Both the position numbers and the translations under genes were made by a program. From Pseudomonadota bacterium (GTDB lineage: Bacteria > Desulfobacterota > Desulfobacteria > Desulfobacterales > RPRI01), in assembly GCA_018817425.1 (NCBI GenBank), contig JAHITX010000069.1:1-60595 (forward strand): a stretch of 60,595 nucleotides of DNA. Reading direction: 5' to 3'. This document shows positions 1-60,595 of the stretch, one piece after another. Position 1 is the first letter of the stretch, and each line of letters opens with the position of its first letter. Under the pieces are notes generated by a model. The model was not told the origin of the DNA. It was given only the letters and a program-made list of their open reading frames with translations, and ran no database searches.

Positions 1-62
1 GAAGAGTCCTATTTTACAATCTTTTGTAAAAAGGATCATACTTACGCAAAACAAATTAATTA

Positions 63-88
63 AAATAACAATTTACACGTTGTTATTT
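63..88. promoter_or_regulatory. Perfect 9-bp inverted repeat, possible RHH operator
   Basis: AAATAACAA (63-71) and TTGTTATTT (80-88) form a perfect inverted repeat with an 8-nt spacer, 46 bp upstream of the start of a ribbon-helix-helix gene. A second inverted repeat, TTTTACAA/TTGTAAAA (12-19/24-31), lies just before it. Such regulators usually bind paired repeats in their own promoter, so autoregulation is a reasonable inference. The sequence shows only the symmetry. Confidence 0.35.
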
Positions 89-134
89 ATACGAAAAAGC
101 TCAATAAATTTATATTATTTGACGGAGGTGCAAC

Positions 135-302
135 ATGAATAAGATGGATAAAATAGATAAAAGTGTTGATAGAATCAGGGTTACCACTCTACTATCAGAG
201 GAAGAAAAGGAAGCGTTAAAAGAAATTGCCTGGAAGAGCGGTAGAAGTATGAGCGGGTATATTCGCAATCTTGTGATTGAGGCAATTGAAATCAATTCTT
301 AG
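135..302 (+). CDS. Small ribbon-helix-helix (CopG/Arc-like) DNA-binding protein
   Basis: This 55-residue protein starts at ATG 135 behind a strong ribosome-binding site (GGAGGT at 124-129). It begins with a lysine- and aspartate-rich stretch, then a short strand (DRIRVTTLLSEEE), then two helices separated by a turn (EAWKSGRS-type segment followed by MSGYIRNLVIEAIE). This strand-helix-helix layout, with the SGRSMSGYIRNLV motif, is typical of CopG/Arc/MetJ-fold regulators, which bind DNA as dimers. No toxin gene follows; the next gene converges and overlaps its last 11 bases. It may be a solitary regulator or the surviving antitoxin half of a lost pair. The gene is too short for common ORF cut-offs. 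Confidence 0.75.
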   Translation: MNKMDKIDKSVDRIRVTTLLSEEEKEALKEIAWKSGRSMSGYIRNLVIEAIEINS

Positions 303-603
303 ACTTTTTCTCTGAAATTGCATCTATAATGGCACTAATCCACAACGGAATAAGGATAAATAATGCCCATAATGGATGGCCTCCAAAAAACCAGATAAAG
401 GTAAATATCCCCGGCACAAGAAAAGGGCCAATTGTGCTATTTAGCATTCGTTCGAAAAGTCCAATATCTTTTTGTATATTGTTTTTCCTAAAAAGGGATG
501 TAAGTACAATATTAATGAGATACATTCCGAAGAAGAGGGAACCCCCAATCAAAAGCGCTATTCCAATATGGTATAGATAATCTTTGCCTTCGTTACTGAA
601 CAA
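292..603 (-). CDS. Small membrane protein, uncertain start
   Basis: From the only canonical start in frame (TTG at 603) this encodes 103 residues with about three hydrophobic segments (residues about 12-36, 58-73, 76-93) and a basic tail, so an inner-membrane protein is likely. I do not recognise the family. The frame stays open for 47 more codons upstream, to a stop at 745-747. That extension contains another plausible membrane helix (GLIIVLSIGFILSLF) but no ATG, GTG or TTG. Either translation begins at TTG 603, or an unusual codon is used (ATT at 690 has AAGGA just ahead of it), or the 5' end has decayed. Its 3' end overlaps the RHH gene tail to tail. Confidence 0.5.
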   Translation of the reverse strand: MFSNEGKDYLYHIGIALLIGGSLFFGMYLINIVLTSLFRKNNIQKDIGLFERMLNSTIGPFLVPGIFTFIWFFGGHPLWALFILIPLWISAIIDAISEKKSKN

Positions 604-806
604 AGATAGTATAAAACCAATTGATAATACGATTATAAGACCTTGTGTAAATGGATGTTTGAATAATTTCTTGAATATCTGGATAGTAATATATTCCTTA
701 TATAAAATTACTGCCGGAAATAAACGATAATCATGCTTAGTGTTTTATGAAAAAGGGTGCCTTTGGCAATTCCGGTTTTTCGTTTAACCATCTGACCTAC
801 TAATAT

Positions 807-1403
807 TTATTTCCCAAAAAATGTATTCATTCTTTGTTGGTGTTGTAATTGACTAATCTCTGCTTGTTGTTGTATCATTTCAGCATTCATTCTAGCTTGT
901 TGACCCTCCATTTGAACTTTTTTAGATTCCATCTCTTCGAGTATATCCTCCGTATCCCTTTGTTGTCGCTTCATTTTAGTTTCCATCTCATCTTGTGGAT
1001 TTCCTTGATTCCGAAGTTGTGCTTCCCGAAGAGTTACAATTGCTTTTAATACATTTTTTCTAAACCTTTTATCACTTGGAACTCGACTGCTCGGATCGTT
1101 TATGAGTTTTTCAACAAGGTCATCCACCTCACTGTTATCATCTTTTTCCAAACCCATTTTTTCTGATGATGATGCTTCACTGTATGAATATATTTCCTTT
1201 ACTTTTACTTGATACCTTTCTGGATTTGGAGTGTTTGTTATGACTGTATTACCATCTTTATCAGTATATTTGTACATTTCTCCTGCCTGAATCGTCTGAG
1301 TGCAAATTAGAGAAAAGGCTATTAGGAAAATTATTACGATTAATATAGGGACTCTTGATTTTCTGTACATATAATTCAAAATTATGGAATTTAAGTTCTT
1401 CAT
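807..1403 (-). CDS. Secreted DUF4124-domain protein with coiled-coil tail
   Basis: This is a 198-residue protein with an N-terminal membrane or signal segment (about residues 18-40, VPILIVIIFLIAFSLICT). After it comes AGEMYKYTDKDGNTVITNTP, the short DUF4124 signature of envelope proteins. The C-terminal half (about 115-195) is very rich in Gln, Glu, Met and Arg and should form a coiled coil. The start at 1403 is preceded by an AAGGGGG ribosome-binding site. A periplasmic location is likely. The molecular role is unknown; DUF4124 proteins are mostly uncharacterised. It sits with two other small secreted orphans at 1674-2788, on the same strand but with gaps of 75-270 bp, so it is probably not a tight operon. 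Confidence 0.7.
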   Translation of the reverse strand: MKNLNSIILNYMYRKSRVPILIVIIFLIAFSLICTQTIQAGEMYKYTDKDGNTVITNTPNPERYQVKVKEIYSYSEASSSEKMGLEKDDNSEVDDLVEKLINDPSSRVPSDKRFRKNVLKAIVTLREAQLRNQGNPQDEMETKMKRQQRDTEDILEEMESKKVQMEGQQARMNAEMIQQQAEISQLQHQQRMNTFFGK

Positions 1404-1673
1404 TTTTCTATCCCCCTTAATGTAAGGTCTTTATAAAAGTATAGTTGTTGTCACCATTAGATTAAAGAATTAAAAAATTGTTTGTAATAGGAACCGAAAT
1501 AGAATTTTGAAATGTTATTATTACTCCGGCAATTAAACATGTCCATTAATGTCCATGCAAAGCCAGTATTTGCTATAAATAGATAGCTGGAATGGCTGTA
1601 TTTAGTTGCTGGTGTAATAACTTGAATATTGATACTTTGTTTTACCATTCCTCACTTGGGCTAATATATCATT

Positions 1674-2084
1674 TTACGGACATACATGCTTAAAAAGGCT
1701 TTCTCCACGAGAGCCCGGTTCTAACTTTACTCGTACGCCAGGAAGTTGTTTTTCTAAAAAACCTTCAAGGAGATTATAAGGGTTTTTGGAGAGACTCATA
1801 CTTTCTCTTTCTAAACAGTAAATTCTTTCTATGTACGATTCACCTATTACTCCTGTAGCCTTTTCTTTTGTTCGTGTCCATACATTAACAATCTCTTTAT
1901 TCTGTAATGTTAAACCAAAGATAGATTTTTTTTGAATTGGATAGTGAATACTATCCTTGTCATAGTAGTAAGTTCCATTATTGTCCTTGAAATATTCTTT
2001 CCAATCTTCACATTCTCCAGGTAATGGTGCGAAAGTTATTACAGCGAAGAGAAACCAAAATATAAAAAATCCCTGTTTAATCAT
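1674..2084 (-). CDS. Secreted protein resembling the surface-adhesin E-like family
   Basis: This 136-residue protein has a clear signal peptide (FFIFWFLFAVITFAPLPGEC, residues about 6-25). The mature part begins EDWKEYFKDNNGTYYYDKDSI and contains VNVWTR. A tryptophan, a Gly-x-Tyr-Tyr-Asp strand and a later V-W pair resemble the small secreted Adhesin_E-like domain found in many proteobacteria. That assignment rests on motif impression only. Cys pairs in the C-terminal half (IYCLERES and KHVCP at the very end) could form a disulfide. Its function is unknown, and its neighbours are also secreted orphans. Confidence 0.6.
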   Translation of the reverse strand: MIKQGFFIFWFLFAVITFAPLPGECEDWKEYFKDNNGTYYYDKDSIHYPIQKKSIFGLTLQNKEIVNVWTRTKEKATGVIGESYIERIYCLERESMSLSKNPYNLLEGFLEKQLPGVRVKLEPGSRGESLFKHVCP

Positions 2085-2158
2085 AATAAAAAATCCCTGC
2101 TAAGTTTACACATTGAAATGAAGTAGTGTTCAAGTAAAGCGTCCGCTGGAGTGAAGTG

Positions 2159-2788
2159 TTATTTTTTTTCTATCACTAATGACTTTTTTATTTTGTTCAT
2201 AGTTGTTTCAAGGAAATCCGTGTAACTATTATCATATGCAAGGGTCATTTTCACGGCTCTACTTCCTTGATAGATTACATAAATTGATATATTCATAGTT
2301 TTAGAATGTTCGATTGTTTTGTAATCAGTTCTCACACAAATAAAGCCGGAAAGCATTTCTTTTGTGGTCTTGAATGCAGAAACCTTAGTTGATGAATTAT
2401 TTAATTTTGCTAATGAACTAACTAACATATTTCTACTCAAAATATCTTGTTTATTAATTTCTGATTGGCTCATGTTTTCAATATCGTCTTGAGTAAAAGT
2501 ATTTCTGGTTCTTACGCTAATTCTAATAGTTGCTAAAGGTTGATTACTGACTGTAAAGTTTGCAGCAATAATTATATCATTATCACCTTGAGGAACCTTG
2601 GACAGCAATTCTGTATTAGTGTCGATTTGATCCATTATTTGCTTATCAATTATCTTCCAATGTTTGGGTATTTTAACCGAGATTCCGTATTTGAGTTTGT
2701 ATAGTTCAAATCTACTGTGTTGGGGTTGAGCGACCAACATACAAGGAGAGAATACAAGAATTAAAACAATAGAAATTATTCGTAACAT
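2159..2788 (-). CDS. Secreted protein of unknown function, PsbP/DUF1795-like
   Basis: This 209-residue protein has a signal peptide (ISIVLILVFSPCMLVAQ, residues about 4-21). The mature part opens with LYKLKYGISVKIPKHWKII, the pattern 'Y-G-h-x-h-x-h-P-x-x-W' seen at the start of PsbP/DUF1795-like domains in secreted proteins. A later strand pattern (GFICVRTDYKT, ISIYVIYQGSRAVKMTLAYD) fits the same antiparallel fold. No catalytic motif is visible. The family call is tentative; the secreted location is well supported. Confidence 0.55.
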   Translation of the reverse strand: MLRIISIVLILVFSPCMLVAQPQHSRFELYKLKYGISVKIPKHWKIIDKQIMDQIDTNTELLSKVPQGDNDIIIAANFTVSNQPLATIRISVRTRNTFTQDDIENMSQSEINKQDILSRNMLVSSLAKLNNSSTKVSAFKTTKEMLSGFICVRTDYKTIEHSKTMNISIYVIYQGSRAVKMTLAYDNSYTDFLETTMNKIKKSLVIEKK

Positions 2789-2873
2789 ATAATACCTAAA
2801 TAATTGCTGTATTGTTAATCAGTTTAAATTAAAGTACAAAAGTGAGGATGTATAAGTGCATATAAATCTTGCA

Positions 2874-2936
2874 TCAGGTTGTCACCGCTATGATCTCACC
2901 GTTATATATCGGAATTCTATCAATTAAAGCATTCAT
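2874..2936 (-). other. 20-codon ORF with strong ribosome-binding site in a gene-poor gap
   Basis: The gap 2789-3200 holds no gene of normal size. Within it, a minus-strand ATG at 2936 is preceded by GGAGGGGG at good spacing and followed by 20 codons (MNALIDRIPI...) to TGA at 2874. The strong ribosome-binding site may mean a leader peptide, or the surviving 5' end of a gene whose body was lost. I see no protein family in so short a product. The rest of the gap is AT-rich without other structure I can support. Confidence 0.25.
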
Positions 2937-3200
2937 ACCGTACCCCCTCCTAACAGACTTAATTTAAGTTCTGGCGGTAAAAATAGTTTGTATAGCGTCA
3001 ATTCCCTGTTTCTGAGAATATCCTGCAAGGTTTTGTGCTTTTTTAGGCTGAATAATAATTTATATGGGATATCCCTTTATTTGTAAAGAGTTAGCATCAC
3101 TAAGACTAATAGTCAACCATTATTAATCATCTGGCCATGACTCACAGTCACTTCCATGACGGTTTTTCTTCGTATATTCTTACCTTAAAAGGGCGAGACT

Positions 3201-3536
3201 ATGACAAATATCAAAAAGAAATTTGGTGCACACCTTTCTCAATTGCGCAATAAGGCAGGAATGACACAGGCAAAACTGGCAGAAAAAACAAATCTTAGTG
3301 TTGACCTGATAAGCCGAATAGAAAGAGGTGAACGCGCACCCTCCTTAGAAACTATTGAAAAGCTATCGAATGCTTTAAAAATAAGATTGTCAGAATTGCT
3401 TAATTTTGACGGGGAAGAAGTTACAGTATTATCGGAAAGTCCTTTTGAATCTCTGGAATTGTGGAAACTACTGAAAGGTAAACGGCCTAAGCAGATTAAG
3501 AAAATAACTGAAATTGCCAAGATCATACTGGAATGA
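3201..3536 (+). CDS. XRE-family helix-turn-helix regulator
   Basis: This 111-residue protein has a classic HTH_3/XRE domain at residues about 6-65: GAHLSQLRNKAGMTQAKLAEKTNLSVDLISRIERG reads as helix 1 through the recognition helix, followed by ERAPSLETIEKLSNALKI. The C-terminal 45 residues (LLNFDGEEVTVLSESPFE...) may form a dimerisation or ligand region. The start at 3201 follows AAAAGGG. A 26-codon ORF begins inside its stop codon (ATGA overlap), suggesting translational coupling. The target genes are not evident. Confidence 0.85.
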   Translation: MTNIKKKFGAHLSQLRNKAGMTQAKLAEKTNLSVDLISRIERGERAPSLETIEKLSNALKIRLSELLNFDGEEVTVLSESPFESLELWKLLKGKRPKQIKKITEIAKIILE

Positions 3537-3613
3537 ACCATCCTGACCAATATTTTCTGAAGAGGTTTTTGGGAGATGAACCCCTATATCAGCCATTAGA
3601 TCTTGTTCGGTAA
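3533..3613 (+). CDS. Micro-ORF coupled to the XRE regulator
   Basis: ATG 3533-3535 overlaps the TGA of the upstream regulator (ATGA) and opens a 26-codon frame (MNHPDQYFLKRFLGDEPLYQ..., stop TAA 3611-3613). The ATGA arrangement is typical of translationally coupled operon partners. The product is amphipathic, with a basic start and acidic middle. It could be a short partner peptide, or the 5' stub of a truncated second gene such as a toxin. No family can be assigned from this length, and there is no independent evidence that it is translated. Confidence 0.35.
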   Translation: MNHPDQYFLKRFLGDEPLYQPLDLVR

Positions 3614-3621
3614 TATAAGCC

Positions 3622-4038
3622 TTAAGAGATGATGCCGGTTAAAACTTCAAAAAACACCCCTTGTTTGCATTTTGGGCATTGCATTGAATATAAATCTTGG
3701 ATAGGAATAATTTCTTTATGTTTACATTTTGGGCATTCATGGGGATCTCGCTCAAGATCAATTCTTACTTCTGCTAAACATCCAAAACAAAGCATATCCG
3801 TTTCAAACCCCCCACGCTCATTAATCAATTTAAGGGCTTTTTTGTTTTGGATTGGAATATAAGGAAAACCAAAAATATCGTCTTCATTAATTTTCAAGAC
3901 TTTCGCTATCTGATAAGATTCACAAGGGTGCGAACACGGGATACGGTTTTTTTTATCATCAATCACATACGTTATTCCGCCGAACGTATCTAATGTTAGT
4001 GCACACTTGTCACATTTGAAACGAATAAGAAGAGGCAT
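3622..4038 (-). CDS. Zinc-ribbon protein of unknown function
   Basis: This 138-residue protein is built around paired cysteines: CDKC at residues 9-12, CSHPC about 35-39, CFGC about 84-87, CPKC about 100-103 and CPKC about 119-122. The last three pairs read as one or two rubredoxin-like zinc ribbons. The N-terminal CDKC-CSHPC set may be another metal knuckle. A long helical or loop segment between them (about 45-80) has no recognisable motif. Metal binding is strongly suggested; function is not. It converges on the XRE-coupled micro-ORF with only 8 bp between them. Confidence 0.6.
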   Translation of the reverse strand: MPLLIRFKCDKCALTLDTFGGITYVIDDKKNRIPCSHPCESYQIAKVLKINEDDIFGFPYIPIQNKKALKLINERGGFETDMLCFGCLAEVRIDLERDPHECPKCKHKEIIPIQDLYSMQCPKCKQGVFFEVLTGIIS

Positions 4039-4143
4039 GGTTTTTTAATCACTATTTTAATCACTGCGATAAAAAGAATTAGCTTGGTTTTAATCAATTC
4101 CGGCATATATAAACTGCGATTACATTTTGAATTTGGGGTACCG

Positions 4144-4794
4144 TTAACCCCTGGCTACCCGATTAGGCCAATATTCAGTATTAAAATCGATATTGTCAAC
4201 TTCCATGGGCGAAATAGCAGCGTTTATAGTTTTTCGAAATTTTGAAAATGCATTAGGATTTCTGTTCACAGAATACCAGTTACCCCAAGGTGGCGAGAAA
4301 TTTGGATTTGCAAATACAACTAAACGCCTCGCTTTCTTCCCAGTGAACTTTTTCGGAAAAGTTTCTTTGCCAAGTTCAATACCAACAATCACTTCCCATT
4401 CAATTTTCAAACGATTCAATGTTGCCAAGATAATTTCTTTACTCGGCTTTTGTTTAGGTTGGTGAAACTGCTCACCTATTTCTGGCCACCACCCTTTACC
4501 ATTGGCAGAAACACCTGCTATGCTTTCAGCAACATCATAACTGGGTGATTCAGGCAAATTATTCATTAAAATAGACGAAAACCCATATTCATTTGTCCAA
4601 TTGATTAAATCAATCCATCTGGCTCGGATAGCACTTGCACTTGAAAATGCTGCACCTGCCAATATCAAAGGCACGGGTGGCTTGGGTATTTGTCTATCCT
4701 CTCTAAGCATCCATGCTTTTGATAGTTGACTATGTATTTTTGCCCAATCTGTCGGCAATGGTACTGGTATTTCTGTAGAAACATTCTTTTCCAT
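4144..4794 (-). CDS. Hypothetical protein
   Basis: This is a 216-residue soluble protein with no signal peptide or membrane segment. It has conserved-looking aromatic and proline segments (DWAKIHSQLSKAWMLRED; FSPPWGNWYSVNRNPNAFS) and a central hydrophobic strand (EWEVIVGIELG followed by RRLVVFANP). I do not recognise the family. A GGGAA-type ribosome-binding site precedes ATG 4794. Length, composition and a single clean frame support a real gene, and it stands alone between two gaps. Confidence 0.5.
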   Translation of the reverse strand: MEKNVSTEIPVPLPTDWAKIHSQLSKAWMLREDRQIPKPPVPLILAGAAFSSASAIRARWIDLINWTNEYGFSSILMNNLPESPSYDVAESIAGVSANGKGWWPEIGEQFHQPKQKPSKEIILATLNRLKIEWEVIVGIELGKETFPKKFTGKKARRLVVFANPNFSPPWGNWYSVNRNPNAFSKFRKTINAAISPMEVDNIDFNTEYWPNRVARG

Positions 4795-5545
4795 TTTTTC
4801 CCTGACCTAACAATATATGGAACAGTTTCCTCTCAATAACAGTGGTTTCTTTTTTTAAGATTAATTTCGGGTTATTTTTATCATGATTTCCGTTAGAAAT
4901 CTACAAGTTTCATGAGAAGAATGCATAGTCATGGTAGGAGGTAGAAATAAAGCCTATAGATCATTTTTCTACAGCAATATCGCAGTACCTGTTTTCTCTA
5001 TTTTTTTCTAAAATTTTGCCGACGATGTTTTCATATAGAGTAAACCAGATTAAAAGTATAGGGGGGGCCTTCCCGGAAGCATTCTTTTTTTGTCAGAGCG
5101 TGTAACGCATACAAGGTAGGGGTATTAAGGAGTCTCTACCCCCTATGTTTCAAAAAAGAGGTGTATGCCGGGGCTTGTTTAATAAGCATTCTTTTTCTTG
5201 CCTGGGCAGGGCGTGAAGCCAACACTCTCGATATTTGCTTCTCTGCAATCTGCTGCAATGGCTACAGCGATCACACGCACACGTTTAAAGACAAGGTGTT
5301 GAAGAAAGTAGATGAGCCTGAGCTATGTGGTAGTGTTTAAGGTCAGAAACCCAACGCTATAATGCTTGAAGCAGGTACCGGAATGCTATGAAAGATTATG
5401 AAGGTCTAAAATAAACGATTTTATCCGGGAACATTAAGAGTAAGGGGCTGGGCGAATCGTTTAACCTGGGTCGTTATAGGAAGCCGTAGCAGGGTAAACG
5501 AACCATAAGGCGGTCTATCTGATTCGGATATAGGCAGCAATCGGA
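4795..5545. other. 750-bp gap with no supportable gene
   Basis: No frame here has a credible start, ribosome-binding site and protein-like composition. The left half is AT-rich. The right half (about 5040-5545) changes texture, with G-rich and purine-rich stretches (a GGGGGGG run near 5060, AGTAAGGGGCTGGGCGAATC near 5440) and many short complementary segments. This looks like either a degraded mobile element or a structured RNA. I could not match it to a known RNA family by eye, nor to a transposase frame. The annotation is left open. Confidence 0.3.
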
Positions 5546-5705
5546 ATGACCAATATCGAAACAACACCCGGCAGGATTAAAAAAATTCGACTTCGTCTTA
5601 GTCGGGGATATACTATAAAGATTATTATCATAGATAAGAAAGCCTATTTCTCAAAGAAAAAATGGCATGAAATTTCCCAAAGTGGGGAGAGATTAACAGG
5701 ACAAG

Positions 5706-5735
5706 AAAAAAGGTTAACCAGCATGTTGGCTAACC
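5706..5735 (-). terminator. Rho-independent terminator after tRNA-Phe
   Basis: On the minus strand, GGTTAGCCA and TGGTTAACC (5735-5727 and 5720-5712) form a 9-bp stem with one G-U pair and a 6-nt loop. A run of six T (5711-5706) follows directly. It lies 13 bp past the tRNA 3' end, so it ends the tRNA-Phe transcript. Confidence 0.8.
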
Positions 5736-5747
5736 TTTTGATTTCAT

Positions 5748-5823
<76 letters not shown>

Positions 5824-5852
5824 ATAGAAACTCTGTTTTAAAACAGAAGTAT

Positions 5853-5881
5853 TATTTATTTTAAGCTTGCATTCTTGTCAA
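5853..5881 (-). promoter_or_regulatory. Sigma-70 type promoter for tRNA-Phe
   Basis: Reading the minus strand, TTGACA (5881-5876), a 17-nt spacer and TAAATA (5858-5853) make a near-consensus promoter 30 bp ahead of tRNA-Phe. It overlaps the last codons and stop of rsmE. Between promoter and tRNA lies a perfect palindrome, CTGTTTTAAAACAG (5833-5846). Confidence 0.65.
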
Positions 5882-6632
5882 GGACTTTTTGCCCCATATC
5901 ACCAAAAAGAAACTGGATAAGAGTGCATGCAGATAGGCTAGCGGTTTCCGCTCTTAAGATTCGGGGGCCAAGACCGGCTGTTAAAAAACCGCTTTCTTTG
6001 GCTTTTTCGACTTCATTTGTTGTAAAACCCCCTTCAGGCCCAAGCATTACAAGGATTTTGTTTATAACCCCATGTTTGCCACCAAGGTCTTTTATCTCAA
6101 GAAGGTTTTTTTCATTTTCCCAGAATATTATTTTAAGATCGAATCCTGGCTCAGATTCTAAAATTTCTTTAAAGGAAACAGTTTTTCCTATTTTGGGGCT
6201 TTTGGCCCGTTTGCACTGCTTGGTCGCTTCTTTTGCTATGGCTTCCCATCGTTTTGTACGATTAGAAAGGCGTTTGTCATCCGGTCTTGAAACAGAGCGT
6301 TCCGATATGAATGGTATCCATTTTGTAATGCCAAGTTCTGTGAGTTGCCGGATAAGATTATCCATTTTGCCTTCTTTAAGAAAGGATTGGGCTACAACTA
6401 TCTCAAGAAACGATTCAACAACATGATTGCATTGTCCTACAATATTTACATCAACTTTTGCAGAAGAGACAGCAACAATCCTTGCTTCATATTTTATACC
6501 CGATTCATCAAAAAGCTCTATACTGTCTCCGGGTTTTAATCGAAGTACATTTATAATATGTCTTGCATCAACACCTCTTATTGAGGGATTTGTACCTGCA
6601 AGCTCGGATTGTTCAATATAAAAAAGTCTCAT
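5856..6632 (-). CDS. rsmE: 16S rRNA m3U1498 methyltransferase RsmE
   Basis: RsmE methylates N3 of U1498 in 16S rRNA using S-adenosylmethionine, acting on the assembled 30S subunit. At 258 residues the protein is the usual family length. The N-terminal PUA-like part (about 1-75) includes HIINVLRLKPGD. The SPOUT knot is marked by MLGPEGGF (about 194-201), GLGPRILRAETA (about 219-230) and a deep SPOUT-style C-terminus. The start at 6632 gives the canonical N-terminus (MRLFYIEQSEL). It lies downstream of polA on the same strand with a 123-bp gap containing a half copy of the GGGGTCAAGGATTCAAG repeat, so it probably has its own transcript. Confidence 0.95.
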   Translation of the reverse strand: MRLFYIEQSELAGTNPSIRGVDARHIINVLRLKPGDSIELFDESGIKYEARIVAVSSAKVDVNIVGQCNHVVESFLEIVVAQSFLKEGKMDNLIRQLTELGITKWIPFISERSVSRPDDKRLSNRTKRWEAIAKEATKQCKRAKSPKIGKTVSFKEILESEPGFDLKIIFWENEKNLLEIKDLGGKHGVINKILVMLGPEGGFTTNEVEKAKESGFLTAGLGPRILRAETASLSACTLIQFLFGDMGQKVLDKNASLK

Positions 6633-6708
6633 AGATATTTTATGATTTAAGGCGTATTCTTTAAAAAATTTTGTAAAATGACCCCGGAAAGTAAGTTCCC
6701 ATCATTTC

Positions 6709-6736
6709 GCTTGAATCCTTGAATCCTTGACCCCTC
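6709..6736. repeat. Half copy of the GGGGTCAAGGATTCAAG repeat
   Basis: CTTGAATCCTTGAATCCTTG followed by ACCCCTC carries the same words as the hairpin arms at 9512-9603 and 27071-27146, in the reverse sense. Only one arm is present here, between polA and rsmE, so it is probably a degenerate or partial member of the family. Confidence 0.6.
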
Positions 6737-6755
6737 ACAAAATCACCGGCTGTTT

Positions 6756-9461
6756 CTAGTGCGCTTTTGCCCAGTTTATACCTGATGAAATATTTACTTT
6801 AAGCGGAACCTTAAGAGTCCAGACATTTTCCATTATATCTCTAACAAGTTCGGTGACCATATCAAGTTCTTCCGGTGGTACTTCAAAAACAAGCTCATCG
6901 TGAACGGAAAGAAGCATTGCGCTTTTAAGATTTTTTTCTGTAAAAGCTTTATCTATATTTATCATAGCAATCTTTATAAGATCAGCGGCTGTGCCCTGTA
7001 TGGGAGTGTTTACCGCGATGCGCTCTGCCGCAGCTTTTACAATTTTGTTGGAGCTGTCTATATCGGGAAGAAGTCTTATGCGCCCCAAAAGTGTAGAGGT
7101 TTTTTTATTTTCATGCGCGTCATTAATGGTTTTTTCGATAAATTTGCTTACTCCTTTGTATCCCGCAAAATAATTATCAATATACGTTTGGGCCATTTTA
7201 TGGCTGATACCAAGATCCTTTGCAAGGCTGAAAGCGCTTATTCCGTATATAATGCTGAAATTTATTGTCTTTGCCTGATTTCTTAACTCAGGTGTTATAA
7301 AATCCGGGAAAATCTGGAATATTTCTATAGCAGTTCTTGTATGAATGTCTTCATCTTCTAAAAAAGCTTTGATCAGTATTTCATCTTCCGCACAATGGGC
7401 AAGAAGGCGAAGCTCTATCTGAGAGTAATCGGCTGAAATAAGACTCCAGCCATTTTGGGGTACAAAAGCGCTTCTTATCTCTCTTCCCTCATCGGTTTTT
7501 ATCGGAATATTCTGAAGATTGGGATTGGAGCTGCTAAGCCTTCCGGTAGCTGTTACTGTCTGGTTGAATGAGGTGTGTATTCTGTCTGTTTTTAGGTCTG
7601 CAATTTCAAGCAGTGCATCGGTATAGGTTGATTTAAGCTTGGAAAGCGTTCTGTGCCTTAATACAAGCGCCGGAAGTTCATGCTTTTCTGCAAGTTCTGT
7701 CAGTACATCCACATCAGTTGAATACCCCGTCTTTTTTTTCGTTTTCTTTTTTACAGGAAGCATCAGCTTTTCAAAAAGAACTTCTCCAAGTTGCTGAGGC
7801 GATTTGATATTAAAGGTCATACCGGCAGTTGAATAAATTTTTTCTTCAAGATCTTCTAACTGCTGTTTAAAATGCTTTGAAAGTTCTAATAACCTGTTTC
7901 TGTTTACACATATTCCGTTTGTCTCCATCTTCATAAGTACAGGGATAAGAGGCATTTCAATCTGTTCAAAAAGATCTTTGACCCCTATTTCGGTAAGCAT
8001 AGGGAAAAGCACCTCGTGGGCCATAAGAGTGATGTCAGCGTCTTCACAGGCATATGAGACAGCCTTTTCCAAAGGCACATTTTTAAAACCGGATTCAGGC
8101 TTTTTCTTTCCCACTGTTTCTTCAAAAGTAATTTTTTTATGTCCGAGAAAATCAAGAGCTATCTGGTCAAGATTGTGCGCCCGCTTTGAAGGATTAATAA
8201 GATAAGATGCTACCATTGTATCGGAATATACTCCGGCAAGCTCAATGCCGTGACGCCTGAGCACTATCCAGTCGTATTTAATGTTCTGGCCTATTTTTTT
8301 TATATCGGGATTTTCAAAAACAGTTTTAAGCATTTTAATTGTTTCATCCATGCCAAGCTGTTTGGGCACGCCTTCGTATTCATGAGCCAGAGGGATATAA
8401 AATGCTTCGTGTGCTTTTAGTGATACAGATATTCCTACAAGCTTTGCTTTCAATGGATTTTCAGATGTTGTTTCCGTATCAAGGGCAAAATGGTCTGCGG
8501 ATTCCAATCTTTCTACTAGTTCGGAAAGTGATTTTATGTCATCAATAATACTATACTTTTTTTCTGAAAGATCCGAATGACCGGAGAAACTTTGCTGAAG
8601 TTGCCTAAACTCCAGTTCCTGAAAAAGCGCGGATAATTTTTGGTTGTCCGGCTTTTTATAACAAAAAGCATCCTGCTCAAAATCAACAGGTACCTTTGTG
8701 TCTATTTCAACTAGCTGCCTGCTTAAATCGGCCTGTTCTTTAAATTGGATCAGGTTTTCATGCTGCTTTTTTTTGGTAATTGAATCAATATTATCATAAA
8801 GATTTTTTATGCTTCCGAAATTTTTTATCAGATCAAGAGCTGTTTTGGGACCGATTCCGGGAACTCCGGGAACATTGTCTGAGGTATCTCCCGAAAGCCC
8901 CATTACATCGATCATCTGTTTTGGCATAAGACCGAATTCTTCTTTAAAAGAATTTAAATCGGTTACTTTGTCTTTCATGGGATCCCATATGATGGATTTA
9001 TCGGTAACAAGCTGTAGAAAGTCTTTGTCTCCTGTTACCATAACAGATGAAAAACCCGACTCTTCGGCCAGGTGTGCAAGAGTGCCTATAATATCATCAG
9101 CTTCATAACCTTGTATTTCTATAACAGGCAGGTTAAAAGCTTTTGTGATTTCCTTTATATAGGGGATCTGTATCTGCAAATCATCCGGCATAGGGGGCCG
9201 TGTTGCCTTGTAGTCTTTATAAAGATCATGCCGGAAGGTTGGGCCTTTGGCATCAAAAACCATAACAACATATTTGGGTGCCCAGTCTTCTATAAGCTTG
9301 ATTAAAATACGGGCGAATCCGAAAATTGCATTTGTAGGAAGCCCTTTGGAATTGGAAAGATTTCTTATTGCATGGTAAGCACGATAGATGTATGCGCTTC
9401 CATCTATAAGAAAAAGGGTTTTGTCTAAATCTTTATTTTTTATTTCGGCAGAAACAATCAT
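6756..9461 (-). CDS. polA: DNA polymerase I
   Basis: DNA polymerase I fills gaps and removes RNA primers during replication and repair. This 901-residue protein has all three domains. The 5' nuclease spans about 12-290, with FLIDGSAYIYRAYHA, GYEADDIIGTLA and GIGPKTA. The 3'-5' proofreading domain (about 305-500) keeps its acidic residues in ALDTETTS, GQNIKYDW and YACEDAD. The polymerase domain (about 540-901) has motif A DYSQIELR, motif B QAKTINFSIIYG and motif C VHDELVFEV. Many bacteria lose the proofreading acids, but here they look intact, so exonuclease activity is expected. It is transcribed alone; a large hairpin repeat (9512-9603) occupies its upstream region. Confidence 0.97.
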   Translation of the reverse strand: MIVSAEIKNKDLDKTLFLIDGSAYIYRAYHAIRNLSNSKGLPTNAIFGFARILIKLIEDWAPKYVVMVFDAKGPTFRHDLYKDYKATRPPMPDDLQIQIPYIKEITKAFNLPVIEIQGYEADDIIGTLAHLAEESGFSSVMVTGDKDFLQLVTDKSIIWDPMKDKVTDLNSFKEEFGLMPKQMIDVMGLSGDTSDNVPGVPGIGPKTALDLIKNFGSIKNLYDNIDSITKKKQHENLIQFKEQADLSRQLVEIDTKVPVDFEQDAFCYKKPDNQKLSALFQELEFRQLQQSFSGHSDLSEKKYSIIDDIKSLSELVERLESADHFALDTETTSENPLKAKLVGISVSLKAHEAFYIPLAHEYEGVPKQLGMDETIKMLKTVFENPDIKKIGQNIKYDWIVLRRHGIELAGVYSDTMVASYLINPSKRAHNLDQIALDFLGHKKITFEETVGKKKPESGFKNVPLEKAVSYACEDADITLMAHEVLFPMLTEIGVKDLFEQIEMPLIPVLMKMETNGICVNRNRLLELSKHFKQQLEDLEEKIYSTAGMTFNIKSPQQLGEVLFEKLMLPVKKKTKKKTGYSTDVDVLTELAEKHELPALVLRHRTLSKLKSTYTDALLEIADLKTDRIHTSFNQTVTATGRLSSSNPNLQNIPIKTDEGREIRSAFVPQNGWSLISADYSQIELRLLAHCAEDEILIKAFLEDEDIHTRTAIEIFQIFPDFITPELRNQAKTINFSIIYGISAFSLAKDLGISHKMAQTYIDNYFAGYKGVSKFIEKTINDAHENKKTSTLLGRIRLLPDIDSSNKIVKAAAERIAVNTPIQGTAADLIKIAMINIDKAFTEKNLKSAMLLSVHDELVFEVPPEELDMVTELVRDIMENVWTLKVPLKVNISSGINWAKAH

Positions 9462-9511
9462 TTATAAGGCTCCAAAGCACCTTGACAGGGCGCTGTTGCT
9501 GTAATAACTTA

Positions 9512-9603
9512 GGGGTCAAGGATTCAAGGGGTCAAGGATTCGAGTGTAATAAAAAAAGTTTGTTCAATCACTTGAACCCTTGACCCCTGGAATCCTCGAA
9601 CCC
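9512..9603. repeat. REP-like long hairpin repeat
   Basis: Two imperfect 35-bp arms (9512-9546 and 9569-9603) are inverted copies with about four mismatches and a 22-nt loop. Each arm itself contains tandem versions of GGGGTCAAGGATTCAAG. It lies between the divergent polA and zinc-ribbon genes, and another copy occurs at 27071-27146. It has no coding frame. It may be a REP/MITE-type element or an RNA hairpin in a 5' leader. Confidence 0.75.
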
Positions 9604-9607
9604 TATT

Positions 9608-9841
9608 ATGATAACTATGACAAAGAATCCAACGAAACTAACATACAGAGAAAAACGCCGCAAGGCAAAAGAAAGCAATTGTTACTGCTGCAAACAGGAA
9701 GCTCCTTTTTGCTGGAGGTGCAGGTGTGGTTTTACCATATGCCAGGTCTGCATGGAAGAAAACTTCTGGGGAATGTCATGTAATGGAATTACCTGGCAGT
9801 GTCCTGACTGTGGAGGTCAGAATGGGTTAGGGAACCAATGA
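9608..9841 (+). CDS. Cysteine-rich small zinc-binding protein
   Basis: This 77-residue protein carries a dense set of Cys motifs: CYCC, CWRCRC, CQVC, a lone Cys, and CPDCGG. Together they would bind two or three zinc ions in knuckle or ribbon folds. The lysine- and arginine-rich N-terminus (KLTYREKRRKAKES) could contact nucleic acid. Start 9608 is the first ATG; ATG 9620 is an alternative. I know no assigned function. The stop codon TGA is also the beginning of the MITE-like repeat at 9840-10002, so the original C-terminus may have been altered. Confidence 0.6.
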   Translation: MITMTKNPTKLTYREKRRKAKESNCYCCKQEAPFCWRCRCGFTICQVCMEENFWGMSCNGITWQCPDCGGQNGLGNQ

Positions 9842-10002
9842 GCCAATTGCAAAACGCCCCATTTTGGCCGATCTCTGCGTTGGGCTCAAATTTTGCACGA
9901 AGTGAAGCATAGCGCTATCCTCGAAATACGCCATGTATTCCTGCGGTTAAAATTTTCTACCGCCTTGAGCTTGACCAAACTGAAACGTTTTGAAACAGGC
10001 TC
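9840..10002. mobile_element. MITE-like repeat, copy 1
   Basis: This element has terminal inverted repeats (GAGCCAATTGCAAAACG at the left; GAGCCTGTTTCAAAACGTTTC read inward from the right) around a non-coding core containing GGCCGATCTCTGCGTTGGGC and CATGTATTCCTGCGGTTAAA. A second copy lies at 18608-18749. Copy 1 has about 20 extra core bases (around GCACGAAGTGAAGCATAGCG). In both copies the bases TGAGCCA place the element edge on the TGA stop codon of the upstream gene. There is no transposase, so it is presumably non-autonomous. Confidence 0.75.
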
Positions 10003-10013
10003 CAGTAATTGTT

Positions 10014-10865
10014 TTACCATTCCAGCAAGTCTTCGGAGAGCATATTCAGCGGAGATTCATTAATATTTTTCCTGCGATTCTGGATATAAGCGTTTTTCAA
10101 ACCCTCATATGGATCAAGAGAAGCTTTTTTGAATGCTTCATAATCTCCAATCTTGAAAGATGTTTTGTTTAGGGTTTGGTAAGCTGTAACACAAAGTGAC
10201 AGTTCAATTGGTTCAAGATATGAAACAGGGTTTAAGAATCTATCTCCAAACATACCGAAAGAATCTTTAAGGGTAGAAGGGCCGAAAAAAGGCCAGACAA
10301 GATATATCCCGTCGCCTATTCCATACACAGCAAAAGTCCGACCCAGGTCTTCCTTTCCTGCTTTTAGCCATGTATAATTATTTGCGGCATCATCAAAACC
10401 TAAAATTCCCTGGGTACTGTTTATCATAAATCTTAAAAGCTCATGGCCTGCGATTACTATTCTACCCTGCAGGATACAATTTACAAAACGAATGGGCATT
10501 TTAATATTATAAAAAAAGTTATCTACCCCGGTTCTTACAATAGCTGGAGTTATAGCACGGTAAGCTTGTGAGGCCGGTTTTAAAGCCCAGAAATACATTT
10601 TGTCATTAAAATAATACATGGAAAAATTCCAATAATATAAAGGATCAGCAATAGTTATGGTTTCTTCTTGCCGTTCGAGTTCTTCTTTTAAAAAATCAGG
10701 CTCATCATCTAAAAAATCCTGATATGAATTATCGGATTCGGAAGCAATTAGAATTGTTTTGTTGCCATATTCCGGAGTTGACCAAATATCCGGATCGTAT
10801 GCAATTAGAGAATTAGCAGAGAAAAAAAGCACGGTAAAAGCAATAATAGCTGGTAATTTATTCAT
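10014..10865 (-). CDS. mlaA: MlaA (VacJ)-family outer-membrane lipid-removal protein
   Basis: MlaA sits in the outer membrane and removes misplaced phospholipids from the outer leaflet, passing them to MlaC. This 283-residue protein has the family core: DPLYYWNFSMYYFNDKMYFW, NFFYNIKMPIRFVNCILQG, FMINSTQGILGFDDAA, EDLGRTFAVYGIGDGIYLVWPFFGPSTLKD (in pieces) and NPVSYL. The N-terminus is a signal peptide (FTVLFFSANSLIA), but I see no Cys lipobox, unlike the E. coli lipoprotein. It is the last gene of mlaEFDCA, 8 bp after mlaC. MITE-like copy 1 lies just past its stop and may act as a two-way terminator. Confidence 0.92.
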   Translation of the reverse strand: MNKLPAIIAFTVLFFSANSLIAYDPDIWSTPEYGNKTILIASESDNSYQDFLDDEPDFLKEELERQEETITIADPLYYWNFSMYYFNDKMYFWALKPASQAYRAITPAIVRTGVDNFFYNIKMPIRFVNCILQGRIVIAGHELLRFMINSTQGILGFDDAANNYTWLKAGKEDLGRTFAVYGIGDGIYLVWPFFGPSTLKDSFGMFGDRFLNPVSYLEPIELSLCVTAYQTLNKTSFKIGDYEAFKKASLDPYEGLKNAYIQNRRKNINESPLNMLSEDLLEW

Positions 10866-10873
10866 AATATTTT

Positions 10874-11482
10874 TTAACTCTTTTCCTGGTCTTTAAGCTT
10901 TTTATTGAGCCGTTTTATAAGTTCATCAGGGGTTTCCTTTGACAAAATTTCATTGAACTGAGACCTGTAATTTTGAACCAGGCTTACACCCTCGATTTTG
11001 ATATCATATGCTTTCCATTCATTATTTTTAAGCTTCATGCTGTAGTCAACAGCGATTTCTTTATTTTCCTGTATTATTTTTGTTTTCACAACCGCCTTGT
11101 TATCTGAAACAAACTCCTGATTAATATATACTACTTTTTCATTGCTGTATCCTGCCTGAATCTTATCGAGATATGCATTGCCAAGGACTTCTGCAAAAAC
11201 TTCGGTGAATTCTTTTCTTTGCCGGGGAGAAAATATTTTATAGTTTACTGCAAGTGCCCGACCCCCAAGTTCTGTAAAGTCAAAGGCTTTGCGTATTATT
11301 TCCCACATCTTTTCACGCTGGGCTTTTTTTTGAGATTCATCTTTGTATTTTGGATCTTTTAAAAGGCTTAATCCTTCATCGATAGGACCTTGAAGCGAAT
11401 CTAACGGGCTTAAGCCGGAAGAAAACGAAACTGTAACAAAAGTAAAAACCATTATTAATAAAAATACTATTATTTTTTTCAC
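10874..11482 (-). CDS. mlaC: MlaC periplasmic phospholipid-binding protein
   Basis: MlaC shuttles single phospholipids across the periplasm between MlaA and the MlaFED complex. This 202-residue protein has a signal peptide (residues about 4-22) and the MlaC/Tol-Tol-Ttg2D fold markers: FDFTELGGRALAVNYKIFSP, FTEVFAEVLGNAYLDKI, and KNNEWKAYDIKIEGVSLVQN followed by YRSQF. These match the conserved 'W-x-h-x-D-h-x-h-x-G-h-S-h-h-x-N-Y-R-x-x-F' end of the family. It lies between mlaD (31 bp upstream) and mlaA (8 bp downstream) in one operon. Confidence 0.93.
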   Translation of the reverse strand: MKKIIVFLLIMVFTFVTVSFSSGLSPLDSLQGPIDEGLSLLKDPKYKDESQKKAQREKMWEIIRKAFDFTELGGRALAVNYKIFSPRQRKEFTEVFAEVLGNAYLDKIQAGYSNEKVVYINQEFVSDNKAVVKTKIIQENKEIAVDYSMKLKNNEWKAYDIKIEGVSLVQNYRSQFNEILSKETPDELIKRLNKKLKDQEKS

Positions 11483-11513
11483 GCATTTCTCCTATTTAAA
11501 CTGGCTCTTATTG

Positions 11514-11960
11514 TTAAACGCCGCCAAAAACATACTTGCTTATCAGCTCTTCAATATCAACGGCTGACTCTGTTTCGGTAATAGTATCGCCTGATTTAAG
11601 CACTATATCGGAACCACCTGGAGAGATTTTTATATATTTGTCTCCAATTAATCCGGATGTTTTAATCGAAGCAATAACATCATCTGTTAAAACAATTCCA
11701 TTAGCTATTTTAATTTTAACAAGTGCTCTGGCATCTTTTTTACTCAGAGAAATGGAATCAATGGTGCCGATTTTGACGCCTGCCATCTCAACCTGGGAGC
11801 CTTTCTTAAGTCCTGAAACGGAGTTGAATTTAGCGTAGACCGGGTAATTATTGTCACTTAGCAACTCTATTTTTCCAAGCTTAATTGTAAGATAACCCAC
11901 ACAAATGAGTCCGAGTAAAAAAAATATTCCAACCGATGTTTCTATTGATTTTTTCTTCAC
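11514..11960 (-). CDS. mlaD: MlaD MCE-domain substrate-binding subunit
   Basis: MlaD forms the periplasmic hexameric ring of the Mla ABC transporter. It has one N-terminal membrane anchor (about residues 8-27, SVGIFFLLGLICVGYLTIKL). An MCE domain (about 38-117) follows, with YPVYAKFNSVSGLKKGSQVEMAGVKIGTI (in pieces) and a TSGLIGDKYIKI strand. At 148 residues it is the short, single-MCE form. The C-terminus ends shortly after the domain (EELISKYVFGGV). It is placed between mlaF and mlaC with 31-bp gaps on each side. Confidence 0.93.
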   Translation of the reverse strand: MKKKSIETSVGIFFLLGLICVGYLTIKLGKIELLSDNNYPVYAKFNSVSGLKKGSQVEMAGVKIGTIDSISLSKKDARALVKIKIANGIVLTDDVIASIKTSGLIGDKYIKISPGGSDIVLKSGDTITETESAVDIEELISKYVFGGV

Positions 11961-11991
11961 ATTTCCTCCAACTCAATAGTTTGAACATGTT

Positions 11992-12765
11992 TTATTGTTT
12001 CTTTTGGATGCATCCATTATCATTTCCGGTATAAAGTCCCTGGATAAATTCCTTAACCGCAGGGTCAGAGGACTGAGCAAGTTTTTCAGGGTTTCCCTCA
12101 AAAAGTATCCGACCTTCATTTAACATAGCGACCCGTTGTGAAATATGAAAAATATCAGGTATGTCATGACTTACAACAACTCCGGTAAACCCGAATTTCT
12201 TTTGATAATCCGATATCATTTCATGCACCGACTTTTTACGGATAGGATCAAGCCCGGTAGTTGGCTCATCGAATAAAACGGTTTCCGGATCGGTGACAAG
12301 CGCTCTTGCAAGAGCTACTCTTTTTTTCATTCCTCCTGATAGCTGTGAAGGATACTTTTCATCTATATCGTTAAGATCCAGCTGATCCATTTTATCTTTT
12401 ACCCGAATGTTTATTTCGGAATCGGATAAACGGGTTGTTTCTTTAAGCGGAAGGGCTATATTTTCATATATGGTTAAAGAGTCAAAAAGAGCTGTTCCCT
12501 GAAACATATAGCTGCATTTTCTTTTTAAGGCTTTTTTTTCGGCTTTTTTCATATCCGAGAGAGGGCGACCCTCAAACAGTATGGCCCCCGAATCCTGCTC
12601 AAGAAGTCCTATTATATGTTTTAAAAGCACGCTTTTTCCACCTCCGCTTTTACCTATAATGGTTGTGATTTCACCTTTATAAATACTAAGATCGGCACCC
12701 GTTAAAACATGGTTTTCACCAAAGCTCTTATAAACGTTCTTGAATTGAATAAAAGGATCTTTCAT
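11992..12765 (-). CDS. mlaF: MlaF ABC transporter ATPase
   Basis: This is the cytoplasmic ATPase of the Mla phospholipid transporter. The 257-residue protein has Walker A GKSGGGKS (about 38-45), signature LSGGMKKRVALARAL (about 142-156), Walker B TVLFDEPTTGLDP (about 162-174) and the H-loop SHDIPDI (about 199-205). The GGMKKR form of the signature is characteristic of MlaF/Ttg2A. It is 5 bp downstream of mlaE, so both are translated from one message. Confidence 0.95.
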   Translation of the reverse strand: MKDPFIQFKNVYKSFGENHVLTGADLSIYKGEITTIIGKSGGGKSVLLKHIIGLLEQDSGAILFEGRPLSDMKKAEKKALKRKCSYMFQGTALFDSLTIYENIALPLKETTRLSDSEINIRVKDKMDQLDLNDIDEKYPSQLSGGMKKRVALARALVTDPETVLFDEPTTGLDPIRKKSVHEMISDYQKKFGFTGVVVSHDIPDIFHISQRVAMLNEGRILFEGNPEKLAQSSDPAVKEFIQGLYTGNDNGCIQKKQ

Positions 12766-12770
12766 AAACC

Positions 12771-13574
12771 CTACAGCAGTATTGATGTTAATACATAATC
12801 AGTTATAAGAATAGTGACACATGAAATTACAACAGCTGAAGTAGTAGAAAGGCTGACGCCTTTTGCGCCAAAACCTTCTTTTCTGGTATGTGTATAATAA
12901 CCCTGAAAACAGCATACTGTTACAATAATAGCCGCAAAAACAAATGATTTGATAAAACCTCCGGTTACATCCGCCATCACAACACTGGTTTCGATGCGTG
13001 CAAAGTATGCACTGCCGCTTACACCGAGCAGAAGAGAACCCGAAATATATCCGCCGATAATACCTATAACATCAAAAAGGGCGGTAAGAAGCGGTATGCT
13101 TATCAGCGCGGCAGCCAGCTTGGGACTTACTAGAAACCGCAGGGGATTTATATCCATTGTATCAAGAGCATCAATTTCTTCCGATATACGCATTATCCCG
13201 ACTTCTGCAGCTATCGCAGAGCCTGCTCTTCCTGTAACCATAATGGCTGCGAGTACCGGGCCAAGCTCCCTGATAAGTGAAAGGGCAACAACTGCGCCTA
13301 AAAATCCTGATGAGCCGAATTTTGATAGTGTATTATAACCTTGCAGGCCAAGAACCATGCCTGTAAAAGCCCCTGTAAGACATATTACAAATACGGATTT
13401 TGTTCCGATAAAATGTGTTTGTTGAAGAATCTTTTTTATTTGGAAAGGGCGGGAAAACATCAAATAAAAACTCTCGAAAAAGAAAATTGCTATTCGCCCC
13501 ATTTCCTGGACTATAAATATTATCCATTTTCCAAGAGCAGTAATCGGATTTATTAAAACAGAGAATTGCGACAT
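12771..13574 (-). CDS. mlaE: MlaE ABC transporter permease
   Basis: This is the inner-membrane permease of the Mla system and the first gene of mlaEFDCA. At 267 residues with about five membrane spans it has the usual MlaE size. The diagnostic stretch LIRELGPVLAAIMVTGRAGS, then AIAAEVGIMRISEEIDALDTM, lies at residues about 100-142 and forms the coupling region. The C-terminal spans include FVFAAIIVTVCCFQGYYT. The gap upstream (13575-13887) should hold the operon promoter. Confidence 0.95.
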   Translation of the reverse strand: MSQFSVLINPITALGKWIIFIVQEMGRIAIFFFESFYLMFSRPFQIKKILQQTHFIGTKSVFVICLTGAFTGMVLGLQGYNTLSKFGSSGFLGAVVALSLIRELGPVLAAIMVTGRAGSAIAAEVGIMRISEEIDALDTMDINPLRFLVSPKLAAALISIPLLTALFDVIGIIGGYISGSLLLGVSGSAYFARIETSVVMADVTGGFIKSFVFAAIIVTVCCFQGYYTHTRKEGFGAKGVSLSTTSAVVISCVTILITDYVLTSILL

Positions 13575-13887
13575 AATAACAAACCTTATAGCAACGAGGT
13601 TTTAAAATAACCTCCGATGTAACAACTGCAAGTTATCTAAAGCCATTACTGCTTGAATTTGCAGCAAAAAAGTTTTCAGTTTTTATTATTTTAATAATTG
13701 ATTTTACTTATTAAGTAGTAGCACGATAAAAATGCAGGTGTCAATCATGATAAATATTGATGTGAAAATAAATAAGTTCTGGATATAGGCTTTCGCAGGT
13801 ATGACGGTTCGGGGACTTTTTATGACTTTTGGCAAAGTGATGAATTATTGGCGTGAATCAAAAGCATTAAATATCGGATTTGGCTGA
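13575..13887. other. 313-bp gap upstream of the mla operon
   Basis: This is AT-rich sequence between mlaE and the CRP-type regulator gene, both on the minus strand. It must contain the mla promoter and the end of the regulator transcript. I see an AT-rich inverted stretch around 13681-13720 (TTATTATTTTAATAATTGAT, and ACTTATTAAGT) but no confident promoter, terminator or gene. Confidence 0.4.
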
Positions 13888-14562
13888 TTACCAGGAATAC
13901 GGAAGCTGTTTATTTAAAGTAATCTGCTTGTTTTTTACGATTATATATCCACCATATACAAGATCTTTAAAAATACGGCTGACCATTTCTCTTGAAGAGC
14001 CGGTCATATTTGCAATTTCCTGGTGAGTAAGTTTTTCTTCGATACATAGTTTTTTGCCAATAGGTTTGGCAAGATGGACAAGAAGTCTTGCCACTCGGCC
14101 GTATACATCCATAAGAGCAAGGCTTTCTATTTGTTTATTAGCTTCGCGAAGCCTTGTTACAACCCCGATAAGTAAATTAAATGCAAGATTTGGATTTGAA
14201 GCTAAAATATCTCTGATGCCTTCTCTTGATATGATCAAAACTTCTGTGGGTTCCCTGGTAATTATGCTGGCTGATCTATCCTCACCATCTATGAATGCCA
14301 GCTCACCAAAATATTCTCCGGGGCCGAAAATCGAAAGTATAACCTCTTTACCGTTTTCATCTGTAATAACTGCTTTAACTTTGCCGCTTATAATAATATA
14401 AAGAGAATCGGTTTTGTCACCTTCATTAATCAAAAGAGAATTTCTAGGAAATACCTTTTTGTTTGCTACTCTTGTAAGTTCAAAAAGTTCATCCTCATCA
14501 AGGCAGGAAAAAATCGGTATATTTTTTAATATGTTTGTGTGTTGCACTTTTGATAGTTCCAA
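13888..14562 (-). CDS. CRP/FNR-family transcriptional regulator
   Basis: This 224-residue regulator has an N-terminal cyclic-nucleotide-binding fold (about 15-130) containing GEYFGELAFIDGEDRSASI, which keeps the GEL and RSA elements used by CRP to hold cAMP. The C-terminal winged helix (about 155-220) has THQEIANMTGSSREMVSRIF as helix-turn-helix. The N-terminal Cys cluster of oxygen-sensing FNR is absent, so an oxygen-sensing [4Fe-4S] FNR role is unlikely. The gene is divergent from the 26-gene biosynthetic locus across a 290-bp gap and lies just upstream of mla. It is a candidate controller of either, but this is inference from position. Confidence 0.9.
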   Translation of the reverse strand: MELSKVQHTNILKNIPIFSCLDEDELFELTRVANKKVFPRNSLLINEGDKTDSLYIIISGKVKAVITDENGKEVILSIFGPGEYFGELAFIDGEDRSASIITREPTEVLIISREGIRDILASNPNLAFNLLIGVVTRLREANKQIESLALMDVYGRVARLLVHLAKPIGKKLCIEEKLTHQEIANMTGSSREMVSRIFKDLVYGGYIIVKNKQITLNKQLPYSW

Positions 14563-14634
14563 TAAATATTATTTGACAAAAATGAAAGAGACAAATTAAC
14601 AAAAAACACGATAAACTAATCTATCGACTTTAAT

Positions 14635-14651
14635 CAACAATTTTATTGTTG
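14635..14651. promoter_or_regulatory. Inverted repeat in the regulator/biosynthetic intergenic gap
   Basis: CAACAA-TTTTA-TTGTTG is a perfect 6-bp inverted repeat with a 5-nt spacer, about midway between the divergent CRP-type regulator and the first biosynthetic gene. It is not the textbook CRP (TGTGA-N6-TCACA) or FNR (TTGAT-N4-ATCAA) site. It may be an operator for the local regulator, but AT-rich DNA makes such repeats common. Confidence 0.25.
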
Positions 14652-14687
14652 TCAATAAATAAGCATTTTTTTACCCAAACTATTTTA

Positions 14688-14716
14688 TTGACGATATCTG
14701 TAATAACTTATATTAA
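14688..14716 (+). promoter_or_regulatory. Candidate promoter of the biosynthetic locus
   Basis: TTGACG (14688-14693), a 17-nt spacer and TATTAA (14711-14716) fit a sigma-70 promoter, with ATG 14853 some 137 bp downstream. The long leader and AT-rich background keep confidence low. No other clear promoter was found ahead of the first gene. Confidence 0.35.
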
Positions 14717-14852
14717 ATAAAATTTTTAATCATATATAAATCTGCTTTAGAGAATATGATAAATACTTGCAATAGCTAATCATAATAAATTGCTTTTATG
14801 GTATATTCTAAAACACAACAGCTTTTTGTGCATTAAGGGATGGCATTAGTAT

Positions 14853-15587
14853 ATGAAAGAAAATAATGGTAAAACAGCTCTTGTCATAGGTGGAAGCAGG
14901 GGAATTGGACGTGCAATTGCTCTTCGTCTTGCGCAATCCGGGTTTGATATCTGGTTAACATATCAAAGCAATCATGAGGCGGCAAATAAGGTAAAATCCG
15001 AGATAGAAACTATAGGTAAAAAATGCGAAAATATTGCATTTGATATTTCCGACCATGATGCCACAAAAGCCGCTCTTGAAAAAAAGTCGGATGAACATCC
15101 CCCACATGTAGTTGTGTTCAATTCGGGAATATCAAGAGATAATCTGATGGTCTGGATGACAAAAGAAGAATGGGATTCCGTACTTTCAGTAAATCTTGAT
15201 GGATTTTATAATGTGATAAAAACAGTGCTTTTTCCAATGCTGAGGGAAAAAAGAGGGCGTATTATAGTTGTTTCATCAACTTCAGGACAAATCGGACAGG
15301 CAGGCCAGGTAAATTACTCGGCTTCAAAAGCGGGTTTAATAGGAGCTGTTAAAGCGCTTGCAAGGGAAATAGGGAAAAGAAATATTTTTGTCAATGCTGT
15401 GGCCCCAGGACTTATTTTAACTGATATGGTTGAATCTTTGGATAAAAGTAAATTGCTTCCACTTATTCCGCTTAACAGATTCGGAAAACCGGAAGATGTT
15501 GCATCTGTGGTTAATTTTTTATGCACCGAAGAAAATATGTATATTCACGGTCAGGTTATAGGTATTAATGGTGGCCTTGCAATATAA
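14853..15587 (+). CDS. 3-oxoacyl-ACP reductase (FabG-like SDR), polyene ketoreductase
   Basis: This enzyme reduces the beta-keto group of an ACP-bound acyl chain with NAD(P)H. The 244-residue protein is a classical short-chain dehydrogenase, with GGSRGIGR at 13-20 (cofactor loop), NSG at 90-92, N114, S141/S142, Y155 and K159 (catalytic set), and a C-terminal GQVIGINGG. It is the first gene of the locus, 20 bp before a CrtI-like oxidoreductase. In APE systems one such ketoreductase (ApeQ type) serves every elongation cycle, and the same role is inferred here. Confidence 0.9.
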   Translation: MKENNGKTALVIGGSRGIGRAIALRLAQSGFDIWLTYQSNHEAANKVKSEIETIGKKCENIAFDISDHDATKAALEKKSDEHPPHVVVFNSGISRDNLMVWMTKEEWDSVLSVNLDGFYNVIKTVLFPMLREKRGRIIVVSSTSGQIGQAGQVNYSASKAGLIGAVKALAREIGKRNIFVNAVAPGLILTDMVESLDKSKLLPLIPLNRFGKPEDVASVVNFLCTEENMYIHGQVIGINGGLAI

Positions 15588-15607
15588 AACTTATGGAAAC
15601 ATATTGA

Positions 15608-17113
15608 ATGAAGAAATATGACGATATTGTTGTAGGAAGCGGAATAAGCGGGATGACCCTTGCGCTTTTGCTTGGGATGAACGGTCATCGCGTACTGCTT
15701 CTTGAAAAAAGCAAAAATATCGGCGGTTCAATGGCCAGATTTTATAAACAGGGAATACCGCTTGATACCGGCTTTCACTTTACCGGTGGGTTTTATAAAA
15801 ACGGAATTCTGGCTGATATGCTTGCTGTTCTTGGAATAAGCGATCAGATTCAGCCTGTCTTTATTACGAAAGAAGATGGAATCAGGGTAATATTTGAAGA
15901 AGATAACTCGGTTTACGATTTTCCCTTTGGTTATGACGAGAAGAAAGCAAAGATAATAGAATACTTTCCGGAGGAAAAAAAGGCTGTTGAACAATATTTC
16001 GATATGGTTGCAGATGTCTGCAAAAAAACAGTGTCGCTTGACTTGCGAAATATTTCACTTTCCCATCACTGGATTGATGAAGATTATATCAGCCTGGAGG
16101 ATGTATTAAATAAGTTAACGGAAAATAACAGGCTCAAAGGACTGCTTTCAAAATACTGTATGTGCTATGGAGTAAAACCTTCGGAAATATCTTTTGCAAA
16201 TCACAGCAGGGTAAGTTTCGGGCTTTATGAATCTGTTGCAAGGGTAAAAGACGGGGGGGATGCTTTTATCAGGGCTTTTAAGAAAAGTTTTGCAGATTAT
16301 GATATAGAAATATGTACCGGAAGTTTTATTGAAGAATGTGCAGATGTAAATAACAATATTGTTGGAAAATTTATCTTAAATACAGGGGAAGAGATTGTTG
16401 CCGACAGATGTATTTTTACAATACATCCGAAAGCAATATTAGATGTTCTTCCAAAAGAGTGTCTTTCTAAAGCATTTATAAATAGGGTGGCTGCCTTTGA
16501 ATCGTCAGCCGGCTTTTTTGCTTTGTTTGGAGTAGTACAAAATTACATTCCCACAGACAGAGACTCTGAGCCTACCATTCTATCGGTTTTTTCAACCACT
16601 GATATGAATCGGATTATAGATCCCTTATATTCCGGTAATCCGGCTCTTGTTATATTGAAGAATCAGGAAACAGTGAACGGGAAAAAGCATATGGTTATTT
16701 CTGCTCTTGAGCTTTCTTTTCCGGAACATGTCAAAGATTGGATAGATTCCGAACCGGGAAAGCGCTCTGAAGTATATCGGAGATACAAAAAAGAGCGCAT
16801 AGAAAACATACAAAAAAGAATATTTATGGCTTACCCCGAATATAAAGATTCTTTTATGATATTGGATGCGGCATCAATACTGACCTTTAAAGATTATCTT
16901 AATTCGCCCGATGGTTCTGCATATGGAATAAAACAGAAAATCGGGCAGTTTAATCTTTTCGGAAAGCTTCCTGTACGAAATGTTTATGCAGCCGGACAAA
17001 GTGCGGTGCTTCCGGGAATTGTAGGCGCTATGCTTTCGTCATTTATAATAGGACGCAGCGTTGTCGGAAAAGATTTATATATTGATTTTATTAAAAAAAG
17101 GCTTGGAAGTTGA
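15608..17113 (+). CDS. CrtI/phytoene-desaturase-like FAD oxidoreductase
   Basis: This 501-residue protein begins with a dinucleotide-binding motif (DIVVGSGISGMTLALLLG, residues 5-22, then LLLEKSKNIGGSM). It ends with the FAD-closing motif of the CrtI/CrtO superfamily (VYAAGQSAVLPGIVGAMLSS, about 464-483). CrtI-like enzymes desaturate, saturate or isomerise polyene chains. Such an enzyme is not part of the basic APE set but does occur in clusters proposed for ladderane lipids. It could set double-bond position or geometry in the ACP-bound chain. The next gene starts inside its stop codon, so both are tightly co-expressed. The substrate is unknown. Confidence 0.85.
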   Translation: MKKYDDIVVGSGISGMTLALLLGMNGHRVLLLEKSKNIGGSMARFYKQGIPLDTGFHFTGGFYKNGILADMLAVLGISDQIQPVFITKEDGIRVIFEEDNSVYDFPFGYDEKKAKIIEYFPEEKKAVEQYFDMVADVCKKTVSLDLRNISLSHHWIDEDYISLEDVLNKLTENNRLKGLLSKYCMCYGVKPSEISFANHSRVSFGLYESVARVKDGGDAFIRAFKKSFADYDIEICTGSFIEECADVNNNIVGKFILNTGEEIVADRCIFTIHPKAILDVLPKECLSKAFINRVAAFESSAGFFALFGVVQNYIPTDRDSEPTILSVFSTTDMNRIIDPLYSGNPALVILKNQETVNGKKHMVISALELSFPEHVKDWIDSEPGKRSEVYRRYKKERIENIQKRIFMAYPEYKDSFMILDAASILTFKDYLNSPDGSAYGIKQKIGQFNLFGKLPVRNVYAAGQSAVLPGIVGAMLSSFIIGRSVVGKDLYIDFIKKRLGS

Positions 17114-18333
17114 AAAGGGTTGTTATTACCGGCATAGGAGCTGTTTCTCCATTAGGCACTGATATACCTGCCATGATCAGCGGCATAGAGGCCGGAAAAA
17201 GCGGCGTTCGTTACATGGATGGTTGGGATCAATATATAGGTTTGAGAAGTCTTGTGGGGGCACCTGCTAAGCTTGAAAATGAAAAGGCTATCCCACGTTC
17301 AAGCAGAAGATCAATGGGAAGAATGAGCATATTTTCGGTTCAGGCTGCCGAACAGGCTCTTTTGGATGCAGGTATAGACCGTAAACTGCTATCATCAGGC
17401 CGTCTGGGATGCATAATTGGGTCTACCATGGGAAGTGCTGAAAGTATTAATGATACTTTTGAAATCATGATTCCCGATAAAGATCTTACAAAACTTTCTT
17501 CAATGAAGTTTTTTCAGTGTATCTCCCATACAGCTGCAATGAATACAGCCCAGCATCTGGGTATTACAGGCTATGTTCTTGCAACATCGGCGGCATGTGC
17601 TTCGGCTCTTCAGGCTATAGGTGCTGCTTACGATCTTATAAGACTTGGAAAGCAGGATGCAGTATTATGCGGTGGAGCAGAAGATCTTCACCCGACCGTT
17701 ACCGGTTCTTTCGATATCCTTTTTGCTACATCAGCCGGATACAATAATGAGCCCCATAAAACGCCCCGTCCTTTTGATGCAAAAAGAGATGGTCTTGTTT
17801 GCGGAGAAGGAAGCGGTATTCTTCTTGTTGAAGAATATGAGCACGCATTAAAAAGAAATGCCAAAATTTATGCTGAAATTATCGGCTATCATACATGCGG
17901 AAGCGGAGTACACATAAGTAAATCCAATAAGGGTTCAATGGTGGCCTGTTTTAAGCAAACACTAAAAGAAGCTAAAATTAAAGCCGGTGAAGTCGATTAT
18001 ATAAACGCCCATGCAACAGCTACTCTAAATGGAGACAAGGAAGAGGCTGAAGCCATAAAAGAAGTATTTGGAGATCAGATTCCCGTAAGCAGCCTTAAGG
18101 GATATATGGGACATACTCTGGGAGCATCCGGCTCAATTGAGTTAATAGCAACACTTATTATGATGGAAAAAGGATGTATATATCCCACATTAAATCTTGA
18201 ATCAGTTAGCCCTGAATGTGATGGTATTTTCCATGTAACTGAAAAATTAACAAGAAAGATTGATGTAATAGTTAAAAATTGTTTTGCTTTCGGAGGAATC
18301 AATGCTTCAATAATATGTAGAAAATTGAAGTAA
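17110..18333 (+). CDS. Beta-ketoacyl-ACP synthase (FabF-like), ketosynthase 1
   Basis: This enzyme condenses an acyl primer with malonyl-ACP. The 407-residue KAS I/II-type protein has a complete catalytic triad: C163 in TSAACASA, H301 in NAHATAT and H335 in YMGHTLGASG. The start is TTG at 17110, overlapping the previous stop as TTGA, and gives the canonical N-terminus KRVVITGIGAVSPLG. An ACP gene follows 24 bp later. It has no chain-length-factor partner next to it, unlike the two other ketosynthases of the locus, so it may act early (priming) or on another chain. Confidence 0.93.
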   Translation: MKRVVITGIGAVSPLGTDIPAMISGIEAGKSGVRYMDGWDQYIGLRSLVGAPAKLENEKAIPRSSRRSMGRMSIFSVQAAEQALLDAGIDRKLLSSGRLGCIIGSTMGSAESINDTFEIMIPDKDLTKLSSMKFFQCISHTAAMNTAQHLGITGYVLATSAACASALQAIGAAYDLIRLGKQDAVLCGGAEDLHPTVTGSFDILFATSAGYNNEPHKTPRPFDAKRDGLVCGEGSGILLVEEYEHALKRNAKIYAEIIGYHTCGSGVHISKSNKGSMVACFKQTLKEAKIKAGEVDYINAHATATLNGDKEEAEAIKEVFGDQIPVSSLKGYMGHTLGASGSIELIATLIMMEKGCIYPTLNLESVSPECDGIFHVTEKLTRKIDVIVKNCFAFGGINASIICRKLK

Positions 18334-18357
18334 TTATAAGATAAAACGGGATATTAA

Positions 18358-18609
18358 ATGACGGAACAAGAGATAATTAGACTGACAAATCAGGTTTTTG
18401 AAGAATCGTTTGAAATAGAAAAAGAACTATTAAAACCAGAAGTGAATATATTTCAGGATCTGGGGTTAGACAGTCTGGATGTGGTGGATCTTGTTGTGGC
18501 TTTACAGGAGAAATTCGGCGTAAAAATACGAAACGACGAGAGGATACAGACCATAAGAACGCTTCAGGATATATATGATTTCATATTTACATTAAAAGCA
18601 GAATATTGA
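18358..18609 (+). CDS. Acyl carrier protein 1
   Basis: This 83-residue ACP carries the growing chain on a phosphopantetheine arm attached to the serine in the DLGLDSLDVVDLV motif (Ser about residue 40). Helices and acidity fit the four-helix ACP fold. It is one of three ACPs in the locus (others at 31600 and 34885). Its TGA stop codon is also the edge of MITE-like copy 2, so the natural C-terminus may have been trimmed. The last residues (FIFTLKAEY) still look complete for an ACP. Confidence 0.93.
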   Translation: MTEQEIIRLTNQVFEESFEIEKELLKPEVNIFQDLGLDSLDVVDLVVALQEKFGVKIRNDERIQTIRTLQDIYDFIFTLKAEY

Positions 18610-18749
18610 GCCAGTTTCAAAACGTCCCATTTTGGCCGATCTCTGCGTTGGGCGAAAATTTTAATCCTCGAAATACTCCATGTATTCCTGCGGTTAAAAT
18701 TTTCACCCGCCTTGACCTTGACCAAACTGAAACGTTTTGAAAGTGGCTC
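18608..18749. mobile_element. MITE-like repeat, copy 2
   Basis: This 142-bp element has terminal inverted repeats GAGCCAGTTTCAAAACGT and, read inward from the right, GAGCCACTTTCAAAACGT. Its core is shared with copy 1 at 9840-10002 (GGCCGATCTCTGCGTTGGGC; CATGTATTCCTGCGGTTAAA). It interrupts the otherwise compact biosynthetic operon between an ACP and an acyltransferase gene. A TTG-started extension of the acyltransferase frame into this element (from 18737) is almost certainly not the true start. Confidence 0.75.
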
Positions 18750-18778
18750 TATTAATACAGAGTTGCTTTATAATTAAG

Positions 18779-19543
18779 ATGAAAGACTTTTTTATACTAT
18801 TATTTTTTAATTTACTGTTTTATTTTTTCTTTATCGTTTTTTCTGTTTTTGGGATTCCACTTTTTTCTCTTATTGTAGCAATTCAGGCTCTGTTTATTTC
18901 CCATCGAAAAGCAATGAAAAAATTTCGCAGAGCTGTTGCCTGGTATGGTATTGGAGTATGCAAGGTTCTTCCATTTCCTTTTGTGCGAATAATTTTTAAG
19001 GATGTTGATGCATCAAACAATCCGGGGCCGTTTATTTTTATCTGTAATCACAGATCAGCCTCAGATCCCTTTCTGATGGCTTATCTTCCATATAAAGAAG
19101 TTATACAGGTAGTAAACATCTGGCCTTTTAAAATCCCGATACTTGGCTTTATGGCAAAAAGTGCCGGTTATTTGAGTGTAAGAGAAATGCCGTTTGAAGA
19201 TTTTGAGAAAAAAACTATTGAGCTTTTAAACGAAGGTGTATCCATTGCTGCTTTTCCTGAAGGGACCCGCTCTAAAGATGGTTCGGTTGGGCAGTTTCAC
19301 AGTTCAATGTTCAGAGTGGCGCTTAAATCAGGATATCCGATTGTGCCAGTATGCATTACAGGAAATGAAAATATTCCGGCAAGAGGAACACTTCTTCTAA
19401 GACCCGGGGCCATAAAAATACATAAGCTTAAACCCATAACTGATGATGAATATAAAAATTACAGCCCTTTTAAATTAAAAAACAGAGTACGTCAGATAAT
19501 GATAGATGAGATTGAAATAATGGAAGGTAAAAAAGATGGCTGA
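18779..19543 (+). CDS. PlsC-like 1-acylglycerol-3-phosphate acyltransferase
   Basis: This 254-residue membrane-bound acyltransferase transfers acyl groups to a glycerophosphate-type acceptor. One or two N-terminal hydrophobic segments (about residues 4-40) anchor it. It has the HX4D motif (NHRSASDP), FPEGTRSKDG as the phosphate-binding motif, and a later GYPIVPVCITGNE. ATG 18779 was chosen because the upstream TTG at 18737 lies inside the inserted repeat. It overlaps the next gene by 8 bp. APE clusters contain a similar acyltransferase. It may put the finished polyene, or a normal fatty acid, on the lipid product. Confidence 0.88.
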   Translation: MKDFFILLFFNLLFYFFFIVFSVFGIPLFSLIVAIQALFISHRKAMKKFRRAVAWYGIGVCKVLPFPFVRIIFKDVDASNNPGPFIFICNHRSASDPFLMAYLPYKEVIQVVNIWPFKIPILGFMAKSAGYLSVREMPFEDFEKKTIELLNEGVSIAAFPEGTRSKDGSVGQFHSSMFRVALKSGYPIVPVCITGNENIPARGTLLLRPGAIKIHKLKPITDDEYKNYSPFKLKNRVRQIMIDEIEIMEGKKDG

Positions 19544-20630
19544 ATCATGCAGCCGGATATTTGACTCGCTTATTTATTTTGATGAGTATACAGGTGAAGA
19601 CAGAGCAAACAGTCTTTATGCCCTTGAAATATATTTGGGAGATCCGGTTGATTTCGGGTTTTCTACAGCCTTTATTAATCCTGCTTCATTGCCTGATGAA
19701 AAACTTTCGGAAGAAGATATTTGCGATGTAATCAATCAGGCAAAATCTCTTGGTTTGAAAGTAATTATTTTTTCGGGTAAAGAAGCTGCAAGCTTTCGAA
19801 AAATGCAAAATATTTTATCTTTTGCAAAAGAGCTTGGTATTGATACCGATATCTTAAACGAAGAATATTTTTGTAATGCGAATTCCAAAAAAAATGACCC
19901 TGCTTTATGCATGCGCCACAGGTATTCTGTTGTTGTGACATCTTACGGTTATGTTTTGCCTTGTCCGGGGCTTAAAATACCTTTGGGAAATATCCGTTAT
20001 CAGAAGCTAAGCGATATAATAAAAGACAGTGAAATATTATGCGATTTAAAAGACTACAAAAATAAAATAAAAGGGCCATGTCGCATATGCGAAAAAGCCA
20101 AAATTTGTTATGGATGCCGGGGCAGATCGTATCTTATTACAGGAGATTATCTTGCAGCAGATTCTTTGTGTGAAAAAAATGAAAAGAAAAAAAATAATAT
20201 TATTTGTCTTCCGATTAAACTTGACGGAATAATACCTCAAATGCCTCCTATGCGAATTATTGACTCCATTGACAAATTGGCTGAACGCAGCGCCGAGTGT
20301 AGCGCATTAATAAAAGAGGGGATGCCTTTTATGGAAAAAGACGGCAGTATAGATAATGTCGCTTACTTTGAAATGATGGCACAATCTATTGCCGCACTTA
20401 ATGGTTTCAGAAATATGGAAGCAACTGATTCTGCTCCGGAAGGTTATCTTCTGGGAGGAAAAAAGCTTATTATAAACTCTAAAGCAAAGGTTGGAGATAG
20501 ACTTTCTATCTATGTTTTTAAGTATGCCAAGTTTGGTGGTTTCGGTATAGTAAAAGGGATTATTAAAAGAGATAACGAAGTACTTGCTTTTGGAGAGATT
20601 AAGATCTGGCATAATACGGATCAGGAATAA
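19536..20630 (+). CDS. SPASM iron-sulfur domain fused to ApeP-like hot-dog dehydratase half
   Basis: This 364-residue protein has two parts. Residues about 1-215 resemble the C-terminal half of a radical SAM/SPASM protein: a degraded barrel (SLGLKVIIFSGKE) followed by cysteines C125, C143, C182, C185, C191, C194 and C212 in a SPASM pattern (PCRICEKAKICYGCRGR). The CX3CX2C that binds the SAM cluster is absent. Residues about 224-360 are an ApeP-like hot-dog domain (PMRIIDSI, YFEMMAQSIAALNG) that keeps the FabZ-type Glu (E279) but has Phe where the catalytic His should be. The fusion is continuous, with no stop or frameshift between the parts. It would supply one half of a dehydratase site, with a regulatory, electron-carrying or structural cluster attached. 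I know of no described equivalent. Confidence 0.8.
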   Translation: MAESCSRIFDSLIYFDEYTGEDRANSLYALEIYLGDPVDFGFSTAFINPASLPDEKLSEEDICDVINQAKSLGLKVIIFSGKEAASFRKMQNILSFAKELGIDTDILNEEYFCNANSKKNDPALCMRHRYSVVVTSYGYVLPCPGLKIPLGNIRYQKLSDIIKDSEILCDLKDYKNKIKGPCRICEKAKICYGCRGRSYLITGDYLAADSLCEKNEKKKNNIICLPIKLDGIIPQMPPMRIIDSIDKLAERSAECSALIKEGMPFMEKDGSIDNVAYFEMMAQSIAALNGFRNMEATDSAPEGYLLGGKKLIINSKAKVGDRLSIYVFKYAKFGGFGIVKGIIKRDNEVLAFGEIKIWHNTDQE

Positions 20631-20642
20631 AAGGAACAGGCA

Positions 20643-21317
20643 ATGTTTAAAATGATACGAATACTTACTCTTTTAATGCTGGTGATTTTATTTGCAGCAT
20701 CAGGGGTGGCAGAGCAAACAAATTCTTCGGCTGATAACAAAGCCGGTTTAGATGAGGTATTGCAAAGGCTTGAAACAAAGATGGCAAAGATAAAAACCTT
20801 AAAAACCGCTTTTATTCAGGAAAAAGAGCTGGCTGTTTTTAATAGTAAAGTTGTATTAAAAGGAATGATTTATATCGAAAAGCCGTATCGGCTGGCATGG
20901 CGTGTAAATGAGCCTTTGAAATATATTATGATTATGTCCGAAAATACTATCAGCCAGTGGGATGAAGATACAAAAAAGGTTCAAAAGATTTCTCTGTCAA
21001 AAAATCCGGCATTTGAAGCAGTTATCGGTCAGATGCGGGGATGGTTTTCAGGCGCTTACACACAGCTGGTAAAAGATTATGATGTTATCCTTGTTTGCGA
21101 TAAACCCGTATCACTAAAGTTTGTTCCAAAGACTGAAACCTTTGCAGGCAATGTTATTAAAAGCGTAACAGTTGATTTCAGAAAAGACGAACAATACATC
21201 CAGAAAATTTTTATTGAGGAAAAAAGCGGTGATACAACCTCACTCATGTTTGTTGACACAAATGTAAATATTGAAATTGAACCTGCCGCATGGAGGCTTA
21301 TTCCCATTGCCGGATGA
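20643..21317 (+). CDS. LolA-like outer-membrane carrier protein
   Basis: This 224-residue periplasmic protein has a signal peptide (residues about 5-24) and a LolA/LppC-like fold: TLKTAFIQEKELAVFNSKV, then GMIYIEKPYRLAWRV, LSKNPAFEAVIGQMRGWFSG and VDFRKDEQYIQKIFIEE. LolA proteins bind lipid tails in a half-barrel. In APE loci the equivalent (ApeL type) is thought to help carry the lipid product to the outer membrane. It is 12 bp after the SPASM-dehydratase gene and its end overlaps the exporter gene, so both are probably made together. Confidence 0.85.
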   Translation: MFKMIRILTLLMLVILFAASGVAEQTNSSADNKAGLDEVLQRLETKMAKIKTLKTAFIQEKELAVFNSKVVLKGMIYIEKPYRLAWRVNEPLKYIMIMSENTISQWDEDTKKVQKISLSKNPAFEAVIGQMRGWFSGAYTQLVKDYDVILVCDKPVSLKFVPKTETFAGNVIKSVTVDFRKDEQYIQKIFIEEKSGDTTSLMFVDTNVNIEIEPAAWRLIPIAG

Positions 21318-23727
21318 TATAAAAATAAAATCCGAAATAAACAATAAAAAAAAGAAGTTAATTATAACCGGAATCTTTTTTCTTGTTATTGCAATATCTG
21401 TAGCCGGATTTTTTTTTGTTTCTTTTGACAACAATATGGAGTCGATGCTTCCCGAAGAAACTGAAATTATAAGAAGCATACGTTTTTTAAGAGAGTCTGA
21501 ATTTTCGGAAAAGATAGTACTTTCATTAAAGCTTAATGATGTAAATAAAACGGAAACCGATCTTATAAAAGAAGTTGACCGTCTTGCATTATCCTTAGAA
21601 CCTCCTTTAATCACCGAGGTGTTTTTTAATGTTTCGGAAACCAAATCTTTTAAGGATATGCTTGGTTTTTTAAAATACACACCCCAGCTTACAGATAAAG
21701 AAACTTTATTAAATATTGATTCTTTAATTAATACGGATGGAATAAATTTAGTTTTGAAAAAAAATTACATGCAGATCATTTCTCCATCCGGCATGTTTGC
21801 AACTTTGTTTGTAAGATCCGATCCTTTAGGAATAAAAAACGGGTTGCTTAAAAAATTGCAAAAATTTTCTTCTTCAACCGGTTATGAAGTCATAATAAAA
21901 GACGGCCATTTATTAAGCCGGGACAAAAGACATGCTTTAATGATACTAAAAACCCCGGTTGCGGTTAGCGACGGTTTCGGATCGCGAAAGCTTATAGCTT
22001 ATCTTCATGAAAAACTTGATGCACTTCCCCCATATATTTCTTCTGATATAATTTCTGCTCATCTTCATACTATAAGCAATGAGGATGTTATAAAAAGCGA
22101 TATACAGCTTACAATGATAATTGCATCAGTTGCTTTTTTTCTGGTATTTTTGTTTTTTTTCCGTGATATAAAAGCCGGGTTGGTTTTTTTAATTCCTCTT
22201 GCTTCGGTTGCGGTTGCAGTCAGCCTATCTTCTTTATTTTTGGATAAATTATCTTATTTTATTATAGGCATGGGAGCAACTATAGCCGGTATTTCAGTTG
22301 ATTACGGAATACATGTTTATACTGCCATAAGATGCAGCAGCAACAGATTTGATGCTGTTAAACAGGTAAAAAAGCCCGTAATCGCAGGAACTTTAACAAC
22401 AATAGGTATTTTTGCAGCTTTTTATTTTTCGGATGTTCCCGGATACCGTCAGCTTGCAGTGTTTTCTGTAATCAGCATTATTTTTTCACTAATTTGCTCA
22501 CTTTATTTTCTGCCGCCTTTTGTTGAAACAAACAATGAATTTAAGATGCATGGCCTGTTTAACAGATTAGCTGTATTTTCAAAACCCGATGATAGAAAAA
22601 GCACCGCCAAAATAAATGATAAAATATGGGTTTTTATATGGGTTTTTTTAGCACTTATAATGGTTTTTTTCTTATCCAAAATTCAGTTTGATAGCGATAT
22701 CAAACAATTTGACGGAAGCAATCCTGAAATATTTAAAGCGGAAGATTCATTTAAAAAAGCATGGGTAAAAAAAGATGATCCTGCAATACTGGTTGTCTTT
22801 AATAAAAATCCTGAACAAGCAATTCTTGAAACAGAACTTATATATAAAAAGGCTGTTAATAAATTTGGAAATGACAATATTTCAAGTTTTGCTGCTATAT
22901 GGCCTTCTTTAAAAACAAGAAGCGAGAATGCCGTTTTTTGGGAAAAATTCTGGACCAAAGAAAAGGTTACAAAATTAAAAGAGCTTTTTGCAAAAGAGGG
23001 CAGGGCGTATAATTTTTCTGACAATGCTTTTAATCCTTTTTTTGATAATCTTTATAATGGTACTGATGTTTTAGTAAACACTGATGAGAATGAATTTTTA
23101 AAAAGATTAAAAGAAAGGTTTATTCTAAAACATGAAAAAGGCTTTTACGTATTAACTTTTTTTCCTGATGAAGAATCATATATTTCAGAATTTGCAAAAA
23201 TAAGCAAAGTACATCAGGATACATTTATTGTATCAAGAAAGCAAATTTCAACAGCTCTTTCAGATGTAATTTCACATGAGATTATATATATATCTATAAT
23301 TGCAGGTATTTTACTTCCTATTTTGATGATGATATTACTAAAAGATATTAAGCTGACTTTCCTTGCGCTTGTACCGGTTTTTATGGGTCTGGCGGCAGCT
23401 CTGGGTGTTCTTCCCATAGTCGGCTTAAGTTTGAATGCTCCATGTTTGATTGCAATCATGATTCTTGTTGGGCTTTGCAGTGACTACGGAATATTCATGG
23501 TTTATAAATGTAGTCATAACTACAAGACAGGTACGGAGACGGCAGTGTTTCTGGCTGCATTGACAAGTATGATAGGAACCGGCGTTCTTCTTTTTGCAAA
23601 ACACCCTGTTTTATTTTCAATCGGGACAATACTTTTTACCGGTCTTTTAACGGGATTTCTTTCCTCTGTTATTGCAGTGCCTTGTATTTACAGGCTTTGG
23701 CTTACAAAAAAAGGTGTTAAATGTTAA
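21307..23727 (+). CDS. MMPL/RND-family lipid exporter
   Basis: This 806-residue exporter (ApeM type) has the duplicated MMPL layout: a first membrane helix (about 16-38), a periplasmic domain, then a six-helix bundle with GISVDYGIHVYTA. A second half follows with its own periplasmic domain and bundle with GLCSDYGIFMVYK. The paired Asp-Tyr motifs are the usual proton-relay position. TTG 21307 was chosen over TTG 21271 because GGAGG (21292-21296) lies 10 nt ahead of it; the overlap with the LolA-like gene is then 11 bp. It probably moves the finished lipid out of the inner membrane and hands it to the LolA-like protein. Confidence 0.88.
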   Translation: MPDDIKIKSEINNKKKKLIITGIFFLVIAISVAGFFFVSFDNNMESMLPEETEIIRSIRFLRESEFSEKIVLSLKLNDVNKTETDLIKEVDRLALSLEPPLITEVFFNVSETKSFKDMLGFLKYTPQLTDKETLLNIDSLINTDGINLVLKKNYMQIISPSGMFATLFVRSDPLGIKNGLLKKLQKFSSSTGYEVIIKDGHLLSRDKRHALMILKTPVAVSDGFGSRKLIAYLHEKLDALPPYISSDIISAHLHTISNEDVIKSDIQLTMIIASVAFFLVFLFFFRDIKAGLVFLIPLASVAVAVSLSSLFLDKLSYFIIGMGATIAGISVDYGIHVYTAIRCSSNRFDAVKQVKKPVIAGTLTTIGIFAAFYFSDVPGYRQLAVFSVISIIFSLICSLYFLPPFVETNNEFKMHGLFNRLAVFSKPDDRKSTAKINDKIWVFIWVFLALIMVFFLSKIQFDSDIKQFDGSNPEIFKAEDSFKKAWVKKDDPAILVVFNKNPEQAILETELIYKKAVNKFGNDNISSFAAIWPSLKTRSENAVFWEKFWTKEKVTKLKELFAKEGRAYNFSDNAFNPFFDNLYNGTDVLVNTDENEFLKRLKERFILKHEKGFYVLTFFPDEESYISEFAKISKVHQDTFIVSRKQISTALSDVISHEIIYISIIAGILLPILMMILLKDIKLTFLALVPVFMGLAAALGVLPIVGLSLNAPCLIAIMILVGLCSDYGIFMVYKCSHNYKTGTETAVFLAALTSMIGTGVLLFAKHPVLFSIGTILFTGLLTGFLSSVIAVPCIYRLWLTKKGVKC

Positions 23728-24389
23728 GATATTTTGCTATTACTGGAATTTTTCTTCTGTGCTTTGCAGGCTGTTCCGGGATTCCGTTTAAAAAAGCTTC
23801 CTGTGTATCAATGGACAATGTTGATCCTGACAGTGTAATAGAAAACTTTTCGCTGGTGCTTGCCGATAAATTTCAGATAATAAATACTATCGTTTTTGAA
23901 TATAAGGGGCAGACCATTTCATTTATAGGATATTCGGATATTGATACGAAAGAAAAAGTATTTACAGTGGCTGGTATAAATCCGGTTGGAATCAAACTTT
24001 TTGAACTCGTTGGTGAAAAAGATAAAAATATATTAAAATTTGCTATCGAAGAATTTACAAAAAAAGGGAATTTCGCAGAAGCTGTGGGAGATGATATAAG
24101 GAAAATATTTTTTGATCGTCTGCCTGAAAACGGGTCAAAAGTACATAAAAATGAATGTGAAATTATTTTTAGCCAAAAAGATGCTGATTTAACTACTGAA
24201 TATGTTTTTGCAGGGCAAAACAATTTTCTTGTTAAAAAAAGATACCTTGTTAAAGATGATGTCATATGGTGTGTTAATTATTATGAATATAAGAATAAAT
24301 TTGGCAAAGTACATCCATCCGGAATAATCCTTAATAATTACAAATATGATTACAGGTTGATATTAAGGCTAAAAGAGGTCAGGCAATGA
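23721..24389 (+). CDS. DUF3261-type lipoprotein (ApeN-like)
   Basis: This 222-residue lipoprotein has signal sequence ITGIFLLCFAGC with a lipobox (cleavage before Cys about 18). The body is beta-rich, with repeating strand patterns (FVFEYKGQTISFIGYSDID-like and VKKRYLVKDDVIWCVNYYEYK). Position and pattern match the DUF3261 lipoproteins that follow the MMPL exporter in APE clusters. It is likely to sit in the envelope and assist lipid transfer, but no function is proven for the family. It overlaps the exporter by 7 bp and the next gene by 4 bp. Confidence 0.75.
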   Translation: MLRYFAITGIFLLCFAGCSGIPFKKASCVSMDNVDPDSVIENFSLVLADKFQIINTIVFEYKGQTISFIGYSDIDTKEKVFTVAGINPVGIKLFELVGEKDKNILKFAIEEFTKKGNFAEAVGDDIRKIFFDRLPENGSKVHKNECEIIFSQKDADLTTEYVFAGQNNFLVKKRYLVKDDVIWCVNYYEYKNKFGKVHPSGIILNNYKYDYRLILRLKEVRQ

Positions 24390-24757
24390 ATATCCTGATG
24401 CAACAGATAAATGAATCCATGCATGAACTTATGGAAAGTGAAGGCGGCATAACAGCCCGATTTATTTTTCTGCCTGAATTTACAGGATTTAAAGGTCATT
24501 TTCCGGACAGGCCTATTTTGCCGGGTGTTTGTAAAATTCAGTCGGTAATTGCAATGCTTGAAAAATTTCATGGAAAAAAAATTTGCTTAACTGAGATTTT
24601 GCTGGCAAAATTTGTTGCTTCGGTAACTGTAAATCAGGAAATTATAATTGTATCCACAAAAATTAATGAAGAAGTAAAAGAATCAAAGATAAAGGCATCT
24701 GTTACAAGCGGAGATACAAAGGTAGCAGAAATACAATTGAAAGTGTCAGTAGTTTAA
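24386..24757 (+). CDS. ApeI-like hot-dog dehydratase half
   Basis: This 123-residue single hot-dog protein is related to FabA/FabZ. It keeps the catalytic histidine in FKGHFPDRPILPGV (H38). The acid that should lie 14 residues later (Glu in FabZ, Asp in FabA) is Gln52 (CKIQSVIAM). The SPASM-fused hot-dog at 19536-20630 has the opposite pattern: Glu kept, His lost. In FabA/FabZ dimers each active site uses His from one chain and the acid from the other, so the two proteins together could form one working site. This fits the ApeI:ApeP heterodimer I recall from APE work. Confidence 0.85.
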   Translation: MNILMQQINESMHELMESEGGITARFIFLPEFTGFKGHFPDRPILPGVCKIQSVIAMLEKFHGKKICLTEILLAKFVASVTVNQEIIIVSTKINEEVKESKIKASVTSGDTKVAEIQLKVSVV

Positions 24758-24758
24758 G

Positions 24759-25259
24759 ATGAAAAAAAATAAAGATCGCACATTATTGCGCAGAAGAAAA
24801 AACGGTTATTTCGAACGTGTTAAAGGTGTTCCCGATCCTGTTTCTGCAAGTATAACAAGACGTGTCGGATTCAGCGAAGCCGATGTTATGGGAATTTCAT
24901 GGCATGGAAGATATCCCGGGTTTTTTGAAGAAGCATCTGCCGTGCTTGGAAGAAAATGTAATCTTACTTATAAAGATTTTTATGATTCCAATTTAAGGGC
25001 TCCGATAATACAGCTTCATATAGATTATTATCTTTCGCTGATGTTAGATGAAGAATTTAGTGTTACTGCTTCTCTTATCTGGAATGAAGGTGCAAGACTT
25101 AATACCGAATTTACAATTACAAAAAAAGATGAAAGTATTGCCGCAACAGGTTATACTATACAGATGTTTACAGATGCTTTAAGCGGTGAAGTTATTATAG
25201 CATCCCCCGAACTTCTTGAAAGATGCCGCAAAAGATGGTTGGCAGGAGAGATTAAATGA
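24759..25259 (+). CDS. 4HBT-family acyl thioesterase (ApeK-like)
   Basis: This 166-residue hot-dog thioesterase of the 4-hydroxybenzoyl-CoA type has RVGFSEADVMGISWHGRYPGFFEEA (in two parts), matching the family's Asp-x-x-G-x-x-x-x-x-x-Y-x-x-x-F-E-E-A motif with the catalytic Asp at about 41. It probably releases or edits acyl-ACP. The gene starts 1 bp after the ApeI-like gene and overlaps the next ketosynthase by 4 bp, as in APE operons. Confidence 0.85.
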   Translation: MKKNKDRTLLRRRKNGYFERVKGVPDPVSASITRRVGFSEADVMGISWHGRYPGFFEEASAVLGRKCNLTYKDFYDSNLRAPIIQLHIDYYLSLMLDEEFSVTASLIWNEGARLNTEFTITKKDESIAATGYTIQMFTDALSGEVIIASPELLERCRKRWLAGEIK

Positions 25260-26380
25260 CAAGAGCTGTAGCGGTTGCATGCGATATGGTTACATCTTAT
25301 GGATGGGGTACCGATAAATGCTGGGATGGGCTTTTCTCAGGTATATCTGCCATCCGGCCAATAGAACGTTTTGCTACATTAAATATGCAAACCGGTAATG
25401 CCGGAACGATTCCGGGTTTGAAATTAAGCAAAAAAGAATCTCTTGTGATGCAGATGATAAGACCGCTTCTTTCAAAGATTGCAGTAAAAATTCCTGAAGA
25501 TACTTTTGTTATTCTTGCTACAACAAATGGTGAGATTGAATATCTGCAACGCTTTGTTTTGGGCGAAGAACAAAGCGCAAAAGAAAGTCTGCCGGATTGT
25601 TTGCTTGATAAGATCATGAGGCTTGCCGGAACCTGTGGCAAAGGAACGGTTGTTTCTTCGGCATGTGCTTCATCAAGCATTGCAGTATCAAGGGCTGCTT
25701 CACTGATACAAAACAATGATTATGATAGTGTTTTAGTTATAGGCTGTGATTGTGTTTCCGAATTTGTTACAGCCGGTTTTTCTTCTCTGATGGCTCTTGA
25801 TCCTGATAAGGCAAAACCTTTTGATAAAAACAGACGGGGTTTAAGTCTTGGCGAAGCAGCTGGCTATGTGCTTCTTATGAGCGAAGAAAGGTCTGTAAAA
25901 AATAATGAGAAAGTACTGGGTGAGGTTGCAGGCTGGGGTTTGTCAAATGATGCAAACCATATAACCGGCCCTTCAAGAGACGGAAGCGGGCTTTGCCAGG
26001 CTATTTCCAATGCATTACAATCTGCCGGAATATCTGAAAATGAAATCGGGTCCGTATCGGCACACGGAACCGGCACGGTATACAATGATTCTATGGAAAT
26101 GAAAGCAATTAAAAAAATCTTTGGCGAACATAAATTGCCTGTTTATTCGATTAAGGGTGGAATAGGGCATACAATTGGTGCTGCGGGTATTCTTGAAATA
26201 ATAATTTCATTTAAGTCTTTGAATAAAAAAATTACACCTCCAACTGTTAATTTAAATAATATAGATAAAGAAGCCATGGGCTGGGTTTTTTCATCTTCTC
26301 AATCTTATAAAAGCAATTATACTCTTTCAATCAATTCGGGTTTTGGTGGAGTTAATTCTGCGCTTATTCTTAAAAATTAG
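25256..26380 (+). CDS. Beta-ketoacyl-ACP synthase, ketosynthase 2 (ApeO-like)
   Basis: This 374-residue ketosynthase has the full triad: C137 in SSACASSS, H270 in SAHGTGTV and H305 in GGIGHTIGAAG. The N-terminal region is shorter than in FabF. It is followed 8 bp later by a half-length ketosynthase-like protein without the Cys, the arrangement of a ketosynthase and its chain-length factor (ApeO:ApeC in APE systems). It is likely the main elongating enzyme of one of two pairs in this locus. Confidence 0.9.
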   Translation: MTRAVAVACDMVTSYGWGTDKCWDGLFSGISAIRPIERFATLNMQTGNAGTIPGLKLSKKESLVMQMIRPLLSKIAVKIPEDTFVILATTNGEIEYLQRFVLGEEQSAKESLPDCLLDKIMRLAGTCGKGTVVSSACASSSIAVSRAASLIQNNDYDSVLVIGCDCVSEFVTAGFSSLMALDPDKAKPFDKNRRGLSLGEAAGYVLLMSEERSVKNNEKVLGEVAGWGLSNDANHITGPSRDGSGLCQAISNALQSAGISENEIGSVSAHGTGTVYNDSMEMKAIKKIFGEHKLPVYSIKGGIGHTIGAAGILEIIISFKSLNKKITPPTVNLNNIDKEAMGWVFSSSQSYKSNYTLSINSGFGGVNSALILKN

Positions 26381-26388
26381 GAATTTTC

Positions 26389-27069
26389 ATGATCGTTGTA
26401 AAGGGCATAGGTTGGCTTAACGATAAAAAATACGGATGTATCATTGGAAAACTTAAAAATTCACATGAAGGTTTTGATTCTTTGAATTCTTGTTTTAAAA
26501 ATGAATCGATTTTTTTGTATCCGGTAAAAAACTTTAAAAGATTTGATATTATATCAAAAATTACATGCTTTAGTGTAGCTCTTGCATTAAAAGACGCAGG
26601 CATATCCTATTCCCATGACCGTAAACATGCACATAAAAAAGATATCGGAATTTTGGGTACCAATGAATCAGGATGCCTTGAATCGAATATTAATTACTAT
26701 AAAGATTATATTGAGAGCGGGAGAATTCTTGCCAGAGGAAATCTATTTATATATACGCTGCCGTCAACTCCTATGGCAGAGGCTGCGATTCATTTCGGAT
26801 TATCCGGCCCATTGCTTCATATGTCTTTTAGCGATAAAAGAATTTCTTCGATGTTGTATTTTGCAAAAAAATGCATCACCGATAAAGAAACTCCCACGAT
26901 GATAGCAGTTAAAGCAGAAGAGTCTTGTGCCATAGCATTTGTTTTGGAAAAAGAAGATAATGTATTAAATAAAAAAAACTTGAATTTTGAAAATGTTGTT
27001 ACAGCATCAGAAAAAGCAGTATTTGATGAGATGGTGTCAGCTTTAACGGATTTAAATTGTTTTAGCTGA
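26389..27069 (+). CDS. Ketosynthase-like chain-length factor (ApeC-like, Ketoacyl-synt_2)
   Basis: This 226-residue protein covers only the N-terminal thiolase-fold half of a ketosynthase (GIGWLNDKK; ALALKDAGIS; DIGILGTNESGCLESNINYY; AEAAIHFGLSGPLLHMSF). The active-site Cys position falls in GPLLHMSFSDKR and is not Cys, and the two His motifs are missing. Short inactive partners of this kind set chain length and stabilise the active ketosynthase. It is 8 bp after ketosynthase 2. A REP-like hairpin follows it and separates it from the radical SAM genes. Confidence 0.75.
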   Translation: MIVVKGIGWLNDKKYGCIIGKLKNSHEGFDSLNSCFKNESIFLYPVKNFKRFDIISKITCFSVALALKDAGISYSHDRKHAHKKDIGILGTNESGCLESNINYYKDYIESGRILARGNLFIYTLPSTPMAEAAIHFGLSGPLLHMSFSDKRISSMLYFAKKCITDKETPTMIAVKAEESCAIAFVLEKEDNVLNKKNLNFENVVTASEKAVFDEMVSALTDLNCFS

Positions 27070-27070
27070 A

Positions 27071-27146
27071 AGGGTTCCAGGGGTCAAGGATTCAAGGCAT
27101 AGATGTGATTGATATCTATCTTGAACCCTCGACCACTTGAATCCTC
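27071..27146. repeat. REP-like long hairpin repeat, second full copy
   Basis: Imperfect inverted arms (27071-27104 and 27114-27146), with a short loop, carry GGGGTCAAGGATTCAAGG and its complement CTTGAACCCTCGACCACTTG. They are related to 9512-9603. It lies inside the biosynthetic operon, between ketosynthase/chain-length-factor pair 1 and the first radical SAM gene. As RNA it would form a stable hairpin and could uncouple or protect the two parts of the message. Confidence 0.7.
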
Positions 27147-27171
27147 AAAGTTTATTAATTAGAGGGATTTT

Positions 27172-28443
27172 GTGAAAATAAAACTGATTTATCCGAAATG
27201 GCCAAAATTAAAAAACCAGCCGGAATTTAACCTTCCTCCTCATGGCCCGGTGGTTTTTGCTGCAGCTGTAAGAGATGATATTGAAATATCGTTTTGTGAT
27301 GAAAATATTGAGCAGCTTGATTTTAATGAAGATGCAGACTTGGTTGCAATGTCTGTCATGCTCACATGCCAGATGCCGCGTGCCTGGGAAATAGCAGATG
27401 AATACAGGGCGCGGGGTAAAAAAGTGATATTTGGCGGTATAGCCACAATGCTTCATGCAGATGAAACTGCGCTGCATGCCGATTCAGTGTTTGTTGGAGA
27501 AGCCGAAGGTCGTTTTGATGAAGTTTTAAAAGATTTTGAAGATGGCAAACTTAAAAAATTGTATAATTATTATCATGATTTTCCTGAGACATCATTAATA
27601 GGAACTGCAAGAAGAAGTATATTAAATCGTGAAAGTTATAATTTTCGCGGTGTTCAAATGGTCGACCTTGTACATGCATCCCGTGGCTGCAGGTTTAACT
27701 GTTTTCCCTGCTGCACCCCGTATCTTGGAGGAAGAAAATTCAGGCCGCGTCCTATTGATGCTGTAGTCGCAGAAATTGAAAGTATAGAAAACAACCGTTT
27801 ATTTATTGTTGACAACTCTCTGGCCCAGGATGATGAATGGGAAAAAGCGCTGTTTAAAGCCTTAATCCCTTTGAAAAGAAAATGGATATCACATCCTATA
27901 AAAGATGATGATGAAATACTTGATCTTGCCGTAGAAGCCGGGTGCTGGTATGTTTATCAGGCGATTGTCGATACTTCCGATCACATCAGAAAAAGAATAA
28001 AACGCTTAAAAGAAAGAGGTATTGGTGTCGAAGGCACTATTATTCTTGGAACAGATGATCATGATGAAGATTATATCAAAAGACTTGTTGATTTTCTGAT
28101 GGAAATAGATCTGGATCTTGCCGAATTTACAATTCTTACCCCATTTCCTCACACACCCATAAGAGCACAGCTTGATAAAGAAAACAGGATTCTTCACAAT
28201 GACTGGATTCACTATACTGCAGATGAGGTTGTTTTTAAACCTGCCAGGATGAGCGTTGATTCACTTCAAAAAATGTATGAGTATGCCTGGGAGACTTTTT
28301 ATTCCAAGATGTGCAAGGAAATCCAGATGGCCAGGCTATTTATAAAAGTGATAGAAAAGGAAAAACGTGATGGGACATATAAAAAAAATCCTGTTGATAA
28401 AACGCAAAAAAGAAATTTATTAAAGAACAGAGGCGGAAAATAA
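27172..28443 (+). CDS. B12-binding-type radical SAM enzyme 1
   Basis: This 423-residue enzyme starts at GTG 27172 behind AGAGGGA. Residues about 1-125 form a cobalamin-binding-type Rossmann domain (VAMSVMLTCQMPRAWEIAD; VIFGGIATMLHADET; SVFVGEAEGRF). The radical SAM domain follows, with C173-x3-C177-x2-C180 in SRGCRFNCFPCCTP. The C-terminal region (ILTPFPHTPIRAQLDKE) matches B12-radical SAM enzymes such as those acting on lipids. No DxHxxG is present, which is usual in this class. It may methylate, cyclise or rearrange an ACP-bound or lipid chain. The substrate is unknown. The next gene shares a base with its stop codon. Confidence 0.88.
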   Translation: MKIKLIYPKWPKLKNQPEFNLPPHGPVVFAAAVRDDIEISFCDENIEQLDFNEDADLVAMSVMLTCQMPRAWEIADEYRARGKKVIFGGIATMLHADETALHADSVFVGEAEGRFDEVLKDFEDGKLKKLYNYYHDFPETSLIGTARRSILNRESYNFRGVQMVDLVHASRGCRFNCFPCCTPYLGGRKFRPRPIDAVVAEIESIENNRLFIVDNSLAQDDEWEKALFKALIPLKRKWISHPIKDDDEILDLAVEAGCWYVYQAIVDTSDHIRKRIKRLKERGIGVEGTIILGTDDHDEDYIKRLVDFLMEIDLDLAEFTILTPFPHTPIRAQLDKENRILHNDWIHYTADEVVFKPARMSVDSLQKMYEYAWETFYSKMCKEIQMARLFIKVIEKEKRDGTYKKNPVDKTQKRNLLKNRGGK

Positions 28444-29816
28444 TGAAGATACTATTGATAAGCGCAAATGTAGCAAGTACGCCATATTATGTTTATCCAT
28501 TAGGACTTGGCATGGTTGCTTCGGCATTAAAGAATGCCGGCCACAAAGTGCGTCAAATCGATTTTCTCCAAAACAACATGTCCTTAGAATTGATTGAAAC
28601 CGAAATTAAATCCTTTTCTCCCGGCCTTGTAGGCATTTCAATGAGAAACATAGATAATGTAAACCTTTTAAATGAACAGCGTTATGTTGATGCAGTAGAA
28701 CAGATTGTTAAAAGAGTCCACAATCTAACGGAAGTGCCTGTTGTTATGGGCGGATCGGGATTTTCAATTATGCCCGAAGCAATTTTAAGTAAAGTAGGTG
28801 CAGATTATGGGATAGTGGGAGAAGGCGAAGCCCTGATGGTTCAATTTGCAGATAATGCACAAAAGGGAAGTTATCCTGAAAAACGCTGCATCCGGTCATT
28901 AAAATTTTTGAGCGGAAAAGAAATACCATCCACCTACTACGATCCGGATATCATGCAGTTTTATCTAAAAAGCGGAAATATAGCCTCTGTTCAAACAAAA
29001 CGCGGCTGTAACCATAAATGTATTTACTGTTCTTATCCTCTTTTGGAGGGTCCTGCCATTCGTATGCGTGATCCTGTATCGGTAGCAGATGATATAGAGC
29101 TTTTGATAAATGATCATAAGGCCAGTTATATCTTTTTTACTGATTCGGTATTTAATGACGATGATGATGCCTATCTGGATGTTATCCATGAAATGAAGAA
29201 GAGAAATATCAATATACCATGGACGGCTTTTTTTAAACCGGAAGGATTAAAAGATAAAGATGTTTTGCTTATGAAAGAGACTGGGCTTAAAGCAGTTGAG
29301 ATAGGAGCAGACGCATCAACTGATACAACATTAAAAAGGCTTGGGAAATCATTTTTGTTTAAAGATATTGCTGAATGCAATGATCTTTTTGCAAGTCATA
29401 AAGTGGCAACAGCACATTTTTACATGTTTGGCTGTCCGGGAGAAACCAAGGATACGGTGATTGAGGGTCTTGAGAATATAAAAAGTCTTAAGAAAACGGC
29501 ATCATTTATTTTTATGGGAATACGGATACTTCCGAATACTATACTGCATAAAATTGCGATTGAAGAAGGGATTGTTTCAAAAGATGATTCTCTTCTTGAA
29601 TCGGTATATTATATTGCTCCCGGAATTGAAAGGCAATGGCTTGAAAAGACCCTTACAGATGGCTTTTCCGGCATCAGGACTTGTGTTTTTCCTCCGGATG
29701 CCATGGACGGAAGCTTGCAGTTTTTGCACAAACTTGGTTATTCCGGATCATTGTGGGATATGCTTGTTCCATCCGAGAAAAAACCAAGAAAGCATAGACT
29801 TCATGCAGGAAAGTGA
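28443..29816 (+). CDS. B12-binding-type radical SAM enzyme 2
   Basis: This 457-residue enzyme has an N-terminal B12-binding-type domain (LGLGMVASALKNAGHKVRQID; LVGISMRNIDN; VVMGGSGFSIMPEAI) and a radical SAM core with C189-x3-C193-x2-C196 (KRGCNHKCIYCSYP). Then follow FTDSVFNDD and ETGLKAVEIGADAS, standard barrel strands. It differs clearly from enzyme 1 in sequence, so it is not a recent duplicate and probably carries out a separate step. Its ATG overlaps the TAA of enzyme 1, and its last 14 bases overlap the glycosyltransferase gene. Confidence 0.88.
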   Translation: MKILLISANVASTPYYVYPLGLGMVASALKNAGHKVRQIDFLQNNMSLELIETEIKSFSPGLVGISMRNIDNVNLLNEQRYVDAVEQIVKRVHNLTEVPVVMGGSGFSIMPEAILSKVGADYGIVGEGEALMVQFADNAQKGSYPEKRCIRSLKFLSGKEIPSTYYDPDIMQFYLKSGNIASVQTKRGCNHKCIYCSYPLLEGPAIRMRDPVSVADDIELLINDHKASYIFFTDSVFNDDDDAYLDVIHEMKKRNINIPWTAFFKPEGLKDKDVLLMKETGLKAVEIGADASTDTTLKRLGKSFLFKDIAECNDLFASHKVATAHFYMFGCPGETKDTVIEGLENIKSLKKTASFIFMGIRILPNTILHKIAIEEGIVSKDDSLLESVYYIAPGIERQWLEKTLTDGFSGIRTCVFPPDAMDGSLQFLHKLGYSGSLWDMLVPSEKKPRKHRLHAGK

Positions 29817-30549
29817 TTTTAGATCAGACCGGATCTGGTGCGTAATTCCGGTTTATAACAATTGCCTTACGGTTAAAAATATTGCCGATCAATGCAGTTT
29901 ATACTTAAAAAATATTCTTGTTGTTGATGATGGAAGTACTGATGCAGATATTGTCAAAATGTTTGCAGAAACAAAAATTAAAGTAATAAGACATGATAAA
30001 AACAGGGGGAAAGGAGAGGCCATAATTACTGCTATGAAATATATAGCAGAACAAGACGGTCTTTTTATGGTAACAATAGATGCTGATGGCCAGCATTATC
30101 CTGAAGATTTAAAAAAAATTATACCACTTTTACAAGATGATGAAACCAGAATTATTGTGGGTTGCAGAGATTTTGATATTAAGAACGTACCGGGATCAAG
30201 CCGTTTTGGAAGAAAATTTGCATCGTTCTGGTTGCGAGTGGAAACAGGCATCACGATTAATGACTGCCAGAGCGGTTTCAGGGCATATCCGGTAAAGTAT
30301 GTATCTAAAATTAAATGTTATGGCTCACATTATGATTTCGAAGCTGAAGTTCTTGCAAGAGCTGTATGGGCAGGTCTTAAATTAAAGACAGTAGATATAG
30401 GCGTTTGGTATCCTGAGCCAAAAGAAAGAGTATCGGCCTTTAAACCGTTTTTGGATAATGTGCGTATATCACTTATGCATACAAGACTTGTCGGTAAACG
30501 TATTATGCAACTTGTCTTATTTAAAAAAAAGATGGTATCACCTTTATAA
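29803..30549 (+). CDS. GT2-family glycosyltransferase
   Basis: This 248-residue cytoplasmic glycosyltransferase of GT2 type resembles polyprenyl-phosphate sugar synthases. It shows VIPVYNN near the start, VVDDGSTD for nucleotide-sugar binding, DADGQHYPED as the metal-binding D-x-D region and NDCQSGFRAYP as an acceptor loop. I set the start at ATG 29803; an upstream ATG at 29554 would add 83 residues entirely inside the previous gene. APE loci contain a GT2-acyltransferase fusion (ApeJ). Here GT2 and acyltransferase are separate adjacent genes. It probably glycosylates the lipid or its carrier. Confidence 0.88.
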   Translation: MQESDFRSDRIWCVIPVYNNCLTVKNIADQCSLYLKNILVVDDGSTDADIVKMFAETKIKVIRHDKNRGKGEAIITAMKYIAEQDGLFMVTIDADGQHYPEDLKKIIPLLQDDETRIIVGCRDFDIKNVPGSSRFGRKFASFWLRVETGITINDCQSGFRAYPVKYVSKIKCYGSHYDFEAEVLARAVWAGLKLKTVDIGVWYPEPKERVSAFKPFLDNVRISLMHTRLVGKRIMQLVLFKKKMVSPL

Positions 30550-30555
30550 GACAGT

Positions 30556-31479
30556 ATGAAAATGGATCGGCAAAAAATAAATAACATTGATAAGCCAGCA
30601 ACCAGAAAAAGAGGAAACAGATTAGGTTTTTGGTTTTTTGAGATGTTTATCCGTATTTCCGGACTTTATGGAGCATACGGCTTTTTGTATATTGTATCTC
30701 TTTATTATATTATTTTTGACAAAGAGGCTGTATATTCCGCAAAGCCATATATAGAAAAGAGATTTCCGCAAAGCGGGTATTTTAAAAAATATCTTCATAT
30801 TTACAGACTTTTTATAAGTCAGGGCAGGCAGCTTATTGATCGTTTTTCCGTTATTTGCTCTAAGAAGGATGTTTTTGATTTAAAACTTAATGGTTATGAA
30901 AAACTTAAAAATATTATACAAGAGTCTGAAAAAGGTTTAATTTTACTTACGTCTCATTTCGGAAATTGGCAGATAGCGCTAACAGCTCTTAACAAACTTG
31001 ATAAAAAAGTATTTCTTCTTATGCGGGAAGAAGACAATCAGGCAGTAAGGGATTTCCTTAATGTAGGAAATGAAAAAGGAGATATAAACATAATATCACC
31101 CGAACAGGAGTTTGGCGGAGTGATTGAAATTGTGAATGCTCTTTCAAAAGGGCATATTGTTTCAATAATGGGAGACAGGAGGTACGGCTCCAAAGCATCT
31201 AAAGTAAACTTTTTAGGCGATTATGCATATTTCCCATACAGTGCTTTTGCTATAGCGGCATCGGCGAAATGTCCGGTTGTGGTACTGCTTGCTGCAAAAA
31301 ACTCAGCTCATGAATATGTTGTTGATGTGACAAATGTTCTTTATCCGCAATGCAGCAGGAGAAAAAAGGATATTGAGCTTGTGCCCTGGCTGCAGCAATA
31401 TGCCGATATACTGGAGGAATTTGCAAACAGATATCCGTATCAGTGTTTTCTTTTCCATGATATATGGAAAGATGAATAA
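30556..31479 (+). CDS. LpxL-like lysophospholipid acyltransferase with altered catalytic motif
   Basis: This 307-residue protein of the lipid A acyltransferase (LpxL/HtrB) superfamily has an N-terminal membrane segment (about 35-55). It carries the motif TSHFGNWQIAL, and later MGDRRYGSKA and FPYSAFAIAASAKCPVV. The normal HX4(D/E) dyad reads H134-x4-Q139: the acid is Gln. It could be inactive, work with a different acid, or catalyse weakly. It is 6 bp after the GT2 gene, and in APE loci the two functions are joined in one protein. Its role as an acyltransferase for the product is inferred. Confidence 0.82.
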   Translation: MKMDRQKINNIDKPATRKRGNRLGFWFFEMFIRISGLYGAYGFLYIVSLYYIIFDKEAVYSAKPYIEKRFPQSGYFKKYLHIYRLFISQGRQLIDRFSVICSKKDVFDLKLNGYEKLKNIIQESEKGLILLTSHFGNWQIALTALNKLDKKVFLLMREEDNQAVRDFLNVGNEKGDINIISPEQEFGGVIEIVNALSKGHIVSIMGDRRYGSKASKVNFLGDYAYFPYSAFAIAASAKCPVVVLLAAKNSAHEYVVDVTNVLYPQCSRRKKDIELVPWLQQYADILEEFANRYPYQCFLFHDIWKDE

Positions 31480-31599
31480 TGGCACTTTCGTATATTAATT
31501 CGTATATTAATTAGGGTTTTTAAGTATTGGTGTTTTTGTTGCATATTCAGTTAGAAGATGCATGCAAGTGCTTTGAAAGGTAATGAAGGAGAATGGTTG

Positions 31600-31881
31600 A
31601 TGGAAGAAGTTAATAAAATGAATCTGGATGATATCAGAAAGCTGCTCAAAGAGCTGTTGATTGAAAGCCTTTCGTTAGAAGATATTGAGCCGGATGATAT
31701 TGGTGATGATGAAATCCTTTTTGGAGAAGGGCTTGGTCTCGATTCTTTGGATGCTGTCGAGATAGTAGTACTGCTTCAGAGAAACTTCGGTCTTGAAGTA
31801 AAAGATATGAACCAGGGGAAAGAGATATTTTATTCTATAAATACTCTTGCCAAATATGTATATGAAAACACCAGAACCTGA
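31600..31881 (+). CDS. Acyl carrier protein 2
   Basis: This ACP of about 93 residues has the phosphopantetheine site in GLGLDSLDAVEIVVLLQ. It is unusually acidic ahead of the site (LEDIEPDDIGDDEILFGEG). ATG 31600 was chosen over ATG 31558 because AAGGAG (31586-31591) lies 8 nt ahead of it. It leads directly into ketosynthase 3 and its partner, so it probably works with that pair. Confidence 0.92.
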   Translation: MEEVNKMNLDDIRKLLKELLIESLSLEDIEPDDIGDDEILFGEGLGLDSLDAVEIVVLLQRNFGLEVKDMNQGKEIFYSINTLAKYVYENTRT

Positions 31882-31914
31882 TAATCATTTAGATAAAAAT
31901 ATATATTATCATTT

Positions 31915-33078
31915 ATGAAAGTAGTAATATCCGGGATAGGAACAATTTCAGCTGCAGGTTTTAATTTGGAAGAAAACCTCAATTCTATGAAAAACGGCAA
32001 AAGAAACGCGGGATTGGTTTCTCTTTTTCAAAATGTCTTGGCCTATCCTGTTCTTGAAGTAAAAAACCTTCCTGAAAAAATGGAAATGGAGGGAATACGC
32101 ACTTTCTATCTTGCTCTTACTGCTGCTAAAGAGGCTTTTATTGATGCAAATCTTTCAATGCCGCTTTCAGGATTTAATGTTGGTGTTTGCCTGGGTACCA
32201 CAGTTGCAAGCCAGCTTAATGATATTGATTTTTACAGTACTTTCCGTAAATTTGGTAATGCCGACTTAAAGGCGGTTGAACGCTTTTTACGCGGTAATCT
32301 TTCTGAAGCACTTGCACATTTGATAAAAGCAACCGGACCGTCAGTTACGGTTGCAAACGCATGCTCATCAGGTACTGATGCAATAGGTATAGCTCTTTTA
32401 TGGCTAAGGTCCGGTATTTGTGATATGGTTATCGCCGGAGGAGCAGATGAGCTTAATCGCGTTCCTTATTGCGGATTCGGATCTTTAGGGATATTAAGTA
32501 AGTCTTTGTGTGCTCCTTTTGATAAAGACAGGACAGGCCTTAATTTGGGAGAAGGGGCAGGGATAGTTATTCTTGAAAGAGAAGATGTTTATATAAAAAG
32601 AGGAGGAACCCCGCTTTTATATCTTTCGGGATATGGATCTGCTGCCGATTCATATCATCTTACCGCACCGCGGCCTGATGGTAAAGGACTTGAATCTGCA
32701 ATAAAAAAGGCCTTGTCAGATTCCGGCATATCTGCAAAAGATGTTTGTTTTGTCAATGCACATGGTACAGGCACTATAGATAATGATAAAGTGGAGAGTG
32801 CTGTATTATCGAGAATATTCGGGGAAAATATAAAATATTTTTCAACAAAGGGATATACCGGGCATACGCTTGGTGGTGCAGGAGGTATTGAAGCTGCTTA
32901 TACTGCGGCAGCGCTTAAACAGCAATGGATACCTGCAAGCGCTGGCTTTATATCCAAAGGTGATCAAATACCTATTAGCCCTGTTACTGTTAATACAAAT
33001 ATAAGCGGTTCTTATGCAGTATCGACGTCTCTTGCTTTTGGGGGAAATAATGCTGCGATTGTTGTTGAAAAAGTTTAG
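31915..33078 (+). CDS. Beta-ketoacyl-ACP synthase, ketosynthase 3
   Basis: This 387-residue ketosynthase has the complete triad: C150 in VANACSSG, H283 in NAHGTGTI and H317 in GYTGHTLGGAG. GVCLGTTVASQLNDI and SAADSYHLTAPRPDG are typical APE-type KS strands. It is followed 17 bp later by a KS-like protein with Ser in place of Cys. The two probably form the second ketosynthase/chain-length-factor pair, distinct from 25256-27069. Confidence 0.92.
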   Translation: MKVVISGIGTISAAGFNLEENLNSMKNGKRNAGLVSLFQNVLAYPVLEVKNLPEKMEMEGIRTFYLALTAAKEAFIDANLSMPLSGFNVGVCLGTTVASQLNDIDFYSTFRKFGNADLKAVERFLRGNLSEALAHLIKATGPSVTVANACSSGTDAIGIALLWLRSGICDMVIAGGADELNRVPYCGFGSLGILSKSLCAPFDKDRTGLNLGEGAGIVILEREDVYIKRGGTPLLYLSGYGSAADSYHLTAPRPDGKGLESAIKKALSDSGISAKDVCFVNAHGTGTIDNDKVESAVLSRIFGENIKYFSTKGYTGHTLGGAGGIEAAYTAAALKQQWIPASAGFISKGDQIPISPVTVNTNISGSYAVSTSLAFGGNNAAIVVEKV

Positions 33079-33095
33079 ATAGAATTGGTTTTAAT

Positions 33096-34139
33096 ATGTA
33101 TATTTCCGGAATTGGAATAGTTTTTACACGCGGTCGCGGTATCGATTGCTTTGAAAACGCCTTAAAACAAGGTTGGGCAGACCCTTTTTGGACAGATTCG
33201 TTTCCGGCATATCGTGTATCGAAAGATATTTTATCTGACAAAACTGTATCCAAAAAGCTTAGAAGGGCGGATAAATTCAGCAAAATGGCTGTTCTGTCAG
33301 CTGTTGATGCATATAAAGACAGTGGTTTAATATTAAAAAATGATGAAAAGCTTGGAGTAGTACTTGCAACAGCTTTTGGGCCTCATACAACAACATTCAG
33401 CTTTATTGATGATATACTTGATTATGGAGATGCAAATGTATCGCCAACGAAATTTTCAAACTCCGTTCATAATGCTGCGGTTTCATATATTTCAACTGTT
33501 CTTGAAAGCCGGGGCCCGACAGTAACACTTACGGATTTTTCGTATCCGTTTCAAAATGCTTTGCTTCTTGCCGATTCATGGCTTAAAGAAGATAGATGCG
33601 AACATGTTTTATGCGGATGTGTTGATGAATTAAGCGCAGTTATGGAATATGCCTGCAAGATAAAACTGAAAACAGCAGCAGATGGAAAAATAAAGCCATT
33701 CATGTTTTCAGATTCTCCTGTTTCTGTTTTGGGCGAAGGCTCAGTTTTTTTTATGTTATCTAAAGAAAAATGTGAGAATAATTATGGCAATGTTTCTCAA
33801 ATTTCTTTTTCAAAGGCATTAAAGAATAATCCTGATATTACAATTATTGATGCTGACGGCATGGCCGGGGATGAATCAGGCTATGAAGAAATATCAAATA
33901 ATGGTTTGCCGATCTCCGGATATTCACCTGTTTTCGGGAGTATGATAGTAGGAAGTGCCTTTAATTTTGCGGCTGCTTGTCTGATGCTAAGAAATCAGCT
34001 TATCTACAAGTGCCCTGTTTTGGATAATAATACAAATATGAATTTATGCTCTACGATACAAGATGAAAAAATATGCGAAATAAATTGTATCAAAATATGC
34101 CGGTCAAAGAAATATTCGATAATCAATATAATAAAATAA
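33096..34139 (+). CDS. Inactive ketosynthase homologue, second chain-length-factor-like protein
   Basis: This 347-residue ketosynthase-fold protein (YISGIGIVFTRGRGIDCFE; GVVLATAFGPHTTTFSF; SVHNAAVSYIS) aligns without gaps to ketosynthase 3 around its active site. C150 of the partner falls on S149 here (PTVTLTDFSYPFQ). The HGTGT and GHTLG histidine motifs are gone. It is longer than the short factor at 26389 and keeps part of the C-terminal half. It probably acts as a structural partner that limits chain length. The loss of all three residues argues against condensing activity. Confidence 0.8.
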   Translation: MYISGIGIVFTRGRGIDCFENALKQGWADPFWTDSFPAYRVSKDILSDKTVSKKLRRADKFSKMAVLSAVDAYKDSGLILKNDEKLGVVLATAFGPHTTTFSFIDDILDYGDANVSPTKFSNSVHNAAVSYISTVLESRGPTVTLTDFSYPFQNALLLADSWLKEDRCEHVLCGCVDELSAVMEYACKIKLKTAADGKIKPFMFSDSPVSVLGEGSVFFMLSKEKCENNYGNVSQISFSKALKNNPDITIIDADGMAGDESGYEEISNNGLPISGYSPVFGSMIVGSAFNFAAACLMLRNQLIYKCPVLDNNTNMNLCSTIQDEKICEINCIKICRSKKYSIINIIK

Positions 34140-34149
34140 AGGAGATGCC

Positions 34150-34860
34150 ATGAATGTAAAAAGAAAATATATAGCAGGCCTTATTCTTGGGATTATTTTA
34201 ATTTTTACTTACTCCTCATTGTTTGCAGCAGGCTTTACAGGAAAAACTTATTATACAAAAGTAAATATCTGGTATGAAAAACCCAACAGGATCTTATCGA
34301 CAAATTATCACAGGGGTAATATTTTACCTATAGGAACAAAAGCTAAAATCCACAGCATAAAAGACCGCAAAATTCAATTTACCCCTGAAGGAAGCGGGCA
34401 GCTTTTTACAATTATAAACCAAAAAAATACAAGTACTATAAGTACTGATAAACTGTTTAACAGGTATTTTTCTTTAAAACAGATTAACCTCAGTGCCGGT
34501 GATTATAATAAGGCATCTGTAGCCGATATCGAAAATATTAAAAAGGGTATTATTACTATGGGTATGAGCAAGAAGGCGGTTATAATGGCCTATGGATATC
34601 CTCCTACCCATAAAACACCTCAATTATCAAGTAATGCCTGGCGCTATTGGTATGCGCGCATGCATAAAGTTAATGTGTTTTTCAAAAATGATAAAGTGTT
34701 TAAAATAGAGACTATAGGGCCTATTCCACACCCTGGATTTATCAAATCTGATGTTAAAAAAACCGGTGGCGTAAGAGAAGATGAACTAAAAGCAAAAAAG
34801 CAGAAGAAAAATGATAAAGATGCTGATGCTGAGGATTATGAAGATATAGATGTTGAATAA
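34150..34860 (+). CDS. Secreted BamE/SmpA-like domain protein
   Basis: This 236-residue protein has a signal peptide (about residues 7-26, AGLILGIILIFTYSSLFAA) and a beta-rich first domain. The second domain (about 137-200) contains GMSKKAVIMAYGYPPTHKTP, then NAWRYWYARMHKVNVFFKND; this is the BamE/SmpA fold pattern (G-M-x-x-x-x-V-x-x-x-h-G-x-P). The tail is a charged Lys/Asp/Glu stretch. It may be an envelope partner for product display or transport. Its presence inside a biosynthetic operon, 10 bp after the chain-length-factor-like gene, is unusual for APE loci as I know them. Confidence 0.7.
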   Translation: MNVKRKYIAGLILGIILIFTYSSLFAAGFTGKTYYTKVNIWYEKPNRILSTNYHRGNILPIGTKAKIHSIKDRKIQFTPEGSGQLFTIINQKNTSTISTDKLFNRYFSLKQINLSAGDYNKASVADIENIKKGIITMGMSKKAVIMAYGYPPTHKTPQLSSNAWRYWYARMHKVNVFFKNDKVFKIETIGPIPHPGFIKSDVKKTGGVREDELKAKKQKKNDKDADAEDYEDIDVE

Positions 34861-34884
34861 AAAAAATCTGGAAGAATTATTGAT

Positions 34885-35136
34885 ATGGACAAAGAAAAAT
34901 ATAAAGTTATCGAAGAAGCGCTAAAACTTGAGATCGCAGCAATTTTATCGCAGGATATTGGCGCAATTGATCCTGAAATCCCTTTACACGAGATGGGTCT
35001 TGATTCTCTCGGTTTTGTTGAGCTTCTTGTTATTATGGAAAATAAATTCAATATCAAGCTGATGGAATCCGGATTAACCAAAAACGATTTTAAGACTATC
35101 AAGGCTCTTTCTTTGAAAATAAAAGAATTAATTTAA
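34885..35136 (+). CDS. Acyl carrier protein 3
   Basis: This 83-residue ACP has the phosphopantetheine site in EMGLDSLGFVELLVIMENKF. It differs strongly from ACPs 1 and 2 around the site (Gly after Leu), suggesting a different partner. The condensation-fold gene begins 5 bp later, so this ACP most likely donates its acyl group to that enzyme. Confidence 0.93.
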   Translation: MDKEKYKVIEEALKLEIAAILSQDIGAIDPEIPLHEMGLDSLGFVELLVIMENKFNIKLMESGLTKNDFKTIKALSLKIKELI

Positions 35137-35141
35137 CTTAA

Positions 35142-36461
35142 ATGTTATCTTTGCCATATTCCAAAACCAAGCGCTATTTAACCGGAATCGACTGGATTAT
35201 TCATGTATTAAATTACATGACATTGAAAGAAACCGGCGCAGGCTTCATGTCTCAGATAGTTATAGAGGTAGTTGGCAAAGTAAATGCTGATGAGCTTTTT
35301 AAAAGTCTAAATGCTTTTATAAAAAAATATCCTGTATTATATGGTTATGCTTCAAGGGATATTAACCTTGCTCCTTACTGGAAAATCCCGGCTTTAAAAA
35401 AGACAGAAGTACTGTTTGATTCCATTACGGCCGGATATGATGATGGTTTTGAAAATATCATAGAGTTTCTTGAAAAAAAGATAAATACTGCGTTTCAAGA
35501 CAAAAGGCATCATTTAGCATTTTCTTTGATCAATTCTGAAAACAAAAGCTATATTGCGATGAGATTTGATCATCTGATTTTTGATGCAGCAAATGCCGAA
35601 GCATTTATCCATTTGTTTCAAAAACAATGGATAGATGCGAAATATCCGGATAGCAATATTATCCCGGAGCCGCCCCATCTTAATTTGTGGAAACAAAAGT
35701 TTTTGGCAGGTCAGCGTGTGAATCGGGCATTTCTTAAAATAGCAGACAAAATTCCTCCGCGTGTGTTTCCTCTGCCTGCCTCAAAAAGCGGCTTTAAATT
35801 TAAAATATTATCCTTTGATAAACAAACTGCTGATGAAATTGCTGAAAAAGCATTTAATGAAGCCGGATATCTTATGCTGATGCCTTATGCCCTGGCGGTG
35901 TCGGTTTATTGTTTTAATAAGATATTTATTAATCGCTCAATTACATCCGGTGACTATGTAATTCCTGTTTCAGTTAATACAAAAAAACAGGCAAAAGAAC
36001 AAAAAAGTGAATTTTTTAATAATGTTTCTTTTTTTATTTTCAAGATTAAAGCCGATCTTGCCGAAAATTTCCCCGGTTTGCTTAACTCAATTAAAGAGCA
36101 AATGTATAATCAGGTTAAAGAAGATCTTCCCGGTGATTTATGCAAGGCAAGTTTGTTGATGAGAATAGCGCCGCTTTTTCTTCTTGGCAGGCTTATGAAA
36201 ATATATCTGAAAGGAGAGGTTGCGTCTTTTAGCTTTTCTTATCTTGGAGAAGCTACATATACATCTAATGATTTTATGGCGAACAAAGTGCTTAACCTTT
36301 TTCATATGCCAAGAGTTCCGATTCCACCCGGTATCGGCATATTTTTTCAACGGTCAAATGAAAGGCTGAATATAATACTTTCTTACATAGACGGCATATT
36401 GAAAAACGATGAAGCAGAAGAGATAATGAATTTAATAAGACCCATGCTTGGTGTAAAATAA
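35142..36461 (+). CDS. Stand-alone condensation-fold acyltransferase
   Basis: This 439-residue protein resembles the NRPS condensation, PapA and wax-ester synthase superfamily. The active motif is present as H144-x3-D148 (RFDHLIFDAANAEA), the second-half HxxxD-type site. The N-terminal half has KSLNAFIKKYPVLYG and the C-terminal half SFSYLGEA, a DFGW-like latch region in the related families. Such enzymes pass an acyl group from an ACP to an alcohol or amine. It follows ACP 3 by 5 bp. It is a good candidate for the step that joins the polyene chain to its final acceptor. It is not a standard APE component. Confidence 0.78.
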   Translation: MLSLPYSKTKRYLTGIDWIIHVLNYMTLKETGAGFMSQIVIEVVGKVNADELFKSLNAFIKKYPVLYGYASRDINLAPYWKIPALKKTEVLFDSITAGYDDGFENIIEFLEKKINTAFQDKRHHLAFSLINSENKSYIAMRFDHLIFDAANAEAFIHLFQKQWIDAKYPDSNIIPEPPHLNLWKQKFLAGQRVNRAFLKIADKIPPRVFPLPASKSGFKFKILSFDKQTADEIAEKAFNEAGYLMLMPYALAVSVYCFNKIFINRSITSGDYVIPVSVNTKKQAKEQKSEFFNNVSFFIFKIKADLAENFPGLLNSIKEQMYNQVKEDLPGDLCKASLLMRIAPLFLLGRLMKIYLKGEVASFSFSYLGEATYTSNDFMANKVLNLFHMPRVPIPPGIGIFFQRSNERLNIILSYIDGILKNDEAEEIMNLIRPMLGVK

Positions 36462-36464
36462 GCA

Positions 36465-37652
36465 ATGGCAATTTCCTGTGATATTCTTGTTGTTGGGGCA
36501 GGTGTGGCCGGCGTTTCTGCTGCTATCAAGGCTGCCCGTGAAGGGGCAAATACACTTCTTATCGAAAAAGATACCTTCCCCGGTGGAATTCCTGTTAATG
36601 TTATGCACAAATATATTTGCGGACTGTATTCTTCGGATTTACATGCTCCGGCGGCTACATTAAACGGAGGAATTGCAGAAGAAATATGTATTGAACTTGA
36701 AAAGCTTACCCCTGGAACAAAAGCAATCAGGATTGGAAAAGTTTATGTTTTTCCTTTTGTTACAAAAAATCTTGTAAAAGTTTTTAAGCATTTAACTGAA
36801 AAACAAACAGGCCTGAAAGTATTTTATGAAACGAAAATTAATTCGGCAATAACTGATCAAAGCAACATAAAGTGTGTAATAGCAAAACAACTTAACGAAG
36901 AGATAAAGATTTTTCCGCAAGTTGTTATTGACTGTAGTGGTGATGGAGAAGTAATCCGTTTAAGTGGTGCAAATTATGAAATATCAACTTCTGATGAGCG
37001 CCAGCTTGCGGGATTTTGCTTTAAGATTAAAGGCATAAAAAATCAATCCGAAGAAATTTCAATAAAAGTACCTTATTATATATTTCGTGCAGTAACTGAA
37101 AATGAGTTGCCGCCTTATTTAAAGTACACAAAATATTATTCCGGAAAAAATGATGATGAAGGTTTTTGTCTTATAAATATTCCTCTTAAAAGTGGTTTTG
37201 AAGAAACACAGGATATCCAAAATATTGCTGTTAAAGTTCATAATATTATTTCCGATTCAATTGTTTCATTTAAAGACTCTTATATAGCCGAAATGTCTTC
37301 TGCAATTGTTGAGCGTGAAGGATTGCGGATGAACGGGCAATATATGCTTACGAAAGAAGATGTGCTTTCTGCAAGAAAATTTCCTGACGGTATATTGAAA
37401 AATGCCTGGCCTATAGAATTATGGGATCAGGATAAAGGGCCGACTTATCAGTATATTAAAACCGGCGATTATTATGAAATTCCTTTAAGGTGCTTAAAAT
37501 CCATAAATATAAAAAATCTGTATGGAGCAGGGCGCTGTATTTCCGTATCACATGAGGCTCTTGGATCAACAAGGGTTATGGGAACATGCATATCAATTGG
37601 TGAACAAGCCGGGCTTGCGGCATTTCATGACTTGTCAGGGAAAAATTCATGA
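36465..37652 (+). CDS. FAD-dependent oxidoreductase 2
   Basis: This 395-residue flavoprotein (FAD_oxidored type) has an N-terminal GAGVAGVSAAIKAAREG nucleotide-binding motif, then LLIEKDTFPGGIPVN, and C-terminal NLYGAGRCISVSHEALGSTRVMGTC (in pieces) as the FAD-binding end. The middle contains VVIDCSGDGEV. It is unrelated in detail to the CrtI-like protein at 15608, so the locus has two separate flavin-dependent steps. It sits 3 bp after the condensation-fold gene and overlaps the third radical SAM gene by 4 bp. The reaction is unknown; dehydrogenation of the chain is plausible. Confidence 0.82.
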   Translation: MAISCDILVVGAGVAGVSAAIKAAREGANTLLIEKDTFPGGIPVNVMHKYICGLYSSDLHAPAATLNGGIAEEICIELEKLTPGTKAIRIGKVYVFPFVTKNLVKVFKHLTEKQTGLKVFYETKINSAITDQSNIKCVIAKQLNEEIKIFPQVVIDCSGDGEVIRLSGANYEISTSDERQLAGFCFKIKGIKNQSEEISIKVPYYIFRAVTENELPPYLKYTKYYSGKNDDEGFCLINIPLKSGFEETQDIQNIAVKVHNIISDSIVSFKDSYIAEMSSAIVEREGLRMNGQYMLTKEDVLSARKFPDGILKNAWPIELWDQDKGPTYQYIKTGDYYEIPLRCLKSINIKNLYGAGRCISVSHEALGSTRVMGTCISIGEQAGLAAFHDLSGKNS

Positions 37653-39082
37653 AAATACTGCTTGTAAAACCTTATACAGAGCTTTTGGTTGCAAAGCGTC
37701 TTCAGGAAGGTTTTTTACATCTTGAACCTCTTGAGCTTGAAATAGTTGCAGGCGGGGTTCCGGCAGAAGATGAAGTATTTATTCTGGATCTAAGCATTGA
37801 GCGCAATCCGCTTGAAGTTTTTTGGAGCAAGCTGGTTTCTATCTCACCGGATATGGTTGGTATTACAGGATACAGTACAAATTTAGATGTTGTAAAAAGC
37901 CTTGTAAAAACAGTTAGAAGCCATGATCCATACACTATAACTTTTGTAGGAGGAGTTCATGCTACACTTCTTCCCGATGATTATGCTGTAAAAGAGATAG
38001 ATATTATAGTAAGAGGAGAAGGTGGAACGGTTCTAAAAGAAATGCTTGCCCGTTTTAAAAAAGGTGAAACTTTGCATTATGAAAATTATGCTTTATCTCC
38101 TAAAGATCCTGAATTTAAGATAAAAGCCAAACTTTCGCCTCCGGTTTATCCATCTGTTGAACATATACCCCGTCCCAGAAGAGATCTTGTTCAAAGATCA
38201 AAGTACTTTTGTGTATGGACATCAAGCAAATCGAAAAAACTTGATACAATGTTTCCAAGAGTTGCGAGTATCAGAACATCTGTTGGCTGTGCTTTTGCCT
38301 GCTCTTTCTGTGTTATTCCCTTTCTTATGCATGGAAAATACTTACAGCGAAGTCCGGAAGATGTTGCAGATGAGATAGCAGGCATTGCTGAAGAGCATAT
38401 TTATTTTGTTGATGATGAAATGTTTTTAAATCCTGAAAGGGTTACTAAAATTGCCGAGCTTCTTATAGAGCGTGGAATTAAAAAGAAATATATAAGCTGG
38501 GCAAGAAGTGATACTATAGTTAAATATCCTGATGTTTTTGAGATTTGGAAAAAAGCCGGCCTGGAATTAGTATATGTTGGGCTTGAATCTATGGATAAAA
38601 AACGTTTGGACGAGTATTCAAAACGAACAGATGTTGATACAAACAGGAAGGCAATCAAACTTTTAAGACAATTGGGAATAACGCTTCATGCGGCATTTAT
38701 AGTTCATCCTGATTTTACTTCTGATGATTTTAAACGGCTTGAAAAAGAAGTTAAAAAACTATGCCCGGCTGAAGTTACTTTTACTGTTCTATCACCTTCT
38801 CCCGGCACTAAATCCTGGTATGACAATAAAAATAAGTTTATTTGTGACCCTTTCCGTTTCTACGATTGCATGCATTCCGTTCTTCCAACACGACTTCCAT
38901 TGAAACGCTTTTACCAACACTTCGGGAGATTAAACAGCCTTGCATTACAGGCAAATCCAATCAGAGTTAATAAAATAAAAATTCCAAAAAAGGATCTATA
39001 CAGAGCCATCACAGGGGGCACAAAGTATATTTTCTCCTTATATAACATTTATAAAGATTATTTGACGGATAAAAGATGGTAA
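37649..39082 (+). CDS. B12-binding-type radical SAM enzyme 3
   Basis: This 477-residue enzyme has a B12-binding-type N-terminal domain (DMVGITGYSTNLDVVKSLV; TFVGGVHATLLPDDYAVKE; IIVRGEGGT) and a radical SAM core with C214-x3-C218-x2-C221 (SVGCAFACSFCVIP). IYFVDDEMFLNPER, ISWARSDTI and YVGLESMDKKRLDEYSKRT are barrel strands typical of lipid-modifying B12-radical SAM proteins such as the hopanoid family. It is flanked by overlaps of 4 and 7 bp, so it belongs to the operon. The reaction is unknown. Confidence 0.88.
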   Translation: MKILLVKPYTELLVAKRLQEGFLHLEPLELEIVAGGVPAEDEVFILDLSIERNPLEVFWSKLVSISPDMVGITGYSTNLDVVKSLVKTVRSHDPYTITFVGGVHATLLPDDYAVKEIDIIVRGEGGTVLKEMLARFKKGETLHYENYALSPKDPEFKIKAKLSPPVYPSVEHIPRPRRDLVQRSKYFCVWTSSKSKKLDTMFPRVASIRTSVGCAFACSFCVIPFLMHGKYLQRSPEDVADEIAGIAEEHIYFVDDEMFLNPERVTKIAELLIERGIKKKYISWARSDTIVKYPDVFEIWKKAGLELVYVGLESMDKKRLDEYSKRTDVDTNRKAIKLLRQLGITLHAAFIVHPDFTSDDFKRLEKEVKKLCPAEVTFTVLSPSPGTKSWYDNKNKFICDPFRFYDCMHSVLPTRLPLKRFYQHFGRLNSLALQANPIRVNKIKIPKKDLYRAITGGTKYIFSLYNIYKDYLTDKRW

Positions 39083-40509
39083 ATATCTTTGAAACAATAA
39101 AAAAAGAAACATCCGGACACCAAAGCAAAATTGCCGTGATAGAAGGTGATCGTAATATATCTTATATGGATCTTATTGATAGTGCGGACAAGCTGGCTTT
39201 AAACTTAAAAGATTACGGTATAAAACCTTTGCATAGAGTTGCAATGCTTTGCAATGACTGCATTGATTATATTATTATAAGTCTTGCAATACTTTCTGTA
39301 AGAGCGGTTGTTGTTCCGATATCACCTTCTCTTTCATGGGATGAAGCAGATGCTGTTTTAAAAAAGATCGATGTTAATCATCTGATTTTTGACAAATCTG
39401 CATATTCCACAAAAGATGCCAGTTTTTTATATTCCGGATATAATAATACCCGGCAGATTTTTATACACAGCAGAAATGCTAAAGAGCATGTTGATAAAGA
39501 TTACTATACTGTAAATCCTGCCTTTATTAGATTTTCTTCCGGTACAACAGGTGAAAGCAAAGGAGTTGTGCTTTCCCACGAAGCTATAATTGAAAGAACG
39601 GATGCGGCAGACAAAGCTCTTTGCATGAATTATAAAGATGTTGTTATATGGGTTCTTTCCATGAGCTACCACTTTGTAGTAACAATTCTTCTTTTTTTAA
39701 GACGAGCTTCAACCATTGTTTTAAGCGGAAGTTCTTTTCCTGAATCCTTTATTGAAAGCATAAAAAATACTAAACCAACTTTTATTTATGCATCCCCTTT
39801 CCATTATCATCTGCTTTCAAATTCTGATGATTTGGCAGCTGATCAGTTATCAGACATTCGCATTGCCGTATCGACTGCTATGAAATTACCGCAGGAAACA
39901 GCGTCGGAATTTTATAACAAGTTTGGATTTGAACTTTGTGAAGCTTACGGTATTATTGAAGTCGGGCTTCCCTTTGTTAATTTTGAAGGTCTATCAGAAA
40001 AAAGAGGTTCTGCCGGAAAGGTTTTGCCGGATTATGAAATAAAAATCGAAAATCCGGACGAACATGGTGTGGGTGAGCTTTTTATAAAAGGCAAAGGAAT
40101 GTTTGATGCCTATTTTTTTCCGTGGAAAAACAAAAAAAGTGTTTTATTAAACGGGTGGTTTAAAACGGGAGATCTTGGAAGTATTGATAATGATGGTTTT
40201 CTGACTATATCGGGAAGAGATAAAAACGTTATAAATTTTACCGGCATGAAAATATTTCCCGAAGAGGTGGAATCGGTTTTAAACCGCCATCCTGCTGTCA
40301 GGGAATCTCTTGTCTATGGGGTTCCAAATCCACGATTCGGTGAGCTTCCCTTTGCTAAGATTATACTTAAAGATGATATGAATTCTGATTTTGATACAAA
40401 TGAGATACGCAGATTCTGTTATAATCATCTTCCTTCATATAAGGTCCCCAAAAATATCATTCCTGTGCAAACCCTTGAAAAGACTGCAAGCGGAAAGTTG
40501 AAAAGATGA
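39076..40509 (+). CDS. AMP-dependent acyl ligase
   Basis: This 477-residue adenylate-forming enzyme activates a carboxylic acid as acyl-AMP and transfers it to CoA or ACP. Visible motifs are FSSGTTGESKGVVLSH (phosphate loop), EAYGIIEVG, KTGDLGSIDNDGFL, SGRDKNVINFTGMKIFPEEVE (in pieces), and the C-terminal lysine in EKTASGKLKR. In APE loci a ligase loads the aromatic starter. Here no ammonia-lyase accompanies it, so the starter could be a fatty acid or another acid. It is the last plus-strand gene of the locus; no clear terminator follows. Confidence 0.9.
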   Translation: MVNIFETIKKETSGHQSKIAVIEGDRNISYMDLIDSADKLALNLKDYGIKPLHRVAMLCNDCIDYIIISLAILSVRAVVVPISPSLSWDEADAVLKKIDVNHLIFDKSAYSTKDASFLYSGYNNTRQIFIHSRNAKEHVDKDYYTVNPAFIRFSSGTTGESKGVVLSHEAIIERTDAADKALCMNYKDVVIWVLSMSYHFVVTILLFLRRASTIVLSGSSFPESFIESIKNTKPTFIYASPFHYHLLSNSDDLAADQLSDIRIAVSTAMKLPQETASEFYNKFGFELCEAYGIIEVGLPFVNFEGLSEKRGSAGKVLPDYEIKIENPDEHGVGELFIKGKGMFDAYFFPWKNKKSVLLNGWFKTGDLGSIDNDGFLTISGRDKNVINFTGMKIFPEEVESVLNRHPAVRESLVYGVPNPRFGELPFAKIILKDDMNSDFDTNEIRRFCYNHLPSYKVPKNIIPVQTLEKTASGKLKR

Positions 40510-40521
40510 GAAACGGTTGAT

Positions 40522-41364
40522 TTATGTAATAGCCTTCTGTAATCTTTTAAAAAGCGATTCTATCATCATTTCAGCTTCCCTGATTTCTTTATCCGATTTA
40601 AAAGATGAACCGAGTTCCCTGAAAATCATATCAAAACTGGAAATAGGAGAGCGGGTGCTGATTCTGGAATAATCAACTTTCTTTTTTGCATAAAGCTTGT
40701 CTTTAAAAAAATAATTGGCAGGTGTGTCAGATGCCGGCCTGAATGGCCAGGATAGTTTAAGATTTATAAATTCTCTTATTGCATCGACAAAGCACTGATT
40801 ATTTCTGATATCTTCTTCAATAATTTTTCTTTTGATGAGTTTTTCTGCCTCGGATAAAAAAGCGTTTATAAGTATGCTTTCGGTTATGATAAGTCCATAA
40901 GAGTACCAGTCCATAGAAGCACAGCGGATTATTTGTTTGAAATTATCGGGAACTATAGTGTATGTCGGGCAAAAGTAAATATTACAAGTCATACTGCCAT
41001 AGTAGCTAAGCCCCCGGTAATCAATTCCATTGTTTCCTTCTGCCGCAGGGTGCAGAAGACATCCAACACGTGTTTTGTTTTTTCCGATAAATCCGATATA
41101 CGGGCAATGATAAAATTCAGGAAACGGTCTTTGTTTCTTTTCCGCTGCCAGTATATTTTCACCAAATTCAATAATAGCATCAATTTCGCGTGCAATTTTT
41201 AAGAATGCTTCAGTTCTGTCCGAAAGCATTTTGCTGAGTTTTTCAAAAGACAGATCGGCAATATTATATAATCCGCAACATGCACCGCAGGAAATATTCT
41301 CATTTACCTGGCAAAGATAAACACCGCCAGGCGCAGTTTTGTCCATAGAATTAATTGTAACCAT
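40522..41364 (-). CDS. YkgJ-like cysteine-cluster protein
   Basis: This 280-residue protein has Cys motifs CGACCGLYN (about 26-34), FYHCPYIGF, RVGCLLHP and TCNIYFCPTY, resembling the CxxCC plus Cys set of the YkgJ/zinc- or iron-cluster-binding family. The second half (about 150-280) is helical and not recognised. It converges on the biosynthetic operon with 12 bp between stop codons. It may be unrelated, or may serve a metallocluster role for the radical SAM enzymes, which is speculation. Confidence 0.6.
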   Translation of the reverse strand: MVTINSMDKTAPGGVYLCQVNENISCGACCGLYNIADLSFEKLSKMLSDRTEAFLKIAREIDAIIEFGENILAAEKKQRPFPEFYHCPYIGFIGKNKTRVGCLLHPAAEGNNGIDYRGLSYYGSMTCNIYFCPTYTIVPDNFKQIIRCASMDWYSYGLIITESILINAFLSEAEKLIKRKIIEEDIRNNQCFVDAIREFINLKLSWPFRPASDTPANYFFKDKLYAKKKVDYSRISTRSPISSFDMIFRELGSSFKSDKEIREAEMMIESLFKRLQKAIT

Positions 41365-41613
41365 CCGGTTCCTTTTAATGTATATTTAACAAAATATAAT
41401 TGTTATTATCTTAATTATTAGTTCAAATACAAGGTTTCTGTTATTTTATTTTGCTGAATAAACAATACACAGATGCAGACTTTTATAAGGGGGAATTTGG
41501 AGTGGTAGGTTTTCTTTATAAAGAGAGAATTCGCATGGATTTACTTTTGTTAAATCGGGTTGATCATATTAATCTCAAATCCGGTTAATCTGAATTTTGG
41601 AGCTATTCATATA

Positions 41614-41642
41614 TTGACATGCTTATATCAAAGTGATAAATG
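41614..41642 (+). promoter_or_regulatory. Promoter for tRNA-Pro
   Basis: TTGACA (41614-41619), a 17-nt spacer and TAAATG (41637-41642) lie 12 nt before the tRNA. The -35 is perfect and the spacing ideal, which fits a strong tRNA promoter. Confidence 0.7.
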
Positions 41643-41654
41643 AATAAATCTTGT

Positions 41655-41731
<77 letters not shown>

Positions 41732-41740
41732 GAATGAAAC

Positions 41741-41776
41741 AAAAAGGGTTGAGGGCTTTTCGCAATCCTTTTTTTT
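41741..41776 (+). terminator. Rho-independent terminator after tRNA-Pro
   Basis: AAAAAGGGTTG (41741-41751) pairs with CAATCCTTTTT (41763-41773) with one G-U pair, followed by more T. It ends the tRNA-Pro transcript. The A-rich left arm allows it to act on the opposite strand also, at the end of the penicillin-binding-protein gene. Confidence 0.75.
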
Positions 41777-41832
41777 GCTATAGTGTGCAACCCATTTCGC
41801 AAAACTGAACATTGTTAAAGAATTCAAAATTA

Positions 41833-44800
41833 CTACATTAAAGCCTGACTTCCATCTATACTGGAAATGATGTCAGGTAACAGTATTTTTAGAATCCCAA
41901 CCGGCAGAGAGCTCGAAAATGCAAAATTTGCAGCTTCATTTCCCGAGACATAGACACTTATAGTTCCAAAATGACGGTCACCTATCAAAAAAACAAATAT
42001 AGCGGTCCTGTTTAAGACTTTTGAAGATATCAGATTGCCCCCCGGACCAAAGGTTTTGTACCTATGATCACCGGTTCCTGTTTTTCCGCCGATTATCAAG
42101 GTATTCCCTTCGGATGAAACGGCTGCATTTTTCAAACGTGAAGCTGTTCCCTGCTCAACTACATCTTGCAGCGCCTTTTTTACGATCAGAGCAGTTTCAG
42201 GTGCTATGATCTGCTTTCCATTCACCGGCGAAAGAGTCATGAGGGTTTCGTAAGGAGTGTCTTTTCCGAAACAAAAAGAACTGATTCGTTTCCTTGGGTA
42301 ATAAATACCGTCATTCAAAATAATACCTATAAGCTCTGCCAGAGCAGCTGGACGGTCTCCCGAACTTCCTATGGAACTGGCGTAAGATGGGATTAGGTAG
42401 TCAAAGGGATAACCCAGACGTTTCCATTCGCGATGGATATCCTGGAATGCTTCCAGTTCAACTATAGTCCGAATCCTTTTATATTGTTTATGAGGATTTT
42501 TCGTTTTGTACAGCCAGCTATATACCTCATGGCGTTTATCTGTGCTCTGTTGAATTACTTCTTCTTTTGTTGCTTTGGGATTATTCTGAAGAAAACTCAC
42601 CAGCCAGAGTTCCAGCGGATGGACATGTGTAATATAGCCGATATCCGCCAGGGAGAAATTACCCGGTTTATATCTGGTATAAAGTGTGTTGATATACTTA
42701 CTCGTAAGATGGGAACCCGGAAGATGATTGCTGATAAAGGTTTCAAATTCATCTACCGAAGCTTCAGGTTTTAATAATCTAAAGGCTGCAGCCAGGCGAT
42801 GGGGTATTGGGTAAATCTTCATATACAACAGTTCATTCAATTCATCAGGAGTTTTTCCCTGGTATTTGTTATAGAAGCGCCTTATAAACTGAATGCTTTC
42901 TTTGTTGACAAACTGGGATAGTAAACGACTTCTATCCGTATCACTTATTTTTTCAATGGATCGTGGTGTGATGCCGTATCGTTGGTAAACATGGTAATAA
43001 ACGATATCTCTCATCATTCTGATAAATACGAGATTGACGGAGCGCTGGAATGCTTCACGCACCGATATCACCTTGAAGTTATCTTCCTTATTGAAATTGG
43101 CAAATGTATGCAAGCCGCCACCTGTAAAGAACCGTTCTCCTACACCTGCTGAATATGTCCTGTTCATGGCTGCATATAAAAGGGCATACAGAGATTTATC
43201 ACTGGCCGTTGATAGAAAATCCATTGTCCACCGTGTCAAAGGATCAAGGCCCGGATCAGAGGATAACAGTTTAAGGTCGGCGTAAGGTAAATTTTGATAC
43301 TGTTCGTGGAGCTTGTCTATAATATCCAAATAATGAACCAGAACGCGCAATTTGGCTGAGGAACCCATATCCAGCTTCATCTGTTCGTCCATGTTAAAGG
43401 AACCGTCAAAATTATTGGTTTGCACTCTAAGCATATTTCCTACCGGTGTTCGTTCATACAAACTTAAACTGTAGATTATTTTCGATGGGTCGCCTTTTTC
43501 AAGAAGATGGGGGCCTTTGAGCCCGGCTTTTATAATGTTTGACGGATCTTTTAGGCTATAAAGCACCTCGGTTATTTTATGTTGAAGATCTGCGTCTATT
43601 CCTGTTTTGACATCCAGGTCGAGACGATCTATGTCATATAGCCTTTCCATACCTAAAGTTGTCATCAGTTTTGACCGGATGAAATTGGTGGCTTTTTTTT
43701 GGGGGATTTCCATGGAATACAGTAGAGCCCCCTTTTTTTGAAAATTCAGTTTTGTTGAGATTGCCGCGTCTCGAATTTTGGGGGAAAGCACTCCTTCTTT
43801 TTCCAAAAGCCTGCAGTAAGTGTTTGCCAGTTCTTCAAGATCATTCCTGTGGGTGATCAGATAGGCCGAAGGACGTCGCTGGGATAGAAAAAGACTTAAT
43901 ACTGCTTTAAGAGCGCTTCCGATCTCAGCCGCCTTATCGGGAGGAATATCTTTTTTGCGGGCATCAAACAGCAGGTGGTTGACGGTTTTATAATCCAGCC
44001 CATACCATGCCCACAGGCCGTCTCCCAGTCCAAGCACTTCGCCGAAGCCGGGAGCCGCAGAAAGGGGTATGGAGTTAACATAATCAAGCAAAATTCGTTT
44101 GCGGGTTTGGGAGGTCTTTTCTCCGAAATAATAGGTCCGTAATGTTGAAGAAGAGATTTGTCTGATTTTATCTCTTGCTGAGTTTGTGATTCCCCTTGGT
44201 GAATGCCTGAATTTTTCTATCTGAGTGGAAAGAGTGCTGCCACCTGCCACATTGCGATTATTATCAAATATAGATAGGACAGCTTCGGATATGGACTTGA
44301 AAAGGCGTTCCCATTCGATGGAAGGATTTTGATATTGAGACTCCGTATCCAAAAGGTGGCGATTTTCTATAAACAGAAGCATGTCGGCCACTACAGGAGG
44401 GATTGATTTGAAATCAGGGTAAATACGCTCCGGGAATTTTTGAAATGATAATTGTTTGTCATGCCGGTCCAGAAGACAGATGCCGTTCTGGACTTTTTCC
44501 CTGTAGATAGCAAACAGCCCCATATCAACGCATCTCAATAAAGTAGGAGACCATTTAGCCTGTTTGGCGACGGTATATCCTTCTCCACTCATTTTAACTA
44601 TCCATTCGGGAATTCTGGAATATCCCAGACGAATATCGTATGGTCCGAATTTTGGGAAACGAATATCCTTACTTTCTCCGTTTTCCAGTTCATAGGTACA
44701 TTTTTTTGCAATATGCGAGAAAAGCAGCGACTGCATCCGCGAAGTTTTAATGTCCCTTACAAAAAGTTCGATACCCAGGCTGATCAAAAAGAATAACAAT

Positions 44801-44859
44801 ATATATATTAATATTCTTGAGGGGGTAAATTTTATTTTGGATAATAAATGCTGAATCAT
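41833..44859 (-). CDS. Class A penicillin-binding protein with large insertion
   Basis: This bifunctional peptidoglycan synthase has 1008 residues, longer than the usual 750-850. One N-terminal membrane helix (about 15-32) precedes a glycosyltransferase-51 domain (about 140-330), with FIENRHLLD (catalytic Glu, E165), [13 protein letters not shown] and [14 protein letters not shown]. The transpeptidase has SxxK as S500-SAK, SxN as S607-VN, and KTG in [13 protein letters not shown] (about 925). Between SxN and KTG there are about 310 residues, well above the usual spacing, and the extra part is largely helical ([20 protein letters not shown] region). Both activities look intact. The gene stands next to tRNA-Pro, 7 bp downstream of the ADP-ribosylglycohydrolase-like gene. 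Confidence 0.88.
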
Positions 44860-44866
44860 ATTATTC

Positions 44867-45895
44867 CTATGAAGTAATCTTTTCCGCCATATTCAGCAAA
44901 CGTTCATGATCGAAAAGGCCTTTGATGAGGTTTTTCGGTATTCCGTCAAGACCGACCTGTGCACCTACCAAAGCCCCGGTTAGGGCGGCACGTGCCATGT
45001 TATTCCCCCCGCCGTTTAGTGCTGACATAACGGCTTTATAAAAATCATTTTCAAAACGTGAGGCCAAATAATATGCAGCAGGCAGCATAAATCCCAAGGT
45101 GCAGGCCAGGCCGAAAAGACGGCAGACCGCCAGAGCAGGCTCAATTTTAATAGCCGGATCATTTGCCGCTTTATATGACCAGGAAGGCTGAAGCAGAGCA
45201 TCATTGAATGATACTGCTCTTTTTCTATTATGGTGATCCGGCACTTCAATTACCGTGTGAATATTTTCCTTGGAGGCTTTTTTGAAAATAATTTTTGAAA
45301 CATCTCCCAGATTGTTACCTTCAATAAGGCAGCTTATAATTAAACCGAAAGCAGCCGATTGACCTGCAATGAAAGGGTCGCGGTGAGTCAGCAAAACATT
45401 TGATCGTAAGGTATTCATAAGGCTTTTAATATCTCTGTAATAGTGGGCAGCCAAAACAGGTGTCCTGATTGCGGCTTCGGCTGTGTCTCCAAAGCTACCG
45501 GCTTCTGACCAATCCAGCTCATTTTTTTGCCTGGAAACCCACACATTACGCATGACTTTATCTGTGTATCTACCGCTTGAAGGAGTGCCGTCCAGTGTTT
45601 TAAGAAGATCATCGAGTCTGTTTGTAAAATCCGATTCCACATATTCACCGCAGTCTGATACTGACTCAAGCAGCATTGTTACCACCTGGCCGGTTTGAGA
45701 GTTTTCACCTGCTTTAAGGCCTGCATGGTATCTGTTTGCTTTCGGTTCAGTATAATTGTCGATCCATTCCCCGTAATCTTTCTTTAACTGGTCAAGATCG
45801 TAATACCAGTGAGGGCCGACTCCAAGCGCATCACCGATCAGAGTGCCCATTACTGCGCCCATTGCCCGATTTTGATTATCATCCATATCTTTCAT
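44867..45895 (-). CDS. ADP-ribosylglycohydrolase-fold protein lacking usual metal ligands
   Basis: This 342-residue member of the DraG/ARH superfamily has GAVMGTLIGDALGVGPHWYY at the start and HRDPFIAGQSAAFG in the middle. Near the C-terminus it has GGGNNMARAALTGALVGAQ. Catalytic family members bind two magnesium ions through an N-terminal T-D-D and a C-terminal G-D-T-D. Here the equivalent places read ENSQTGQ and GGGNNMA, so the aspartates are missing. It is therefore probably not a standard ADP-ribose hydrolase, and may be a binding or structural version. The next gene, a penicillin-binding protein, follows by 7 bp; co-transcription is likely. Confidence 0.8.
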   Translation of the reverse strand: MKDMDDNQNRAMGAVMGTLIGDALGVGPHWYYDLDQLKKDYGEWIDNYTEPKANRYHAGLKAGENSQTGQVVTMLLESVSDCGEYVESDFTNRLDDLLKTLDGTPSSGRYTDKVMRNVWVSRQKNELDWSEAGSFGDTAEAAIRTPVLAAHYYRDIKSLMNTLRSNVLLTHRDPFIAGQSAAFGLIISCLIEGNNLGDVSKIIFKKASKENIHTVIEVPDHHNRKRAVSFNDALLQPSWSYKAANDPAIKIEPALAVCRLFGLACTLGFMLPAAYYLASRFENDFYKAVMSALNGGGNNMARAALTGALVGAQVGLDGIPKNLIKGLFDHERLLNMAEKITS

Positions 45896-46316
45896 CCTTA
45901 TGTATGCAGGTTTTTGTTTTTTCTATATTATACACACTGCCTTTATGAACAATTTACTGCTAATATATTACGGATACAAGAGAATATTCTAAGTATTTTT
46001 TATGGATTAAAGTTTTGTTTTTATTGATAGCTTTCCGGAAGATATGCGTCTGACATTTTCGTGAAAACAATAAATTGACAACATAAATCGTGTTAATGGA
46101 TTAAAAAATCAAAATTAAAAAATGGGCTAAAGATGAGGCTGTTAGTATTTTGGATAAATATTTCTACGGCACATAGACTTTGCAAATAGAATACGGACTT
46201 TTATTTCAGACTCAACAATTAATGATGAGCTTCCTAAAAGAGGTAGGGAAAATTGACCCCCCTTCAATAAAAACTCTGATAATGAGATTGAAGGATATAA
46301 TTATTTCCTTACCAGT
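45896..46316. other. 420-bp AT-rich gap
   Basis: No gene is supported here. It holds the promoter region of the ADP-ribosylglycohydrolase-like gene and marks the left boundary of the GC-richer island. A weak plus-strand frame around 46110-46300 (KWAKDEAVSILDKYF..., broken by a stop) could be a decayed coding remnant, but I do not recognise it. Confidence 0.35.
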
Positions 46317-47086
46317 TTACTTTCCCCAGATCCCGGCTTTAACCATGCGTTGAATGAGTGCCTTACGCCGTATATTCAGCCATAAATGTTCCCAACTCTT
46401 GTTGGAAAAGCTCTCTGCTTGAATAAAGAGAATGAGCCTCAGAAAGGTCAACAAGAGCGCGGCATGCATCGTCATAGGACAAGCCTGATCCCCTCTCAAC
46501 ATTCTGCCGGACAGTTTTCCATGCTTTGGGGAAATTTCCGGACAGGATTTTTAGATGCGCTTCTCTTTCTTTGCGGCGCTTCATCTCACGCTGTTTCTGT
46601 TCGAGTTCTTCCTGCTCAATGCGTATCTTTTTAGCTGATTCGGCATTAATATCATTTTGTGAAGTCTCTCCGGCCTGAATTGCCGGGCTGCCGATGCCCG
46701 CACCAGCCAAAAGATCCTCATCTACCTCCAGGAACTCAGCAAGCGCTTTTTGAGCTGTGGTCAATTCTCCCAGACCTTTTATGGACATGGGCTCTAAATC
46801 ATCATCTTCTGCCATTTCTTCCGTTACGGCTGACAGCCAGCCGATATAAAGACTGCGGCAATCCCCACGTAGAAGCTCATCGCGTATCGGAGCAAGGCGC
46901 ACCATCCATTCCCTGCCGTCATCCATCCCAAAACGGTCGTAGTTTTCGGATTCCTCCAGACCCCATGTAATGATCAAATGGTTTTTGGTAGCCGTAAAAT
47001 CCGGGATATATGTCTCCGACATTTGTTTCTTCCGATGTCAACGGCCGGTCTATTGCTAAAAACTCGTAGTATTGATATTCACTCAT
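46317..47086 (-). pseudogene. Broken DUF-type hypothetical gene with internal deletion and frameshift
   Basis: The ATG at 47086 opens a frame with SEYQYYEFLAIDRPLTSEE, the N-terminal signature of a widespread uncharacterised family that normally continues with a conserved region of roughly 100 residues. Here that frame jumps into unrelated sequence, and the rest of the family sequence (WMVRLAPIRDELLRGDCRSL, YIGWLSAVTEEM) appears in another frame, as a 219-codon ORF at 46363-47022. That ORF ends early in AEYTA; the likely natural ending, RRKALIQRMVKAGIWGK, follows in a third frame to 46317. An internal deletion near 47025 and a frameshift near 46370 explain this. The 219-residue fragment could still be translated from ATG 47022. 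Confidence 0.6.
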
Positions 47087-47146
47087 TGTTCTAATGTCGC
47101 GTAGTTGTTGCATGAAATGCAACAGATATCGATGTGTCTATTTCGA

Positions 47147-48481
47147 TTATTTATTCCAGAGCCTTACCATGAAAAGCTCTTCGTCTTCGATTAAATCCGG
47201 TAATGTTCCATTATGTTTTTGCATCTCTTTGACGATTTTCCTGGGCACTCCCATGCCCATATGTTCAAGGTAACCGTAGTCCCTCATAACATCTTTAAGC
47301 AATTGATTACGGGCTGCACGACAACCTGTTATCATGCGCTGTGGCGTGATCCCGTTGGGAAGACGACCTGGGGAAATCACCTCCAAGCGATCCTCATAGA
47401 TAGACAACTCTACCGTAGTACCGGACAACAGGTAATCTCGGTGCACCAGCGCATTGACGATTGTCTCCCTTACTGCCTCTTCCGGATATGTCCATTTCTG
47501 TTCACGTCTCGCGCCGTCAGCAAGTGTGGCGGTAACCCCGGAATTTCTCCTTACGAATTCAACTGCCTGTTCAACAAGACCATTTTCAACAATGCCTTCA
47601 ACCCCAAACAGGGCCGTCATCGGGCCGCGAATAGAAAGACGCTCTTTTGCGGCATAATCTTTTTCCTTGCCGGGATAGGCGGCCGCATCAATTCCAGCCT
47701 GAGGTAAAAAACGATTTGGATTGGCGCAAAACAGTAATAAACCCGCAACCGTGGCTGGTTTCCTATCGTCATCTTCAATCAGAAATTCCGTATTCACAAG
47801 GAGAGTACGCCATTGATGTTTGTTATTCTCCAGCCACTGTGACTTCTTATGTTCGAAAACCTGTTCCCACTTGCTTTTATCGCCTTCATTTCGTGCCTGC
47901 TCACGAGCTTTGGCTTCCTCTTGAGCCAACCATTCGTTTGATGGCTTTTCTGGCGGAACAGCTTGCTGGCGTATTCGTTGAAAATAATCACGCAGGCGTC
48001 GATCGTCGAAATCTTCCATGGATGAGCCGGACACGCCGCGTACTTCCAAACGAAATGCACCACGCTGTTGGAATAACCGCTCCAACTCTTCGGCACTGGC
48101 TTCACGGCTCTGAGTGCCCACACGAATATAGTAAGTTCTATGGTTGTTATGCCAGACATGATGGACCGCCCATCCGCGGTCAACCTGAACAACTGCCACA
48201 TCCTTGCCTGGGTCCACATCGCGGATGACTTCATAATAAGGGATAATCTCAGGGCGTATCTTATCCCTGCAAGTGGTCATTACCCACTCCTCCAGGCGAT
48301 CCCTGGTTATCCCAACCACGCTGCAATCATCATCAATACCCAGGAGCACCCGTCCACCCTGTAGATTTGCAAATGCGACCAGTTCTTTAGCTAATTTTTC
48401 TGTTTTTTCTGTATCCCGCTTGAACTCAACACCTGAGTTCTCTAGATTTTTTATAAGCTCCAACAGCTCTGTCTTTGTCAT
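47147..48481 (-). CDS. Schlafen/AlbA_2-domain ATP-binding protein
   Basis: This 444-residue protein has an N-terminal AlbA_2 (Schlafen-like) domain (about 10-130: GVEFKRDTE, ELVAFANLQGGRVLLGIDD, YYIRVGTQSREAS) and a C-terminal HATPase_c_4-type region (about 330-440: EAVRETIVNALVHRDYLLSG, YEDRLEVISPGRLPNGIT). Proteins of this layout are common in defence and stress islands and are often called putative transcriptional regulators. Substrate and target are unknown. It lies 11 bp after the TrlF-type ATPase gene on the same strand, so the two are probably one operon. Its base composition is visibly richer in G+C than the core genes. Confidence 0.85.
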   Translation of the reverse strand: MTKTELLELIKNLENSGVEFKRDTEKTEKLAKELVAFANLQGGRVLLGIDDDCSVVGITRDRLEEWVMTTCRDKIRPEIIPYYEVIRDVDPGKDVAVVQVDRGWAVHHVWHNNHRTYYIRVGTQSREASAEELERLFQQRGAFRLEVRGVSGSSMEDFDDRRLRDYFQRIRQQAVPPEKPSNEWLAQEEAKAREQARNEGDKSKWEQVFEHKKSQWLENNKHQWRTLLVNTEFLIEDDDRKPATVAGLLLFCANPNRFLPQAGIDAAAYPGKEKDYAAKERLSIRGPMTALFGVEGIVENGLVEQAVEFVRRNSGVTATLADGARREQKWTYPEEAVRETIVNALVHRDYLLSGTTVELSIYEDRLEVISPGRLPNGITPQRMITGCRAARNQLLKDVMRDYGYLEHMGMGVPRKIVKEMQKHNGTLPDLIEDEELFMVRLWNK

Positions 48482-48492
48482 ATCCTTATCCC

Positions 48493-51183
48493 TCAGAACC
48501 CATATTTTAAACGGCGCATCTCAAAAGCGTCCTTGCCTCCTTCGAGGATTTCTTCAACCATTTCGCGGACCGCCTTTGTGTCGATGGAGCCCATATGCTC
48601 TTTCGATAGTTTGGCTTTGCCCTGATCGGCCTCACCATAGGCGGTCAACCCCAAAATTAATTCGGCGTCCCCTAAAACAGGAATGTTGGCATTATGGGTG
48701 GCAAAAATAAATTGCCGACGGCGTTTTTCTTCGCGCATTTTTGGAACGATGCCATCAGAAATGAACCGGTTATCAAGGTCATCTTCAGGCTGATCCACAA
48801 CCAAAGGTGCATTCGATTCAAGCAATAAAAGAAGGAGAACCGCTGTCGCCTTCTGGCCTGTAGAAAGATCCTCGAGGGACTGCCACATGGGGGGCTGATC
48901 GTCTGCGGCAACATTCAATTTAATGGTTGTGGTTGGCGGCAATTCCAACTCTTCGATTTGCATGATAACATCTGGTTTTGCTTGGGTAATGCGTTCGGCT
49001 TGACTGGCAGGAATGCCGAATTGCCGGGAAAGGACATCCTTGCCCGTCCTACATACCGAAGTAAAAACCGGCAATGAAAAATCATCGATTTTCGTCAAAG
49101 TCTCAATTGCTTCGGACAATCGTCCGCCAATCTGATCACGCAGGAGTTGAAACAACGGCTCCCGGTTGCCGCCCGCAGTCACATCGACCAAAACACGGCC
49201 ATCAAGCTTCTTGCTGACTTTTTTCGCGGCACGCTCGAAATTTCGGAACTCCTCGGCCTTGACATCCTCCCATTCTGAGAGCAGGTTGCGTCGCTCAGCA
49301 TCATACGCCTGCATATCGCGCATCAACAAGGTCTGCCTTTCCTTCAGCGGGCGCAGCTCTTCAATTTGTCGTCGCAGGCGGATGAATTCTTCCCCATCAA
49401 TTTTGGATTTCTGCAGGTCACGCAATATGGTCTCGTAAGCTTTCATGACCTCGGTTTTCCGATCATCACAACGCTTACGTATTTCGCCGAAGCCGGTCTG
49501 ACTCCTTTTAATAGCTTGGTTCATTTCAACAGTAAATCGCGTTATATCTGCTGTTAATTGATTCAAAATTCTGGCTGCACCGCTCAAGATATCCTTTCCA
49601 GGCAGGTTTTCGAGAGCTTTTTCAGAAAGGAACGCACAATCGATGGGTAGTAAACTGTTGAACTGGCTGAGTAACTCTATGAAGGGGACTATTCGCTCCT
49701 CAGCGGTCTTTAGCACCCGTTCTTCCCGTACAAGAAGGCTTTGCTCCTTCAACTTTTCCTCAAGCCCGGCATCTTGAAACCGACGCAAAGTTTCTTCAAG
49801 AGCCGGCAGGGCAGCCAAATGTTCTTCAATTTGGGTAAGCTCTTTTTGCGTTTCAAGCAAGCGCGTGCGCGAACGCTCCAATTGCCGGTGCGCACTGCTT
49901 TTTCGTTTTGCGATGTATAGATTATGTTCAACAAAACGGTCCAGAAGCCTGGTGAGTTTATCCCGGCTTTTCGTTAATTCTGAAATCTCATGCTGCCCGT
50001 ATATTTCGGTCTGGGGAACTATATCCGCAGGCGTCAGATTGAGCACGTTGCCGGTCTCGTCTTTGACAACTGGCGGATTGGGAATCGTCCGTTCAATGAG
50101 GTACTGGCGATTATCCGGGTGATAAGATCGGATCAGCATGGATACCTTTGTGCCGCTTTTCAGGACCTGGCGGATAATGCCGCTATGTGATTTTTGTGCT
50201 TCTTCGCCTATGGGGTTCATGCCGAGAACATAACGGATGCTTTCGACGATGGTGGATTTGCCGGTTCCACGTCCGCCAATGAGCACATTCAGGTTCTCGT
50301 TTAAATGAATGGCCGCACCATCCAGAAAGCCACCCTGCCAAGTTATAGCGATAAACTCGGTATGTTCTTCCGGTGATGGGTCGCTGGCCAGGCGTATCCT
50401 TGAGATCGGATCAAGAAAGGCTTGTCTCAATCCCTCTATCGTAACGTTTGACATTTTAATCCAGCAGGAAGCTCCGGGTTTTTCCAAATCCTCCGGACCC
50501 GATACATCCTGAGCGTTGATTACTGCAACTGGCCTATCGCGACGGTAGTCCGGATTTTTATTTTGTAAGATCGGCCGGACGCTGTCGGGTGCATCATCGA
50601 CCGGCCCAGGCAAGGCGCAAGCTAATAGATGAGGACATGTCCAGGCATTTACCCTTGGCTGCCCGGAAAGCCGATACAAAAGCCCCCCTTCGCTAGCGAC
50701 ATGGGCCGCGATACAAATACTTCCCCAGCATTCGTGGGATTCCTTCAAGAACTCAGTGGCATCGTATTTTCCTGCCGGTGAGGCGGCTTCATCGTCATGG
50801 ATACCACAGTCTCCAAGAATTCTCTCCATAGAATGGATATCCTTGGTGGGGTCAAACAAACAGAGCAGATGCACTCCATCCTTGCTTACTGCTTCGAATC
50901 CGGGGAACACAATAATCCCCGCTGCTTGGGCCGCCTGTAGGAGTGAGTGTGACGACCGAACGCGATAGTGATCGGTAATTCCGAGGACTTCAATACCGAT
51001 TCTCTGGCATGTTTCCACTATTGCTTTATTGTAATCCTCTTCATTGCTGAATTCAGTTGTTTTATTGTGGCGAACGAGATATTCATATGGATTCACCTGA
51101 AGTGCGCAATGATAGAAACGAGCGCCGGAAGGTAAGTTTTGGGCATTTATGATTGCTTCTGTATAACTCATTTTATTTACCAA
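48493..51183 (-). CDS. TrlF-family PHP-domain AAA-like ATPase
   Basis: This 896-residue protein has an N-terminal PHP phosphoesterase-like domain (about 20-265), with ITDHYRVRSSHSL, GFEAVSKDGVHLLCLFD and IAAHVASEGGL. An SMC/ABC-type ATPase follows: Walker A IGGRGTGKS at 302-310, a long coiled coil (about 410-650), ABC signature LSTGQKATAVLLLLL, and Walker B PLVVDQPEDDLD. This matches TrlF-family proteins found in mobile and defence islands. A nucleic-acid-directed ATPase or nuclease role is likely by analogy. ATG 51183 or ATG 51171 may be the start. The gene and its partner at 47147 are GC-richer than their surroundings, which indicates horizontal transfer. Confidence 0.88.
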   Translation of the reverse strand: MVNKMSYTEAIINAQNLPSGARFYHCALQVNPYEYLVRHNKTTEFSNEEDYNKAIVETCQRIGIEVLGITDHYRVRSSHSLLQAAQAAGIIVFPGFEAVSKDGVHLLCLFDPTKDIHSMERILGDCGIHDDEAASPAGKYDATEFLKESHECWGSICIAAHVASEGGLLYRLSGQPRVNAWTCPHLLACALPGPVDDAPDSVRPILQNKNPDYRRDRPVAVINAQDVSGPEDLEKPGASCWIKMSNVTIEGLRQAFLDPISRIRLASDPSPEEHTEFIAITWQGGFLDGAAIHLNENLNVLIGGRGTGKSTIVESIRYVLGMNPIGEEAQKSHSGIIRQVLKSGTKVSMLIRSYHPDNRQYLIERTIPNPPVVKDETGNVLNLTPADIVPQTEIYGQHEISELTKSRDKLTRLLDRFVEHNLYIAKRKSSAHRQLERSRTRLLETQKELTQIEEHLAALPALEETLRRFQDAGLEEKLKEQSLLVREERVLKTAEERIVPFIELLSQFNSLLPIDCAFLSEKALENLPGKDILSGAARILNQLTADITRFTVEMNQAIKRSQTGFGEIRKRCDDRKTEVMKAYETILRDLQKSKIDGEEFIRLRRQIEELRPLKERQTLLMRDMQAYDAERRNLLSEWEDVKAEEFRNFERAAKKVSKKLDGRVLVDVTAGGNREPLFQLLRDQIGGRLSEAIETLTKIDDFSLPVFTSVCRTGKDVLSRQFGIPASQAERITQAKPDVIMQIEELELPPTTTIKLNVAADDQPPMWQSLEDLSTGQKATAVLLLLLLESNAPLVVDQPEDDLDNRFISDGIVPKMREEKRRRQFIFATHNANIPVLGDAELILGLTAYGEADQGKAKLSKEHMGSIDTKAVREMVEEILEGGKDAFEMRRLKYGF

Positions 51184-51194
51184 CCCTTATAGCG

Positions 51195-51360
51195 CTATGC
51201 TAAAACCAGCTTTGGACGAATCTGATCGGGAACTTCAACGCCATTAGCGATGAATTGAATCAGACAATCCTCATATCGCAAAACATCCGGACCGGACTTT
51301 TCCAGTTTCTTCTGAATAGCCAGCTTATTCAAATCGCGGGAATTATCTTTTGATTGTGAC
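51195..51360 (-). pseudogene. 3' remnant of a GC-richer gene
   Basis: On the minus strand an open frame without a start ends NKLAIQKKLEKSGPDVLRYE, then DCLIQFIANGVEVPDQI and a short tail, with TAG at 51195-51197. The sequence is protein-like but enters from AT-rich DNA at about 51360 with no start codon. It is 11 bp upstream of the TrlF gene and shares its base composition, so it is probably the end of a third gene of the island, cut off by the boundary rearrangement. The family is not recognised. Confidence 0.5.
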
Positions 51361-51624
51361 GTACTTTATATCATCAGAGAGAACTAAATCAAGAAAATTA
51401 TAAATCACTAAGTCTTCTATTAGGTTGGGTAAAGTTATTTTTTAGGCCTCACCGATTAATAAAAATCAGCACATACGTTAAATATAACTAATAAATATAA
51501 TATCCCATACAATATGTATTCAGATTATGTTAACGCCCAAAAGCGATTACACAGTTATATTTTAAGGATGTTATGCATATATCCTTTTCAATCATGAAGA
51601 TTTGTGTTAGAAAGCTAATTTATT
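51361..51624. other. AT-rich gap upstream of parA
   Basis: These 264 bp of very AT-rich DNA mark the right edge of the island and hold the parA promoter. I saw no centromere-like parS palindrome (TGTTTCACGTGAAACA type) and no DnaA-box cluster here. Confidence 0.4.
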
Positions 51625-52413
51625 ATGGCACATACAATATGCATAGCGAATCAAAAAGGCGGGGTCGGCAAAACTACAACTGCAGTTAATCTTGCGGCAT
51701 CGCTTGCTATTTCGGAGAAAAGGACGCTTATTGTTGATTGTGACCCTCAGGGTAATGCTACTACAGGGTTAGGTATCGACAAAACCGCTAATAAAGGCAA
51801 TCTATATCATGGTATGCTTGGTGAATCGGATTTGGGAAGTATCCTTGCTGACACGGAGATTGAATACTTAAAAGCAATTCCATCAAATATCGAACTTATA
51901 GGTTTCGAGGTGGAAATGATGTCGCATGACGGCCGGGAATTGGCTTTGAAAAATCTTCTTTCAAAAGCATTCGATATGTTTGAATATATAATTCTTGATT
52001 GCCCGCCATCATTGAGTCTCTTAACGGTTAATGCGCTTACGGCTTCAAATTATCTTCTGGTTCCGCTCCAGTGTGAATTTTATGCTCTTGAAGGTCTGGG
52101 GCAGCTTTTACAGACAGTAAAACATATAAAAAGAAGTTTAAATCCTGAGCTTAAAATTGCGGGTATACTTCTTACCATGTATGATAAGAGGACTAACCTG
52201 TCTGTGCAGGTTGCTGAAGATGCAGCAAAATATTTTAAAAATCTTATATTTAAAACTATAGTTCCCAGAAATGTCCGGCTTGGAGAAGCACCGAGTTTCG
52301 GAAAACCTATAATGCTTTATGATGCTGCTTCTATTGGTGCAAAAAGCTATATCAGCCTTGCGCAAGAGATAATGAACATGGCGGGAGATGGATTTTCTTC
52401 TTCTGCCGATTAA
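51625..52413 (+). CDS. parA: ParA/Soj chromosome-partitioning ATPase
   Basis: ParA is a Walker-type ATPase that, with ParB bound at parS, moves newly copied origins apart. The 262-residue protein has the deviant Walker A KGGVGKTT (about 11-18), IVDCDPQGNATTGLG (about 37-51) and ILDCPPSLSLLT (about 117-128). The LKIAGILLTMYDKRTNLSVQ and RNVRLGEAPSFGKPI stretches are typical of chromosomal Soj proteins. parB follows 107 bp later. Chromosomal parAB often lies near the replication origin, but no other origin-linked gene is visible here. Confidence 0.95.
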   Translation: MAHTICIANQKGGVGKTTTAVNLAASLAISEKRTLIVDCDPQGNATTGLGIDKTANKGNLYHGMLGESDLGSILADTEIEYLKAIPSNIELIGFEVEMMSHDGRELALKNLLSKAFDMFEYIILDCPPSLSLLTVNALTASNYLLVPLQCEFYALEGLGQLLQTVKHIKRSLNPELKIAGILLTMYDKRTNLSVQVAEDAAKYFKNLIFKTIVPRNVRLGEAPSFGKPIMLYDAASIGAKSYISLAQEIMNMAGDGFSSSAD

Positions 52414-52520
52414 TATAATTTAACTGATTTCACCCTCATCTTTGGTCGGGGTTTATACGCCCATGGCCAGTTGACGGACTTTTTTCTAAAGCCGTCAGAT
52501 TTGAATATCTGGAGATTATG

Positions 52521-53411
52521 ATGACTAAGGATCCTGGATCGAAACTGAAGAAAAAGATTGCTCTTGGGAAGGGCCTTGGCGCCCTGATACCCGGAATTGA
52601 TTCTGACTATGATAATAAAGAATCGGGAAAGCACATAGCTATCGATATAGGGCTTATAATACCCAGTCAATATCAGCCCAGGGTTCATTTTTCTGAAAAC
52701 GAGCTTTTAGAGCTTGCTCAATCTATCAAAGAAAAAGGAATTATTCAGCCTCTTCTTGTAAGAAAAAGTTCCGGAGGTTTCGAATTGATAGCCGGTGAAA
52801 GAAGGCTTAGGGCGGCAAAAATAGCCGGCTTGGCCCAGGTTCCGGTTATAGTAAAAAATGTTTCCGATACAGAGATGCTTGAAATATCAATTATTGAAAA
52901 TATACAGCGTGAAAACCTAAACTCTATAGAAGAAGCCGAAGCTTATCACCGCCTGATGACCGAATTTGATCTGACACAGGAAGAGGCTGCAAAACGTGTT
53001 GGAAAAAGCAGACCTGCTGTAGCCAATATCTTACGGCTTCGCCAATTGCCCCATCAGATTAAAGAGAGTATATCAGAAGGAATAATCAGCATGGGTCATG
53101 CAAGAGCACTGCTTGGAGCTGAAACGCCTGCGCTTCAGAATGCTGCATGGAGAAATGTGATTTCAAAAGGACTTTCTGTAAGGGAAACCGAAAATCTTAT
53201 AAAGCGCTTGAAAACCGATAAAAGTAAAAAGAAAACAACTGACAAATCTTCTGACGACATATATTTTTCAAGTCTTGAAAATGAACTTTCCACCCATTTC
53301 GGAACAAAAGTTGCAATAAAACGGCAGGGCAAAAAAGGAAAAGTAGAGATTGAGTTCTACAGCAACGAAGACCTTGATAATCTGATAAGCCTCCTTAAGC
53401 AAAAATACTAA
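52521..53411 (+). CDS. parB: ParB/Spo0J chromosome-partitioning protein
   Basis: ParB is a CTP-dependent DNA clamp that loads at parS and spreads. The 296-residue protein has the N-terminal ParA-contact region (LGKGLGALIPG), ParB/Srx nuclease-like fold motifs (IIPSQYQPRVHF, GERRLRAAKIAGL), box III (IENIQRENLNSIEEAEAY) and a helix-turn-helix (LTQEEAAKRVGKSRPAVANIL). ATG 52521 has better spacing to GGAG (52511-52514) than the adjacent ATG 52518. The C-terminal dimer region follows a lysine-rich linker. Confidence 0.95.
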   Translation: MTKDPGSKLKKKIALGKGLGALIPGIDSDYDNKESGKHIAIDIGLIIPSQYQPRVHFSENELLELAQSIKEKGIIQPLLVRKSSGGFELIAGERRLRAAKIAGLAQVPVIVKNVSDTEMLEISIIENIQRENLNSIEEAEAYHRLMTEFDLTQEEAAKRVGKSRPAVANILRLRQLPHQIKESISEGIISMGHARALLGAETPALQNAAWRNVISKGLSVRETENLIKRLKTDKSKKKTTDKSSDDIYFSSLENELSTHFGTKVAIKRQGKKGKVEIEFYSNEDLDNLISLLKQKY

Positions 53412-53464
53412 TAGCAATTGTATTATAATTAGAAATAATCCACTATCAAAATCCATATGTAACT

Positions 53465-53986
53465 ATGTCTCTTCATATAATAATTGACGGGTATAATTTG
53501 ATTCGCCAATCATCTTTTTTGAGTTCTCTTGACCGCAAAGATATCGGGCTTGGTAGAAATGCTTTGATAGACATGCTTGCTGCCTATAAAAAAATAAAAC
53601 CTCACAAAGTAATAGTGGTTTTTGATGGGGCAAATGCGCCCATGTTTTCATCCCAAAGAGACAGGTTAAAAGGGATAGACATCAGGTATTCTAAATATCC
53701 CGATTCTGCTGATACGGTAATAAAAAAGATGGCGACCGTACATAGGGAACAAGCTTTAATAGTAAGTTCGGATACGGATATTATCAAATATGCCGAATCA
53801 AAAGGGGTGGCAACTATAAGTTCTCCTTTATTTGAAACTAAGATCAAGATGGCTTCAGACTTTAATAATATGGATGATTCCGAAGTTGAAGAAAGGCAAT
53901 GGCAACCTACCACTAAAAAAAAGGGGCCGGGCAGAAAGCTTTCCAAGAAAAAGAGACGAAACATTATTAAATCAAATAAGCTTTGA
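53465..53986 (+). CDS. NYN-domain (YacP/Rae1-like) RNase-fold protein
   Basis: This 173-residue protein has the NYN/PIN-like fold: HIIIDGYNLIRQ at the start, VIVVFDGANAPMF, ADTVIKKMA and ALIVSSDTDIIKYAESKG, giving the acidic residues that bind metal. YacP/Rae1 proteins cleave RNA on the ribosome or act in rRNA processing. The C-terminus is very basic (KKGPGRKLSKKKRRNIIKS), suitable for RNA binding. It lies 53 bp after parB. Confidence 0.8.
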   Translation: MSLHIIIDGYNLIRQSSFLSSLDRKDIGLGRNALIDMLAAYKKIKPHKVIVVFDGANAPMFSSQRDRLKGIDIRYSKYPDSADTVIKKMATVHREQALIVSSDTDIIKYAESKGVATISSPLFETKIKMASDFNNMDDSEVEERQWQPTTKKKGPGRKLSKKKRRNIIKSNKL

Positions 53987-54063
53987 AAATCATAAAAAAT
54001 ACTTGTAATCTAAGATTCAGCGTTTGTTGAATTGGGAACTTAAATTTATGGAAGGTAACTTGT

Positions 54064-54717
54064 ATGCTTAATTTTCTTTTTAAAAAAGAACGGCAGGTAG
54101 AATTATTGATTTATGAATATCTTGATACTTTCAAGTTAATTTATGAGAGTTTTTCACAAGCGATGAATTTTTGTTTTTTAGATGAAATAAGCTGTGAAAA
54201 TTTTGATTTTTATATAAAACAAACTCATAGGTATGAAAATAAAATAACCGACATAAGCGATGAGATAAACAGTACATTGTATGCCAAGGCCCTTATTCCT
54301 GATTCCAGAGGAGATATAATGGCTCTTTTGTCCGAATTCGATATTATCTCAAGACTGTTTAAAGATATTCTTCATATGATGCAAGTCCAAAAAATTGTTG
54401 TCCCAAGTTTTATTATTTCCGATACCAGAGAGCTTGTCAAAATTAGTGTTGAGTGTTGTGAACTTCTTAACAGACAGTCCATAGCATTTTTTACAAACAC
54501 CAATGGAATAAGAGAACTTCTTGGCTTAATTGATACTAATGAAAGCCATTGTGATAACATTGAAAGAAGGATAATTTCAATGATCATTGATTCCGATTTA
54601 GAGTGGTTTGAAAAACTTCAGCTAAAAGAGCTTATAGAAAAAATTGGCAATATATCAGATGGGACCGAACGTGTATCAAAACGTATAAACATATTCAGTC
54701 TCAAGAGGCGAATATAA
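54064..54717 (+). CDS. DUF47 (PhoU-like) phosphate-transport accessory protein
   Basis: This 217-residue helical protein belongs to the DUF47/PhoU-like group (FLFKKERQVELLIYEYLDTF; ENKITDISDEINSTLYA; MALLSEFDIISRLFKDILHMM). Such proteins accompany Pit-type transporters and control their activity. Its stop codon is followed directly by the ATG of the transporter gene, so the two are translated together. Confidence 0.85.
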   Translation: MLNFLFKKERQVELLIYEYLDTFKLIYESFSQAMNFCFLDEISCENFDFYIKQTHRYENKITDISDEINSTLYAKALIPDSRGDIMALLSEFDIISRLFKDILHMMQVQKIVVPSFIISDTRELVKISVECCELLNRQSIAFFTNTNGIRELLGLIDTNESHCDNIERRIISMIIDSDLEWFEKLQLKELIEKIGNISDGTERVSKRINIFSLKRRI

Positions 54718-55662
54718 ATGCTTTCCCTTCTTGGCGGAGTGTTTATGGGTTGGGCGCTTGGTGCCAATGATGCTGCAAATGTTTTCGGAACTGCTGTTTC
54801 CTCTAAAATGGTCAGATTCCGGACAGCGGCAATTCTTGCTTCTATATTTGTCGTTTTAGGGGCTGTCATATCGGGGCGTGCCGGGATTGAAACGATTCAA
54901 GGTCTTACATCTTTTAGTTTGGAGCAGGCCGTAATATCTTCTGTTGCGGCAGCTCTTACGGTATCTATCATGACTGCTTTTAGTTTGCCTATTTCCACAT
55001 CTCAAGCCGTTGTCGGATCAATCATAGGTATAGGAATATTAAACAGGCAGGTTAATTTTGACGGAATGGGCAAGGTAGTTGCCTGCTGGTTCGGAACCCC
55101 AATTGGGTGTGCAATTATTGCGATTATTCTCTACAAGTTATTGGCAATTATTTACAATAAATTTAAGCCGAACATGTTTGAATCCGATTCAATAATCAGG
55201 GCAGGAATGCTAATTGCCGGCTCATTTGGGGCATATGCTCTGGGTGCTAATAATGTTGCAAATGTAACTGCTGTTTTTGTGGGTGCAGGCAAGCTGAGCG
55301 TTTTTCAGGCAGCTCTGATAGGAGGTTTGAGCATTGCTTTTGGTATAATTACATACAGCAGAAAACTTATGGAAAATATAGGCAAGAAATTGGTAAAACT
55401 TGATCCTTTTTCAGCCCTGATAGTACTTCTTTCTGTAGGATTAACCGTCCAGATTTATTCTTTTGTAGGAGTGCCTGTTTCTTCATCTCAGGCTATTATC
55501 GGCGGAGTACTTGGCGTTGGAGTTATAAGGGGTGTGAATGCCATAAAACGTAAAATGCTTTTTAATATATTGATCGGATGGTTTTTAACACCTTTTGTTT
55601 CATGCTTTTTTGCGCTGGCTATAAATTTTGTAATCCACCTTCAATATATACCCCACCAATAA
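54718..55662 (+). CDS. Pit-type inorganic phosphate transporter
   Basis: This 314-residue inner-membrane transporter of the PiT family (PHO-4) takes up metal-phosphate with protons or sodium. The duplicated signature GANDAANVFGTAVSS (about 16-30) and GANNVANVTAVF (about 175-186) is clear. Two further repeats, SLPISTSQAVVGSIIG and GVPVSSSQAIIGGVLG, complete the inverted-repeat fold. About ten hydrophobic spans fit. It is directly downstream of the DUF47 partner. Confidence 0.93.
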   Translation: MLSLLGGVFMGWALGANDAANVFGTAVSSKMVRFRTAAILASIFVVLGAVISGRAGIETIQGLTSFSLEQAVISSVAAALTVSIMTAFSLPISTSQAVVGSIIGIGILNRQVNFDGMGKVVACWFGTPIGCAIIAIILYKLLAIIYNKFKPNMFESDSIIRAGMLIAGSFGAYALGANNVANVTAVFVGAGKLSVFQAALIGGLSIAFGIITYSRKLMENIGKKLVKLDPFSALIVLLSVGLTVQIYSFVGVPVSSSQAIIGGVLGVGVIRGVNAIKRKMLFNILIGWFLTPFVSCFFALAINFVIHLQYIPHQ

Positions 55663-55692
55663 CAAGAGTGGCAAGTAGTATTAAAAAAGATA

Positions 55693-55740
55693 GCAAAACG
55701 GCAGGGAGGTTTTGCCGCAGGCGTATATGTAATACGCCTG
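55693..55740. terminator. Double hairpin between converging genes
   Basis: Two stems lie in the 128-bp gap between the Pit gene and the converging fusion gene: GCAAAAC/GTTTTGC (55693-55699/55709-55715) and CAGGCGTAT/ATACGCCTG (55718-55726/55732-55740, a perfect 9-bp stem). There is no strong T-run, so it is more likely a repeat-type hairpin that protects or ends both messages than a classic terminator. Confidence 0.45.
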
Positions 55741-55790
55741 GGACAGAACCTTTGATGCCAACGCAGCTATAATTTGAATGCATCCTGGTA

Positions 55791-57755
55791 TCAGGCAACC
55801 TGTGATAGCTGAACAATATCATCAGCTTGAAGTATTTTATCAATGTCTAAAAGAATAATAATTCCTTCTTTTGTTTTTGCAATTCCGAGAATGTTATTGT
55901 TGTTTGTGTTTGAGCCAAATTGCGGGCAGTCTTCCGTTTCGTCTTCCTTGATATCTGAAACTTCCCAAACAGTATCAACAACCAAACCCATAAGAGTTGA
56001 GCCGGTAAGCCCTGAAACTTCCACTACTATTATGCAGGTCCGGTCATTATATTTAAGTGGTTCCATGGCGAATTTCAATCGCATATCTATTACTGGAATA
56101 ACTTTTCCTCTTAGATTAATAACCCCTTTTATAAATTCCGGCATCTGCGGAATGGGTCGAATCGGTAGCATGCCTATAATTTCCCTTACATCAAGTATTC
56201 CCAAACCGTATGTTTCATCCGATATTCCGAAACTTAAATATTTGCCTTCGCGTGATGCTTTTACTTTAAGATCTTCAATTGTTTGTATATTGTTTTCTCT
56301 TTTTCCAGTTATTATAGAGGAATTATCCGATTCTTTCATGTGTTTTATGGGAGATGCTAAACGTATGCCGGCAGGAGCATCTTTGTAAGCTATGTCTGCA
56401 AATCTTTTATCAACAAAGGTGTTAAGATCTATGCTACGGCCTATGCCCATGTTGTTTGTCATATAATTTTGGATGGTTTCAAGATCTTCTATTACAGGAT
56501 AAAGATTGTCGGTTTTTATTCCTTTTGGATCAGTCAACACGCTCTTTAATAGATCTTTTTGTAAGCCCATTTGTCCTTCGGGATCTAAAAAAGATACTGC
56601 TATTTCGGATGCTTCATCAGGGTTTTGTCCGATAAACCTGCCTGCTTCGGTAAGTAAATTGCAGAATTCCTGAACAGCATCAGGGTGTTTGTTTATGAAC
56701 TCATCCCTGAATACAGCAACACAACAAGGATGGTTTTCCCATATTTCGCTTGATACAAACTGCTTTTCCGCTATGCCGGCAGTGATTGCTCTGGACCCTA
56801 TTGGCTCAGCAACCATAAAACCACAGCTTTCAGGATTTTCACCTAAAAATTCCGGCATTTTAACAGGGGGTATAACATCAAACAAAACATTGACGGCTTC
56901 TTTGCCCGGAATGCCAGGCTTTAAACCCATCTGTGTAAAATACATATGGGCTAACATATTATGAACGGACATTTTATGGGGGATAAAAAATGTTTTGTGT
57001 TTAAAAAACTGTTGATAGGGTTTGCGGTAATTTTTTGATTTGCTGCGGACAAATATACTGCCGTTTCGATGTGCAAACATCACAAGCTTTATTGGCGTTC
57101 CGTAGTTATATAAATCCATTGCTATCGGGGCCAGAATAAAGGCAGCATCGATTTCATCCTGTTCCAGCGCCGACTGAACTGGATTCCAGCCGGGCATGCA
57201 TAAAGTCTCAAGATTAAAATGATCAGCCTTGCTTTTTCCCTTTTCAAGCATATGTTTCATAACACCAAGAGTAAGGTGATCTGTGATCTGAATATGTGCG
57301 ATTCTTAAAAGAACCTTTCCATCCTTATCAAGCGTTATTCCGCTATCAGTCTTTTTAGGCTTTTTCTTATCTATGCCAAAGGCTTTTTCGATTTGATATT
57401 TAAGATCTTCAGGCGTAAAAGGTTTTGCCACTACCCCGTTAGCGCCTGCCTGCATTGCTTTTTCAACATATTCCTTATCGCCCTGTCCGGTTGCCATGAT
57501 CATGGGCGTATTATTATAGGTCTCATGTGATCTTAACCATGTGAGCAGTTCATAGCCATCTTTGTTGGGCATGGCCCAGTCGCTTATAATCAGTTGAATA
57601 TTTGTTTCCGATTCAATTTTTTTAATAGCATCGTCTCCATCTACCGCTTCAATGATATTTTCAAAACTTAATTGTTTAAGAATTTTAACTTCCATTTTAC
57701 GCATAGTAGATGCATCTTCTACGAGCAAAATCTTGATCTTTGGATCGACTGCCAT
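55791..57755 (-). CDS. Receiver - NMT1-like binding domain - CheW fusion protein
   Basis: This 654-residue protein has three parts in one frame. Residues about 6-127 are a CheY-like receiver (E13, D14, phospho-site D59 in LIISDWAMPNKDGY, T89, K111). Residues about 148-470 resemble NMT1/NrtA-type periplasmic binding proteins (LRIAHIQITDHLTLGVMKHM, ALEQDEIDAAFILAPIAMDL, and SCGFMVAEPIGSRA followed by HPCCVAVFRDEF). Residues about 505-650 are a CheW domain (YLSFGISDETYGLGILDVRE, GVINLRGKVIPVIDMR, CIIVVEV). No signal peptide is present and the receiver leads, so the binding domain must be cytoplasmic. The layout suggests a CheV-like adaptor that couples a small molecule and phosphorylation to chemotaxis kinase signalling. 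An AGGAGG ribosome-binding site precedes ATG 57755. Confidence 0.9.
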   Translation of the reverse strand: MAVDPKIKILLVEDASTMRKMEVKILKQLSFENIIEAVDGDDAIKKIESETNIQLIISDWAMPNKDGYELLTWLRSHETYNNTPMIMATGQGDKEYVEKAMQAGANGVVAKPFTPEDLKYQIEKAFGIDKKKPKKTDSGITLDKDGKVLLRIAHIQITDHLTLGVMKHMLEKGKSKADHFNLETLCMPGWNPVQSALEQDEIDAAFILAPIAMDLYNYGTPIKLVMFAHRNGSIFVRSKSKNYRKPYQQFFKHKTFFIPHKMSVHNMLAHMYFTQMGLKPGIPGKEAVNVLFDVIPPVKMPEFLGENPESCGFMVAEPIGSRAITAGIAEKQFVSSEIWENHPCCVAVFRDEFINKHPDAVQEFCNLLTEAGRFIGQNPDEASEIAVSFLDPEGQMGLQKDLLKSVLTDPKGIKTDNLYPVIEDLETIQNYMTNNMGIGRSIDLNTFVDKRFADIAYKDAPAGIRLASPIKHMKESDNSSIITGKRENNIQTIEDLKVKASREGKYLSFGISDETYGLGILDVREIIGMLPIRPIPQMPEFIKGVINLRGKVIPVIDMRLKFAMEPLKYNDRTCIIVVEVSGLTGSTLMGLVVDTVWEVSDIKEDETEDCPQFGSNTNNNNILGIAKTKEGIIILLDIDKILQADDIVQLSQVA

Positions 57756-58088
57756 TTATTTTTTCCTCCTAAAATTAAACTATAAAAAAAATATATGAAA
57801 TACGGTTTAAAAGGGGTTGTCAATGCTACTTAATTAAAAGAAATTTGCAAAAAACGAACCATTTTAAAATATATGCAAATTTATAATAGAAATATCGGCA
57901 ATAATTGAAAAATATTTATCTATTTCATTAATCCAAATCATTTTTTTGCTTTTAAGCATTATAAAGTGTCATATTATTGACAGATATAGGGGGGTGTTTA
58001 TGACGCTATGCTATCTGATTCAAGAATATTTATGAATGCTTGCAAAAACAAAATAGTATGTTTTAATATAATACAAAAAGGAGTCCCT
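57756..58088. other. AT-rich divergent gap
   Basis: This gap separates the fusion gene (minus) from the adenosyltransferase gene (plus). It holds the candidate minus-strand promoter described next and the ribosome-binding site AAGGAG before ATG 58089. An upstream in-frame ATG at 58008 would add 27 residues of unlikely composition. Nothing else is supported. Confidence 0.4.
57795..57823 (-). promoter_or_regulatory. Candidate promoter of the receiver-CheW fusion gene
   Basis: Minus strand: TTGACA (57823-57818), 17-nt spacer, TTTCAT (57800-57795). The -35 is perfect, the -10 weak. It lies about 40 bp before ATG 57755. Confidence 0.4.
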
Positions 58089-58604
58089 ATGAAAATTTAT
58101 GATCTTTATACAGATAGCGGAGGCACACTACTTGCCGATGGCAAGAAACTCAGCAAGGATGATATTTGTGTTGAAGCTATTGGATCGATGGATGAAGTTA
58201 ATTCATTTCTTGGTCTTATCTATGCACAACTTAAAGATGAAGATCTTAAAGCAATGATAGATAACATTCAACGAAATTTGTGCCGGATTAATTCCGTTTT
58301 GGGAAATGCTCATGTTGGATTTGAAAAACCAAGGGTTTACGCTATAGAAGAAATGATAAAAAAACTTGAAGCGGATCTTGGTTCTATAAGTAATTTTATC
58401 TTATCCGGTTCAGGTTTGCTTTCAGCTCATATTCAATTTGCCAGAGCTTTGGTGCGAACAGCCGAGCGCCGCGTTGGAGCTTTAAAGGTTGAAAATGAAA
58501 ATATTATTCCGTTTTTAAATAGGCTTTCTGATGTGCTTTTTCAAATGGCTCGCACCGTTGACCAGAGGGAAGAGCTATCTGAAAGGCCATGGAAAGGTGA
58601 GTAG
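58089..58604 (+). CDS. PduO-type cob(I)alamin adenosyltransferase
   Basis: This enzyme transfers the adenosyl group of ATP to cob(I)alamin to make coenzyme B12. The protein is 171 residues from ATG 58089, chosen for its AAGGAG ribosome-binding site. It has the PduO/EutT-type helical bundle markers: LSKDDICVEAIGSMDEVNSFLG near the start (split by the family's ATP loop) and ARALVRTAERRVGAL, then LNRLSDVLFQMART. The N-terminal loop reads YTDSGGTLL rather than the usual T-x-x-G-D-x-G-T-T, so it is divergent there. B12 use is relevant to the three B12-binding-type radical SAM enzymes of the window, though those normally need methyl- or hydroxocobalamin, not the adenosyl form. Confidence 0.8.
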   Translation: MKIYDLYTDSGGTLLADGKKLSKDDICVEAIGSMDEVNSFLGLIYAQLKDEDLKAMIDNIQRNLCRINSVLGNAHVGFEKPRVYAIEEMIKKLEADLGSISNFILSGSGLLSAHIQFARALVRTAERRVGALKVENENIIPFLNRLSDVLFQMARTVDQREELSERPWKGE

Positions 58605-58711
58605 GGAGGCTTAGGCATATTATGCAGTAGTCCTTTTTATTTGCTTATTCCCAGGTGGTTCCAACCGGAGATCTTTCCTAAAGACAATTAAAGAAAATTC
58701 CAAAAAATTTA

Positions 58712-58738
58712 TTGACAAAAAGTATGTAAACTTATAAT
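58712..58738 (+). promoter_or_regulatory. Promoter for tRNA-Gly/tRNA-Cys
   Basis: TTGACA (58712-58717), 15-nt spacer and TATAAT (58733-58738): both boxes are perfect consensus and the spacer is slightly short. It lies 70 bp before tRNA-Gly. Confidence 0.65.
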
Positions 58739-58808
58739 TTGCAAAACTTGATATAAACCTTTACGTGATATTATATTTATAGTGCTGCTTATAAGGTTTT
58801 TATAGTGA

Positions 58809-58883
58809 GCGGGAATAACTCAGTGGTAGAGTGCGACCTTGCCAAGGTCGAAGTCGCGGGTTCAAATCCCGTTTCCCGCTCCA
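58809..58883 (+). tRNA. tRNA-Gly (GCC)
   Basis: This 75-nt tRNA has acceptor GCGGGAA/TTCCCGC, discriminator T and encoded CCA. The anticodon stem-loop is CGACC-TTGCCAA-GGTCG, giving anticodon GCC. It is the first gene of a two-tRNA operon; tRNA-Cys starts 7 bp later. Confidence 0.97.
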
Positions 58884-58890
58884 TTTTTTT

Positions 58891-58965
58891 GGCGGCATAG
58901 CCAAGTGGTAAGGCAGCGGTCTGCAAAACCGTTATTCTCCAGTTCAAATCTGGATGCCGCCTCCA
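58891..58965 (+). tRNA. tRNA-Cys (GCA)
   Basis: This 75-nt tRNA has acceptor GGCGGCA/TGCCGCC, discriminator T and encoded CCA. The anticodon arm CGGT-CTGCAAA-ACCG gives anticodon GCA, and the T-loop is TTCAAAT. It is second in the tRNA operon and is followed at once by a terminator. Confidence 0.97.
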
Positions 58966-58975
58966 AAAAAACATT

Positions 58976-59006
58976 AAGGGCCTGTAATTCTTGCAGGCCC
59001 TTTTTT
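58976..59006 (+). terminator. Rho-independent terminator after tRNA-Cys
   Basis: AAGGGCCTG and CAGGCCCTT form a GC-rich stem with a short loop (TAATTCTTG region), followed by T-run to 59006. It ends the tRNA operon; the A-run on its left arm lets it work for the converging EamA gene as well. Confidence 0.85.
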
Positions 59007-59046
59007 ATTAATATTAGCGCCTCTCATTTTGTGTTCCGGTTAATAA

Positions 59047-59907
59047 TCAAATTCGTATCAGGATAATAGATATTATTGTCAAAAGAATTCCCAAAAGTCC
59101 AACTGGCTTTATTTTCTCATTATATATAAATGCTGAAAGTACAATAGCGATTACGAAATGCATTCCTACAATGGCTGAAATAAGAGATAATGGTCCGCGT
59201 TCCAGGGCATATAAATATGCATAAAACCCTGCAAAATTAAACCCGCCCATAACTACACCAAGACCCAGTGCGGCTGATCGTTTATTCATGGCCTTTTCGT
59301 AGGACAATGCCCGGGTTATTCCCAAAGAGCCGATCATCCCTATCAGATACGACAGAGCCATAAAGGCGAGTTTGTCCGCATGCATGGCCGCAAATTTGGA
59401 TGAAATGCTTGCTGTGGCACCGGCCAGCAGAGCCAGAAAGATAAACACTGCTCCCTGCTTTCGGCGTTCTGCTTTTATAGTATCTGCTCCCAACTGAGTT
59501 GTAAGCACAATCATGGCAGCAATAGCTAAAAGCAGTCCAAGACCCTGGAGAAGAGAAATCTGTTCCCTGAAATAGAAAATTGAAAAGGCAACTACTCCTA
59601 CCACGTTTAAACGGATGATGCTGTATGCAATATTTGCCGGGATATATTTGAGTGCTTCAATATGGGAAACGGTGGCAACAAGAAAAGCTATGCTATTAAT
59701 AAGGGATACGGCTAACAGGAAACCAAGATTGAGTTCATGGTACTGCCGGAAAAAGTATGTTCCGGCGCTCAACAGCGTGACTGTCGCCATGAAGGAAAAG
59801 GTTACCCATTCGGTAGGATATTTTCTTTCTGCTGCAACCTTGTAAAAAAAGCGCTGAATTCCCATTAACAAAAGTGCGAGTAATGCTGGAAAATACCATG
59901 AAGTCAT
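59047..59907 (-). CDS. EamA/DMT-family transporter
   Basis: This 286-residue protein has about ten membrane spans in two EamA repeats. The first repeat includes FLVATVSHIEALKYIPANIAY and IRLNVVGVVAFSIFYFREQIS; the second includes GFNFAGFYAYLYALERGPLSL, ISAIVGMHFVIAIVLSAFIYNEKI and a final helix. DMT proteins export or import small metabolites. The substrate cannot be read from sequence. It stands alone, converging on the tRNA operon. Confidence 0.88.
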   Translation of the reverse strand: MTSWYFPALLALLLMGIQRFFYKVAAERKYPTEWVTFSFMATVTLLSAGTYFFRQYHELNLGFLLAVSLINSIAFLVATVSHIEALKYIPANIAYSIIRLNVVGVVAFSIFYFREQISLLQGLGLLLAIAAMIVLTTQLGADTIKAERRKQGAVFIFLALLAGATASISSKFAAMHADKLAFMALSYLIGMIGSLGITRALSYEKAMNKRSAALGLGVVMGGFNFAGFYAYLYALERGPLSLISAIVGMHFVIAIVLSAFIYNEKIKPVGLLGILLTIISIILIRI

Positions 59908-60012
59908 GTGTTATCTCTTATAAGCCATACTTATTTCTTTTAAACTGCTGTTTTAAAACCGTCCTCACCTTCCGGGGGTTAAACTAATGCCGGCCCCTCT
60001 GGAGTCGGATTT

Positions 60013-60595
60013 TTACTTTCCATTACGGCTTTCTAATAAGCCTAATTTTCGCATTTTACTTCTAAGCGTATTAGGATTTACATTGAGAAGTTCGGCTGCG
60101 CCCCCCTGTCCGTTTATTTTACCGCCTGTTTGTTTTAATACTTTCTTTATATGTGATGATACTATCTCTTCCAATTCCAAAGTTTCGTTTTTAACATCAG
60201 ATGATATAATCTTTTCCGAACCCGATTGCGGTAATATAATTTTTACGATCTCTTTGAGGTATGAAAATATTTTTTCTTCCGCATTATTTTCTTTACTGTA
60301 AACCGGTTGATGAAGTATATCAGGTTCTTTTTTTTGAAATAAGGTATCTTCGAAAGCAAGCGGGCCGGAAATGTTTTGTCCCTGATATTGGATTAAAATA
60401 CGTTCTATATAATTTTCCAGTTCACGTACATTTCCCGGCCAGCTGTTAGCCTTGAGCTGATCAATAGCTCCGGGTCCAATTGCAGGCGGTGGAGATATGT
60501 TCTTTTCAGTGGATTTTCGTTTGATAAAATAATATACCAGCTCGGCAATATCATTTCTTCTTTCACGCAAAGGAGGTATTTTTATCGGATAAACA
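60013..60595 (-). CDS. Sigma-54-dependent activator, C-terminal part (truncated by window end)
   Basis: The visible 194 codons are the C-terminal part of an NtrC-family regulator; the frame is open to the right edge, so the N-terminal sensor and most of the AAA+ domain lie outside. It begins in the AAA+ tail (YPIKIPPLRERRNDI; WPGNVRELENYIERI). It continues through a linker and ends with a Fis-type helix-turn-helix (TGGKINGQGGAAELLNVNPNTL, SKMRKLGL in pieces). Such proteins activate sigma-54 promoters in response to a signal. The target is unknown; the EamA gene downstream, about 105 bp away, is one candidate. Confidence 0.9.
   Translation of the reverse strand, partial: VYPIKIPPLRERRNDIAELVYYFIKRKSTEKNISPPPAIGPGAIDQLKANSWPGNVRELENYIERILIQYQGQNISGPLAFEDTLFQKKEPDILHQPVYSKENNAEEKIFSYLKEIVKIILPQSGSEKIISSDVKNETLELEEIVSSHIKKVLKQTGGKINGQGGAAELLNVNPNTLRSKMRKLGLLESRNGK

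Follow-up and report, generated by a model that had tools for sequence, protein, structure and literature searches.

A polyene-type locus of a sulphate-reducer-type bacterium, partly homologous to the ladderane-candidate genes of anammox bacteria

In a bacterium of the sulphate-reducer type, a nearly gapless run of 26 genes raises the question of what lipid it might specify and whether its pathway is undescribed. The window, i.e. the whole 60,595-nucleotide stretch of contig JAHITX010000069.1 (assembly GCA_018817425.1) that was analysed, carries these plus-strand ORFs at 14853-40509 (Table 1). The near-uninterrupted operon described in the first-pass annotation was borne out, as 10 of the 25 junctions are overlaps and the 15 gaps are at most 33 bp long, save three of 127, 102 and 78 bp. 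This count was made with the g16 start at 29797; with ATG 29803, g15 and g16 overlap by 14 bp. The listed g16 start, 29554, was corrected to about 29803, the closest in-frame ATG ahead of the GT2 domain. The true g05 start is probably ATG 18779, because the listed TTG 18737 falls inside a repeat element. Upstream Mla-type genes and a Crp-type regulator were excluded from the cluster, having no match in the relatives' stretches. Also excluded was the minus-strand g27 (40522-41364), which adjoins the cluster in genomes G009 and G006 and has no counterpart in the G005 and G007 stretches.

Table 1. Genes of the locus, with window coordinates and basis of assignment.
Gene	Product	Coordinates	Strand	Basis
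g01	3-ketoacyl-ACP reductase (FabG/ApeQ-like)	14853..15587	+	Pfam adh_short
g02	CrtI/CrtD-like FAD enzyme	15608..17113	+	Pfam; NCBIfam CrtD 70.8 bits, far under cut-off
g03	Ketosynthase, Cys/His/His	17110..18333	+	Pfam; motifs; PRK09116 436 bits vs cut-off 470
g04	Acyl carrier protein	18358..18609	+	Pfam; DSL motif
g05	PlsC-type acyltransferase	18779..19543 (listed from TTG 18737)	+	Pfam; start inferred
g06	Decayed radical SAM/SPASM fused to ApeP-like dehydratase	19536..20630	+	Pfam SPASM; alignment; fold match
g07	LolA-like carrier	20643..21317	+	Pfam
g08	MMPL/HpnN-like RND transporter	21271..23727	+	Pfam; NCBIfam under cut-off
g09	DUF3261/LolB-like protein, weak	23721..24389	+	Pfam E 0.015, under cut-off
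g10	ApeI-like dehydratase half, GHFP motif	24386..24757	+	Pfam E 3.4e-5, under cut-off; PDB sequence match
g11	4HBT thioesterase	24759..25259	+	Pfam
g12	Ketosynthase, ApeO-like position	25256..26380	+	Pfam; PDB matches incl. 6qsp_A; motifs
g13	Half-size ketosynthase-fold partner, ApeC-like CLF	26389..27069	+	Profile search of PDB
g14	B12-binding radical SAM	27172..28443	+	Pfam; CRFNCFPC; at least 500 relatives
g15	B12-binding radical SAM, TIGR04072 (rSAM_ladder_B12)	28443..29816	+	NCBIfam 625.9 bits, cut-off 360
g16	GT2 glycosyltransferase	29803..30549 (listed 29554)	+	Pfam; start codons
g17	LpxL-type acyltransferase	30556..31479	+	Pfam
g18	Acyl carrier protein	31558..31881	+	Pfam
g19	Ketosynthase (ANACSS, NAHGT, GHTLGG)	31915..33078	+	Pfam; motifs; best PDB 9s5h_B
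g20	Chain-length-factor-like, g19 partner	33096..34139	+	Profile vs PDB; KS active-site motifs absent
g21	Exported protein, weak BamE-like match; extension module	34150..34860	+	Pfam E 0.029
g22	Acyl carrier protein; extension module	34885..35136	+	Pfam
g23	Stand-alone condensation-fold acyltransferase; extension module	35142..36461	+	Structure model; Foldseek; motif
g24	FAD_oxidored flavoenzyme; extension module	36465..37652	+	Pfam E 5.6e-72
g25	B12-binding radical SAM, nearest HpnR; extension module	37649..39082	+	Pfam; HpnR 239 bits
g26	Acyl-CoA/ACP ligase (AMP-binding); extension module	39076..40509	+	Pfam; NCBIfam

Assembly and export genes of the locus are of the aryl-polyene type. Parts were assigned by Pfam and NCBIfam, plus fold or profile searches, and nearly all those named in the first-pass annotation as an aryl-polyene core were recovered, including the exporters LolA (g07) and MMPL (g08), with just a weak match for DUF3261 (g09). 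The ApeI:ApeP dehydratase pair of aryl polyene clusters is represented by g10, whose best PDB sequence match is chain 6qsr_A (E 0.0023), and by the C-terminal half of g06, whose best fold match is the partner ApeP chain 6qsr_B (E 5.7e-12). A ketosynthase with a half-size CLF partner, another trait of these clusters, is found in g12 (by PDB matches) and g13 (by its ketosynthase fold). A single-sequence search of PDB with g13 found no ketosynthase match; its profile retrieved ketosynthase structures (best E 4.6e-9), with ApeC itself, a half-size KS-fold protein according to a passage of PMC8358021, not among the 51 matches. The three ketosynthases (g03, g12, g19) carry Cys/His/His, which the two CLF-like KS-fold proteins (g13, g20) lack, and three acyl carrier proteins accompany them. 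Scores under the NCBIfam or Pfam cut-offs of named families were noted for g03, g10, g19, g25 and the relatives' ligase treated below.

The E. coli aryl-polyene set, as given in part of PMC8253772, has counterparts here in LolA, RND, acyltransferase and thioesterase genes, and a tentative one in the weakly matched LolB-like g09. Ketoreductase, thioesterase, ligase and ACPs are also common to the window and to clusters of E. coli, Xenorhabdus and Acinetobacter (passages of PMC8253772 and PMC8358021). In contrast to the published gene table of aryl polyene clusters contained in those passages, the window has radical SAM and CrtI-like genes; it further adds a second KS/CLF pair and the module g21-g26, and its genome has no chorismate lyase that would supply 4-hydroxybenzoate. 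A search of open-licence papers yielded none joining aryl polyene, radical SAM, cobalamin and gene cluster.

The additions listed in the first-pass annotation, namely three B12-type radical SAM proteins (g14, g15, g25, with CX3CX2C in each), two flavoenzymes, a second KS/CLF pair and a condensation-fold protein, are all present. The most conserved gene of the locus is g14. At E 0.001 its profile matched in 186 of 294 genomes, by score mostly other B12 radical SAM proteins, and above 450 bits in only four of the 294; 27 genomes for closer comparison were hand-picked among those with strong matches. The g25 protein falls below the cut-off for HpnR, the hopanoid C-3 methylase (650 bits). C-methylation by the B12 enzymes of this locus is only a guess from what the majority of such enzymes do, because B12 radical SAM enzymes do more than methylate: BchE, HpnJ and OxsB are described in passages of PMC13142503 as making or rearranging rings. 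For g23, a sequence search of PDB gave nothing at E 0.01 and Pfam stayed under cut-off, and the structure model (pLDDT 85) matched many condensation domains in Foldseek (E 2.8e-21). In the HxxxD region, F142 and H144 are invariant and D148 is kept at 90% or more among 16 sequences, and the protein has the condensation fold of the NRPS condensation superfamily.

Syntenic loci were found in genus relatives and in other phyla. Gene order is preserved for all 26 in G005, G006 and G007, for 25 in G009 (which meets a contig end), for 25 in G049 (without g25) and for 24 in G043 (without g16 and g21); G010 holds only a rearranged part of the locus. The scan of relatives covered the best 80 of at least 500, the spread being a lower bound biased to close relatives. 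On each side of g14, two or more out of four expected homologs are present in 37 of the 42 loci with enough flank, and five loci fail. The idea that the parts before and after 27.1 kb are unrelated halves is rejected by this colinearity and by homologs on both sides of g14, the gene order being kept in genus relatives and across several phyla.

The likeness to ladderane-type clusters proposed earlier is, as judged from sequence, one of homology, beyond mere resemblance. It is upheld by g15, which passes the NCBI model TIGR04072 ('rSAM_ladder'), and by homologous anammox genes. The hydrazine-synthase-bearing anammox genome G156 contains a FlxY-type ligase, radical SAM/SPASM, TIGR04072, FabG, ACP, MMPL and CrtI genes in the published order of the Kuenenia ladderane-candidate locus (kuste3335-3352 type; Rattray 2009, Javidpour 2016), and homologs of g16 and g05 come next in genomes G326 and G236. 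Differences are nevertheless considerable. Protein identities are just 22-44%, and the window has neither the ligase nor an intact g06 radical SAM core, whereas its ApeO/ApeC-like and ApeI/ApeP-like pairs, strict g14 and g21-g26 have no match in the anammox stretches. TIGR04072 adjoins radical SAM/SPASM and FlxY/PaaK-type ligase genes in many relatives, but not in the window. An ApeP-like domain upstream of the anammox locus was rejected, since the g06 fragment match there is by Pfam a separate radical SAM/SPASM protein.

Hence the claim of an undescribed pathway does not hold in full: part of the locus matches long-suspected ladderane genes of anammox bacteria. Passages of Rattray et al. 2009 (PMC2649909) already report similar clusters in K. 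stuttgartiensis, D. psychrophila, Geobacter and Pelobacter, with SAM, phytoene-dehydrogenase-like, membrane protein and phenylacetyl-CoA ligase genes of Desulfotalea, Geobacter and Pelobacter syntenic with Kuenenia. The TIGR04072 model and the antiSMASH 'ladderane' clusters reported in Desulfobacterota, Omnitrophota and others (PMC9902471) likewise precede our analysis.

Reading g06 plainly as a dehydratase half was incomplete, as it missed a decayed radical SAM/SPASM domain. The protein retains SPASM cysteines, but CX3CX2C is absent and the radical SAM barrel is short of about 125 columns; this core is missing in the window's genus. The FlxY-type ligase was found in none of the ten genus genomes (G000-G009) at E 1e-40, which rejects its relocation within them, and in 5 of 59 relatives in the ligase search. 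It adjoins an intact g06 core in 21 of 22 sequences having both, and is adjacent in none of eight with a broken core. A strict coupling of the two was rejected, with exceptions in four loci having a full radical SAM/SPASM match and no ligase match (L048, L073, L091, L100) and in seven with the ligase and no such full match. The association is suggestive only, because the losses look like two events. With ligase and catalytic core gone, the starter in the window's genus is therefore probably unlike that of its relatives.

We consider it fairly probable that the locus specifies a radical-SAM-modified polyene lipid for the outer membrane, and on our best reading the predicted product is not a ladderane. 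Gene families, their order and conservation, the homology with anammox genes and the gene absences named here were observed in the sequences; the reactions of the modifying enzymes, the type of lipid anchor and the structure of the product are inferred. A polyene acyl chain would be built by type II synthesis without enoyl reductase. An acid would be activated by g26 (in relatives by the FlxY-type ligase too), held as growing chain on g04, g18 and g22, and extended by g03 and the pairs g12/g13 and g19/g20, double bonds being left by the ketoreductase g01 and the g10/g06 dehydratase. The chain may then be altered, most likely with the B12 enzymes g14 and g15 adding C-methyl groups and g02 isomerising it or changing its redox state, and freed by g11. 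Esterification onto a glycerol- or sugar-based lipid by g05, g16 and g17 would precede export to the outer membrane by g08, g07 and g09. A second acyl or head group could be added within g21-g26 via g23 and tailored by g24 and the HpnR-like g25.

A true aryl polyene, i.e. an ordinary APE lipid with added methyl groups, its starter made by an enzyme encoded elsewhere and activated by g26, is unlikely, even if the APE-type core and export genes, and the relatives' ligase, which scores closest to FlxY of flexirubin synthesis (446 bits, cut-off 520), would suit it. The window genome (G000) has no aromatic ammonia-lyase (PF00221), as stated earlier for the locus. Among 11 genomes searched the family is present in two (G059, G062), and chorismate lyase (PF04345) in none of 12. 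The likeness to flexirubin clusters accordingly concerns the relatives' loci, while the window differs in lacking both FlxY ligase and ammonia-lyase; amino-acid fermentation or the surroundings might nonetheless provide acids to serve as starters.

An anaerobic route to PUFA or C31 polyene hydrocarbons of the inner membrane is another possible role of the shared genes, following Rattray et al. 2009. D. psychrophila, which has a syntenic cluster, contains C31:8 and C31:9 hydrocarbons and no described polyene lipid in the passages concerned (PMC2649909), and this favours that route and counts against the modified outer-membrane lipid that we prefer. However, the LolA, MMPL, LpxL, PlsC and GT2 genes suggest an exported lipid, and hentriacontanonaene of Geobacter bemidjiensis and Shewanella is tied to pfa-type/olefin genes in passages of PMC3098273 that do not name Desulfotalea, so that we regard this route as rather unlikely.

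The cyclised polyene of the first-pass annotation finds no support in the present data. It is unlikely that the locus is a widespread non-anammox form of an ancient radical-SAM polyene pathway whose cobalamin enzymes g14 and g15 close rings on the polyene, and that the anammox ladderane route arose from the resulting carbocyclic lipid of the outer membrane. A ladderane or other ring lipid closed by the B12 radical SAM enzymes is quite improbable, although g15 and the anammox enzyme both exceed the TIGR04072 cut-off, radical SAM/SPASM, CrtI, FlxY-type ligase and MMPL genes are common to the locus family, and ring formation lies within the reach of cobalamin radical SAM enzymes. Ladderanes are reported solely from anammox bacteria, with none in D. 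psychrophila (passages of PMC2649909), and E. coli expressing the anammox genes produced no novel fatty acids, several of the proteins being insoluble or undetected (part of PMC4790861). Moreover, two members of the shared set, the ligase and the g06 core, are absent in the window's genus.

Fusion of two pathways, with g01-g20 making a polyene lipid and g21-g26 a separate small acyl product, is highly improbable. In its favour, g23 is absent from 27 g14 loci with more than 9.5 kb downstream and present in 24 of 83 sequences (the window, six joined stretches and 76 loci, leaving out L035-L038, contigs of G006, G005, G009 and G007), a set that also underlies the g14-flank and g06-core counts given above. 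Against it, the genes from g20 to g26 share one direction and either overlap or lie 3-24 bp apart, and the module holds its position in several phyla, by record titles.

If the anammox ligase, radical SAM/SPASM, TIGR04072 and CrtI genes belong to a widespread polyene-lipid pathway, they are alone poor candidates for ring closure, because that pathway would be common to many non-anammox bacteria, and the search for ladderane genes should shift to anammox-only ones. The window's lineage offers a natural experiment, with starter ligase and g06 core lost and g21-g26 gained or kept. Carriers with culture-collection strains make the product question testable; named strains among the best 80 are Victivallis vadensis DSM 14823, Desulfuromusa kysingii DSM 7343, Geothermobacter hydrogeniphilus HR-1 and Halodesulfovibrio spirochaetisodalis JC271. 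Loci titled Geobacter and Desulfuromusa, which fall on the other side of the g14 tree and have no g23 within reach, keep the g06-g20 order.

The 26 genes of the cluster (g01 to g26) overlap at 10 of their 25 junctions and are separated by gaps longer than 33 bp at only three. Among relatives within the genus, gene order is colinear for all 26 genes in G005, G006 and G007, and for 25 in G009, where the contig ends. In other genomes, 25 genes are colinear in G049 (without g25) and 24 in G043 (without g16 and g21); G010 carries only a part of the cluster, in rearranged form. An alignment scan with the B12 radical SAM gene g14 gave at least 500 relatives, and the best 80 were kept. In these 80 loci, often cut by contig ends, homologs were found for g15 (72), g13 (68), g12 (62), thioesterase g11 (61), GT2 g16 (59) and KS g19 (51); some of the g25 hits are weak matches to another radical SAM gene. 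Loci titled Omnitrophota, Nitrospirae, Lentisphaerae, Hydrogenedentota, Planctomycetota and Deltaproteobacteria maintain the gene order. We also checked whether the locus could be comprised of two unrelated halves, as considered in the first-pass annotation. Expected genes are kept on both sides of g14 in 37 of 42 loci with sufficient flank (exceptions are L068, L084, L088, L094 and L095), which argues for one unit. In G043, g12 and g13 matches share a single 581-residue frame, suggesting a fused KS-CLF protein, and in L097 a 723-residue frame with both g16 and g17 (LpxL-type) matches suggests a glycosyltransferase-acyltransferase fusion.

Positions of the cluster and of other features
Feature	Sequence	Positions	Strand	Remark
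26-gene cluster	window	14853-40509	plus	
g27, cysteine-rich gene	window	40522-41364	minus	adjoins cluster in G009 and G006
MlaE-type permease and ABC ATPase genes (lipid-transport type)	window	10014-13574	minus	directly upstream of cluster
148-bp element	window	18605-18752		between g04 and g05; inverted ends of 17 bp
Diverged copy of 148-bp element	window	9840-10002		
Seven radical SAM matches	contig C14 of the window's genome	23860-32268		about 8.4 kb
Four radical SAM matches	contig C88 of the window's genome	3352-10998		about 7.6 kb
LpxL-like, LolA, VTT, radical SAM/SPASM and B12 radical SAM genes	G156, L139	13045-19553		some 4-11 kb upstream of the first ketosynthase of the anammox ladderane-candidate locus

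Domain searches backed the parts listed in the first-pass annotation, weakly for g09 as DUF3261 (E 0.015); the composition of g06 had been overlooked, the only omission of importance. The E. coli APE set, as given in PMC8253772, includes KS/CLF, a second KS, two dehydratases, KR, thioesterase, acyltransferases, ligase, two ACPs, and LolA-like, RND and DUF3261 proteins, and each has a counterpart in the window, for DUF3261 a putative one (g09). ApeC is reported to be half as large as a KS (PMC8358021); g13 has 226 residues and its profile matches KS structures (best E 4.6e-9), ApeC itself not being among the matches. The window differs from APE clusters in the aryl starter. Ammonia-lyase (PF00221) was not found in its genome, nor chorismate lyase (PF04345) in any of the 12 genomes searched, nor the FlxY-type ligase known from relatives in any of the 10 genus genomes at E 1e-40, several of them incomplete. 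The literature searched, with partial coverage, offered no link from these loci to aryl-polyene chemistry.

In relatives, g06 (roughly 460-500 residues) joins three parts: radical SAM core, SPASM domain and ApeP-like dehydratase. The 364-residue window protein aligns with the SPASM cysteines and dehydratase domain kept, and lacks CX3CX2C together with some 125 alignment columns of barrel sequence. Identical decay is common to G005, G006, G007, G009 and L039, and is therefore no sequencing error; the motif is likewise absent from counterparts in G043 and L076. The top match of the predicted g06 model (mean pLDDT 72.9, C-terminal domain mostly > 80) is ApeP of the ApeI:ApeP heterocomplex (6qsr_B, E 5.7e-12), and the best sequence match of ApeI-like g10, a weak one, is the partner chain 6qsr_A (E 0.0023). 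Of 22 sequences carrying both a FlxY-type ligase and the full radical SAM/SPASM gene, 21 have the two at most 43 bp apart; in none of the eight sequences with a broken core is the ligase adjacent. This pairing, with exceptions in both directions, is suggestive of a starter step that ligase and core may share.

The extension module g21-g26 contributes an ACP, a condensation-fold protein, a flavoenzyme, a ligase and the B12 radical SAM protein g25, nearest to HpnR (239 bits, cut-off 650). The predicted model of g23 (pLDDT 85.1) has condensation-domain matches, and across 16 sequences its histidine never varies and its aspartate hardly does; g23 is read as a putative acyltransferase that would attach a second acyl group. 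It was found in all 10 genus genomes, counting that of the window, and in 13 of the 59 genomes searched. The FastTree tree of g14, midpoint-rooted and described as drawn, has two branches: one mostly of Desulfuromonas/Geobacter-type and other deltaproteobacterial loci, the other including the window together with Omnitrophota, Nitrospirae and Lentisphaerae. Among its 83 sequences, g23 accompanies 24, all in the window-side branch, is absent from 27 despite > 9.5 kb downstream, and could not be scored in 32. Because phyla are mixed within the window-side branch, horizontal spread is suggested there.

With 625.9 bits, g15 exceeds the TIGR04072 cut-off of 360. Proteins above it occur in 25 of the 118 genomes that sample the phylum, so the family is common. 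Anammox genomes were sought among 294 Planctomycetota-type genomes using the g14 profile and the hydrazine-synthase domain PF18582, found in 20 of 27 chosen genomes, although the frame of about 1300 residues in G087 and G260 may be something else. Three carriers (G326, G236 and G156) each have a stretch in which ligase, radical SAM/SPASM, g15, g18 (ACP), g08 (MMPL) and g02 (CrtI-like) have homologs, and g12 has two. The order in G156 is FlxY/PaaK-type ligase (36% identity), radical SAM/SPASM (44% across 344 of 493 residues), TIGR04072 protein (440 bits, above cut-off), FabG, ACP, HpnN-like MMPL and CrtI-like. It equals kuste3344, 3343, 3342, 3341, 3340, 3337 and 3336, the order of the table in Javidpour et al. 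(PMC4790861), so the ladderane-cluster likeness proposed earlier is true homology, at 22-44% identity. LpxL/LolA/g14-like matches similar to the G156 genes of the table lie upstream in G326 and G236; in G156, an ATP-grasp and a HepT-like gene intervene between these genes and the ladderane-candidate locus. If the upstream LpxL/LolA genes belong to the pathway, the anammox locus would own an outer-membrane export set too.

Rattray et al. 2009 (PMC2649909) described clusters of this type for K. stuttgartiensis, D. psychrophila, Geobacter and Pelobacter, in which the genes for SAM, phytoene-dehydrogenase-like and membrane proteins and for phenylacetyl-CoA ligase are syntenic; they reported C31:8 and C31:9 hydrocarbons but no ladderanes in D. 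psychrophila. In PMC9902471, ladderane clusters called by antiSMASH are listed for Desulfobacterota, Omnitrophota and others, their role given as unknown. Anammox genes expressed in E. coli gave poor solubility and no new fatty acids, according to Javidpour et al. (PMC4790861). The cluster belongs to an already known kind, as a variant. We somewhat favour an outer-membrane polyene lipid modified by radical SAM enzymes as its product; ring formation by the locus is improbable. Its main value is that anammox candidate genes become open to study in culturable bacteria.

Bordering the cluster, g27 has no match in Pfam or NCBIfam, and the MlaE-type permease and ABC ATPase genes are unmatched within the stretches of relatives. 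The 148-bp element resembles a MITE: with 40 of the 302 candidates scored, it gave 79 match rows in its own genome, some in each orientation.
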